DNA of 38,387 nt from Burkholderiales bacterium (GTDB lineage Bacteria > Pseudomonadota > Gammaproteobacteria > Burkholderiales > Casimicrobiaceae), in NCBI GenBank assembly GCA_025927765.1, contig JAICKU010000035.1:1-38387 (forward strand), in the 5' to 3' direction. A program made the translations under genes and the position numbers. The notes beneath the pieces were generated by a model. It saw nothing but the letters and a program-made list of their open reading frames with translations, ran no database searches and was not told the DNA's origin. This document shows positions 1 to 38,387 of the stretch, one piece after another (the stretch's first letter is position 1; the number at the start of each line of letters is the position of its first letter).

Positions 1-139
1 ACGCCTTCGCCTCGCCGCCGAACTTGCGGCTCAGCACCGACGTGATCGCCGCCGTCAGCGTCGTCTTCCCGTGATCCACGTGCCCGATCGTCCCCACGTT
101 CACGTGCGGCTTCGTGCGTTCGAACTTGCTTTTTGCCAT
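1..139 (-). CDS. tuf: Elongation factor Tu, N-terminal part (cut by window edge)
   Basis: GTPase that delivers aminoacyl-tRNA to the ribosome in the cytoplasm. Only the first 46 codons are present. The translation begins [19 protein letters not shown] and contains the P-loop GHVDHGKT at about residues 19-26, which is diagnostic for EF-Tu. The gene runs off the left edge. It follows tRNA-Thr on the same strand, the usual tRNA-tuf arrangement in beta- and gammaproteobacteria, so it is probably co-transcribed with the tRNAs. The identity is certain; whether this is the tufA or tufB copy cannot be told here, although the tRNA context favours the copy upstream of secE-nusG. Confidence 0.97.
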
Positions 140-248
140 CGAAGTCTCCGACCTGGTGTTTGCCCCGTCGAATCGCCGGGCTTTGCCCGCGATTCGACGC
201 TTACTTGACCGGCCAAAAGCAGGGGTTCACTTTTGGCCGTAACGATCT

Positions 249-323
<75 letters not shown>

Positions 324-358
324 GCGCGTTCGCAATACTGTTCCGATGCCGTGGATGC

Positions 359-432
359 TGGAGCGGGTGAAGGGAATCGAACCCTCGTCGTAAGCTTGGA
401 AGGCTTCTGCTCTACCATTGAGCTACACCCGC
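359..432 (-). tRNA. tRNA-Gly (anticodon TCC)
   Basis: Acceptor GCGGGTG pairs with CACCCGC, discriminator T, and CCA is encoded (361-359). The anticodon loop CTTCCAA gives TCC, flanked by a stem AAGC/GCTT. T-arm GGTTCGATTCC. Part of the tRNA-Tyr/Gly/Thr-tuf cluster. Confidence 0.95.
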
Positions 433-547
433 CTGTCAGGTAACAGAGGTCAGGCAACAGGTAACAGAAACCCGGTGCACAATGCACCGCGACCGACCAT
501 CGCCGGCGCCTCTGTTCCCTGTCCTCTGATCCCTGTCTCCTGCAAAG
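433..547. repeat. Spacer with inverted short-repeat arms between tRNA-Gly and tRNA-Tyr
   Basis: The left part (435-470) repeats CAGGTAACAG-like words and the right part (511-541) carries their approximate complement (TCTGTTCCCTGTCCTCTG). The two halves therefore form loosely inverted repeat arms inside the tRNA precursor. The same style of AGGGATCAGGTATC repeats brackets the tauR-tpa promoter. No coding content is seen. Confidence 0.55.
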
Positions 548-629
548 TGGAGGGGGAAGGATTCGAACCTTCGAAGGCAGAGCCGGCAGATTTACAGTCT
601 GCTCCCTTTGACCGCTCGGGAACCCCTCC
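548..629 (-). tRNA. tRNA-Tyr (anticodon GTA)
   Basis: Class II tRNA with a long variable arm. Acceptor GGAGGGG pairs with CCCCTCC, discriminator A. The anticodon stem GCAGA/TCTGC holds GTA. T-arm GGTTCGAATCC. Unlike its two neighbours the CCA is not encoded: the next bases are CTT. Confidence 0.95.
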
Positions 630-642
630 GTCGAAACGCGCG

Positions 643-672
643 ATTGTAGCAGTTTCGCCTACACCCGGTCAA
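643..672 (-). promoter_or_regulatory. sigma70 promoter of the tRNA-tuf operon
   Basis: On the minus strand a -35 TTGACC (672-667) and -10 TACAAT (648-643) are separated by 18 bp. The -10 lies 13 bp upstream of the tRNA-Tyr 5' end, so transcription would start just before the mature tRNA. Strong match, as expected for stable RNA. Confidence 0.75.
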
Positions 673-700
673 ACCAGCTTCCGCGATTTCTACCGTCTCC

Positions 701-2317
701 ATGCCCGAAACGACCCCCGCCTTCGATTACATCGTCGTGGGCGCCGGCTCCGCCGGCTGCGTGCTCGCGAATCGCCTGTCGGAGGACGGCCAAAACAGCG
801 TGCTGCTGCTCGAGGCGGGCCCGCGCGACTCGTATCCGTGGATCCACATCCCGATCGGCTACGCGAAGACGATGTTCCATCCCGTCGTGAACTGGGGCTT
901 CTACACGGAGCCCGAGCCGACGATGAACGGGCGCAAGGTGTACTGGCCGCGCGGCCGCACGCTCGGCGGCAGCTCGGCGATCAACGGCCTGATCGCGATT
1001 CGCGGGCAGCGCGAGGACTACGACGCATGGGCGGCGGCGGGCAACGCGGGTTGGAGCTACGACGACGTGCTGCCGTGGTTCCGGCGCCTCGAGCACAACG
1101 TGCGCGGCGCGAGCGAATGGCACGGCGCCGAAGGCCCGCTCTGGGCGTCGGACATCGACACGCCGCACCCGCTGGTCGAGGCGATGATCGCCGGCGCGCA
1201 CGAGCTCGGCATCCCGCGCAACGACGACTTCAACGGCCCCGTGCAGGAAGGCGCGGGCTACTACCAGTTGACGACGCGCCGCGGACGTCGCTGCTCGACC
1301 GCCGTCGCGTATTTGCGGCCGGCACGCGACCGCGGCAACCTGCGGGTCGAGACGAGCGCGCATGCGACGCGCGTCGTCGTCGAGCAGGGACGCGCGACGG
1401 GCGTCTCGTATCGGCAGGAGGGCGTCGACAAGACCGTCACCGCCCGGCGCGAAGTCATTCTTGCGGCCGGCGCGCTGCAATCGCCCCAGTTGCTTCAGTT
1501 GTCGGGCATCGGCCCACCCGAGCTCCTGCAGTCGCTCGGCATCGCCGTGCAGCACGGACTTCCCGGCGTGGGCGAGAACCTGCAGGACCACCTGCAGGCA
1601 CGCGCCATCTTCCGCTGCACGCAGCCGATCACCACCAACGACGCGCTGCGCACGCTTGGCGGCAAGCTTCGCATCGGCCTCGACTATTTCCTGCGCAACG
1701 CCGGGCCCATGGCGGTCGGCATCAACCAGGGCGGCATCTTCGCGCGCGCGATGCCCGGCGCCACGCGCCCTGACGTGCAGTTCCATTTCGCGACGCTGTC
1801 GTCGGACATGGCGGGCTCGCCGGTCCACACGTTCTCGGGCTTCACGATGTCGGTCTGCCAGTTGCGACCCACGTCGCGCGGTCGCGTGCGCGTCCGATCC
1901 ACCGATCCGCTCGCGCCGCCGGCGATGCAGCCGAATTACCTGTCGACGCCCGAGGATCGCGCGACGATGATCGCCGCGGTTCGCCTTGCGCGAAAGCTCG
2001 CGGCGACGAAGGCGATGCGACCCTACGTCGAGAGCGAGTATCGCCCGGGCACCGACGCGCAAAGCGACGACGAGCTGCTCGAGTTCGTCAAGAACACCGG
2101 CGGGACCATCTTCCACCCGAGCGGCACGACGAAGATGGGCCCGGCGAGCGATCCGCTGGCGGTCGTCGATCCGAAGCTGCGCGTGCACGGCGTGCGCGGC
2201 TTGCGCGTCGTCGATTGCGGGATCATGCCGACGCTCGTGTCGGGCAACACCAACGTGCCGGTGGTGATGATCGCCGAGCGCGCATCGCAGATGATTCTGT
2301 CAACGGAGGAGCACTGA
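701..2317 (+). CDS. GMC-family FAD alcohol dehydrogenase (choline-dehydrogenase-like)
   Basis: A 538-residue glucose-methanol-choline oxidoreductase that should oxidise a primary alcohol to an aldehyde using FAD. The dinucleotide motif VVGAGSAGCVLANRLSE is at residues 12-28, the family signature GRTLGGSSAINGLI is at about 85-98, and the C-terminal catalytic block has FHPSGTTKMG (His) and SGNTNVPVVMIAERAS (Asn). There is no signal peptide. It starts at an ATG about 70 bp from the tRNA promoter, is divergent from the tRNAs, and its stop is 2 bp from the next gene, so the pair is an operon. The substrate cannot be read from sequence. Isethionate dehydrogenase IseJ is also a GMC enzyme, so a link to the sulfonate genes is possible but is only inference at 13 kb distance. 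Confidence 0.9.
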   Translation: MPETTPAFDYIVVGAGSAGCVLANRLSEDGQNSVLLLEAGPRDSYPWIHIPIGYAKTMFHPVVNWGFYTEPEPTMNGRKVYWPRGRTLGGSSAINGLIAIRGQREDYDAWAAAGNAGWSYDDVLPWFRRLEHNVRGASEWHGAEGPLWASDIDTPHPLVEAMIAGAHELGIPRNDDFNGPVQEGAGYYQLTTRRGRRCSTAVAYLRPARDRGNLRVETSAHATRVVVEQGRATGVSYRQEGVDKTVTARREVILAAGALQSPQLLQLSGIGPPELLQSLGIAVQHGLPGVGENLQDHLQARAIFRCTQPITTNDALRTLGGKLRIGLDYFLRNAGPMAVGINQGGIFARAMPGATRPDVQFHFATLSSDMAGSPVHTFSGFTMSVCQLRPTSRGRVRVRSTDPLAPPAMQPNYLSTPEDRATMIAAVRLARKLAATKAMRPYVESEYRPGTDAQSDDELLEFVKNTGGTIFHPSGTTKMGPASDPLAVVDPKLRVHGVRGLRVVDCGIMPTLVSGNTNVPVVMIAERASQMILSTEEH

Positions 2318-2319
2318 CC

Positions 2320-3630
2320 ATGGCCTGTTGCCACGCCGATTTCGCGGCGCTCGAAGGAAGCGATCGCGGTTTCACGCTCGGAATGCCGACCTTCACGTTC
2401 GGCCCCGGCGTGCTCGCCGAAGCCGGCGCCAACGCCGCCGAGCTCGGCCTTTCGCGTGTCGCGCTCTTCACCGATCGCCGGCTCGCATCCGGCGAACACG
2501 TCGCGAAGGTCAAGGCGTCGCTCGCCGATGCGAAGGTCGACTGCATCGTCTACGACGAAGTGTTAATCGAGCCCAACGACAAGTCGTTCCAGGACGCGGC
2601 GCGCTTCGCGAAGGAAAGCAACGTCGACGGCTTCGTCTCGGTCGGCGGCGGCTCGGTGATGGACACGTGCAAGGCGGCCAATCTCTATTCGAGCCAGCCG
2701 GCGGAGTTCATGACGTACGTCAACGCGCCGATCGGCGCCGGGCAACGCGTGCCGGGGCCCGTGAAGCCGCACATCGCGTGCCCCACCACGTCGGGAACGG
2801 GCTCCGAGACGACGGGGATCGCGATCTTCACGCTGACCTCGATGAACGCGAAGACCGGCATCATCTCGCGCCGCCTGATTCCCACCGTCGCGCTCGTCGA
2901 TCCCGATGTCACGCGCACGCTGCCGGCGAATGTGGTCGCGTCGACGGGGTTCGATTGCATGAGCCATGCCCTCGAATCGATGACGGCGCGGTTGTATCCG
3001 CGGCGCCTCAATCCCGCGCAAGGCATCAAGCGTCCGGTGTCGCAAGGCGCGAACCCGTTTTCCGACGCGCTCGCGACGCAAGCGTTGAACGGTGTCGGGC
3101 AGTTCCTCGTGCGTGCGGTGAAGGACGCCTCCGACGCCGAGGCGCGCACGGAGATGATGTACGCGGCGATGCTCGCCGGCATTGCGTTCAACGCCGCAGG
3201 CTGCCACCTGCCGCATGGCCTGTCGTACGCGGTGTCGGGCCTGATCAAGGACTGGCACGTGCCGGGCTACCCCGAAGGCAGGACGCTGCTGCCGCACGGC
3301 ATGTCGGTCGTGCTCAACAATCCGTCCGTATGGCGGGCGACGGCGCCGACCCATCCCGAGCGTCACCTGCGGTGCGCGGAAGCGCTCGGCGCGTCGGCGC
3401 GTGGCGCGACACCCGACGACGCCGGTGAAGTGCTCGCGAATCGCATCATCGAGTTGATGCGCGCGACGGACATGCCGAACGGCATCGGCGAGCTCGGCTT
3501 CGGCGAAGCGCAACTCGACGCGCTCGCGAAGGGCGCCGAGCCGCAGTATCGCGTGATCAAGAACGCGCCGATCGACGTCGGCCACGCCGAGATCAGGGAG
3601 CTGTTCCGGTCAGCCTTGCGCTATTGGTGA
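2320..3630 (+). CDS. Iron-containing alcohol dehydrogenase, ADHFE1/hydroxyacid-oxoacid transhydrogenase type
   Basis: A 436-residue group III metal-dependent alcohol dehydrogenase. It begins MACCHADF, like animal ADHFE1, and keeps GGGSVMDTCKAANLY, PTTSGTGSETTG (about residues 151-162), the metal-binding FDCMSHALES, HLPHGLSYAVSGL and LPHGMSVVLNNP. ADHFE1 proteins couple oxidation of a 2- or 4-hydroxyacid to reduction of a 2-oxoacid through bound NAD. The start is the ATG at 2320, preceded by GGAGGA at 2305-2310. It is 2 bp downstream of the GMC gene, so the two probably serve the same alcohol or hydroxyacid pathway. Similarity to the ADHFE1 branch rather than generic Fe-ADH is judged by eye; the physiological substrate is unknown. 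Confidence 0.88.
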   Translation: MACCHADFAALEGSDRGFTLGMPTFTFGPGVLAEAGANAAELGLSRVALFTDRRLASGEHVAKVKASLADAKVDCIVYDEVLIEPNDKSFQDAARFAKESNVDGFVSVGGGSVMDTCKAANLYSSQPAEFMTYVNAPIGAGQRVPGPVKPHIACPTTSGTGSETTGIAIFTLTSMNAKTGIISRRLIPTVALVDPDVTRTLPANVVASTGFDCMSHALESMTARLYPRRLNPAQGIKRPVSQGANPFSDALATQALNGVGQFLVRAVKDASDAEARTEMMYAAMLAGIAFNAAGCHLPHGLSYAVSGLIKDWHVPGYPEGRTLLPHGMSVVLNNPSVWRATAPTHPERHLRCAEALGASARGATPDDAGEVLANRIIELMRATDMPNGIGELGFGEAQLDALAKGAEPQYRVIKNAPIDVGHAEIRELFRSALRYW

Positions 3631-3730
3631 GCGCTCGCCGGAACGCCCGGTTCGCGAGGCGGTTGTCGAGAATATTGACAGGTGCGGCGGGCGGCGGCGG
3701 CAACACGTTGTTTCGTCAAACGTCATGTTT

Positions 3731-3746
3731 TGGCACGCGTCATGCG
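3731..3746 (+). promoter_or_regulatory. sigma54-type (-24/-12) promoter for the PEP-CTERM gene
   Basis: The sequence TGGCACGCGTCATGCG matches the -24/-12 consensus TGGCACG-N4-TTGCW, with GG and GC separated by exactly 10 bp. It ends 40 bp before the PEP-CTERM start codon. RpoN control of PEP-CTERM genes is known in other betaproteobacteria. Confidence 0.6.
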
Positions 3747-3786
3747 AGGCCGGTTCCGGACTCTTGCGTCCTGTTCGGGAGGTCGT

Positions 3787-4737
3787 ATGAAGCCGATCCT
3801 CGCGGCGTTCGTCACCATCCTGTCGGCGCTTCTCTGCGGTCCTGCGCGCGCCGACCTCGTCGTCAGTCATTTTCCGAGCTTCGCCGGCATTGCCTGCGAC
3901 AGCAGTGAGCTGACGTGCAATGGCAGCGCCGCCATCGCCAACACGTCGGATGGCACGGTGCTGCGCCTGACACCCGCCCAGTTCAATGAGAGTGGAAGCG
4001 CGTTCAGTACGAGCCAGATCAACCTCGGCAGCGGCAACAGCTTCAGCACGTTCTTCCAGTTCCGCATCACGAACCCCGCGGGCATCGATCCTGCCGACGG
4101 CATTACCTTCACGCTGCAGACGGTCAGCAATACGGCCGGAGGCATCGGCGGTGGCATCGGCTATTCCGGCCTGTCCCCGAGCGTTGCCGTCGAGTTCGAC
4201 ACGTTCAACAACGGCGGATGCGATGCCAGCAGCAGCAACCACGTCGCAGTCGACATCGATGGCAACACCTGCACGACCAACAACGGCGACCTCGCAGTCG
4301 TCGACGGCAATCCGATCTGCGACTTCTCGTCCGTGAACACCTACACGCGAAGCGGCTGCATGTCGAACGGCGACCTGTGGTCGGCCTGGATCGACTACAA
4401 CGGCAGCGCGCTCAGCGTTGCGCTCGTGGACGGCGGCGTGAACGGCACGTTGCAGCGCCCGGCGACGAACATCATCAATGCGTTTCCGATCGACATCGCG
4501 TCGATCCTCGGCCAGAACTCCGCCTTCGTCGGGTTCACGTCCGGAACCGGCGCCGGCACCGAGAATCACGATGTCGTCAACTGGATCTTCAGCAACACGT
4601 TCCAGCCGATCAACCCGGGCGGCAGCAGCGGAGGCTCGGGCGGGACCGCGCCCGAACCGGGAACGTCGGCGTTGCTCCTGGCCGCGGCCGTAGGTTTGCT
4701 CGCGGTACGGAGGCGCAGCCGGCGCGCGGCGCGCTGA
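3787..4737 (+). CDS. Secreted legume-lectin-like protein with PEP-CTERM sorting signal
   Basis: A 316-residue exported protein. A Sec signal peptide covers residues 1 to about 22 (MKPILAAFVTILSALL, then ARA-D cleavage). The middle resembles an L-type lectin fold: FSTFFQFRITNP, DGITFTLQT, VAVEFDTFNNG with adjacent Asn/Asp, HVAVDIDG, SAWIDYNG and AFVGFTSGTGAGTENHDVVNW, the last being the typical C-terminal strand of these domains. A Gly/Ser linker leads to PEPGTSALLLAAAVGLLAVRRRSRR, a PEP motif, hydrophobic helix and Arg-rich tail that would be processed by an exosortase encoded elsewhere. The start at 3787 was chosen over an upstream in-frame ATG because the signal peptide begins there and GGGAGG precedes it. 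It probably acts at the cell surface or in the EPS matrix; the sugar ligand is unknown. Confidence 0.85.
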   Translation: MKPILAAFVTILSALLCGPARADLVVSHFPSFAGIACDSSELTCNGSAAIANTSDGTVLRLTPAQFNESGSAFSTSQINLGSGNSFSTFFQFRITNPAGIDPADGITFTLQTVSNTAGGIGGGIGYSGLSPSVAVEFDTFNNGGCDASSSNHVAVDIDGNTCTTNNGDLAVVDGNPICDFSSVNTYTRSGCMSNGDLWSAWIDYNGSALSVALVDGGVNGTLQRPATNIINAFPIDIASILGQNSAFVGFTSGTGAGTENHDVVNWIFSNTFQPINPGGSSGGSGGTAPEPGTSALLLAAAVGLLAVRRRSRRAAR

Positions 4738-4751
4738 CAGGCAGCAGGGTC

Positions 4752-4775
4752 ACGGCGCCGCAGCCGCGGCGCCGT
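4752..4775. terminator. GC hairpin between convergent genes
   Basis: A perfect 10-bp stem ACGGCGCCGC/GCGGCGCCGT with loop AGCC sits between the PEP-CTERM stop and the livF stop and overlaps the latter by one base. There is no T-tract on either side, so it may be a weak bidirectional terminator or an mRNA 3'-end stabiliser. Confidence 0.5.
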
Positions 4776-5518
4776 CAATGCGCGGTGGCGCCGGCGAGCT
4801 TCTCGACGAGCTCGTGATTGGCGCCGAGCTCCGCGGCGGTGCCTGAATAGACGACCTTGCCGTCGTCGAGGATGTACGCGCGGTCGGCGATCGCGAGCGA
4901 CAGCGGCACGTTCTGCTCGACCAGCAGCACCGACAGCCCCTCGTCGCGCATCGAACGCACCACCTGCATCACCTCCTGCACGATCAGCGGGGCGAGGCCC
5001 TGCGACGGCTCGTCGAGCAGCATGATGCGCGGATTCAGGAGCAGCGGCCGCGCGATCGACAGCATTTCCTGCTCGCCGCCCGAGAGCTGGCGCCCGAGTT
5101 GCGCCTTGCGCTCACCGAGCCGCGGAAAGAGCTTGAACACGCGGTCGAGCGTCCACGGACCCGAGCGCGCCTCGGGCACCACGAGATTCTCGAGCACCGT
5201 CAGGTTGCCGAAGATCTTGCGGCCCTCCGGCACGTAGCCCACGCCGAGCCGTGCGATCTTGTACGCCGGCCAGCGCGTCACGTCGTGCCCGAGCATCTGG
5301 ACACGTCCTTCACGCACCGTGGTGAGGCCCATCAGGCTTCGCATCGTCGTCGTCTTGCCCGCGCCGTTGCGCCCGAGCACGGTGACGATCTCGCCTTCGC
5401 CGAGTCGCAGCGATACGCCGTGCAGGATGTGGCTCTTGCCGTAGTACGCGTGAATGTCGTGCGCTTCGAGCACGGTCTTACGCTCGTTGCCCGGACGAGA
5501 AGGCGCCGCTTCCATCAT
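4775..5518 (-). CDS. livF: Branched-chain-type ABC transporter ATP-binding protein (LivF-like)
   Basis: A 247-residue cytoplasmic ATPase, last gene of a five-gene HAAT-family importer. Walker A GRNGAGKTT is at about residues 49-57, the ABC signature LSGGEQEM at about 143, Walker B IMLLDEPSQGL at about 163, and the switch region LLVEQNVPLSLAIADRAYIL is the pattern typical of LivF. Its ATG overlaps the livG stop (ATGA), so translation is coupled. Substrates of this family include branched-chain amino acids, urea, aromatic acids and short amides; nothing in this subunit decides between them. Confidence 0.92.
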   Translation of the reverse strand: MMEAAPSRPGNERKTVLEAHDIHAYYGKSHILHGVSLRLGEGEIVTVLGRNGAGKTTTMRSLMGLTTVREGRVQMLGHDVTRWPAYKIARLGVGYVPEGRKIFGNLTVLENLVVPEARSGPWTLDRVFKLFPRLGERKAQLGRQLSGGEQEMLSIARPLLLNPRIMLLDEPSQGLAPLIVQEVMQVVRSMRDEGLSVLLVEQNVPLSLAIADRAYILDDGKVVYSGTAAELGANHELVEKLAGATAH

Positions 5519-6318
5519 TGGGCCTCGCCGAGGTAGGCGGCGCGCACCTGCTCGTTCGCCGAAATGTCGGCCGCGGATCCTTCCGCCAGCACGCGTCCCT
5601 GGTCGAGCACGGTGATCTTCTGCGCGATGCCGAACACGATGCTCATGTCGTGCTCGATGAACAGGATCGAGAGCCCGCGTTCGTCGTGCAACCGGCGCAC
5701 GAGGTCGACCATGTGGTCGGTCTCGGTGTCACCCATGCCGGCGGTCGGCTCGTCCAGGAGCAAAAGCCGCGGGTTCATCGTGAGCGCAAGCGCGATCTCC
5801 ACCACGCGCTGGTCGCCGTGCGCGAGCTCGCCCACGGTGCGATTCGCCTTGTTCGCGAGGCCCACGATGTCGAGCAACTCGTCCACCCTCCGCTCGACGT
5901 CGCCGCGCACGTGGCGCGGAAGCCACGGGCGGCCGTTCAGCCCGGCGGCGGTTTCGACACCGACGCGCACGTTCTCGGATACCGAGAGGTCGGGAAACAC
6001 CTCGGTGATCTGGAACGTGCGGACGATGCCCTTGTGCACCCGATAGACGACGCTGCGGTCGCGGATGTTCTTGCCGTCGAACCAGATGTCTCCCGACGTC
6101 GGCGGCACGAAGCCGGTGATCAGGTTGAAGAACGTCGTCTTGCCGGCGCCGTTCGGGCCGATCACCGCGCGAAGCTCGCCCTCGTTCATCGCGAACGACA
6201 CGTCCTGCACCGCCTGCAGCTTGCCGAAATGGCGGCTCACGTTGTCGAGGCGAAGCAGCGCCGGGCTCGCGCGCGCCGCGGGCGCACGCCGCGCAACCAC
6301 CGCGCCGGCGTCGTTCAT
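5515..6318 (-). CDS. livG: Branched-chain-type ABC transporter ATP-binding protein (LivG-like)
   Basis: A 267-residue ATPase partner of LivF. Walker A GPNGAGKTT is near residue 54, LAHGDQRVVEIALAL replaces the canonical LSGGQ as usual in LivG, Walker B LLLLDEPTAGM follows, and LFIEHDMSIVFGIAQKITVL is the H-loop region. The start is the ATG at 6318, which overlaps the livM stop by four bases (ATGA). Much longer readings upstream only continue antisense to livM codons. It acts at the inner membrane with LivH and LivM. Confidence 0.92.
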   Translation of the reverse strand: MNDAGAVVARRAPAARASPALLRLDNVSRHFGKLQAVQDVSFAMNEGELRAVIGPNGAGKTTFFNLITGFVPPTSGDIWFDGKNIRDRSVVYRVHKGIVRTFQITEVFPDLSVSENVRVGVETAAGLNGRPWLPRHVRGDVERRVDELLDIVGLANKANRTVGELAHGDQRVVEIALALTMNPRLLLLDEPTAGMGDTETDHMVDLVRRLHDERGLSILFIEHDMSIVFGIAQKITVLDQGRVLAEGSAADISANEQVRAAYLGEAQ

Positions 6319-7361
6319 TTCGTTGCCTCCCGCAGCGATTTCGTCGAGTCGCGCAACGGCGAGCCGTCCTCCTCGAGCACCGCGTCCGCCTGCTGGATGC
6401 CGGGCGCGCGGGGGGTGGACACCTCCCGGCGGCGCGGCGCAATCAGCCCGAGGATGCCCTTCGGGAACAGCAGCACGATCAGCACGAACAGGAGCCCGAT
6501 GAGGCTCATCCAATTGTCGGTGAGGCTCGACAGGTAATCCTGCGCGACGACGAAGATCGTGACACCCACGAGCGGTCCCCAGAACTTCCGCATGCCGCCC
6601 ATGACGATCATGATCACGAAGTTGCCCGACAGGATCCAGTGCAGGTCCTGCGGCGACGTGAAGTTGAAGAGCATCGCGTTCAGCGTACCGGCGAGCGCCG
6701 TGATCGTGCCGGAGATGGCGAATGCCGCCCACACATAAAGATCGGTGCGAAGGCCGAGAAACAGCGCGCGGCGCCGGTTCTCGCGGATCGCGACCCACGT
6801 ATGCCCGAGCGGCGACGCGAGCAGCACGCGCATGATCACGACGGCGATCACGAAGCAGAACAGCACGAGATAATAGTATTTGATCTCGTTCTGCACGTCG
6901 AAGACGAAGCTGCCGAAATGCAGCGGCTGCCGCCGGAACCCGGCAAGGCCGTCCTCGCCGCCGGTCACGTTGTTCCAGCGCACGGCGATGAAGTAGAAGA
7001 GTTGCCCGATCGCGATCGTGATCATCGCGAAATAGATGCCGCGGCGGCGCATCACGAGCGGACCGAGCAGCGTGGCGGCGAGGCCGCCGGCGAGCGTGCC
7101 GACGACGATCGCGAGCGGCGTCGACGGCACGAGGTACTTGAGCGTCATGCCGGCGCCGTACGCGCCGAGGCCGAAGTACGCTGCATGACCGAACGACAGT
7201 CCACCCGTGAAACCGAGCACGAGATTGAGCGCAAGCGCAGCGATGCCGTAGATCAGGATCTTCGTGCCGAGCGCCGTATAGCCGCCGAGCGGACCCAACC
7301 ACAGCGGCAGCGTCGCGAGCGCGATCCACAGCAGGATCTCGACCGGGTGGCGACGGATCAT
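6315..7361 (-). CDS. livM: Branched-chain-type ABC transporter permease (LivM-like)
   Basis: A 348-residue polytopic inner-membrane permease. Hydrophobic segments run through IALATLPLWLGPLGGY, KILIYGIAALALNLVLGFTG and onward, with the conserved LivM motif GLSFGHAAYFGLGAYGAGM at about residues 55-73 and the EAA-like loop GHTWVAIRENRRRALFLG. The C-terminal tail after FPKGILGLIAPRRRE is hydrophilic and longer than in typical LivM. The start at 7361 overlaps the livH stop by ATGA, and the gene overlaps livG in the same way, giving an uninterrupted coupled chain H-M-G-F. Confidence 0.92.
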   Translation of the reverse strand: MIRRHPVEILLWIALATLPLWLGPLGGYTALGTKILIYGIAALALNLVLGFTGGLSFGHAAYFGLGAYGAGMTLKYLVPSTPLAIVVGTLAGGLAATLLGPLVMRRRGIYFAMITIAIGQLFYFIAVRWNNVTGGEDGLAGFRRQPLHFGSFVFDVQNEIKYYYLVLFCFVIAVVIMRVLLASPLGHTWVAIRENRRRALFLGLRTDLYVWAAFAISGTITALAGTLNAMLFNFTSPQDLHWILSGNFVIMIVMGGMRKFWGPLVGVTIFVVAQDYLSSLTDNWMSLIGLLFVLIVLLFPKGILGLIAPRRREVSTPRAPGIQQADAVLEEDGSPLRDSTKSLREATK

Positions 7362-8227
7362 TCGAAAAGCCCTTCCTGCCCGAGCAGGCCGCGCGGCCGG
7401 ATGACGAGCACGATCAGCATGATCAGATAGATCACGGCTTCGCTCGCCGCAGGATAGTACGTCGTGGTGATGCCCGCCGCGACGCCGATCAGCAGGCCGC
7501 CGAGGATGCTGCCCACGAGGCTGCCGACGCCGCCGACGATGATCGCGACGAAGCTCGGCATGATGAGGCTGCTGCCCATCGGGGGCGTGAGGCCGAGAAT
7601 GCCGGCGGCGAGTACGCCGGCGAGGCCGGCGAGCAGGCACCCGAGCCCGAAATTCAACGCGCGCAAGAGGTAGATGTTGACGCCGAGCGCGGACACCGTT
7701 TCGAGGTCGAGCGTGCCCGCGCGGATGCGAATGCCGAGGCGCGAATAGCGCAGCAGGAAGTAGAGCCCGAGCATCACCGCCATCGTGATGCCGACCACGA
7801 GCAGTCGATAGCCGGTGATGAAGAAGAGCACGCTGCTGATCGGCGAATTGAGCGCGGCCGGCACCTGGAACGGCAGGCCCTGCGCGCCCCAGATCGTGCG
7901 CGTCAAGTCCTCGATGATGAGTGCGAGCCCGAACGTGAGCAGCAGCGTGTACAGCGGATCGGGTCGCTTGTAGAGCGGCCGGATCAGGATGCGCTCGACG
8001 AAAAGGCCGATGACCGCCGCACCGATGGGCCCGACGACGAGCGCGCCCCAGAACCCGAGATACGGCGCGAGCGTGTAGGCGAGGTAGGCGCCGATGACGA
8101 GGAATCCGCCATGCGCCATGTTGATGACCGAATTGAGCGAGAGGATCAGCGCGAGCCCGAGCGCCATCAGCGCATAGAACACGCCCTGGATCAGCCCGTT
8201 GAAGGCATTGAACAGCAGGAGCTGCAT
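7358..8227 (-). CDS. livH: Branched-chain-type ABC transporter permease (LivH-like)
   Basis: A 289-residue inner-membrane permease. It opens MQLLLFNAFNGLIQGVFYAL and has the LivH signature NSVINMAHGGFLVIGAYLAY at about residues 31-50, followed by further membrane spans and the segment LRAGTLDLETVSALGVNIYL-like loop that contacts the ATPases. It is the first of the four overlapping transporter genes and is separated from the binding-protein gene by 83 bp holding a hairpin. Confidence 0.92.
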   Translation of the reverse strand: MQLLLFNAFNGLIQGVFYALMALGLALILSLNSVINMAHGGFLVIGAYLAYTLAPYLGFWGALVVGPIGAAVIGLFVERILIRPLYKRPDPLYTLLLTFGLALIIEDLTRTIWGAQGLPFQVPAALNSPISSVLFFITGYRLLVVGITMAVMLGLYFLLRYSRLGIRIRAGTLDLETVSALGVNIYLLRALNFGLGCLLAGLAGVLAAGILGLTPPMGSSLIMPSFVAIIVGGVGSLVGSILGGLLIGVAAGITTTYYPAASEAVIYLIMLIVLVIRPRGLLGQEGLFE

Positions 8228-8250
8228 GCGTTCCCCTTACGCACACGGAT

Positions 8251-8280
8251 CTCGCGCCTCGGCAGCGGCCGAGGCGTGAG
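8251..8280 (-). promoter_or_regulatory. Intercistronic hairpin between binding-protein and permease genes
   Basis: A perfect 9-bp stem CGCCTCGGC/GCCGAGGCG with loop AGCG is extended to 13 bp if one G-T pair is allowed. No U-run follows on the minus strand, so it is better read as an mRNA-stabilising or partial-termination element that favours the upstream binding-protein message, as known for malE-malF. Confidence 0.5.
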
Positions 8281-8310
8281 ACCCGATCGATGGCACGATG
8301 GTGCTACGAA

Positions 8311-9555
8311 TCAGGCGGGATAGTCCAGCTTGCAGCCGGTCTCGCTGGCAGGCAGCGCGGCCTTGTCTCCCGGTACGATGCTCGCGACCTTGAAGAGATC
8401 CGGGTACTTTCCGTTCGTATTGATCTCGCCCGGGAATTCGCTCGACATGAGCTGGTGATCCTCCTTGCGGAAATACACCTTGTTCGGCTGAAGCTTGATC
8501 TCGGGCGGCAGCTCGAGGCCTTCGAGTCCGCGGGCCAGCTTGGTGGGCTCGATGCTCTTGGCATGCGCGGCACCGAGGGCGAGAGCGTGCAGGCCGGCGT
8601 AGCCGAACCACGTGCGCGCGCTCGGGTAGCTGCCGTCGGTGTACGTCTTGCGGTAGCTGTCCACCCACTCCTTCACGTGCGGCGTATTGGGCTGGTTCCA
8701 GTACCACTCGAGCGTCCACCAGCCGATGCGCGCCTCGGTGGGAAGTGCGTTCAGCACCTCGAGCTCGGAGAGGCCGCCGCCGATCGGCATCTTCTTCTGC
8801 AGGCCGAACTGCACCGCCTGCTTCATGCAGTTGACGAGGTCCTGGCCGTCCACCAGCAGGATCAGCACCTGCGGGTTGGTCGACTGCGCCTTGATCAGGT
8901 AGGACGAAAAATCGGTGGTGCCGAGCGGCGAGAGCGAATTGCCGAGTACCTGGCCGCCGAGGCCCTGCAGGATCTTCGCGTAGGCGGCCTGCAGCGTGTG
9001 GCCGTACGCGTAGTCGGGTGTGATGAAGTACCACTTGCCGCCGAACTTCTGGTACAGCGTGCCCGCGAGGCCGTTCGCGAGCATGTACGTCGTGGTGCAG
9101 ATGCGGAAGGTCGTCCAGTGGCACTCCTTGCCGGTCACCGGATCGGTATGACCACCGGTGACCATGTACGGCACGCCCTTCTGCGCCGCAACCTGGTTCA
9201 CCGACAGCGCCGTCGCCGAGGAGACGGCGCCCATGATCATCGAGCAGCCGTCCTTCTCGATCAGCTTGTGCGCCTTCTGGGCGGCGAGGCCCGCGTTCGC
9301 GTTGTCGTCCTCGATCAGGAGCTCGACCTTGCGGCCGAGGATCCCGCCCTTTGCGTTGATTTCCGCGAGTGCGAGCTTGGCCCCGCGAACTTCGCTTTCG
9401 CCCTCGGCTGCGTACGTACCGGTCAGCGGGTCGTGCATGCCGACCTTGATCGGCGATTCGCCCTGGCCGTAGGACAGGAACGGCGTGGCGGCGAACGGCG
9501 CGGCGCCGAGCGCAAGACCGGCCTTGAGCGCTTTTCTGCGCGTGAAACCTTCCAT
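8311..9555 (-). CDS. Periplasmic substrate-binding protein of the LivHMGF-type transporter
   Basis: A 414-residue type I periplasmic binding protein. The N-terminus MEGFTRRKALKAGLALG is a twin-arginine signal, followed by IKVGMHDPLTGTYAAEGESEVRGAKLALAEIN, the usual opening of the Peripla_BP_6 fold. The start at 9555 is supported by GGAGGG five bases upstream; an ATG nine codons earlier has no ribosome site. It heads the operon and feeds LivH/LivM. The sequence resembles amide/urea- or aromatic-binding family members more than classical LivJ, but the ligand cannot be decided from motifs. Distance from the sulfonate genes and lack of a TauR-type operator argue against an assured sulfonate role. 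Confidence 0.88.
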   Translation of the reverse strand: MEGFTRRKALKAGLALGAAPFAATPFLSYGQGESPIKVGMHDPLTGTYAAEGESEVRGAKLALAEINAKGGILGRKVELLIEDDNANAGLAAQKAHKLIEKDGCSMIMGAVSSATALSVNQVAAQKGVPYMVTGGHTDPVTGKECHWTTFRICTTTYMLANGLAGTLYQKFGGKWYFITPDYAYGHTLQAAYAKILQGLGGQVLGNSLSPLGTTDFSSYLIKAQSTNPQVLILLVDGQDLVNCMKQAVQFGLQKKMPIGGGLSELEVLNALPTEARIGWWTLEWYWNQPNTPHVKEWVDSYRKTYTDGSYPSARTWFGYAGLHALALGAAHAKSIEPTKLARGLEGLELPPEIKLQPNKVYFRKEDHQLMSSEFPGEINTNGKYPDLFKVASIVPGDKAALPASETGCKLDYPA

Positions 9556-9629
9556 GGGAACCCTCCTATGTTGGTAATTCACCCTGAGCGGCCCCGGTCC
9601 TTGTCGCCGGCCGAAGCTCTTGTTCGGCG

Positions 9630-9659
9630 ATTGTATCGTACTGCGAGATATTTTGTGAA
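9630..9659 (-). promoter_or_regulatory. sigma70 promoter of the liv-type operon
   Basis: On the minus strand -35 TTCACA (9659-9654) and -10 TACAAT (9635-9630) are separated by 18 bp, 75 bp upstream of the binding-protein ATG. Five of six bases match in each hexamer. The rest of 9660-9885 holds only a small GTGCA-TCG-TGCAC hairpin and no visible gene. Confidence 0.6.
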
Positions 9660-9885
9660 CGAACGGACCGACGGGTCAGCGGGCCGACCGGAATGCGCTC
9701 CTTCGCGCCCGCGGCGGTTCGTCGCGCCGCGCACCTGTTTCATCCTGTGCAGAAGGCTTCGGTCGCAAGGCAGTTGGCAGCGCCAGAACGCGAGTGCATC
9801 GTGCACCACGCGTCGTCGCGCGAAGGCGCCGCGGCGCAAGGAGTTCGCTGCCGGGCGAACCCCGGCGCTCGCGATGGAGAACGCC

Positions 9886-10215
9886 ATGAGCCCAAGCCCG
9901 ATGGTTCCCACGTTGTTCGCTGCCGCGCCCCTGGCGCTGGCCCTGCTCGCTTCTCCGGCTTCGTTCGCGGCCACCGCCGACGCCGGCATTTCCGCCGCAC
10001 GCGATGCGCGCGACGTTTCGCCCCCGGTGATGGTGGCCGCCGCGCCCATGCGAACTGACGCGTTGCCGGCGCCCGTTTTGGCCGAGCCGTACCCGGCCTA
10101 CCAGCGCGGCGTACGGCAGGCCGCGGACGAAGGCAATGAAGCGTTGCGCCGCTACGTCTGGCGCACGCGCATGATCTACGACTTCTACTACTACGACTTC
10201 GCGAATCGCCGATAG
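9886..10215 (+). CDS. Small secreted protein of unknown function
   Basis: A 109-residue predicted exported protein that I do not recognise. MSPSPMVPTLFAAAPLALALLASPASFAA is a signal peptide with likely cleavage after SFA-A. The mature part is short, Ala/Pro-rich and low in complexity, then ends in a distinctive charged and tyrosine-rich block, ALRRYVWRTRMIYDFYYYDF. The start at 9886 was preferred because GGAGA lies at 9877-9881; an in-frame ATG at 9874 would add four residues but has no ribosome site. It stands alone between divergent and convergent neighbours, so context gives no function. Confidence 0.6.
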   Translation: MSPSPMVPTLFAAAPLALALLASPASFAATADAGISAARDARDVSPPVMVAAAPMRTDALPAPVLAEPYPAYQRGVRQAADEGNEALRRYVWRTRMIYDFYYYDFANRR

Positions 10216-10362
10216 CCCGCGCTTCGCGCGTCCCGCACTGCGAGCGCGAACGCCGGCGAGGCCGACGACGCGTTCGTCGCGCTCCACGCCATCGACGAGC
10301 ACGCACCGCACATCCTGTTCCTCGACATCCGCATGCGCGGCGTGTCGGGCCTCGAGGTGGGA
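10216..10362 (+). pseudogene. Remnant of a response-regulator receiver domain
   Basis: In the frame after the small secreted gene, with no start codon, the translation contains GEADDAFVALHAIDEHAPHI followed by LFLDIRMRGVSGLEV. This is the middle of a CheY-like receiver domain, with the phospho-acceptor Asp in FLDIRM, of the kind joined to LytTR outputs. Both the beginning of the domain and everything after the GLEV helix are missing, and the reading then continues into sequence antisense to the sdhA-like gene. It is therefore a gene fragment left by deletion. Confidence 0.65.
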
Positions 10363-10395
10363 CGGAGCGAACGGCGGCGCGTGCCCGTCTGGCGC

Positions 10396-12120
10396 CTAGT
10401 CCGAAATCAGCGATTCGCCCGGACGTACCCGTGTGAATTGCACCGGCACCGCTTCGATGCCGAGCGTGCCATCGGGACGTGCGCGAACGCGTGTGTACGC
10501 CGAATGGTCGAGGTCGCCGGGGTCCGGAAAATCGGCGCGGTAATGCGCGCCGCGCGAATTCTCGCGCGCAGTTGCCGCCCGCACGATCACCCGCGACACC
10601 GCGACCAGGTTGGTGAGATTGAGCCAGTCGTGCCACGTCATGTTGAACCGGCGGTCACGCGCCGCGGCAGGGAGACGATAGCGGTCGAGCGCACCCGCGA
10701 GGTCCGTCAACGCGCGGTCGGCGCGCGCGAGGCCTTCCGTGTCGCGGATGATGCCGGCGTCGTCCCACATCACGTCGTGCAAACGGCGGCGGATCGCTTC
10801 GAGCTCGCTCGTGCCATGGGACGCGTCGAACGGCCGCAGCGCACGACCGAGGCTCGCGAGGATCGCGTCCTCGTCGGGATCGCGCAGCGCGGCGCGGCGC
10901 GCCTTCGCCATCGTTTCGCCGGCAATGCCGCCGAATACGGTCGAGTTCGCGACGCCATTGCCGCCGAGGCGATTCGCGCCGTGCACGCCGCCCGAATCCT
11001 CGCCGGCGACGTACACGCCCTCGCGCTCGGTCGTGCAGTCGGGCGCGAATTCGACGCCGCCCATCATGTAGTGCGCCGTCGGCACGACCTCGACACGTCC
11101 GGCCGCAAGGTCGAAGCCGCAATCGGCGCAGCGCTCGACCATGCCCTTGAACTGGCGCCGCACGATGTCGGGCCCGAGGTGCGACATCGCGATGTACACG
11201 CCGCCGTTCGGCGTGGTGCGGCCTTCGCGCATCTCGGTGTAGATCGCACGCGACACGATGTCGCGCGTGGCGCGTTCGGCGCGCGCGTCGTAGCGATGCA
11301 TGAAGCGCTCGCCTGTCCCGTCGAGCAGATACCCGCCCGCGCCGCGCAAGCCCTCCTCGAGCACGGTGCCGGTCATGCGCGTGTCGACGCCCGCAAGGAG
11401 CCCCGTCGGATGGAACTGCACCATCTCCATGTCGCGCAGCGGCAGGCCGAAGCGCAGCGCCATCGCGAGACCGTCGCAGCTCTTGTCGCCCGACGGCGTG
11501 TGGAAGCGGTACATCGTGGGGCCGCCGCCGGTGGCGAGCAGCACGGCCTTCGCCTGCACGAACAGCGGCTCGCCGGAGCGGATGTCGACCATCAGCACGC
11601 CGGCGAGCGCGCCGTCGCGCGCGGGAATGAAATCGAGCGCGCGGTACTCCTCGAGGCGGCGAATGCCGCGCGCCCACACCTGCTCGGCAAGCCGGCTCAC
11701 AATCTCGATGCCGGTGAGGTCACCCTTGTGCACGGTTCGGTCGAACGTCTGGCCGGCGAACGCCTTCTGGTGAATCGTGCCGTCTGGATTGCGATCGAAG
11801 AAGCACCCGAGTTCGTTCTCGAGCTCGTGGATGCGCTCGACCGCGCCGTTGACGAGCGTCCACGCGAGGTCCTGGTTCGGCAGCCACTTGCCGCCCTCGA
11901 TCGTGTCCATGAAGTGGCGCTCGACCGAATCGCCAGCTGCGAGCGCGACGTTGTAGCCGCCCTGCACCATGCGCGTACAGCCACATTTGCCGAGCAAACC
12001 CTTGACCGCGATCGTGATGTCGAGCGCCGGGTCGGCCTGATGCGCGTGCAGCGCGGCGAAGAGGCCCGCGCCGCCCGCGCCGAGGATCAGCACGTCGGTG
12101 CGTAACCGGCGAATGTCCAT
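10396..12120 (-). CDS. Succinate dehydrogenase/fumarate reductase flavoprotein subunit
   Basis: A 574-residue SdhA/FrdA-family flavoprotein. FAD-binding TDVLILGAGGAGLFAALHA is at residues 8-26, the FAD-linking region reads CTRMVQGGYN, and the dicarboxylate site is visible in MEMVQFHPTGL, RFMHRYDARAERATRDIVSRAI and HYMMGGVEF, with GEDSGGVHGANRLGGNG near residue 385. It oxidises succinate to fumarate or the reverse, handing electrons to the iron-sulfur subunit encoded 2.5 kb upstream. It is the last gene of the operon, behind the two fumarase subunits. Note GCTRM where SdhA has the histidyl-FAD segment SHT: the usual His is not evident, so FAD may be bound non-covalently. The direction of the reaction in vivo is not decided. 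Confidence 0.85.
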   Translation of the reverse strand: MDIRRLRTDVLILGAGGAGLFAALHAHQADPALDITIAVKGLLGKCGCTRMVQGGYNVALAAGDSVERHFMDTIEGGKWLPNQDLAWTLVNGAVERIHELENELGCFFDRNPDGTIHQKAFAGQTFDRTVHKGDLTGIEIVSRLAEQVWARGIRRLEEYRALDFIPARDGALAGVLMVDIRSGEPLFVQAKAVLLATGGGPTMYRFHTPSGDKSCDGLAMALRFGLPLRDMEMVQFHPTGLLAGVDTRMTGTVLEEGLRGAGGYLLDGTGERFMHRYDARAERATRDIVSRAIYTEMREGRTTPNGGVYIAMSHLGPDIVRRQFKGMVERCADCGFDLAAGRVEVVPTAHYMMGGVEFAPDCTTEREGVYVAGEDSGGVHGANRLGGNGVANSTVFGGIAGETMAKARRAALRDPDEDAILASLGRALRPFDASHGTSELEAIRRRLHDVMWDDAGIIRDTEGLARADRALTDLAGALDRYRLPAAARDRRFNMTWHDWLNLTNLVAVSRVIVRAATARENSRGAHYRADFPDPGDLDHSAYTRVRARPDGTLGIEAVPVQFTRVRPGESLISD

Positions 12121-12139
12121 GCGAAGGACGCGCCCGGGG

Positions 12140-12751
12140 TCAGCGCGCGACGTTCAGCGCCGCGAGCGCCGCAGCACGCCGATCGCGCGCGGCCTCGTTC
12201 ACGCTGTCGTAGAGGCTTTGGCCGTGGCTGTCCATCGCGACGAGCAGCGGGCCGAAATCGCGGATGCGGAACTGCCAGAGACTCTCGGGGTTGAGGTCGT
12301 CGAGGTCGACGTCCTCGATCGCTTCGATCCAGGTCGTCTCGAGCGCCGCCGTTCCGCCGACGATCGCAAGGTACACGCCGCCGTACTTGCGGAACGCGTC
12401 GAGCGAGCCCCGTGCCATGCCGCCCTTGCCGACGACGATGCGCACGCCGCAATCACGCAGCAGCGGCTCGGTGAAGCGCTCCATGCGCATCGACGTGGTC
12501 GTGCCGATGCACACCGACGCGTAGCCGGCCGGATGCTCGTCCGAGACGGCCACTTTCTTGACATTGGGCGCCGTGTGGATCACCGCATGGCCGCGAAGGT
12601 CGAGGCGCGTTGCGCGACCGCGATCGAACATGGCGATCTGCGTGGCGTCGCGAATGCCGAAGAGGCGGTGCTGCAGCGTGACGGTGTCGTTGACGCGCAG
12701 TGCGCGCACGGCGTCTTCGGTGACGGGGAGCGTGAGTTCGTAGTGGGCCAT
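12140..12751 (-). CDS. Class I fumarate hydratase (tartrate-dehydratase-type) beta subunit
   Basis: A 203-residue small subunit of a two-component [4Fe-4S] hydro-lyase. It has LPVTEDAVRALRVNDTVTLQHRLFGIRDA, DLRGHAVIHTAPNV, the substrate-binding GTTTSMRME and VGKGGMARGSLDAFRKYGGVYLAIVGGTAAL, which define the Fumerase_C family. Together with the alpha subunit it would interconvert fumarate and malate (or act on tartrate). Start at 12751, immediately after a possible small ORF. The stop is 19 bp before the flavoprotein gene, which places hydration and dehydrogenation of the same C4 acid in one transcript. Confidence 0.87.
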   Translation of the reverse strand: MAHYELTLPVTEDAVRALRVNDTVTLQHRLFGIRDATQIAMFDRGRATRLDLRGHAVIHTAPNVKKVAVSDEHPAGYASVCIGTTTSMRMERFTEPLLRDCGVRIVVGKGGMARGSLDAFRKYGGVYLAIVGGTAALETTWIEAIEDVDLDDLNPESLWQFRIRDFGPLLVAMDSHGQSLYDSVNEAARDRRAAALAALNVAR

Positions 12752-12753
12752 GA

Positions 12754-12870
12754 TCAGTTGGAGTGCGAGCGGGCGAGCGTGGTGCGATGGCGATCGATCG
12801 AGTAGCCCCAGGGAATGAACAGCCAGCCCAGGAGACCCGTGATCGCGAGCGACGGCATGGACGAGCACAT
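12754..12870 (-). CDS. Possible small membrane peptide between fumarase subunits
   Basis: A 38-codon frame (34 from a second ATG at 12858) ends 2 bp before the fumarase beta start. It encodes PSLAITGLLGWLFIPWGYSI, a single hydrophobic segment, then a basic tail DRHRTTLARSHSN. No ribosome site is evident and I do not recognise it. The codon phase and position in a 252-bp gap inside an otherwise tight operon are the only support, so it may equally be decayed sequence. The remainder of the gap holds a short GCTCCT/AGGAGC hairpin at 12943-12960. Confidence 0.25.
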   Translation of the reverse strand: MCSSMPSLAITGLLGWLFIPWGYSIDRHRTTLARSHSN

Positions 12871-13003
12871 GGGTGTCGAGACCGAGCATTGGTCTACCGG
12901 GACGGTTCCTCGATGCGCACCGGCTTGCGACCCTTCTTGTGCGCTCCTTACCTGAGGAGCATAGGAAGGAACGATTCGAAACACGGTGGGCGATTCGTTT
13001 GCG

Positions 13004-13885
13004 TCAGTACCCGTACTCGACGCCGGCTTCGGTGAACACCGCGCTCGCGCGCCGCGCCGAATGGCATTGCATGTTGACGGCGACGGGATTCATCGTGATG
13101 TGCGTCGCCGCGAGCTCGACGTGCACGGCGAATGCGGTGGCGTCGCCGCCGAGCCCCTGGGGCCCGACACCGAGCAGGTTCACGGCCTTCGAGAGCCCGG
13201 CTTCGAGTGCCGCGCCCTGCGCGTCGGCGCAGTGCGTGCCGAGCGGCCGCGTGGCCGCGCGCTTCGCGAGATGCACGCAAAGATCCGAAGTGCCGCCGAC
13301 GCCGACGCCGACGATCGTCGGCGGGCAGGTCTTGCCGCCCGCGTCGAGCACGCAATCGACGACGAAGCGCTTGATGGCATCGATGCCCTCCGCGGGAATC
13401 GCCATCCGCAGCCAGGAATTGTTCTCGGAGCCGGAGCCCTTCGGAATCATCTCGATGCGCAGGCCGTCGAACGTGTCGCTGAAGTCGATGTGAATCACCG
13501 GCATGCCTTCGCCGCACGACGTATGTTCGTTCACGCGCGTCAGCGGGTGCACCACCGACGAGCGCAACGGATGCTCGCGCGTCGCGCGTTCGCAGCCGCG
13601 GCGGATCGCCGCTTTCAACGCCACGCCGTCGACGACTACGTTGCGGCCGATCGTCACGTTGTAGATCGGAAGGCCGGTGTCCTGGCACAGCAGGTTGTCG
13701 GTCGCCTCGGCGACCGCGATGTTCTTCACCATGACCCCCAGCACCGATTGCGCGGTGCTGTCGGATTCGCGGGCGACGAGCGTGTCGAAGCCCCGCTTGA
13801 TGTCCGGCGGCAGCTTCTTGAGCGCGCGGATGTACAGCTCCTTCGCCGCGTCCTCGACGCGTTTCGGATCGATGCGTAAGGTCAT
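13004..13885 (-). CDS. Class I fumarate hydratase (tartrate-dehydratase-type) alpha subunit
   Basis: A 293-residue catalytic subunit of the Fumerase family. The cluster-ligating cysteines are visible in LLCQDTGLPIYNV (about residue 67), GSENNS nearby, and GGKTCPPTIVGVGVGGTSDLC (about residues 185-205). GSGSENNSWLRM and GPQGLGGDATAFAVHVE are further family blocks. The start at 13885 is preceded by GGAAGGAG. Class I enzymes with separate alpha and beta chains act on fumarate, tartrate or mesaconate; the adjacent succinate dehydrogenase-like genes favour fumarate. The iron-sulfur cluster makes such enzymes oxygen-sensitive. Confidence 0.88.
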   Translation of the reverse strand: MTLRIDPKRVEDAAKELYIRALKKLPPDIKRGFDTLVARESDSTAQSVLGVMVKNIAVAEATDNLLCQDTGLPIYNVTIGRNVVVDGVALKAAIRRGCERATREHPLRSSVVHPLTRVNEHTSCGEGMPVIHIDFSDTFDGLRIEMIPKGSGSENNSWLRMAIPAEGIDAIKRFVVDCVLDAGGKTCPPTIVGVGVGGTSDLCVHLAKRAATRPLGTHCADAQGAALEAGLSKAVNLLGVGPQGLGGDATAFAVHVELAATHITMNPVAVNMQCHSARRASAVFTEAGVEYGY

Positions 13886-13906
13886 GGCGTGGACTCCTTC
13901 CGCGAG

Positions 13907-14284
13907 TCAGACGTTCAATGCAAACAAAAGCGCGCACGCGACGGCGACGGCGGCGACGATGGCGATCGCCGTCTTCTGGCCCTCGGCCCGCCAGCCCACG
14001 AACTCGGCGAAGAGCAGCCGCACTCCGCCGGCGAGGTGCACGGCAAGCGCCAGCACGAGCAGCGTCTCTGCGAATTTGACCGCGGGCTGCGACGTCCATT
14101 CGAAGAAGCGGTCGAGTGCGCCAGGCGCGCGCAGCGCGCGGGACAGGACGAAGAAATGCACCGGCAGAAAGAGCGCGAGCACGATGCCCGACACGCGATG
14201 CGCGAGGAACGCCCAGTAGCCGGCGTGATTTCGCGAACGCAGGTCGTTGCCGTGCATGGCCGTGGTCGCGGGATAGGTTGCCAT
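13907..14284 (-). CDS. Succinate dehydrogenase/fumarate reductase cytochrome b membrane subunit (SdhC-like)
   Basis: A 125-residue inner-membrane anchor with three hydrophobic spans. GYWAFLAHRVSGIVLALFLPVHFFVL has the conserved His-Arg-x-Ser-Gly of SdhC, and LLVLALAVHLAGGVRLLFAEF carries the second heme-ligand-type His followed by GGVR. The last span is TAIAIVAAVAVACALLFAL. It would hold heme b and the quinone site with the neighbouring anchor. One base separates the preceding stop from this ATG. An upstream extension in the same frame is antisense-like and was not used. Confidence 0.82.
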   Translation of the reverse strand: MATYPATTAMHGNDLRSRNHAGYWAFLAHRVSGIVLALFLPVHFFVLSRALRAPGALDRFFEWTSQPAVKFAETLLVLALAVHLAGGVRLLFAEFVGWRAEGQKTAIAIVAAVAVACALLFALNV

Positions 14285-14285
14285 G

Positions 14286-14663
14286 TCAGGAGACGAGCGA
14301 GGCGATCGCGTAGAGGCCGCCGGCGAGAAGGCCGACCGCGATCGCGGCGAGCAGGATGTCGGCAAGCAGCCCGCGAAAGCCCAGCCATTCGTCGAAGATG
14401 GCGCGAAGTCCGAGCGGCGCATGGATCGCGACGGCGACGACGAAGAGCGTATAGAACGCGGGCCAGAAGACGCTGCCCTGCACGCGCGCGACGATCGCGT
14501 CCGCGCGCAGGCCATGGCGCACCGCGTAGACGATCGTCGCGAGATGAACGACGACACAGAGCGCGAGTACCGCGGCCGATGCGCGCTGCAGCACGAAACG
14601 CCAGGCCGCAGCACGCGCGCCACGCACCGGTGCCGCGACCGCGAGCGCGGGACTGCCGCGCAT
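14286..14663 (-). CDS. Succinate dehydrogenase/fumarate reductase second membrane anchor
   Basis: A 125-residue membrane subunit whose layout mirrors its neighbour: RFVLQRASAAVLALCVVVHLATI, then FWPAFYTLFVVAVAIHAPLGLRAIFDEWLG, then ADILLAAIAVGLLAGGLYAIASLV. The two His in membrane spans are candidate heme ligands. Its ATG overlaps the stop of the iron-sulfur subunit (ATGA), so the two are translationally coupled. Two similar-sized, similarly patterned anchors suggest a four-subunit enzyme rather than a single fused cytochrome. Confidence 0.8.
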   Translation of the reverse strand: MRGSPALAVAAPVRGARAAAWRFVLQRASAAVLALCVVVHLATIVYAVRHGLRADAIVARVQGSVFWPAFYTLFVVAVAIHAPLGLRAIFDEWLGFRGLLADILLAAIAVGLLAGGLYAIASLVS

Positions 14664-15394
14664 CACAGTTCGCCCTTCAGCGCGGAGCGCGCCACGATGC
14701 GCTTGAGCGATGCGATAGACCCCGTGGGCGACAGGTGCTTCGGGCAGCGCTTCGTGCACGACTGGTGCGTGTGGCACGACTCGCAGCCGCCGTCGCGCGC
14801 GATCGCACGCACGCGCGCGATGCCTGCGCCGTCGCGGACGTCGTTGACGAGCGTGAATGCGCGATTGAGCGCGGCCGGCCCGAGATAGTCGGGCTTCCAG
14901 CCCACGACGTCGCACGATGCGTAGCAGACCGCGCAGCCGATGCATTCGATCGTCGCGTCGATGGCGCGGCGCGCAGGCGATTGCGGCTCGACGCGCGCGA
15001 AATCGTCGTGCCGCGTCGCCGTGGGCACAAACTGTCCGCGCGCCGCCGCCCATTTGTCGAAGAACGGCGCCATGTCGACGACGAGGTCGCGCACGATCGG
15101 CAGGTGCGACAGCGGGGCGATCTCGAGGCCACTGCGGTTGGCGACGGCGTCGACGTGCGTGCGGCAGGTCCAGCGCGCCTTGCCGTTCACCGTCATCGCG
15201 CAGGACCCGCACATGCCGACGCGGCACGCGTAGCGGTACGCGAGCGAGGGATCGATGTGCCTCTGCACGTGCGTCACGACGTCGAGCACGGTTTGCGACG
15301 CGCGGCGCGGGACGTCGTAGCGCTCGAATCCGCCATCGGCGCCGCCGCGCCAGATGCGCACGGGGAACGTCGAAGAGGCCGGCGACGAAGGCAT
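14663..15394 (-). CDS. Succinate dehydrogenase/fumarate reductase iron-sulfur subunit
   Basis: A 243-residue SdhB/FrdB protein that carries electrons between flavin and quinone. The plant-type [2Fe-2S] site is CRVGMCGSC with a further Cys at TCRTH. The bacterial-ferredoxin half has CIGCAVCYASCD and CESCHTHQSCTKRCPKHLSP for the [4Fe-4S] and [3Fe-4S] centres. It is first in the operon, 48 bp from a predicted promoter, and its stop overlaps the next ATG. All cluster cysteines expected in the family appear to be present. Confidence 0.88.
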   Translation of the reverse strand: MPSSPASSTFPVRIWRGGADGGFERYDVPRRASQTVLDVVTHVQRHIDPSLAYRYACRVGMCGSCAMTVNGKARWTCRTHVDAVANRSGLEIAPLSHLPIVRDLVVDMAPFFDKWAAARGQFVPTATRHDDFARVEPQSPARRAIDATIECIGCAVCYASCDVVGWKPDYLGPAALNRAFTLVNDVRDGAGIARVRAIARDGGCESCHTHQSCTKRCPKHLSPTGSIASLKRIVARSALKGEL

Positions 15395-15441
15395 GGGGCA
15401 GGGGGACGCGGCGGGACGGGCGACGCCGCGAAGGCCATCAA

Positions 15442-15470
15442 ATCATATAGATGACCTGCTCAAAAAGCAA
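15442..15470 (-). promoter_or_regulatory. Predicted sigma70 promoter of the sdh-fum operon
   Basis: On the minus strand -35 TTGCTT (15470-15465), 17-bp spacer and -10 TATGAT (15447-15442), 48 bp upstream of the iron-sulfur subunit ATG. The -10 matches 5 of 6 and the -35 only 3 of 6. It lies in an AT-rich patch just after the palindromic repeat, which suggests that the operon is transcribed separately from sauT. Confidence 0.45.
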
Positions 15471-15480
15471 TCAACACGGG

Positions 15481-15581
15481 AAGTAGGGTCAGGCTCCATT
15501 TTTCGACCCACTTCGGGGTCAGTCGGCCACGCCTCCGACTTGTCGCTCTGACCCCGATGTGGCTCGAGTCTGACCCTACTT
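15481..15581. repeat. REP-like nested palindrome at the 3' end of sauT
   Basis: Outer arms AAGTAGGGTCAG (15481-15492) and CTGACCCTACTT (15570-15581) are perfectly complementary. Inside are TCGGGGTCAG (15513-15522) with CTGACCCCGA (15548-15557), and a small AGTCGG/CCGACT hairpin at the centre. The sauT stop codon TAG lies in the outer arm. The TCGGGGTCAG core is shared with the palindrome in sauS. This motif style is typical of REP elements moved by RAYT transposases; no transposase is in the window. Confidence 0.65.
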
Positions 15582-17123
15582 TTCGTCGACGAGCTTCAGC
15601 CGCTGCACCTTGCCCGACGCGCCCTTGGGCAACGCGTCGACGAAGCGCAGGTAGCGCGGTGACTTGTAGCGCCCGAGCGTGGCGTGGCAATGCGTGCGCA
15701 GTTCGTTCTCGGCGACGCTCATGCCGGGCTTCACGACCACGCACGCGAGAATCTCCTGCCCGTACATGTCGTCGGGCACGCCGACGGCGGCCGCTTCCAG
15801 CACGGCCGGATGCGCGAGCAACGCCTCGTCGATCTCGCGCGGCGCAATGTTCTCGCCGCCCTTGATGATCAGTTCCTTGAGCCGGCCGGTGATGAAGAAG
15901 CATCCGTCGGCGTCACGGTGCCCGATATCGCCGGTGGCGAGCCATCCACCCGGACGGATCGCTGCGGCCGTCGCCTCGGGCTGCTTGAAATAGCCGAGCA
16001 TCACATTCGAGCCGCGCAACTCGATCTCGCCCTGCACGCCATCGGCGACCGGCCGGCCACCGCGATCGACGACGCGCGCTTCGACGCCGAGCGGATGTCC
16101 CGGCGAGCCATACTTGCGCTCCGATCGCTCGAGGGGATTGCTGAACGCGACCGACGAGCATTCGGTGAGGCCCATCGCCTCGATCACCGAAAAGCCGAAA
16201 CGCGCTTCGAACGCGCGATGCTGTTCGGGCGGCAGCGGCGCCGACGCCGAACGGCCGAAGCGAATCGCGCGCGCCGCCGCCGCCTGTTCCGGCGTGAGGT
16301 CGGGACCGTTCAGCAGGTACGCGATGATCGTCGGCACCATGTTGAGCCACGTGGGACGATACCGTTCGACGAGCGGCCACCATTGCGACACGCTGAAGCG
16401 ATGCGGCATCACGATGCTGCCGCCCGACACGAGCGGCGACACCGTCGCGATGCACTGTCCATTGATGTGGTAGAGCGGCAGCGACGACAGCACGCGATCG
16501 TCGGGCCCGAGCGCGAGCGATGCGACAACCGCACGCGCACCGGCGAGCATGTTGGCGTGCGATAGCAGCACGCCCTTTGGCATGCCCGTGGTGCCCGACG
16601 TGTACATGAGCATCGCGCGGTCGTGCGGAGCCGGCATGGGCCCCTCGCCTCCTACCTCTCCCCGCACCACGGGAAGAGGGAGCCGCTCGGTCCGCAAATC
16701 GAGCCCGTCCACGCCGACGACGCACACGTCGAACGCCACGCCCGCCTTCTCGCGCATCGCAACCACGCGCGCCTCGTGCTCCTTCGACGTGAACACGATG
16801 CGCGTCTCGGAATGCGCGAGCGTGTACGCGAGCTGCGCATCCTGCGCGTTGAGATTGATCGGCGACACCACGTAACCGCCGTACATCGCCCCGAGGAAGA
16901 TCGTCGCGGCGCTGGCACCGTTCTCCAGCATGAACGACACCGTTGCGCCGGGTGGAATGCCCCGTAGGGCGAGCGACGCCGCGAAGTTACGGCACGCCTT
17001 CGCGAGCGCGGCGTAATCGAGGCGCAGATCCGGCTCGGGCGCGAACAGGAAGGGCGCGTGGGGACGCGCCGTCGCGTGCGCGTCGATCAGCGCGCGAAAC
17101 GTGCCGGGAACAGAGTCAGACAC
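15576..17123 (-). CDS. sauT: AMP-forming acyl-CoA ligase, probable sulfoacetate--CoA ligase
   Basis: A 515-residue ANL-superfamily adenylating enzyme. The P-loop MLMYTSGTTGMPKGVLLSH is at about residues 173-191, MGLTECSS is the A5 motif, GWLATGDIGHRDADGCFFITGR the A7/A8 hinge, KELIIKGGENIAPREIDEAL follows, and the catalytic C-terminal lysine is in PKGASGKVQRLKL. It would form sulfoacetyl-CoA, AMP and PPi from sulfoacetate, ATP and CoA. The function is inferred from context: the GTG start overlaps the acylating sulfoacetaldehyde dehydrogenase stop by 8 bp, and xsc is just upstream, the SauS-SauT pairing known from Cupriavidus sulfoacetate degradation. No SauU-type transporter is present. A short-chain fatty acid or other carboxylate is the alternative substrate. 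Confidence 0.75.
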   Translation of the reverse strand: MSDSVPGTFRALIDAHATARPHAPFLFAPEPDLRLDYAALAKACRNFAASLALRGIPPGATVSFMLENGASAATIFLGAMYGGYVVSPINLNAQDAQLAYTLAHSETRIVFTSKEHEARVVAMREKAGVAFDVCVVGVDGLDLRTERLPLPVVRGEVGGEGPMPAPHDRAMLMYTSGTTGMPKGVLLSHANMLAGARAVVASLALGPDDRVLSSLPLYHINGQCIATVSPLVSGGSIVMPHRFSVSQWWPLVERYRPTWLNMVPTIIAYLLNGPDLTPEQAAAARAIRFGRSASAPLPPEQHRAFEARFGFSVIEAMGLTECSSVAFSNPLERSERKYGSPGHPLGVEARVVDRGGRPVADGVQGEIELRGSNVMLGYFKQPEATAAAIRPGGWLATGDIGHRDADGCFFITGRLKELIIKGGENIAPREIDEALLAHPAVLEAAAVGVPDDMYGQEILACVVVKPGMSVAENELRTHCHATLGRYKSPRYLRFVDALPKGASGKVQRLKLVDEK

Positions 17124-18603
17124 CGTGCCGGGCGCGGTAGGCGCCGAACAGCTCCTCGTCGGTGGGCTCGTGCACGCGGGCAGGCGCGAGCGGACGAACG
17201 ACGCGTGTGATGTTCAGGAAATGACGGTAATTGAGGTTGTCGGCGATGCTGTTGCCGCCCCAGGTGCCGCATCCCATCGACAGCGAGAACGGCAGCGCGT
17301 TGTCGAAGCTGCCGCCGGTGGCGAAGCAATGCGCCTGGTTGACGATCACGCGGCATACCGGCAGCGTCAATCCCAGTTCGCGTGCGCGCTCGAAACGCGA
17401 CGAGTGGAGCCCAAGCGAATGCCCCGCGCCCTGGTAGCGCAGGATCTCGTTGGCGCGTTGGACCGCAGCGTCGAAATCGGGTGCGCGGTAGAACGCGAGC
17501 ACCGGCGAAAGCTTCTCGCCCGAAAACGGGTGCGCGGACCCCACGCCCGTTTCCGCGACGATCAGGAAGCGCGCATCGCGCATTTCGGCCCTCGACAGCC
17601 CGGCGAGACGCGCGATCGCCTTCGCGTCCTGCGCGACGACGGCACTCGCAAGCTTGCCATTGGCGAACATGGCGCGCTCGAGCGCCGCCTTCTCCTCCGT
17701 ATCCAGCAGCACGCCGCCTTCGCGGGCGAGCGCTGCGAGCAAGGCCGGCGCGATCGCGTCGACCGCGACGACGCTGTTCTCCGACGAGCAGCTCGTGGCG
17801 TTGTCGAACGTCTTCGAGCGCGCGATCTTCGCCGCCGCGTCGCTCGCGTCGGCCGTTTCGTCGACGATGACGACGACGTTGCCCACGCCCACGCCGATCG
17901 CCGGCGTGCCGCTTTCGTACGCGCCGCGGACGTTGCGCGCCGAACCCGTCGCGACGACGAGGTCGGCCTGCCGCATCAGCTCGAACGTCTGCTCGCGCGT
18001 GACCGGCGTCGGCAGCTGCTGCACGAGATCGCGCGGCGCGCCGATGCGATCGAGCTCGGCATGCACGAATTCGATGAGCCGCGTCATCGTCGACTGTCCC
18101 TTCGGCGAGGGCGCGAGGATGATCGCGTCGCGGCACTTCAGCGCGTTGATGATGTTGTTCGCCGGCGTCGCCGCCGGATTCGTCGATGGCGTGATCGCCG
18201 CCACGACCCCGACCGGCCGCGCGATCTCGATCAGGCCGCGCTCCGCGTCTTCGGAGATCACGCCGACCGACTTCGCAGACTGCAGGTCGCGCAGCAGTCC
18301 CATCGTCTTGCGACGGTTCTTCGCGATCTTGTCGGCGACGTTGCCAAGCCCGGTGTCGTGCACCGCGAGCTCGGCGAGCTCGCGGTTACGTGCCGGCTCG
18401 ACGAGCGCCCAGCCAGCGGCCACCGCCGCCTCGTCCGCCTGCGACTGCGTCCAGCCATCGGCGACCGCCTGCGCGGCGCGGGCGCGCGCGATCAACGCAG
18501 AAATCGGGGTCAGAGATACATTTCCCACGCTTCCCGCGCCTTCCGGCGGTGCACGGTCGGGGAAATGTATCTCTGACCCCGATTTCTGCGCGGACGCCGA
18601 CAT
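17116..18603 (-). CDS. sauS: CoA-acylating sulfoacetaldehyde dehydrogenase with inserted palindrome
   Basis: A 495-residue aldehyde dehydrogenase of the acylating (AdhE/EutE-like) class, interconverting sulfoacetyl-CoA and sulfoacetaldehyde with NAD(P). The catalytic Cys is C272 in FDNATSCSSENS, and the substrate/cofactor blocks GVVAAITPSTNPAATPANN (residues 132-150) and SMGCGTWGGNS support the class. Non-acylating ALDHs have a different active-site context. The ATG at 18603 is 5 bp after the xsc stop, with AGG in between. Residues 7-35 are encoded by a perfect 31-bp inverted repeat (18496-18590) and have no family counterpart; the conserved protein begins at about ALIARARAAQ. A longer reading through the complement of xsc is not real. 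Confidence 0.85.
   Translation of the reverse strand: MSASAQKSGSEIHFPDRAPPEGAGSVGNVSLTPISALIARARAAQAVADGWTQSQADEAAVAAGWALVEPARNRELAELAVHDTGLGNVADKIAKNRRKTMGLLRDLQSAKSVGVISEDAERGLIEIARPVGVVAAITPSTNPAATPANNIINALKCRDAIILAPSPKGQSTMTRLIEFVHAELDRIGAPRDLVQQLPTPVTREQTFELMRQADLVVATGSARNVRGAYESGTPAIGVGVGNVVVIVDETADASDAAAKIARSKTFDNATSCSSENSVVAVDAIAPALLAALAREGGVLLDTEEKAALERAMFANGKLASAVVAQDAKAIARLAGLSRAEMRDARFLIVAETGVGSAHPFSGEKLSPVLAFYRAPDFDAAVQRANEILRYQGAGHSLGLHSSRFERARELGLTLPVCRVIVNQAHCFATGGSFDNALPFSLSMGCGTWGGNSIADNLNYRHFLNITRVVRPLAPARVHEPTDEELFGAYRARHGV
18496..18590. repeat. Perfect 31-bp inverted repeat inserted in frame in sauS
   Basis: Arms 18496-18526 and 18560-18590 are exact reverse complements with a 33-bp spacer. 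The arm contains ATCGGGGTCAGAGATACA, the same TCGGGGTCAG core as the repeat after sauT. In the sauS message it would fold into a very stable hairpin about 10 nt into the coding region. The reading frame stays open through it. Confidence 0.8.
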
Positions 18604-18608
18604 CCTGC

Positions 18609-20405
18609 CTACTTCGCCGCGGTGGCCTTGTACTTGCCGAGGTGACGTACGGGGAGCGACAGCGCATCGCGGCGGAACGGGTCGCCCAGCTCGCGCGTGA
18701 CCATCATCTCGAGCACGGTCGTCTTGCCGTCCTTCTGCGCGGCGGCGGCTTCCCGCAACGCGGGGCCGACCTCCGACACGTTCTCGATACGCACGCCCTC
18801 GGCGCCCATCGCCTTCGCAACCGCGGCCCACGACGGCTGCTTGTCGAGGTTCACGCCCACGAAGCGGTTGCCGTAGAAGTCGACGTGATTCTTCTTCTCG
18901 GCGCCCCACTGCCCGTTGTTGAACACGACGGCCGTGACCGGGATGTTCTCGCGCACGCAGGTTTGCAGCTCGCCGAAGCTCATGCCCCACGCGCCGTCGC
19001 CGACGTACGCGATGGCGGGACGATCCGGCGCCGCGACTTTCGCGCCGATGATCGTCGGGAACGCATAGCCGCAGTTGCCGAAGCTCATCGCCGCGAACAT
19101 CGAGCGCGGCCGGTCGAAGCGCAGGTAGCTGTTCGACACCGAGCAGATGTTGCCGATGTCCGTCGACACCATCGCACCCTCCGGCATGGCGCGCTCGAGC
19201 TCGCGCAGCATCTGCCGCGGATGCATGTGCGGCGATCCCGCGCTGACCTCGACCGACCAGTTGTCCTTCTCGTGCGTCCAGCCGTCGAGCTCGCGTTCCC
19301 ATGCGCCCTTCTCGTCGCGCATCGTCGCGAGGCGCGCGTCGCGGTTCGCGCTCGACGCAAGCTGCCGGCCTTTGAGCCGACCGATCAACGCACGTGCGGC
19401 TGCGCCTGCATCGCCGCAGATGCCCACGGAAATCTGCTTCACCAGGCCGAGCATCTTCGCATCGGCGTCGACCTGGATGATCTTCGCGTTCTTCGGCCAG
19501 TAGTCGAGGCCGTGCTGCGGCAGCGTGCCGAACGGCCCGAGGCGCGTGCCGAGCGCCAGCACGACGTCGGCCTTGCCGATCAGCTTCATCGCGGCCTTCG
19601 AGCCCTGGTAGCCGAGCGGGCCGCACCACAGCGGATTGCTTGCAGGGAACGCGTCGTTGTGCAGGTAGCTCGTGCACACGGGCATCTGCAGCAATTCGGC
19701 GAGCGCCACCGCGTCGGCTTCGGCACCGCCCATGACGATGCCGCCGCCGGCGAGCATCACCGGGAACTTCGCCTGCGCAAGGAGCTCGCCCGCTTCGTCG
19801 AGGCTCTTCTCGCCGCCGGCGCCGCGCTCGATCGACAGCGGCTGCGGGATCTCAGTGTCGATGTCGCCGTAGAAGTAGTCGCGCGGAATGTTGACCTGCG
19901 TCGGCCCCATCTCGAGCATCGCGCGGTCGAACGCGCGGCTTGTCAGCTCGGCCATGCGCGCCTTGTTGTTCACGTGCACCTGGTACTTGGTGATCTTCGA
20001 GAAGATCGGCATCTGCTCGGTCTCCTGGAAGCCGCCGAGGCCGAGCGTCATCGATCCGGTTTCCGGCGTGATCATGACCACGGGCGAATGCGCCCAGTAG
20101 GCCGCGGCGATCGACGTCACGAAGTTCGTGATGCCGGGACCGTTCTGCGCGATGCACACCCCGGGATTCCCCGACACGCGCGCATATCCGTCGGCCATGT
20201 GTCCTGCACCCTGCTCGTGGGCGACCGAGATGAAGCGGATGCCGGCGAGCGGAAACAGGTCGAGCGCATCCATGTACGCGGAGCCGACGATGCCGAACAC
20301 GTCCTTCACGCCGTGCGCGACGAGCGTTTCGACGAACGCTTCGGACGGCGTCATCTTCTGGCGGCCCTGGACGGCCAGGTTGCGGGTTTCGGTCATCGTA
20401 TTCAT
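18609..20405 (-). CDS. xsc: Sulfoacetaldehyde acetyltransferase
   Basis: A 598-residue thiamine-diphosphate enzyme that converts sulfoacetaldehyde and phosphate to acetyl phosphate and sulfite, the C-S bond-breaking step of taurine dissimilation. Family blocks are MTPSEAFVETLVAHGVKDVFGIVGSAYMDALD, HEQGAGHMADGYARVSG (with the ThDP-activating Glu), AYWAHSPVVMITPETGS and GPTQVNIPRDYFYGD. The cofactor site GDGAWGMSFGELQTC...VVFNN lies at about residues 470-500. The length matches the family. MTETRN nine bases downstream is an alternative start. A TauR-type operator lies about 65 bp upstream and sauS follows 5 bp after the stop. The product acetyl phosphate needs a phosphotransacetylase, which is not in the window. 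Confidence 0.95.
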   Translation of the reverse strand: MNTMTETRNLAVQGRQKMTPSEAFVETLVAHGVKDVFGIVGSAYMDALDLFPLAGIRFISVAHEQGAGHMADGYARVSGNPGVCIAQNGPGITNFVTSIAAAYWAHSPVVMITPETGSMTLGLGGFQETEQMPIFSKITKYQVHVNNKARMAELTSRAFDRAMLEMGPTQVNIPRDYFYGDIDTEIPQPLSIERGAGGEKSLDEAGELLAQAKFPVMLAGGGIVMGGAEADAVALAELLQMPVCTSYLHNDAFPASNPLWCGPLGYQGSKAAMKLIGKADVVLALGTRLGPFGTLPQHGLDYWPKNAKIIQVDADAKMLGLVKQISVGICGDAGAAARALIGRLKGRQLASSANRDARLATMRDEKGAWERELDGWTHEKDNWSVEVSAGSPHMHPRQMLRELERAMPEGAMVSTDIGNICSVSNSYLRFDRPRSMFAAMSFGNCGYAFPTIIGAKVAAPDRPAIAYVGDGAWGMSFGELQTCVRENIPVTAVVFNNGQWGAEKKNHVDFYGNRFVGVNLDKQPSWAAVAKAMGAEGVRIENVSEVGPALREAAAAQKDGKTTVLEMMVTRELGDPFRRDALSLPVRHLGKYKATAAK

Positions 20406-20463
20406 GGGATGGGATCTTCGAAGGATCGAATCGTGGGATTTTGAGTCAGCGACGCAAGCGGAG

Positions 20464-20496
20464 GTAGGGCCAGACGCGTCGGCGGCGTGAGGCCAG
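20464..20496 (-). promoter_or_regulatory. Predicted TauR operator of xsc-sauS-sauT
   Basis: Direct repeat on the minus strand: CTGGCCTCAC (20496-20487) and CTGGCCCTAC (20473-20464), start to start 23 bp. A -10-like CAAAAT begins 30 bp after the second repeat start (20443-20438). The word AGGTAGGGCCAG around the second half recurs exactly at the ald operator. Confidence 0.6.
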
Positions 20497-20510
20497 CCTT
20501 GGTCGCGCGC

Positions 20511-21626
20511 CTAACCGGTCAGCGCCGAGGGCGCGGTATACGGGTAGCCTTGCGCCATTGCGACCGGCTCGCACGTAACTTTGCCATACGCGACGTTGAG
20601 GCCGTTGCGAAGGCCCGCATCTTCGGCGAGCGCGCGCTTCCAGCCCTTGTCGGCGAGCGCGAGCACAAAGGGGAGCGTCGCGTTGTTGAGCGCGTACGTC
20701 GACGTGCGCGGCACGCCGCCGGGCATGTTCGCCACGCAGTAGTGGACGACGCCATCGACGACGTACGTCGGCGCCTCGTGCGTCGTCGGATGCGACGTCT
20801 CGAAGCATCCGCCCTGGTCGATCGCCACGTCGACGACGACCGATCCCGGTTGCATTTTCGCGATCATCGCGCGCGTCACCACCCGCGGCGCCTGCGCGCC
20901 CGCGACCAGCACCGCGCCGATCACCACGTCGGCCGCCGCGACGTGGCGCTCGATCGCCTCCGCCGTCGCGAAGAGCGTCGTGAGCTGCGGTCCGAACTGA
21001 GCCCACAGCCGCGTCAACGCAGCGACACTGCGATCGAGCACGGCGACGCGTGCGCCCATGCCGAGCGCGATCTCGATCGCGTGCGTGCCCACCACGCCAC
21101 CGCCGATCACGGCCACCGACGCGGGCGCCACACCGGGCACGCCGCCGATCAGCACGCCCTTGCCGCCCTGCGGCTCTTCGAGATAGTGCGCAGCAGCCTG
21201 CACGGCGAGGCGTCCCGCGACCTCGGACATCGGCGAGAGCAGCGGCAGCGTTCCCGACGGCGACGTCACCGTTTCGTACGCGATGCACACGGCATTGCTC
21301 GCGACGAGATCGCGCGTCTGCGCAGGATCGGGCGCGAGGTGCAGGTACGTGAACAGCACCTGCCCGGGCCGCAGCATCGCGCGCTCGGCCGGTTGCGGCT
21401 CCTTGACCTTGACGATCATGTCGCACGCGGCATAGATCTCCGCCGCGTCGTTCGCGATCGCCGCGCCTTCGCGCGCGTACGCATCGTCGCTGACGCCGAT
21501 GCCCTGTCCCGCGTCGTGCTCGACGACGACGTCGTGGCCGTGGTGCACGAGCTCGCGCACCGATGCAGGCGTCAGCCCCACGCGGTTCTCGCGGACCTTC
21601 ACTTCCTTCGGCACGCCGACGCGCAT
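20511..21626 (-). CDS. ald: Alanine dehydrogenase
   Basis: A 371-residue NAD-dependent enzyme that deaminates L-alanine to pyruvate and ammonium. Pyruvate-binding residues are in VGVPKEVKVRENRVGLTP, catalytic Lys75 is in VKVKEPQP and His96 in FTYLHLAPD. The Rossmann motif is VAVIGGGVVGTHAIEIALGMGA, with Asp in VVDVAIDQGGCFETS, and MPGGVPRTSTYALNNATLPF closes the family set. In this cluster it regenerates the pyruvate that Tpa needs and frees the taurine nitrogen. It is co-directional with tauR and xsc and has its own TauR-type operator about 60 bp upstream, inside the 3' end of tauR. Confidence 0.95.
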   Translation of the reverse strand: MRVGVPKEVKVRENRVGLTPASVRELVHHGHDVVVEHDAGQGIGVSDDAYAREGAAIANDAAEIYAACDMIVKVKEPQPAERAMLRPGQVLFTYLHLAPDPAQTRDLVASNAVCIAYETVTSPSGTLPLLSPMSEVAGRLAVQAAAHYLEEPQGGKGVLIGGVPGVAPASVAVIGGGVVGTHAIEIALGMGARVAVLDRSVAALTRLWAQFGPQLTTLFATAEAIERHVAAADVVIGAVLVAGAQAPRVVTRAMIAKMQPGSVVVDVAIDQGGCFETSHPTTHEAPTYVVDGVVHYCVANMPGGVPRTSTYALNNATLPFVLALADKGWKRALAEDAGLRNGLNVAYGKVTCEPVAMAQGYPYTAPSALTG

Positions 21627-21659
21627 GCGTTTCGCTCGAACGGGATGGGGCCCGCGAGA

Positions 21660-23180
21660 TTACGCGCCGCGGGGCGACGAAGGTAGGGCCAGTGCGGACT
21701 CGGCGCTGGTGTCAGCGCGCGCAGCGGCGAGCGCGGCGATGCCGGGCTCGATGCGCGCCGCGTCGATCGAGGCGAAGCCCAGACGCGCATGATTCACGGA
21801 CACGCCGGCGCCGGCGCGCTCGGCGAAGAACACGTCGCCGGGCTCGATCAGCACGCCGCGTTTCGCGGCGGCAATGGCGAGTGCGCGCGTGTCGACGTCG
21901 TCGGGGAACTGCAGCCAGAACGACGACGCGCCGGGCACGGTGCGAAAGCGCACGTCGGGCAGGTGCGCTGCGAGTGCCAGCGCCATCCGCTGTGCGCGCT
22001 CGGCGTATGCCTGGCGCAGCCGGCGCAGCAGCGCGTCGTGGTGGCCCATCGCGAGGAACAGGCCGACCGAGCGCTGATTGTTCGCGGCGGGATGGCGCAG
22101 CATCAGGCGCCGCAGCGCACGCAGTTCGCGGATCAGGTCTCGGTGGCCGACGATGAAGCCGCTGCGGATGCCGGGCGCGAGCGTCTTCGACAGGCTGCTC
22201 ACGTAGACGACGCGGTCGTTGCGATCGAGGCTCGTCAGCGCCGGCTGCGCGCGTCCTTCCAGGCCGAGCTCGATCTCGTAGTCGTCCTCGATCAGCACAC
22301 GATCGTTGGCGCGCGCCCATTCGAGCAGCACTTCGCGCCGCGCCAGCGGCATCGTCACGTTCGTCGGGCACTGGTGCGACGGCGTCACGTACACGTAATC
22401 GCAGGTGTCGAGCGCCGCCGTGAGCGCGAGCCCGTGCTCGTCGAGCGGCAGCGACACCACGTTCGCCGTGCGCGACGCAAAGATGTTGCGCGCATCGGGA
22501 TACCCAGGATCCTCGATGCCGACGGTGGTCGAGGCATCGACGAGCAGCGTCGCGAGCAGGAACAGCGCGTGCTGCGCACCGACGGTGACGAGGATCTCGT
22601 CGGGCGTCGCGAACACGCCGCGCCTCACGAGGAGCCGCGTCTGGATCTGCTCGATCAGGAGCGCGTCGTCGCCGTCGATCAGGTCGCCCGCCCAGCCGCG
22701 CACCTCCGACACCGACGTCGCCTGCAGGCTGCACTCCCGCCAGCCGGGCATGGGCAGCAGCGCCGGGTCGAACTGCCCGTAGATGAACGGATACGGGTAG
22801 CGCTGCCAATCGCGCGGCTTGACGATGTTGCGCTGCGCCGAGACGGTGCTGCGAAGCCGCGACGTCCAATCGGTGCGCGTCGCGATCGCGTCCGCACGCG
22901 GCGCTGGGGGCAATGCCGCGCGCCCCGCGACGATCTCCGGATTCACATAGTGTCCGCTGCGGCTCCGGGTGACGAGGTAACCCTCGTTGACGAGCAGCTC
23001 GTAGGCGAGCGCAACGGTGTTGCGCGCGACGCCGAGCTGAGCGGCGAGCACGCGTGTCGACGGCAGCGCCACGCCGACGGGAATGTGCCCGTCGAGGATC
23101 GCCGCCACGAGCATTTCACGGATCTGCGCCTGCAGGCCGACCTTGCCGTGGAAGGTGAGGTGGATCAGTTGGTTCCACAT
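21660..23180 (-). CDS. tauR: MocR-type (GntR-HTH plus aminotransferase-fold) regulator, TauR-like
   Basis: A 506-residue transcription factor. An N-terminal GntR winged helix covers residues 1 to about 80 (LQAQIREMLVAAILDGHIPVG, LPSTRVLAAQLGVARNTVALAY, YLVTRSRSGHYV). A class I aminotransferase-like domain follows, with PLP lysine in SSLSKTLAPGIRSGF and PLP-binding IEDPGYPD, THQ-like SHQCPTNVTM and IEDDYEIEL. TauR regulators sense taurine through the PLP domain and activate tpa and xsc. It is divergent from tpa and precedes ald. Five similar direct repeats at nearby promoters are its probable operators. The effector could be taurine or its PLP aldimine. Confidence 0.9.
   Translation of the reverse strand: MWNQLIHLTFHGKVGLQAQIREMLVAAILDGHIPVGVALPSTRVLAAQLGVARNTVALAYELLVNEGYLVTRSRSGHYVNPEIVAGRAALPPAPRADAIATRTDWTSRLRSTVSAQRNIVKPRDWQRYPYPFIYGQFDPALLPMPGWRECSLQATSVSEVRGWAGDLIDGDDALLIEQIQTRLLVRRGVFATPDEILVTVGAQHALFLLATLLVDASTTVGIEDPGYPDARNIFASRTANVVSLPLDEHGLALTAALDTCDYVYVTPSHQCPTNVTMPLARREVLLEWARANDRVLIEDDYEIELGLEGRAQPALTSLDRNDRVVYVSSLSKTLAPGIRSGFIVGHRDLIRELRALRRLMLRHPAANNQRSVGLFLAMGHHDALLRRLRQAYAERAQRMALALAAHLPDVRFRTVPGASSFWLQFPDDVDTRALAIAAAKRGVLIEPGDVFFAERAGAGVSVNHARLGFASIDAARIEPGIAALAAARADTSAESALALPSSPRGA
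21683..21715 (-). promoter_or_regulatory. Predicted TauR operator of ald
   Basis: The second half CTGGCCCTAC (21692-21683) is identical to that of xsc. The first half is degenerate, CTGACACCAG (21715-21706), exactly 23 bp upstream. A -10-like TAATCT begins 30 bp downstream of the second repeat start. It lies within the last codons of tauR. Confidence 0.5.
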
Positions 23181-23254
23181 CGTCAGGGATCAGGTATCAG
23201 GGATCAGGTATCAGGGATCGGGTATCAGCATGCCGGCACGGGCGCGTCACGATG

Positions 23255-23287
23255 CTGGCCCAGCGCACGCTCCAGGTCTGGCTCCTT
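23255..23287 (+). promoter_or_regulatory. Predicted TauR operator of tpa
   Basis: Direct repeat CTGGCCCAGC (23255-23264) and CTGGCTCCTT (23278-23287), 23 bp apart. The second half overlaps the first two bases of a candidate -35, which fits an activator touching RNA polymerase. Confidence 0.6.
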
Positions 23288-23314
23288 GTACAGGCCCCGG
23301 CTTGGCGCTAGAAA
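23286..23314 (+). promoter_or_regulatory. Predicted tpa promoter
   Basis: -35 TTGTAC (23286-23291), 17-bp spacer, -10 TAGAAA (23309-23314). It overlaps the downstream TauR half-site and implies a 5' untranslated region of about 85 nt running through the right repeat arm. Confidence 0.5.
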
Positions 23315-23406
23315 GGCATATCATGGACTACCTGGCTCGATGGGCGCCGCCGCCTGCCTGTCGCCGCCCCTTCTGATACCTGATCCCCGATACCTGATAC
23401 CTGACA

Positions 23407-24747
23407 ATGGGCCACTCCGAATTCATTCTCCGCAACCAGCCGGCGCAAAAGCCGCTCTCTCTCGACGAACTCTGGATGCCGTTCACGCCGAATCGCGACT
23501 TCAAGTCCGATCCGCGGATCGTCGTACGCGCCGAGGGCCTGTACTACTACAACGACCGCGGCGACAAGATCATCGACGCCTCGTCGGGTCTCTTCTGCGT
23601 GGCCGCGGGCCATTGCCGCAAGGAGATCGCCGAGGCCGTGCACAAGCAGTTGCAGGAGCTCGACTTCGTCGCGCCGTTCCTGCGTGCGCAACCGAAGAGC
23701 TTCGAACTCGCGTCGCGCATCGCCGAACTCACCCCCGGCGATCTCAACCGCATCTTCTTCGTCAATTCGGGTTCGGAAGCGGTCGACACGGCGATGAAGG
23801 TCGCGCTCGCCTACCACCAGGCGCGCGGGCAGACGGGCCGCACGATGTTCGTTTCGCGCGAGCGCGCGTATCACGGCGTCAATTTCGGCGGCGTGGCGCT
23901 CTCGGGCATCGTCAACAACCGCCGCCGGTACGGCCCGGGCGTTGCCGGCGTCGTGCACATGCGGCACACGCAGCTGGATGACAGGTACACGCAGGGGCAG
24001 CCCGAGCGCGGTGCCGAGCTCGCCGACGACCTGCTGCGCTTCGTGAACCTGTACGGCGCCGAGAACATCGCCGCGTGCTTCGTCGAGCCGATCGCGGGCT
24101 CCACGGGCTGCCTCGTGCCGCCGAAGGGCTACCTCGAGCGGCTGCGCCAGATCTGCGACCAGCACGACATTCTGCTCGTGTTCGACGAAGTGATCACCGG
24201 CTTCGGCCGCACCGGGCAGCCGTTCGCCGCGCAAAGCTTCGGGGTCACCCCGGACATCATGACGATGGCGAAGGCGCTCACGAACGCGGCCCAGCCGATG
24301 GGCGCGGTGGCGGTATCCGAACGCGTGCACGACTCGATCATGTCGGCGGCGCAGGAAGGCGCGATCGAGTTCTTCCACGGCTACACGTACTCGGGGCACC
24401 CGGCCGCGTGCGCCGCGGGGCTCGCGACGCTCGACATCTACAGGGACGAGGGCCTGTTCGAGCGTGCGCGCGAGCTGGCACCGTACTTCCAGCGCGCGAT
24501 GTTCTCGCTGAAGGGCACGAAGAACGTGACGGACGTGCGCGGTTACGGACTCTTCGCGGCGTTCGACGTCGAATCGGACGGCGCGCCGGGACGCCGCGGC
24601 AACCTGCTGCAGAAGAAGCTCTTCGACAACGGCCTCAACTTGAAGAACACCGGCGATTCGGCGCTCGTCGCCCCGCCGTTCATCGCCGAGCGCAAGGACA
24701 TCGACGAGATTCACGACAAGCTCGAGCGCACGCTCGCAGCGCTCTGA
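23407..24747 (+). CDS. tpa: Taurine--pyruvate aminotransferase
   Basis: A 446-residue class III aminotransferase that converts taurine and pyruvate to sulfoacetaldehyde and alanine. PLP phosphate-binding NSGSEAVDTAMKVALAYH is near residue 117, the AYHGVNFGG block follows, LLVFDEVITGFGRTG holds the PLP-ring Asp, and the Schiff-base Lys is in MTMAKALTNAAQPMGAV at about residue 290. HGYTYSGHPAACAAGLATLDI is also conserved. Omega-amino acid:pyruvate aminotransferases are close relatives; adjacent tauR, ald, xsc and tauABC favour taurine. The start is fixed by an in-frame stop inside the repeat arm (23395-23397), and no ribosome site is visible before the ATG. Confidence 0.92.
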   Translation: MGHSEFILRNQPAQKPLSLDELWMPFTPNRDFKSDPRIVVRAEGLYYYNDRGDKIIDASSGLFCVAAGHCRKEIAEAVHKQLQELDFVAPFLRAQPKSFELASRIAELTPGDLNRIFFVNSGSEAVDTAMKVALAYHQARGQTGRTMFVSRERAYHGVNFGGVALSGIVNNRRRYGPGVAGVVHMRHTQLDDRYTQGQPERGAELADDLLRFVNLYGAENIAACFVEPIAGSTGCLVPPKGYLERLRQICDQHDILLVFDEVITGFGRTGQPFAAQSFGVTPDIMTMAKALTNAAQPMGAVAVSERVHDSIMSAAQEGAIEFFHGYTYSGHPAACAAGLATLDIYRDEGLFERARELAPYFQRAMFSLKGTKNVTDVRGYGLFAAFDVESDGAPGRRGNLLQKKLFDNGLNLKNTGDSALVAPPFIAERKDIDEIHDKLERTLAAL

Positions 24748-24760
24748 AGCGAAGGGCGAA

Positions 24761-24796
24761 GGCGGGAGGTGCGTTCGCGCGACGTCCCCTCCTGCC
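24761..24796. terminator. Possible hairpin after tpa
   Basis: GGCGGGAGG (24761-24769) can pair with CCTCCTGCC (24788-24796) with one G-T. It lies between convergent tpa and the flavin oxidoreductase gene. There is no T-tract; weak support. Confidence 0.3.
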
Positions 24797-24841
24797 CGGC
24801 GATCGGGGTTCCTGTCCGCCGGCACTTGCCTCGGCCATCCG

Positions 24842-26257
24842 CTACAGCACCTCGTCCATGAGGTAGTACCAGCGATAGAGCATGCGCTGGCCGATGCGGC
24901 GGAACGGCGCGAACATCTGCGATTCGAAGCGGCCGAGCACCATCGGCAGGCGCAGCGTCGAGTCGTAGATCGGCAGGCCGAGCACGTCGCTGCGCTTGCC
25001 CGCGATGCGCTCGGCCATCCGGCGCCCCGCCTGCGCCGAGAACGACACGCCGTTCCCGCCGTATCCCAGTGCGTAATAGATCGCCTGCCGCGGGTCGGCC
25101 TGCACGATGCGCGGCATCATGTCGTGCGACACGTCGACCCAACCCCACCACGAGTAGTCGATGTCGATGCCGCGAAGCGCCGGAAACTTTCTGTGCAGAC
25201 CGTCGATCAGCACCTGCATGTGCCGCGGGTCGGAGGCGTCGGCGCCGGTCACTGCACTGCGGCTGCCGATCTGCACGCGATTGTCGGGCAGCAGCCGATA
25301 GTAGAAGCGCAACGTGCGCGTGTCGGTGATGACCTCGTGCGTGCGGAAGTTGGTGGCGGCAATCTCCTGTTGCGTGAGCGGCCGCGTAACCATCGAGTTG
25401 GACAGGATCGGCATGAGCCGCAACGCCACGCTCCGATGCAGTGCGTTCGACGTATAGCCGCCCGTCGCGATCGCCACGGCCCGCGCCCGCACGACGCCGC
25501 CCGGCGTGCGCAGGTGATGCACGCCGTTGCGCGTCTGCCAGTCGACCACGGGGCTTGCGGGGTGCACGGTCGCGCCCAGCTCGCGCGCCTTCGCCATGTA
25601 CCCGAACGCGAGTTTCAGCGGATGCACGCCGATGCCGTCCGGTTCGTGCAGCGCCCCCGCCACTTCGGCGTCGCCGACGTAGTCGCGACGCACCACGTCG
25701 GCAGGCAGGATGTGCGCGTCGTAGCCGAACACCTCGCGCATCACGCGCGCCTCGTTCTCGAGGAACGGCATCTTCTTCGCGCGGTGCGCGAGATACAGGT
25801 GTCCGCCCGGCTGCGCGTCGCAGTCGATCTCCCCGACGAGGCTTTGAAACGTCGCGAAGCCGCGGCGCAGCTCGGCGTCGAGGGCAAGCGCCGTCTGCCT
25901 GCCGAAGCGAGCGATCCATTGCGAGCGGTGCAGGCGCCCGCTGGCGTTCTGGCCCTGGCCGCCGTTGCGGCTCGTGCAGCCCCACGCCGCGCGATTGGCC
26001 TCGAGCACGGTGGCACGGATGCCGTGCTCGCGCGCGAGGAACAGCGCCGTGGCGAGGCCGGTGAATCCCGATCCGACGATGGCCACGTCGACGTCGACAT
26101 CCTGCGCGATCGGGCCGTCGTCCTGTGGCGGGGCGCCGGCCGTGGCGACCCAATAGGTCGGCGCATATTCGCGTCCCTGTCCAGGATTGCGCGCGACCAG
26201 CGGGTCGTACCGCGGATCGTAGGCCGCGCGTGCGGGTGAAGCGATCTTCATGTCCAT
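24842..26257 (-). CDS. FAD-dependent DAO-family amine oxidoreductase (possible taurine dehydrogenase-like)
   Basis: A 471-residue D-amino-acid-oxidase-fold protein. FAD-binding VDVAIVGSGFTGLATALFLA is at about residues 55-74, the second block is SRNGGQGQNASGR, GYTSNALHRSVALRLMPILSNSMVTRPL follows, and the C-terminal GYGGNGVSFSAQAGRRMAERIAG completes the site. Such enzymes oxidise amines or N-methyl amino acids. In sulfonate clusters related proteins occur as putative taurine dehydrogenase large subunits, which would give sulfoacetaldehyde without pyruvate. It is downstream of a SnoaL-like gene on the same strand, and the pair has a TauR-type operator. N-methyltaurine or another amino-sulfonate is an equally possible substrate. 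Confidence 0.8.
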   Translation of the reverse strand: MDMKIASPARAAYDPRYDPLVARNPGQGREYAPTYWVATAGAPPQDDGPIAQDVDVDVAIVGSGFTGLATALFLAREHGIRATVLEANRAAWGCTSRNGGQGQNASGRLHRSQWIARFGRQTALALDAELRRGFATFQSLVGEIDCDAQPGGHLYLAHRAKKMPFLENEARVMREVFGYDAHILPADVVRRDYVGDAEVAGALHEPDGIGVHPLKLAFGYMAKARELGATVHPASPVVDWQTRNGVHHLRTPGGVVRARAVAIATGGYTSNALHRSVALRLMPILSNSMVTRPLTQQEIAATNFRTHEVITDTRTLRFYYRLLPDNRVQIGSRSAVTGADASDPRHMQVLIDGLHRKFPALRGIDIDYSWWGWVDVSHDMMPRIVQADPRQAIYYALGYGGNGVSFSAQAGRRMAERIAGKRSDVLGLPIYDSTLRLPMVLGRFESQMFAPFRRIGQRMLYRWYYLMDEVL

Positions 26258-26293
26258 GGCGTAACCGGACCGGCGACTGCGTCGTGCCGACAG

Positions 26294-26692
26294 TCAACCG
26301 GCGATCGGCGGCCGGTCCTTGCGGAACGCGTTCTTCACGGCGATCTTCCCGTCACGGAACGTGAAGATGTCGCAGCCATTCGCATGGATGCGCGTGCCGT
26401 CGGCCTTCGTGCCCACGAACGTCCATTCCGACACTCCGCGATCGCCGCACACGAAGTGCCGGCCGTCGATCCACTGCGCGTCGGGGAACGTCTTCCACGC
26501 CTGCGCAAAGCCGTTACGCACCGCCTCCCGGCCGGCGTAGCGCGTGCCGGACGCGTCCGGACCCGCTGCCGCCTCGAATACGCAGTCGTCGGTCATCGCG
26601 GCCATCAGTGCGTCGATGTCGTGCCGATTCCACGCGTCGGTGAAGGCCTGCAGGAACTCGACACCGACCTCGTCGCGGCGCTCGTTCGCCAT
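26294..26692 (-). CDS. SnoaL/NTF2-like small protein
   Basis: A 132-residue cone-fold protein: EFLQAFTDAWNRHDIDALMAAMTDDCVFEAAAGPDASGTRYAGREAVR-type N-terminus and a strand-rich C-terminus, VCGDRGVSEWTFVGTKADGTRI, GCDIFTFRDGKI. These domains bind or isomerise small hydrophobic or polar ligands, but the family does not define a reaction. GAGAGGAGA precedes the ATG at 26692. It is the first gene of a two-gene unit with the flavin oxidoreductase (36 bp gap), so a role as its partner subunit is plausible; small second subunits are known for taurine dehydrogenase, but similarity to TauX was not established here. Confidence 0.75.
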   Translation of the reverse strand: MANERRDEVGVEFLQAFTDAWNRHDIDALMAAMTDDCVFEAAAGPDASGTRYAGREAVRNGFAQAWKTFPDAQWIDGRHFVCGDRGVSEWTFVGTKADGTRIHANGCDIFTFRDGKIAVKNAFRKDRPPIAG

Positions 26693-26814
26693 CTCGTTCT
26701 CCTCTCAGGAATGGCAGCCGGGCTGTGGCATCACGCCTGCGCGATCCGATGACGGCCGGGGCGTAGCGCGGCTTGCCGATGACGCGAAGCGTATGACGAA
26801 GGCGCGCAATCGGC

Positions 26815-26847
26815 GTAGAACCAGATCGCAGGATTTGCGAAGGCCAG
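26815..26847 (-). promoter_or_regulatory. Predicted TauR operator of the SnoaL/flavin oxidoreductase unit
   Basis: On the minus strand CTGGCCTTCG (26847-26838) and CTGGTTCTAC (26824-26815), 23 bp apart, about 125 bp from the SnoaL-like ATG. It lies back to back with the tauA site. A TACGCT -10-like word starts 31 bp after the second repeat start; the promoter itself is weakly supported. Confidence 0.5.
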
Positions 26848-26851
26848 GCGC

Positions 26852-26884
26852 GTGGCATAAGCATTTGCACCCAACTGGCTCTAA
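26852..26884 (+). promoter_or_regulatory. Predicted TauR operator of tauABC
   Basis: GTGGCATAAG (26852-26861) and CTGGCTCTAA (26875-26884), 23 bp apart. The first half is degenerate in its first base. A -10-like CAATAT starts 30 bp downstream of the second half start (26905-26910). The rest of the 359-bp divergent gap (26693-27051) holds no gene. Confidence 0.5.
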
Positions 26885-27051
26885 GCACCGCCGGGGGTGG
26901 CAGGCAATATCCGCGCGACGGTCGGCACTGCGCGTTCGCGCACCGGCGCCGTCGGCCGCCGCGCACCCGGCCAATGGGATTACATTACTGGAAGCGCCGC
27001 ATGCGCATCACGCTGCGCACGTTGATCGACAACCCCTCGTGAGGAGAGAGC

Positions 27052-28083
27052 ATGAGTCAAGGTTCAAGCAGAGGATGGAGGGCCTTCGCCCGGGCGCTGT
27101 TCCTGCCGCTTCTGTTCGGCGGCGCGCTCGCGCATGCGCAGGACAAGACGGTCACGATCGGCTATCAGACGATCGTCGGGCCGTTCCCGGTCGCGATCGC
27201 GAACGGCGACTTCGAGAAGGCAACGGGCTACAAGATCAACTGGCGACAGTTCCAGTCGGCGGGCGACATCAGCGCCGCGTTCGCATCCGGCGACGTGCCG
27301 ATCGGCGTGCTGGGCTCGACCGGCATCGCCGCAGCGACGAGCAACGGCGTCGACGTGGAGCTGTTCTGGATCCTCGACAACATCGGCAAGTCCGAGCAGC
27401 TCGTCGCGCGAGATGGCTCGGGCATCAAGACGCCGCAGGATCTCGTGGGCAAGAAGGTGGCGGTGCCATTCGTGTCGACGTCGCATTTCCACCTGCTGGT
27501 CGCGCTCGAGAAGATCTGGCACATCCCGCCGTCCAAGGTGCAGATCCTGAACATGAAGCCGCCGGAGATCGTCGCGGCGTGGACGCGCGGCGACATCGAC
27601 GCCGCATACGTCTGGCCGCCGGCGTTGACGACGATCCTGAAGAATGGCCATACGATCATCACCTCGCAGGAGGTGGGCGAGAAGAGCGTGCCGACGTTCG
27701 ATGGCATCATCGCGAACAAGAAGTGGGCAGCCGCGCACAACGACTTCATGGTCGCGTTCACGAAGGTCCTCGCGAAGGCGTACGCCGACTACAACGCGAA
27801 CAAGGCGCAGTGGACGGCGACGTCGCCGCAGGTGAAGGCGATGGCGAAGATGGTCGGCGGCGAGCCGGCCGACGACGCCGATGCGCTGAAGCTCCTGAGC
27901 TACCCCACCGCGCAGGAGCAGGCCTCGCCCGAGTGGCTGGGCGGCGGCAAGAACGGCAAGGCGCTGAAAGCGCTGACCGAAAGCGCCGACTTCCTGAAGT
28001 CGCAGCACCAGATCAACAAGATCCTGCCGGACTACGGCGCGTACGTCACGTCCAAGTACGCGCAGGAAGCCGCGAAGAAATAG
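27052..28083 (+). CDS. tauA: Taurine ABC transporter periplasmic binding protein
   Basis: A 343-residue sulfonate-binding protein of the TauA/SsuA family. The signal peptide MSQGSSRGWRAFARALFLPLLFGGALAHA is cleaved before QDKTV. The mature protein opens VTIGYQTIVGPFPVAIANG, with QFQSAGDISAAFASGDVPIGVLGSTGIAAA and GDIDAAYVWPPALTTIL, the arrangement typical of taurine-binding TauA. GAGGAGAGAG precedes the ATG. It is first in tauABC and followed by a strong intercistronic hairpin. Given xsc and tpa nearby, taurine is the main expected ligand, with other C2 sulfonates possible. Confidence 0.92.
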   Translation: MSQGSSRGWRAFARALFLPLLFGGALAHAQDKTVTIGYQTIVGPFPVAIANGDFEKATGYKINWRQFQSAGDISAAFASGDVPIGVLGSTGIAAATSNGVDVELFWILDNIGKSEQLVARDGSGIKTPQDLVGKKVAVPFVSTSHFHLLVALEKIWHIPPSKVQILNMKPPEIVAAWTRGDIDAAYVWPPALTTILKNGHTIITSQEVGEKSVPTFDGIIANKKWAAAHNDFMVAFTKVLAKAYADYNANKAQWTATSPQVKAMAKMVGGEPADDADALKLLSYPTAQEQASPEWLGGGKNGKALKALTESADFLKSQHQINKILPDYGAYVTSKYAQEAAKK

Positions 28084-28090
28084 CGTTTTC

Positions 28091-28123
28091 GCCCGGCGCG
28101 CCGGATCCGTCCGCGCGCCGGGC
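28091..28123 (+). promoter_or_regulatory. Intercistronic hairpin between tauA and tauB
   Basis: A perfect 11-bp stem GCCCGGCGCGC (28091-28101) and GCGCGCCGGGC (28113-28123) with an 11-nt loop and no U-run. It probably protects the tauA message or terminates part of the transcripts, keeping the binding protein in excess over the membrane parts. Confidence 0.6.
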
Positions 28124-28158
28124 GCTACGAAGCAACGTATCGAACGAGGAACATCGAG

Positions 28159-28998
28159 ATGCACGCGCAGACCGAAGCCCTGCACGTCAACGGCGTGAGC
28201 GTCACGTTCCCGGGCCGCAACCCGGGCGAGCAGGTGCATGCGCTCGACAACATCAGCGTGACGATCAACGCCGGCGATTTCGTCGTCGCGCTCGGCGCGT
28301 CGGGTTGCGGCAAGACGACGCTGCTCAACGTGATGGCGGGTTTCCTGTCGCCGACTCGCGGCAGCGTGATGCTCGGCAATCGCACGATCATCGGTCCAGG
28401 ATCGGACCGGGGCGTCGTCTTCCAGAAGCACGCGCTTCTGCCCTGGCTCGACGTGATGGAGAACACCGAGTTCGGGCTCAGGCTGCAGGGCGTTGGCAAG
28501 CAGGAGCGGCGCGAGATCGCAAAACGTAATCTCGCGCTCGTCGGCCTCCAGGACTTCCACCACCACATGATCTACCAGTTGTCCGGAGGCATGCAGCAGC
28601 GCGTCGGCATCGCCCGCGCGCTGACATGCAATCCGGCGACGCTGTTGATGGACGAGCCGATGGCCGCCCTCGACGCGTTGACCCGAGAGACGATCCAGGA
28701 GCTACTTCTCGACGTCTGGCAGAAGACGGGCAAGATGTTCTTCTTCATCACGCACAGCGTCGAGGAAGCGCTGTTCCTCGCGAGCCGCGTGATCGTCATG
28801 TCGCCGCGCCCGGGACGCATCACCAACACGTACGACCTCGACTTCAACCGGCGCTTCCTCGCCGGCCGGGACGCACGCGCGATCAAGTCGAGCCCCGATT
28901 TCATCCGCATGCGCGAGATCGTGCTCGGCATCATTTACGGCGACGAGCGGGCCGGCGAGCAGACGAGGGAGCACTCGACGGAGCAGGCGTATGCCTAG
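28159..28998 (+). CDS. tauB: Taurine ABC transporter ATP-binding protein
   Basis: A 279-residue ATPase. Walker [19 protein letters not shown] is at about residues 45-62, Q-loop [17 protein letters not shown] follows, signature [17 protein letters not shown], Walker [17 protein letters not shown], and H-loop [20 protein letters not shown] with SPRPGRI, the pattern of nitrate/sulfonate/taurine ATPases. Its stop overlaps the tauC start by 8 bp (ATGCCTAG), so the two are translated together. Confidence 0.93.
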
Positions 28999-29890
28999 GA
29001 CACAGCCTCAGGCGAGCGGCGCCGCCGTCTCGCAAGCGGCTGCGACCCTCGTCCCGCACGGACGCTTCCTGCGCATGTTCGCGAGCCGCGCCGCGGCCGC
29101 CGGCCAGGTCTATGGGCTGCCGGGCCAGGGGCGCAGCACCACGATCAGCGTGATCACGACGCTCGCGCTGATCGGCCTGTGGTTCCTGATCACCAACATG
29201 GGCTGGATCAAGCCGCTGTTCCTGCCCTCGCCCCAGGCCGTATGGGACAAGTTCATGCTCGCCAACACGGAGGGCGTCGCAAACTCGACGCTGCTCGAGC
29301 ATACGGCGACCAGCCTGATGCGCGTGTTCGGCGCGTTCCTGCTGTCATGCGCGACCGCCATCCCGATCGGCATCCTGATGGGGTCGAACCGCATCGTCCG
29401 CGGCATCTTCGACCCGCCCGTCGAGTTCTACCGGCCGCTGCCGCCGCTCGCGTACCTGCCGCTCATGATCATCTGGTTCGGCATCGGCGAGCTGTCCAAG
29501 ATCCTGCTCATCTTCCTCGCGATCTTCGCGCCGATGGCCATCTCCGCGCGCGCCGGCGTCAAGTCGGTAGGCATCGAGCAGATCCACGCGGCGTACGCCA
29601 TGGGCGCCTCGAAGTTCCAGATCCTGTTCCACGTGATCCTGCCCGCGGCCGCGCCCGAGATCCTGACCGGCATGCGCATCGGCATCGGCTTCGGCTGGAC
29701 GACGCTCGTCGCCGCGGAAATGGTCGCAGCGACGCGCGGCCTCGGCTTCATGGTGCTGAATGCCGCGCAGTACCTGCAAAGCGACACCGTGATCATGGGC
29801 ATCATCGTGATCGGCCTGTTCGCGTTCGGCTTCGATCTCCTCATGCGCAAGATCGAGCGCTGGATCGTGCCGTGGAAGGGCCGCATCTAG
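28991..29890 (+). CDS. tauC: Taurine ABC transporter permease
   Basis: A 299-residue inner-membrane permease. An extended basic N-terminus of about 50 residues precedes the first span [16 protein letters not shown]. The BPD-type signature is in [67 protein letters not shown], with the EAA loop at about residue 200. It pairs with TauA and TauB. The N-terminal extension is somewhat longer than usual; a later start would leave an unusual gap from tauB, and the overlap supports the start chosen. Confidence 0.92.
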
Positions 29891-29908
29891 GGGACGGACG
29901 AAGTCCCC
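29890..29908 (+). terminator. Short hairpin after tauC
   Basis: GGGGAC (29890-29895) pairs with GTCCCC (29903-29908) around a 7-nt loop, directly at the tauC stop. There is no T-tract, so at most weak termination; sulP begins 55 bp later on the same strand. Confidence 0.35.
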
Positions 29909-29962
29909 CGATCGGCATGCGCCCGAGGTGACGACGAGCGCGCTGTAACATCCCCGCATGGG

Positions 29963-31798
29963 GTGTTGCGTCGTCATCGCTTCGTGCCGCCGGTCGCGCT
30001 GAAGCTTTTCCCGTTCCTCGCGTGGCGCGATCGCGTCGACCGCGTTACGCTGCGCGCGGACCTTCTTGCGGGGCTCGTCGGCGCCGTGATGGTGCTGCCG
30101 CAAGGCGTCGCGTACGCCACGCTCGCCGGCATGCCGCCCGAGTACGGCCTGTACGGCGCCATGCTGCCAGCGATCGTGGGCGCGCTGTGGGGATCGTCGT
30201 GGCACCTGATGTCGGGGCCCACGAACGCCACGTCGCTGATGGTGTTCGCGACCGTCAGCGTGCTCGCCGTACCGTTCTCGCCGCAGTACGTCGGCCTCGT
30301 GCTGACGCTCAACCTGATGGTGGGTCTCATCAAGTTCGGCCTCGGCGTGGCGCGGCTCGGCTCGCTCGTCAACTTCATCTCGACGTCGGTGGTGATCGGC
30401 TTCACCGCCGGCGCGGGACTCCTGATCATCGGCGCGCAGCTTCGCAACTTCTTCGGATTGCACATTCCGCAGCAGGCGAGCTTCATCGCCGGATTGCGCG
30501 ACTTCGCGACGCATCTCGGGCAAACCGACTTCGGCGTGCTCGCGGTCGGCGTGTTCACGCTCGTCGCGTCGATCATCGGACGAAGGGTGCTGCCGCGCGT
30601 GCCGTACATGCTGACGGGCATCGTCGCCGGCGCGCTGTTCGCGCTGGTGTTGTCGCTCGCCAGCGTGGCCGAGGTCGCGACGATCGGCGCGCTGCCTTCG
30701 GCGGTGCCGCCGTTGTCCCTGCCGGAGTTTTCCGTCCGCACGTGGCAGACGCTCGCCCCGATCGCGCTCGCGCTCACGGTGATCGGTCTTTCGGAAGCGA
30801 TCTCCAGCGCGCGTGCCGTCGCATTGAAGTCGCACCAGCGCATCGACGGCAACCAGGAGTTCATCGGCCAGGGGCTCGCGAACATCGCAGGCGCGTTCAC
30901 GTCGAGCTACCCGACGTCCGGCTCGTTCAACCGCACCGGCGCGAACTACGAGGCGGGCGCGCGCACGCCTTTGTCGTGCGTGTTCTCGGCCATGCTGCTG
31001 CTCGTGATCCTGCTGCTCGTGAAGCCGCTCGCCGGGTATCTGCCCGTCGCGTCGATGGCCGCGGTGCTGTTCATCGTCGCCATCGGGTTGATCGACGTCG
31101 CGGCGATGCGCCACGTGTGGAAGACGAGCCGCGGCGACGCGCTCGTGCTCGTGGTCACGCTGATCGCCACGCTCACCATTCGCCTGGAAGTCGCGATCCT
31201 CGTCGGCGTGCTCGTGTCGCTGCTCGTGTACCTGAACCGCGCGACGCATCCGCTCGTGCTGCGCGTGTCACCCGACCCTGCGCAGGAGCGACGGTTTCGC
31301 CGCGTCGGCACCGCCACGCCGCTGTGCCCGCAAGTCGACATGCTGCGCATCGACGGTGCGCTGTTCTTCGGGTCCGTCGAGCACATCCGTGACGAGATCG
31401 ACGCGTTGCGCGTCGCGGCGCCCACGGCGCGGCACGTGCTGTTGATCGGCACCGGCATCAACCTGATCGACACCGCGGGCGCCGATCTGCTCGCCAATCT
31501 CGCGAAGACTTTCCGCGCCGACGGCACCACGCTGACCCTGTGCAAGATGCGGCCGGAAGTGCTCGCGCTGCTCGAGCGCGGCGGTTACCTCGACGCGATC
31601 GGGCGTGCGAACGTGTTCACCACCAAGGACCAGGCGCTTGCGGCGATCTACCGCATGCTCGACGCGGCGCAGTGTGCGGCGTGCGACGCGCGCATCTTCA
31701 ACGAATGCCGCGACGCGCTGCCCGACGGCCGCGTGCGCGACCGCGCACGGCCGGAACCGACGCTCGTTCCGCCGAACACCGCCGGCGTGGGATCGTAG
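29963..31798 (+). CDS. SulP-family sulfate transporter with STAS domain
   Basis: A 611-residue inner-membrane anion transporter. Early signature: DLLAGLVGAVMVLPQGVAYATLAGMPPEYGLYGAMLPAIVGALWGSSWHLMSGPTNATSLM; later GLSEAISSARAVALKSHQRIDGNQEFIGQGLANIAGAFTSSYPTSGSFNRTGANYEAGARTPLS. About ten spans are followed by a C-terminal STAS domain at about residues 430-560 (LRIDGALFFGSVEHIRDEID, LIGTGINLIDTAGADLL) and a short Cys-containing tail. SulP proteins move sulfate or bicarbonate. Beside sulfonate and sulfite-oxidation genes, disposal or uptake of sulfate is likely; direction cannot be told. The start is a GTG at 29963 without a clear ribosome site, so the exact N-terminus is uncertain. Its stop abuts the stop of the convergent kinase gene. 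Confidence 0.88.
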   Translation: MLRRHRFVPPVALKLFPFLAWRDRVDRVTLRADLLAGLVGAVMVLPQGVAYATLAGMPPEYGLYGAMLPAIVGALWGSSWHLMSGPTNATSLMVFATVSVLAVPFSPQYVGLVLTLNLMVGLIKFGLGVARLGSLVNFISTSVVIGFTAGAGLLIIGAQLRNFFGLHIPQQASFIAGLRDFATHLGQTDFGVLAVGVFTLVASIIGRRVLPRVPYMLTGIVAGALFALVLSLASVAEVATIGALPSAVPPLSLPEFSVRTWQTLAPIALALTVIGLSEAISSARAVALKSHQRIDGNQEFIGQGLANIAGAFTSSYPTSGSFNRTGANYEAGARTPLSCVFSAMLLLVILLLVKPLAGYLPVASMAAVLFIVAIGLIDVAAMRHVWKTSRGDALVLVVTLIATLTIRLEVAILVGVLVSLLVYLNRATHPLVLRVSPDPAQERRFRRVGTATPLCPQVDMLRIDGALFFGSVEHIRDEIDALRVAAPTARHVLLIGTGINLIDTAGADLLANLAKTFRADGTTLTLCKMRPEVLALLERGGYLDAIGRANVFTTKDQALAAIYRMLDAAQCAACDARIFNECRDALPDGRVRDRARPEPTLVPPNTAGVGS

Positions 31799-33939
31799 CT
31801 ACGACGCGTCCGCGAGCGCCTTCAGCAGCGCTTCCGCCGCGCGGCGCAACTCGCCGACGTCGACGGGCTTGTGCAGCAGCACCACGTGCTCGAAGCGCAG
31901 GTGCTCGAGCTCGGGCGCCGACACGTCGCCGGTCACCACGATCGCGGGAATCGGCTGTTCGCCCTGGCCGCGGATGCCGAGGATCACGTCCAATCCGGTC
32001 TCGCCGTCGCGCAGCCGGTAATCGCTGACGATCAAGTCGGGGGTGCGCAGATGGCCTTCCAGGGCACGCATCGCATCCTCGCGCGAGCCGGCGCTCGCCA
32101 CGTGACAGCCCCAGTGCCGGCATAGCGCGGCCATCGCGGAGCGGCTCTCCTCGTCGTCGTCGAGCGCACGATGAGTGCGTGCCCGAGCAGATCCGCGCTG
32201 CGCTTGACGATCGACAGCCCGAGGCCGAGCCCGTTGCTTCGCTGCCGCTCGGGGTTCGCGAGTTGCACGAACTCGTCGAACACCGCGTCGAGATGCTCGG
32301 CGGCGATGCCAACGCCCGTATCGCACACGAGGATGCGGAGCATGCCGCTCGCGCGGCGGCAGCCCACGAGAACCCTGCCGCGAGACGTGTAGCGGACCGC
32401 GTTCGTGACGAGATTGCCGACGATGCGCTCGAGCATGATGGCGTCGCTTTGCACGACCGCGCGCGACCCCACGATCCTGAGCTCGAGGCCCTTCTCGGCG
32501 GCATGCGGCGCGTAATTGACGTCGATCCGCCTCAGCACCTCGTCGATCCGGAAGTCGGCGATCGTCGGCTTGATCGCACCCGCGTCGAGCTTCGAGATGT
32601 CGAGCAGGCTGCTGAACAGCGCCTGCATCACGTCGACCGATGCCTGGACCTTCTCGGCGAGCGCACGCGCTTCCTCGTTGCGCGTTCGGTCGCGCAGGAT
32701 CCCGACCAGGAGGCCGATCGTGTGCATCGGCTGGCGCAGGTCGTGACTCGCCGATGCGAGGAAGCGCGTCTTCGCCGCGTTCGCTCGTTCGGCCTGGTCG
32801 CGTGCGGCCGCAAGCTCGCGCGTGCGCGCCTCGACCTTCGCTTCGAGGCTCGCGTGCGACTCCTCGAGCCGCTCGGCCATGCGGTTGAATTCGTGCGCGA
32901 GCGACTCGACTTCGTCGCCGGTCTTCACGTCGATGCGCGCGTCGAGGCGTCCGCCGCCGATGCGCGCCGCGCCTTCGCGAAGCCGCAGGATCGGCTTCGC
33001 CAGCGCACGGGCGAGGAAGCGGCTCGCGAGGAAGGCGACGACGAGGCCCGCCACGAGCAGCATGGCTGTGCGATAGAGAATCTGCCTCACCGGCTCGAGC
33101 GCTTCCGCCTCGGGTTCCTCGGCGAAGAGCAGCCAGTCGGGCCCGGGAACGTGCGCGGCGCTGACGAGCACCGGATGTCCGTCGATGCTGCGTGACCACT
33201 GCGTCGGCAACGCGCTCGCAGGATTCGCGGCCAGGGCCGCCCGCGCCTTCGCGACGTGCGGGAGCTGCGTCAGATTCGTCGAACGCAGGACGAGGCTGAG
33301 ATCCGGGTGCGCGACGAGCCGGTTATCGCGATCGACGACATACGCATTGCCCGTGCGGCCGACCGCGATGCCCTGCACCACGTCCGTGACGAACTTGAGA
33401 TCGAGCTCGGCGATGGTGACGCCGCCGGGTTTCCCGTCGCGTTCGCGAATGACGAGCGACGCGAACGGGTGCGCGCCTTCGCGCGAAACCACCGGTCCGT
33501 AGGCGACACCGCCGTTGCGCAGTCCGGTTCCATCGAACGCCACCGGCGTGCGCGACTCCACGCGATCGCGATCCACGCGCGACACGTACAACCGCTCGCG
33601 CCCGAGGGCGTCCACGCTGCGCATCTCGGCAATGGCGGGGACGAGCTTCATCACGCGATGAAATTCTTCCTGCAGATCCGCCGCGGACAGTGCGCCCGAA
33701 TCCCACGCGAGCGTGGCGGCGTCATGCACCTGCGCTTCGATCGCCTTCAGATATTGGCCGATACGATCCGCGGCGGCGCGCGCTTCCGTCTGCTGAAGAC
33801 GTTCGGCGGCCTCGACGCTTTGCAGGTACGCGAGGCGCGCCTCGATTCCGGCGCCGGCGAGCATCAGCACGGTCAAGAGCAGGCTGACGAGCAGCCAGAA
33901 GCGAAACGCGATGCCGCGCAGCGCGCGTCCGGTCTTCAT
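31799..33939 (-). pseudogene. Hybrid sensor histidine kinase, frameshifted by an internal deletion
   Basis: Sensor kinase in two frames. The first (33939-32032) has a membrane span FWLLVSLLLTVLMLAGAGI, a periplasmic Cache-like sensor, a second span AMLLVAGLVVAFLASRFLA and HAMP. Its kinase core has the phosphorylatable His in SHDLRQPMHTIGLLVGILRDR, N-box NLVTNAVRY, DTGVGIAAEHLD and GLGLGLSIVKRSA. At about 32161 the reading should pass through the end of the ATPase domain, a linker and strand 1 of a receiver domain. Instead it jumps out of frame into DDDEESRSAMAALCRHW. The receiver (phospho-acceptor Asp in DLIVSDYRLRDG) continues in another frame to 31799. The missing part suggests a real deletion, not one lost base, but assembly error is possible. 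It is translationally coupled to the binding protein upstream. Confidence 0.75.
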
Positions 33940-34934
33940 GGCCGCCGCTCGTACACCACGAGCGACGCCGACTTGACGAGCTTCGGCGGGAAGCGCAGGC
34001 CGATGCGCGCCGCGGCGTCGAGGTTGATCGCCAATTCGAAGCTCGACGTGTGCTCGACCGGGATTTCGCTCGCGGGCACGCCTTCCGACAGCAGCACGAT
34101 CTGCCGCGCCCAGATGCCGTACGGATCGGGTTCGCGGGTTTCGTATGACATGAGCCCGCCGGCCTCGACGTCCGTGCGCCGCGGGTACACGACGATCTTG
34201 CCGCGTCGCTCGAGCTCGGCACGAATCCAGTCGATGCGACGGAACACCGTCGGCGTTCCGTAGAGAATCCACGCGTCGACGTCGTTCGTCTCCGGCGCGG
34301 CGAAGCATCGTGCGAGCTCGTCGTCGTCGACGATCCTGAACACGTCGAAGCGATACTCGGGCAACGCGTGGCGCAACGCTTCGACGCGCTGCAGCCACGC
34401 CGGCCCGAGAATGTCATCGACGACGATACCGACGCGACGAACGTGCGCCCCCGATCGCGCGAGGATGGACAGGACCTGCGGGACCGGATTCGCATCGAAC
34501 GTGAAGCCGGTGATCGGCTGTGGCATGACCGGCGACTTCTGCATGATCCCGATCTCCCACGGATCGTGCTGGCTCGCGAACAGGATCGACGCGTGATGGA
34601 AGTGCCTCCGTGCAGCGAGCGCCATCAGTCCCGATCCGGCGAGCACGATGTCCTCCTTGCGATCCGGCACGCAAACGAGCGCTGCGTCGACGCTGTCCGT
34701 CGAAGTGATGTCGGCGGCGACCGTCGACATGACATAATCGAGACGAGGCACCCGATCGAGCCGCTCCACGAGCCGCTGGCGGCGACGTTCGCCGGCAGGC
34801 GTGGCTTCGTCGATGCGGATGAGATGAACCGCGTGCCGCGGGCTTTCAGGCGGCGACGGCGACGTCTTCGTACTGCCTGCAAGCACGAGCAGCGAAGCGA
34901 GCGTTGCCAAAATCGCCGATGCCAGCGTTCGCAT
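33936..34934 (-). CDS. Periplasmic ABC-type substrate-binding protein, likely sensor partner of the kinase
   Basis: A 332-residue exported protein of the ABC_sub_bind (TrpX-like) type. The signal peptide is [21 protein letters not shown]. The body has alternating Rossmann strands: [106 protein letters not shown], and a late [36 protein letters not shown]. No permease or ATPase accompanies it, and its stop overlaps the kinase start (ATGA). It therefore probably presents a ligand to the kinase sensor domain instead of to a transporter. The ligand is unknown; its position between sulP and sat makes a sulfur compound a reasonable guess. Confidence 0.78.
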
Positions 34935-34995
34935 GTTGCTGCCTCGATCCGGTGGGTGCGTTCGCCGTATGGACCGGCTTTCAGGAGGAAGCGCG

Positions 34996-35046
34996 ATGTC
35001 GGCTTATATCACTTTCGATTCGCGGGCGGTGGCCGCGACATGGTAG
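34996..35046 (+). CDS. Possible 16-residue leader peptide overlapping the sat start
   Basis: [16 protein letters not shown] is preceded by the strongest ribosome site in the gap, AGGAGGAAG, at optimal distance. Its stop TAG (35044-35046) lies just after the sat ATG (35040), so translating it would bring ribosomes to sat, which has no good site of its own. It may be a coupling leader or chance. Confidence 0.4.
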
Positions 35047-36257
35047 GTCTCGTTTCCCCGCACGGCGGGCGCCGCCTGCAGCCGCGTGCCCTGCACGGCC
35101 ACGCCCGCGATGAGGCGGCGAAGCGTGCGCAGTCGCTGCGCACGCTTCGCGTCACGTCGCGCGAAAAAGGCGACCTCGTGATGCTCGGCATCGGCGGCTT
35201 CACGCCGCTCGAAGGCTTCATGTCGCCGGCCGACTGGCAGGGCGTGTGCGACGAGATGCGCACGGGCGACGGCCTGTTCTGGCCGATTCCGATCACGCTG
35301 TCGACCGACGAGGAGACGGCACGCGCGATCACGCCGGGTGAAGACATCGCGCTGATCGATCCCGACACCGACGCGCCGCTCGCCATCATGACGGTGCGCG
35401 AGAAGTATCGAATCGACAAGGCGCACGAGTGTCAGGCGGTGTTCCGCACGACCGACCCCGCGCATCCGGGCGTGCGCATGGTCATGCAGCAGGGCGACGT
35501 CAATCTCGCGGGACCCGTGCACGTGCTCTCGGACGGCGGCTTCAGCGAACGCTACGGCGCGCTCTTCATGACGCCCGAACAAACGCGCAGCGAGTTCGAG
35601 CGCCTCGGCTGGTCGCGCGTCGCGGCGTTCCAGACACGAAACCCCATGCACCGCTCGCACGAGTACCTCGCGAAGATCGCCGTCGAGGTGTGCGACGGCG
35701 TGCTCGTGCACTCGCTGCTCGGCAACGTCAAACCGGGCGACATTCCCGCCGACGTGCGCACCCGCGCGATCGCGACGCTGATCGCGAACTACTTCCGCCC
35801 AGGCACCGTGCTGCAGGCAGGCTATCCGCTCGACATGCGCTACGCGGGACCGCGCGAAGCGCTGCTGCATGCGCTGTTCCGGCAGAACTACGGCTGCGCG
35901 TTCCTCGTCGTCGGCCGCGATCATGCCGGCGTGGGCAGCTACTACGGACCCTTCGACGCGCATCGGATCTTCGACGAGATCCCGGGCGATGCGCTCGCGA
36001 TCCGCCCGCTCAAGATCGACTGGACGTTCTGGTGCTACAGGTGCGCCGGCATGGCTTCCGCGCGAACGTGCCCGCACGACGATGCCGACCGGCTGCTCGT
36101 GTCGGGCACCAAGCTTCGCAAGTGGCTTTCGGAGGGCGACCCGGTGCCGGCGGAATTCAGCCGGCCCGAAGTGCTCGCGATCCTGCGCGAGTACTACGCG
36201 TCGCTCGATCCGAGCGAGAAGGTCGAGGTGAAGTTGTCCGGCGCGTCGGCGCGGTAG
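35040..36257 (+). CDS. sat: Sulfate adenylyltransferase (ATP sulfurylase), homo-oligomeric type
   Basis: A 405-residue enzyme that in the oxidative direction makes ATP and sulfate from APS and PPi. It begins [10 protein letters not shown] and has [18 protein letters not shown], the active-site [20 protein letters not shown] (QxRN and HxxH) at about residues 197-216, [16 protein letters not shown] at about 300, and a C-terminal [18 protein letters not shown] with four Cys/His candidates for metal binding, then [13 protein letters not shown]. There is no APS-kinase extension. This is the Sat type found with dissimilatory APS reductase, not the CysDN pair. An N-terminal extension reading antisense to the binding protein was rejected. 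Start at 35040 is coupled to a short leader ORF. Confidence 0.93.
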
Positions 36258-36273
36258 CGCCGGGGCGATTGCG

Positions 36274-37197
36274 TCAACCGGCGACCCGCACGTCGGCGCC
36301 CTGCTTTGCCGCAAGCCGCTCCTTGGCGAAGCCGACGAACGCGTTCACCACCTTCGAGTGGATGCGCTCCTTCGGATATACGACGCAGAGCCGACGCGTG
36401 AGTCGCGGCGCCAGCGGCACGTGCACCAGTTCACCAAGACGCACTTCCTTCTCGGCGGTCACGCGCGACATGATGGCAAAGCCGATGCCCGTGGCCACGA
36501 GGCCCTTCAACGCTTCGGGGCTGCTCGCCTCCATCACGACCTGGAGCGCGTCCACCTTGAGCCCGCATTTCTGCAGGTAGTGGTCGATCACCTCGCGCGT
36601 GCCCGATCCTGATTCGCGGCTCACGTACGCGTGCTCGGTCAGCGCAGTCAGGTCGACGCTTGCGAGTGTGGCGAGCGGATGCGACGGCGCGCACACCACC
36701 TGCAGCTCGTCGTCGCAGCAGACATCGGTCACGAGCGTGGGCAGGTGCGAATCGCCTTCGATGAATCCGAGGTCCAGGCTGCGTTGCGCGACGCGGATCT
36801 GCACGGCCTCGGAGTTCGCGACGGAGAGCTGCGGCACGATGCCGGGGTGGCGTGCCTTGAATTCGCCGAGGATCTTCGGCAGCAGGAATTCGGCGATGGT
36901 CGTGCTGGCGCCGATCAGAAGCGGTCCGACCTCCTGGCCCGACAGTTCCTTGAGCCGCGCGGAAAGCTCCGAGGACAGCGACAGGATGCGCTCCGCATAT
37001 TCGAACGCGACCTCGCCCGCAGCGGTCAACGCGATGCGGCCGTTCGCACGGTCGAAGAGCCGCGTATCGAACTGCTCCTCGAGCTGGCGCACCTGGAACG
37101 TGACGGCTGGCTGCGTCATGCACAACGCGTCGGCAGCCTTGGTGAACGACCGGTGCTTGGCGACGGCGTGAAAGGCCTGGAGGCGGCGGTCCGCCAT
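36274..37197 (-). CDS. LysR-type transcriptional regulator
   Basis: A 307-residue regulator. The winged helix is at residues 1 to about 65 (RLQAFHAVAKHRSFTKAADALCMTQPAVTFQVRQLEEQFDTRLFDR), followed by the linker helix YAERILSLSSELSARLKEL and a two-lobed effector domain (GPLLIGASTTIAEFLLPKILGEF, SLDLGFIEGDSH, AYVSRESGSGTREVI). The start MADRRLQ was chosen as the usual LysR N-terminus; ATGs further upstream enter the promoter. It is divergent from aprM with a 167-bp gap and probably controls aprMBA. The domain resembles CbbR/CysB-like members that sense small metabolites, but the effector is unknown. It ends 16 bp from the convergent sat stop. Confidence 0.88.
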   Translation of the reverse strand: MADRRLQAFHAVAKHRSFTKAADALCMTQPAVTFQVRQLEEQFDTRLFDRANGRIALTAAGEVAFEYAERILSLSSELSARLKELSGQEVGPLLIGASTTIAEFLLPKILGEFKARHPGIVPQLSVANSEAVQIRVAQRSLDLGFIEGDSHLPTLVTDVCCDDELQVVCAPSHPLATLASVDLTALTEHAYVSRESGSGTREVIDHYLQKCGLKVDALQVVMEASSPEALKGLVATGIGFAIMSRVTAEKEVRLGELVHVPLAPRLTRRLCVVYPKERIHSKVVNAFVGFAKERLAAKQGADVRVAG

Positions 37198-37337
37198 GGA
37201 GGATTGCGCGCGGGGGAGGACGAACGACGCCCGCATGATACCCCTCGGCCCCGCTCGACTTTCAGGACGCCGTGGCGCCATTCAATCGCTGTATGGCCGC
37301 ATAGGAAGATTTTGCGATGGTCGATCGCGTGCTTACT

Positions 37338-37343
37338 TAGAAT
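37338..37343 (+). promoter_or_regulatory. Candidate -10 of the aprM promoter
   Basis: TAGAAT lies 21 bp before the aprM ATG but there is no matching -35, as for activator-dependent promoters. Upstream, TATG-GCCG-CATA (37292-37303) and wider ATCGC/GCGAT arms are possible LysR contact sites. AGGAGG (37351-37356) is the ribosome site. Confidence 0.3.
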
Positions 37344-37364
37344 AGGCGTCAGGAGGAAAATTTC

Positions 37365-38189
37365 ATGCCGAGCGTCAATCCGTTCGCCGTCGCGGGCGCG
37401 TCGCTGCCTGCGGGCTTCCTGCAATGGTTCCTGGTCGTGATGATCCTGGCCGTGGTGGTCGGGACGCTCTTCGACATCGTCCACAAGGGCAGCGCGAAGT
37501 ATTTCTTCGCGCACATGCGCAAGTCGAAGGACAAGGGCCGCGCGATCGGGGGCGGCGAGATGATGTCGATCGCCGTGCAGACCGCGGTCGTCGACGTGCT
37601 CGCGTCCGGCGAGTTCTGCAACCAGAAACGTCGGGTCGCACACCTGCTCGGCATGTACGGGTTCGTGCTCTACGTGGTGGCGACGGCGGTCATGGTGTTC
37701 GGTTACCCCACGGACGCCACGTCGGCGCCTGCGATCTGGCCGCTGCTGTGGTGGATCGGCGCAATCATGGTGCTGGTCGGTCTCTACTGGTTCTGGTTCT
37801 TCATCCGCGTGGACGTTGCCGCCGAGGGTCACACGCCCTTGCGCCTGGTGAAGGCGGACCTCTTCGTGCTGTCGCTGCTGGCGAGCGTGACGCTGGCGGT
37901 CCTCTGGGCCGCCATGGGCGGCGGCGTGGGCGTGCTGTTCTGGCTCTACATCATCGCGACCATCGTGCTCTTCTTCGGGGTGCCGTGGTCGAAATTCGCG
38001 CACATGTTCTTCAAGCCCGCGGCCGCCTTCGAGAAGCGCCTCTCGATGGCGAACGGCACCGCCGAGAACTTGCCGACACAGACGCGCGACGATCCCGAGC
38101 AACGCAAGCGGCACTCGATGGAGCTGTTGCGCGACGCGCCGATGGACATGGGACTCGGCATCAAGCGCGAGGCACCGCGCCACTACTAG
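37365..38189 (+). CDS. aprM: Membrane anchor subunit of APS reductase
   Basis: A 274-residue inner-membrane protein. It has five hydrophobic spans: FLQWFLVVMILAVVVGTLFDIVH, then about residues 88-110 (AHLLGMYGFVLYVVATAVMV), 125-150, 165-185 and 195-222. Hydrophilic loops carry MRKSKDKGRAIGGGEMMSIAVQTAVVDVLASGEFCNQKRR and a C-terminal cytoplasmic tail with charged residues. It matches AprM in length, topology and position immediately before aprB. AprM substitutes for QmoABC in some sulfur oxidisers and links the soluble AprAB to the quinone pool, taking two electrons as sulfite and AMP become APS. AGGAGG precedes the ATG. Confidence 0.88.
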   Translation: MPSVNPFAVAGASLPAGFLQWFLVVMILAVVVGTLFDIVHKGSAKYFFAHMRKSKDKGRAIGGGEMMSIAVQTAVVDVLASGEFCNQKRRVAHLLGMYGFVLYVVATAVMVFGYPTDATSAPAIWPLLWWIGAIMVLVGLYWFWFFIRVDVAAEGHTPLRLVKADLFVLSLLASVTLAVLWAAMGGGVGVLFWLYIIATIVLFFGVPWSKFAHMFFKPAAAFEKRLSMANGTAENLPTQTRDDPEQRKRHSMELLRDAPMDMGLGIKREAPRHY

Positions 38190-38225
38190 GCCACAAGCTC
38201 GAGAGAGCACAGCTCAAGGACCCCA

Positions 38226-38387
38226 ATGCCTACCTTCGTCTACATGACGAGGTGCGACGGATGCGGACACTGCGTCGACATCTGTCCCTCGGACATCATG
38301 CACATCGACCCGACGTATCGGCGGGCCTACAACATCGAGCCGAACATGTGCTGGGAGTGCTACTCCTGCGTGAAGGCTTGCCCGCAG
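38226..38387 (+). CDS. aprB: Adenylylsulfate reductase beta subunit (cut by window edge)
   Basis: The first 54 codons of AprB, the ferredoxin-like electron-transfer subunit. MPTFVYMTRCDGCGHCVDIC and then MCWECYSCVKACPQ carry the ligands of two [4Fe-4S] clusters (CxxCxxCxxxC and CxxCxxCxxxCP). The sequence type is that of sulfur-oxidising bacteria. It starts 36 bp after aprM with AAGGA upstream, so aprM-aprB form one operon; aprA should follow beyond the edge. This protein and AprA oxidise sulfite with AMP to APS. Confidence 0.96.
   Translation, partial: MPTFVYMTRCDGCGHCVDICPSDIMHIDPTYRRAYNIEPNMCWECYSCVKACPQ

Follow-up and report, generated by a model that had tools for sequence, protein, structure and literature searches.

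Organosulfonates form a large pool of sulfur in soils and waters, and in textbook schemes the sulfite released from them is exported or is oxidized without a gain of ATP. The window analyzed here, the whole 38,387-nucleotide stretch of a Burkholderiales contig (Casimicrobiaceae; GCA_025927765.1, JAICKU010000035.1), carries sulfonate genes together with genes for ATP sulfurylase (Sat) and APS reductase (Apr), which raises the question of whether sulfite cleaved from C2 sulfonates is disposed of by these two enzymes. A sequence-only reading had named genes for taurine uptake, Tpa, Ald, Xsc, SauST, a SulP transporter, Sat, and AprMB, and profile matches and context confirmed that all of these classes are present.

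Genes for degradation of C2 sulfonates

The sulfite-releasing enzyme, sulfoacetaldehyde acetyltransferase Xsc (18609 to 20405, minus strand), matched TIGR03457 with 941 bits (cut-off, 676). Two further genes on the same strand encode a SauT-like AMP-forming sulfoacetate:CoA ligase (15576 to 17123; PF00501, 273 bits; PF13193, 77 bits) and a SauS-like CoA-acylating sulfoacetaldehyde dehydrogenase (17116 to 18528; PF00171, 66 bits), whose start codon was picked among candidates by likeness to a homologue in locus L129. Both were named from context because neither matched an equivalog over cut-off (the best NCBIfam match of the SauT-like protein, PRK06187, reached 392 bits against a cut-off of 476) and their homologues co-occur near Xsc. 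Among 19 Xsc-bearing stretches compared (L129 and L135 to L152), six contained homologues of both SauS (62 to 67% identity) and SauT (51 to 57%) near Xsc, and a seventh, L150, contained the SauS homologue without SauT.

The taurine labels given to these genes were upheld in part. Alanine dehydrogenase Ald (20511 to 21626, minus strand; TIGR00518, 487 bits; cut-off, 392) and the taurine-binding protein TauA (27052 to 28083, plus strand; TIGR01729, 420 bits; cut-off, 304), like Xsc, exceeded their cut-offs, but the labels Tpa and TauR rest on context, since the models passed are AptA and PdxR. The Tpa-type omega-amino acid:pyruvate aminotransferase (23407 to 24747, plus strand) scored 622 bits with NF052567 AptA (cut-off, 500), with PDB 4uhm as its best structural match (440 bits). 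Divergent from its gene lies that of a MocR-type regulator, the TauR candidate (21660 to 23180, minus strand; NF052282 PdxR, 338 bits; cut-off, 320), with homologues of 54% and 48% identity near Xsc in L151 and L152. An FAD oxidoreductase, the candidate for TauY, the large subunit of taurine dehydrogenase (24842 to 26257, minus strand; PF01266, 195 bits), matched no NCBIfam equivalog over cut-off and no PDB chain at 1e-10; a 65% homologue occurs in the taurine cluster of L151. A small SnoaL-like protein, the TauX candidate (26294 to 26692, minus strand; PF12680, 89 bits), has homologues of 60% and 70% identity that adjoin the FAD protein in L151 and L152. From context, the pair may represent TauXY.

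Behind tauA follow, on the plus strand, genes for the ATPase TauB (28159 to 28998; PRK11248, 333 bits; cut-off, 357) and the permease TauC (28991 to 29890; PRK10160, 309 bits; cut-off, 342), whose top matches were taurine transporter equivalogs slightly under cut-off. The co-directional gene behind tauABC encodes a SulP anion transporter (29963 to 31798, plus strand; TIGR00815, 357 bits; cut-off, 380), a candidate sulfate exporter. The scan of window proteins recognized no exporter of the TauE or TauZ type, leaving only SulP, and neither Pta nor AckA for acetyl phosphate was seen among the proteins scanned.

ATP sulfurylase and APS reductase genes

Sat (35040 to 36257, plus strand) matched PRK04149 with 504 bits (cut-off, 387) and PF01747 with 287 bits; it aligned to PDB 4dnx with 332 bits, including the QTRNPMH and GRDHAG stretches. 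The next gene encodes a LysR regulator (36274 to 37197, minus strand), which PDB comparisons (8sbf, 132 bits; CbbR-type 5y2v, 129 bits; YeiE 8sbh, 101 bits; 7erp, 92 bits) place in a YeiE/FinR-like group as a candidate sulfite sensor. Its NCBIfam matches stayed under cut-off (YeiE, 188 bits against 480), and a homologue was present in 9 of 80 sat loci.

AprM, the membrane anchor of lineage-I APS reductase (37365 to 38189, plus strand), was named from its place before aprBA, as its profile matches were weak, partial, and far under cut-off (TcuB, 41 bits; QmoC, 34.7 bits). In relatives, a homologue lies immediately 5' of aprBA, with contiguous aprM-aprB-aprA in, for example, L129 and L185. The APS reductase beta subunit AprB (38226 to 38387, plus strand) is partial, comprising 54 codons to the contig end and two 4Fe-4S stretches. 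The aprA gene was located outside the window, at positions 476 to 2386 of contig C57 of the same genome; its product matched TIGR02061 with 1,083 bits, has no internal stop, and aligned over residues 11 to 617 to PDB 1jnr (654 bits). The aprB sequences of the two contigs overlap by 158 nucleotides with 6 mismatches, which suggests that aprM, aprB, and aprA are contiguous across the contig break. In the AprA subfamily of the window, genes for a 116-amino-acid protein (p116) and a SlyD-like protein lie 3' of aprA. The predicted fold of p116 (pLDDT, 82.6) appears NTF2-like by weak Foldseek matches, none of them at an E value of 0.001 or less. Beyond the apr genes, C57 encodes two sulfatases, a formylglycine-generating enzyme, and SsuABC-like transporters.

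Linkage and co-occurrence in relatives

Linkage of sulfonate genes to sat and apr recurs elsewhere, but rarely. The clearest arrangement, L129, belongs to another family and reads aprM-aprB-aprA-p116-SlyD, four other genes, LysR, sat, xsc, a TctC receptor gene, sauS, and sauT, with sat and xsc as divergent neighbors 136 nucleotides apart. Within the genus, the stop codon of a sauT homologue (79%) overlaps the start codon of sat in L007, where LysR follows, and in L006/L184 yfcE, a homologue of the Tpa-type aminotransferase (80%), and a TauA-like gene (44%) lie beside sat. At the thresholds used, L006 and L007 were the only 2 of the 80 Sat loci that contained a sulfonate gene. By a rough estimate that assumes uniform gene order, the chance of finding two single-copy genes within 15 kb of each other in a 4.0-Mb genome is about 0.75%.

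Fifteen congeners carry Sat; sulfonate genes adjoin it in 2, soeABC in 6, and an sHdr cluster in 1 (G432), and an sHdr-like start is also near the sat module in G431. Of the 8 genomes of the order that combine xsc with the window's AprA subfamily, G059 alone carries xsc and aprA on the same contig; in the genome studied here it is aprMB that accompanies xsc. G059 is also the only linked case among the 17 genomes of family f11 with both xsc and a window-like Sat.

Across the order, xsc was over cut-off in 34 of 300 genomes. It was present in 8 of the 17 genomes with the window's AprA subfamily, against 1.9 expected (Fisher P = 1.4e-4, kinship ignored), and in 7 of 16 when the window's own genome was left out (P = 5.9e-4, kinship ignored). 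For other AprA types the count was 5 of 48 genomes (5.4 expected). On the AprA tree, with 17 labeled rows, the xsc label switches just twice. Family f11 (98 genomes) showed a similar excess, with xsc in 22 genomes, window-like Sat in 44, and both in 17 (9.9 expected; P = 5.7e-4, kinship ignored). Two members of the window's own family, G038 and G198, carry xsc with homologues of sauS and sauT (L149 and L148) with neither a window-like Sat nor an aprA over cut-off. Because congeners have the same module beside sHdr or soeABC, Apr/Sat does not as a rule serve sulfonates alone; given these pairings, and since 21 of the 34 xsc genomes had no aprA over cut-off, it looks like a portable sulfite-oxidizing end piece.

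Other sulfite-oxidizing enzymes encoded in the genome

Apr and Sat had been taken as the only sulfite-oxidizing genes visible, and a check of the genome for dsr, soeABC, and sor genes had been proposed. In the assembly (95.6% complete), dsrA was not found, and neither was a SoeA ortholog, the best match to a SoeA-like query from L040, itself named by context and size, scoring 87 bits and spanning 250 of 970 residues. A molybdoenzyme set on C77 (930, 225, and 279 amino acids), considered as SoeABC by size, was rejected: it matched no equivalog over cut-off, and its 73 bits to the query fell below that other match. No sHdr cluster was found in a PF02754 screen of the genome, which returned eight matches on C76, C141, C130, C108, and C63. 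By sequence and gene order, C76 reads as LutABC-like and C141 as GlcF-like, and the C130 place adjoins a DUF3501-like protein; C108 and C63 have their matches inside very long frames. When eight proteins of the sHdr region of L186 were compared by tblastn with the stretches around the PF02754 matches, no HdrA or HdrB match was obtained. The lipoate-binding protein gave a GcvH-like match, and the GlcF-like gene showed a ferredoxin-type stretch at 29%; an sHdr cluster was therefore rejected for the stretches aligned. A PF02662 search of the genome, for which the profile was poorly chosen, returned nothing.

The claim of exclusivity did not hold, as two SoxC-type proteins over cut-off and one SorA-like protein are encoded. 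C85 carries a sox cluster (SoxB, 860 bits; SoxC, 628 bits), and the second SoxC gene adjoins a cytochrome c gene. The SorA-like protein on C92 scored 202 bits to SorA (cut-off, 600) and 274 bits to its best PDB match, 6y0k; its gene adjoins that of a cytochrome c with two CxxCH motifs. All of these genes lie on contigs other than that of the sulfonate genes, and their products look periplasmic. Xsc, Apr, and Sat are cytoplasmic enzymes.

Regulation

A TauR operator common to the sulfonate genes and sat/aprM was not supported, since box matches were at chance level. With up to two mismatches, CTGGACYTAA gave 11 sites (12.6 expected), including one upstream of tauA and none just before sat or aprM. 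The shorter CTGGCTC gave nine sites (6.0 expected), one of them 470 nucleotides before sat, and did not support a shared operator. The YeiE-like LysR regulator probably turns on sat and aprMBA as sulfite rises.

Proposed pathway and alternatives

Based on gene content and order, the recurrence of linkage in a few relatives, and the negative searches for dsrA, sHdr, and SoeA, we consider it probable that the window is a dissimilatory C2-sulfonate island in which a cytoplasmic Apr/Sat end piece removes the sulfite formed. The substrates used, the flux, the direction in which Apr and Sat run, the electron acceptor, the regulation, and the ion carried by SulP are predictions from the genes. Taurine would be imported via TauABC and deaminated either by the TauXY-like dehydrogenase or by the Tpa-type aminotransferase acting together with Ald; for sulfoacetate, SauT would carry out the activation and SauS the reduction. 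The two routes would meet at sulfoacetaldehyde, which Xsc would cleave, releasing sulfite and forming acetyl phosphate. With AprM as its anchor, AprBA would join sulfite to AMP and pass two electrons toward the membrane; Sat would then convert APS and pyrophosphate to ATP and sulfate, for whose export SulP may serve. From knowledge of these families, ATP by substrate-level phosphorylation and electrons for the quinone pool would follow.

More tentatively, SauT, Apr, and Sat might be joined in a closed loop of adenylate and pyrophosphate. The SauT reaction consumes ATP and yields AMP and pyrophosphate, which are the very cosubstrates that Apr and Sat, respectively, require for oxidizing the sulfite set free from that same molecule, and Sat would return the ATP. 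Such a one-for-one refund of the entry cost would explain both the codon overlap of sauT and sat in the congener and the grouping of sauST, xsc, sat, and apr genes in two families.

It is unlikely, in our estimate, that Apr and Sat serve the oxidation of inorganic sulfur (thiosulfate or sulfane sulfur) and merely adjoin sulfonate genes. The congeners with sat beside sHdr or soeABC speak for this, as do the sox cluster on C85 and a nearby AprA branch (85 to 88% identity) in Gallionella and Thioalkalivibrio. However, Sox with SoxCD acts in the periplasm and proceeds to sulfate, dsrA and sHdr, the cytoplasmic sulfite sources covered by the search, were not found in the genome, and the sat-xsc and sat-sauT neighborhoods would be unexpected. 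We give somewhat less credence still to a route in which most sulfite is exported for periplasmic oxidation by SoxCD or the SorA-like enzyme, with Apr/Sat in a minor or overflow role. The SorA-like protein encoded beside a cytochrome c and the two SoxC-type proteins over cut-off speak for it. According to excerpts of PMC6527743, SorT of Sinorhizobium is induced on taurine, but loss of sorT left growth on taurine at a similar rate. The separate contigs of these genes, and SulP as the only exporter recognized among the window proteins scanned, argue against it. Co-selection of organosulfur genes without coordinated flux seems very improbable. It would accommodate the sulfatase, formylglycine-generating enzyme, and SsuABC-like genes of C57, from which sulfate and not sulfite would be expected, and the lack of a shared site in the TauR box scan, but not the divergent xsc/sat promoter region in L129 or the overlapping sauT-sat genes in L007. 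The joined sulfonate-Apr/Sat interpretation is supported in part, by linkage in L129, L007, and L006 and by the negative searches for dsrA, sHdr, and SoeA, though not as an exclusive role of Apr/Sat.

Relation to known systems

The sponge symbiont named as a precedent is documented, and the precedent is wider, including SAR11, an Olavius symbiont, and two more sponge symbionts (excerpts of PMC10356861). The principle of oxidizing taurine-derived sulfite by Apr/Sat is already published, in a pathway described there as infrequent and mostly from symbionts. Like the window, "Ca. Taurinisymbion ianthellae" combines tauABC, tpa, ald, and xsc with cytoplasmic Apr and Sat; SulP is among its sulfate export candidates, and sulfate release was measured. 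Its Apr is coupled to QmoAB-HdrBC and it has no sulfite dehydrogenases, according to the same excerpts, whereas the window has AprM and an added SauST branch, its genome has sox and a SorA-like gene, and its host is a member of the Burkholderiales and not a sponge symbiont. Those excerpts contain no description of linkage between the sulfonate and Apr/Sat halves. SAR11, as cited there, likewise passes Xsc-derived sulfite to AprAB, but most SAR11 are without ATP sulfurylase, which is present and linked here.

With classical aerobic taurine degraders the window shares tauABC, tauXY or tpa/ald, xsc, and a MocR-type regulator. In those with TauR regulons, sulfite is exported by TauE or is oxidized and exported by TauZ, whereas Apr/Sat is linked here; some Rhodobacterales regulons contain bisC/dmsC/hybA (excerpts of PMC5320631), which we read as SoeABC-like. 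As in lineage-I APS reductase loci of sulfur oxidizers, aprM directly precedes aprBA; the sulfonate neighbors, and the 116-amino-acid and SlyD-like proteins after aprA in the subfamily, differ from the loci in excerpts of PMC2211403. Within the literature searched, four features appear new: the physical linkage, an Apr of the AprM type, a host among the Burkholderiales, and the testable SauT-Apr/Sat loop of AMP and pyrophosphate. No report of sulfonate-Apr/Sat linkage was found, which is weak evidence because the search covered open full texts only, and the name Casimicrobiaceae was not found with sulfur terms in a small literature sample that says little.

If the linked sat and apr genes are active, the sulfur atom itself would pay, with two electrons and one ATP per sulfonate. 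This would extend a pathway known mostly from marine symbionts to the Burkholderiales and would provide a genomic marker for such bacteria, namely, xsc or sauT beside sat. It would also warn that aprA in a metagenome need not signal inorganic sulfur oxidation.

Gene content of the window

The genome is a 4.01-Mb draft in 148 contigs (completeness, 95.6%; contamination, 2.1%), and the window is one entire contig (C16, 38,387 bases). Protein families bore out the gene list of the sequence-only reading: a SauT-like ligase, a SauS-like dehydrogenase, Xsc, Ald, TauABC, SulP, Sat, and AprM were recognized. An aminotransferase of the Tpa type and a MocR-type regulator were present as well, and AprB is represented by its first 54 codons. 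The aminotransferase scored over the cut-off (the curated threshold of the family model) of AptA and the MocR regulator over that of PdxR; the taurine labels of both are context based. An FAD oxidoreductase and a SnoaL-like protein (24842-26692) are candidates for TauY and TauX, judging from sequence and neighborhood. In one stretch from a relative (L151) the pair recurs, at 60 to 65% identity, in the company of TauABC, Xsc, and the MocR gene. It also lies close to the MocR gene and Xsc in another (L152), which stops within the FAD gene and in which no TauABC was seen. TauXY is described as an alternative to Tpa in the available text of PMC5320631.

Three other regions of the window were recorded. 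A NahK-like hybrid histidine kinase (31799-34398, minus strand; dCache, HAMP, HisKA, and HATPase domains) lies between SulP and Sat, and its receiver-like end is in a different frame, suggesting a frameshift or an assembly error. Upstream of the sulfonate genes (10396-15394, minus strand), flavoprotein, FeS, and cytochrome b subunits resembling SDH/FRD are interspersed with the subunits of a split class I fumarase/tartrate dehydratase. The protein encoded at 3682-4737 (plus strand) resembles legume lectins and carries a PEP-CTERM sorting signal.

Continuation of the apr locus

An aprA gene without internal stop (1,083 bits) was located on another contig of the same genome (C57:476-2386). This contig starts with aprB and overlaps the window end by 158 nt with 6 mismatches. 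We take it to be the continuation of the window, from the same or a close strain; alternatively, the genome may have a second apr locus, or the bin may include another strain. Read as the continuation, C57 places behind aprA a gene for a 116-amino-acid (aa) protein (L084:2383-2733, plus strand), a presumably SlyD-like gene, a phosphoesterase that we take to be YfcE-like (PF12850, 98 bits), and a cluster of sulfatase, formylglycine-generating enzyme (FGE), and ABC transporter genes. Neither the 116-aa nor the SlyD-like protein had a Pfam match.

Homologues of the 116-aa gene were found 0 to 402 nt after aprA on the same strand in 50 of 58 stretches with AprA identity of at least 60%, several of the 50 being duplicates of the same place. 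AprA identity was at least 84.8% in all 50. Seven of the eight stretches lacking the gene carry AprA at 63 to 70%, and the eighth (L042) stops near aprA. The predicted structure is NTF2-like by weak structural matches, and the 116-aa protein, with the SlyD-like protein behind it, is possibly an unnamed accessory of APS reductase.

Additional genes of sulfite and sulfur metabolism

The sequence-only reading regarded Apr and Sat as the only visible sulfite-oxidizing genes and named soeABC, sorAB, qmo, and dsr for a genome-wide search. Neither dsrA nor sHdr was found in this genome, nor was SoeA, for which the query was a SoeA-like protein from another stretch (L040), itself named from a three-gene set (970, 243, and 320 aa) adjoining sat and aprMBA. 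The claim nevertheless holds only in part, since SoxC occurs twice and a SorA-like protein once elsewhere in the genome. SoxB and SoxC, both over cut-off, form a single cluster on contig C85, the neighbors of which would be SoxXA-, SoxYZ-, and SoxD-like from order and sequence. The second SoxC (G000:C63:105303-105791; 579 bits, over cut-off) is separate from this cluster and has a cytochrome c beside it. The SorA-like protein (contig C92) scored far under the SorA cut-off and adjoins a cytochrome c with two CxxCH motifs, and contig C99 encodes a small, below-cut-off MsrP-like protein with a cytochrome-b-like neighbor. Because dsrA, sHdr, and SoeA were not found, Apr/Sat is the sole cytoplasmic sulfite route within the set of genes searched (dsrA, sHdr, SoeA, and the Sox and SorA types). 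Xsc is likewise the sole recognized cytoplasmic sulfite source within that set.

Co-occurrence and linkage among relatives

Among 300 genomes of the order, aprA was detected in 65 and xsc in 34 (over cut-off), both in 13, and xsc without aprA in 21. The window's AprA subfamily was defined as 17 genomes, 16 scoring above 1,070 bits plus one (G090) with aprA split across two contigs. Eight of these carry xsc (expected, 1.9; Fisher P = 1.4e-4), or 7 of 16 once the own genome is excluded (P = 5.9e-4), compared to 5 of the remaining 48 aprA genomes (expected, 5.4). These P values overstate independence, as the xsc label requires only two changes on a quick-method AprA tree; when these 17 genomes are split by family, xsc was present in 8 of the 10 from f1, f6, f11, and f46 and in none of the 7 from f25 and f38. 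In G038 and G198, two members of the window's family, xsc has sauS/sauT homologues nearby, but no aprA scored over cut-off and no Sat resembling that of the window was found; the sulfonate genes are thus independent of the module in these genomes. In family f11, xsc was found in 22 of 98 genomes (21 over cut-off) and window-like Sat in 44; they occur together in 17 (expected, 9.9; P = 5.7e-4), on one contig in G059 only. Physical linkage may be undercounted because the metagenome-assembled genomes (MAGs) are fragmented.

In G059 (L129), which belongs to a family of the order other than the window's, aprM-aprB-aprA, the 116-aa gene, and the SlyD-like gene are followed by four other genes, LysR, and sat, and 136 nt further by divergent xsc, a TctC-type receptor gene, sauS, and sauT. 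In one stretch from the window's genus (L007), which begins within sauT, the sauT stop codon overlaps the sat ATG and LysR follows. In another (L006/L184), the genes next to sat are yfcE, a TauA-like gene (44%), a homologue of Tpa (80%), and one labeled sulfotransferase-like by eye. Such linkage is rare: among the best 80 of 575 confirmed sat places in a genome scan, many of them short, homologues of Tpa, SauT, SauS, Xsc, or TauA counted at set identity thresholds occurred in two (L006 and L007) and a SoeA homologue in 15.

Besides the window's own genome, 21 genomes of the genus were examined, and 15 of them have window-type Sat; the best matches to this Sat come mostly from MAGs assigned to betaproteobacteria or Burkholderiales. 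Sulfonate genes adjoin sat in 2 of these 15 and soeABC lies directly upstream in 6 (L189, L193, L194, L195, L198, and L199), where two cytoplasmic sulfite-oxidizing systems possibly stand side by side; one of the six (L194, from G436) also has a partial Ald homologue at the contig edge. An sHdr cluster adjoins sat in 1 of the 15 (G432; L186:2121-8876), and an sHdr-like start lies approximately 8 kb from sat in G431 (L188:19028-19303). These clusters were named from sequence and order, and the module may serve sulfane-sulfur oxidation there. AprA encoded within aprMBA of two congeners belongs to different subfamilies (63% identity to the window's AprA in L187 from G424; 69% in L194), which points to an exchange of the apr locus.

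Proposed mechanism and relation to known systems

Xsc releases sulfite and acetyl phosphate. By the established chemistry of their families, Apr converts sulfite and AMP to APS and two electrons, and Sat forms ATP and sulfate from APS and PPi. In this organism, Apr and Sat would run in the sulfite-oxidizing direction. AprM occupies the place held by qmo at other loci, and its weak, partial likeness to QmoC and TcuB would fit a membrane cytochrome-b-type partner; the available text of PMC2211403 gives the electron acceptor of the AprM-type enzyme as not known. The LysR protein beside sat, which scored below the thresholds of the NCBIfam LysR models listed, has as its nearest solved structures 8sbf, a CbbR-type chain, and YeiE (8sbh/7erp). 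YeiE binds sulfite according to the accessible part of PMC12880088, and this LysR would be a putative sulfite sensor. SauT, AMP forming by family, would supply AMP to Apr and PPi to Sat; this loop is our boldest reading, and we consider it conceivable but somewhat doubtful.

The sponge symbiont precedent mentioned in the sequence-only reading was confirmed: the accessible text of PMC10356861 reports taurine conversion to sulfate through tauABC-tpa-xsc and aprAB-sat with QmoAB-HdrBC, so the principle is already known. The same text describes the Apr route as infrequent in organisms that degrade taurine; those it lists are SAR11, two sponge symbionts, and a symbiont of Olavius. In contrast to the QmoAB-HdrBC partner of the sponge symbiont, the window encodes an AprM-type enzyme. 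In the literature as far as it was available, we found no description of xsc or sau genes next to sat or apr. As far as the searches go, what is new is that the two gene sets are physically linked in two families, that the APS reductase is of the AprM type, and that the host belongs to the Burkholderiales, together with the connection between SauT and Sat.

The picture is that of sat-LysR-aprMBA as an end piece plugged to various sulfite sources. Beyond apr on C57 (L084:5978-18934) lie two sulfatases, a formylglycine-generating enzyme, and two SsuABC-like transporters, with which the island reaches to sulfate esters.
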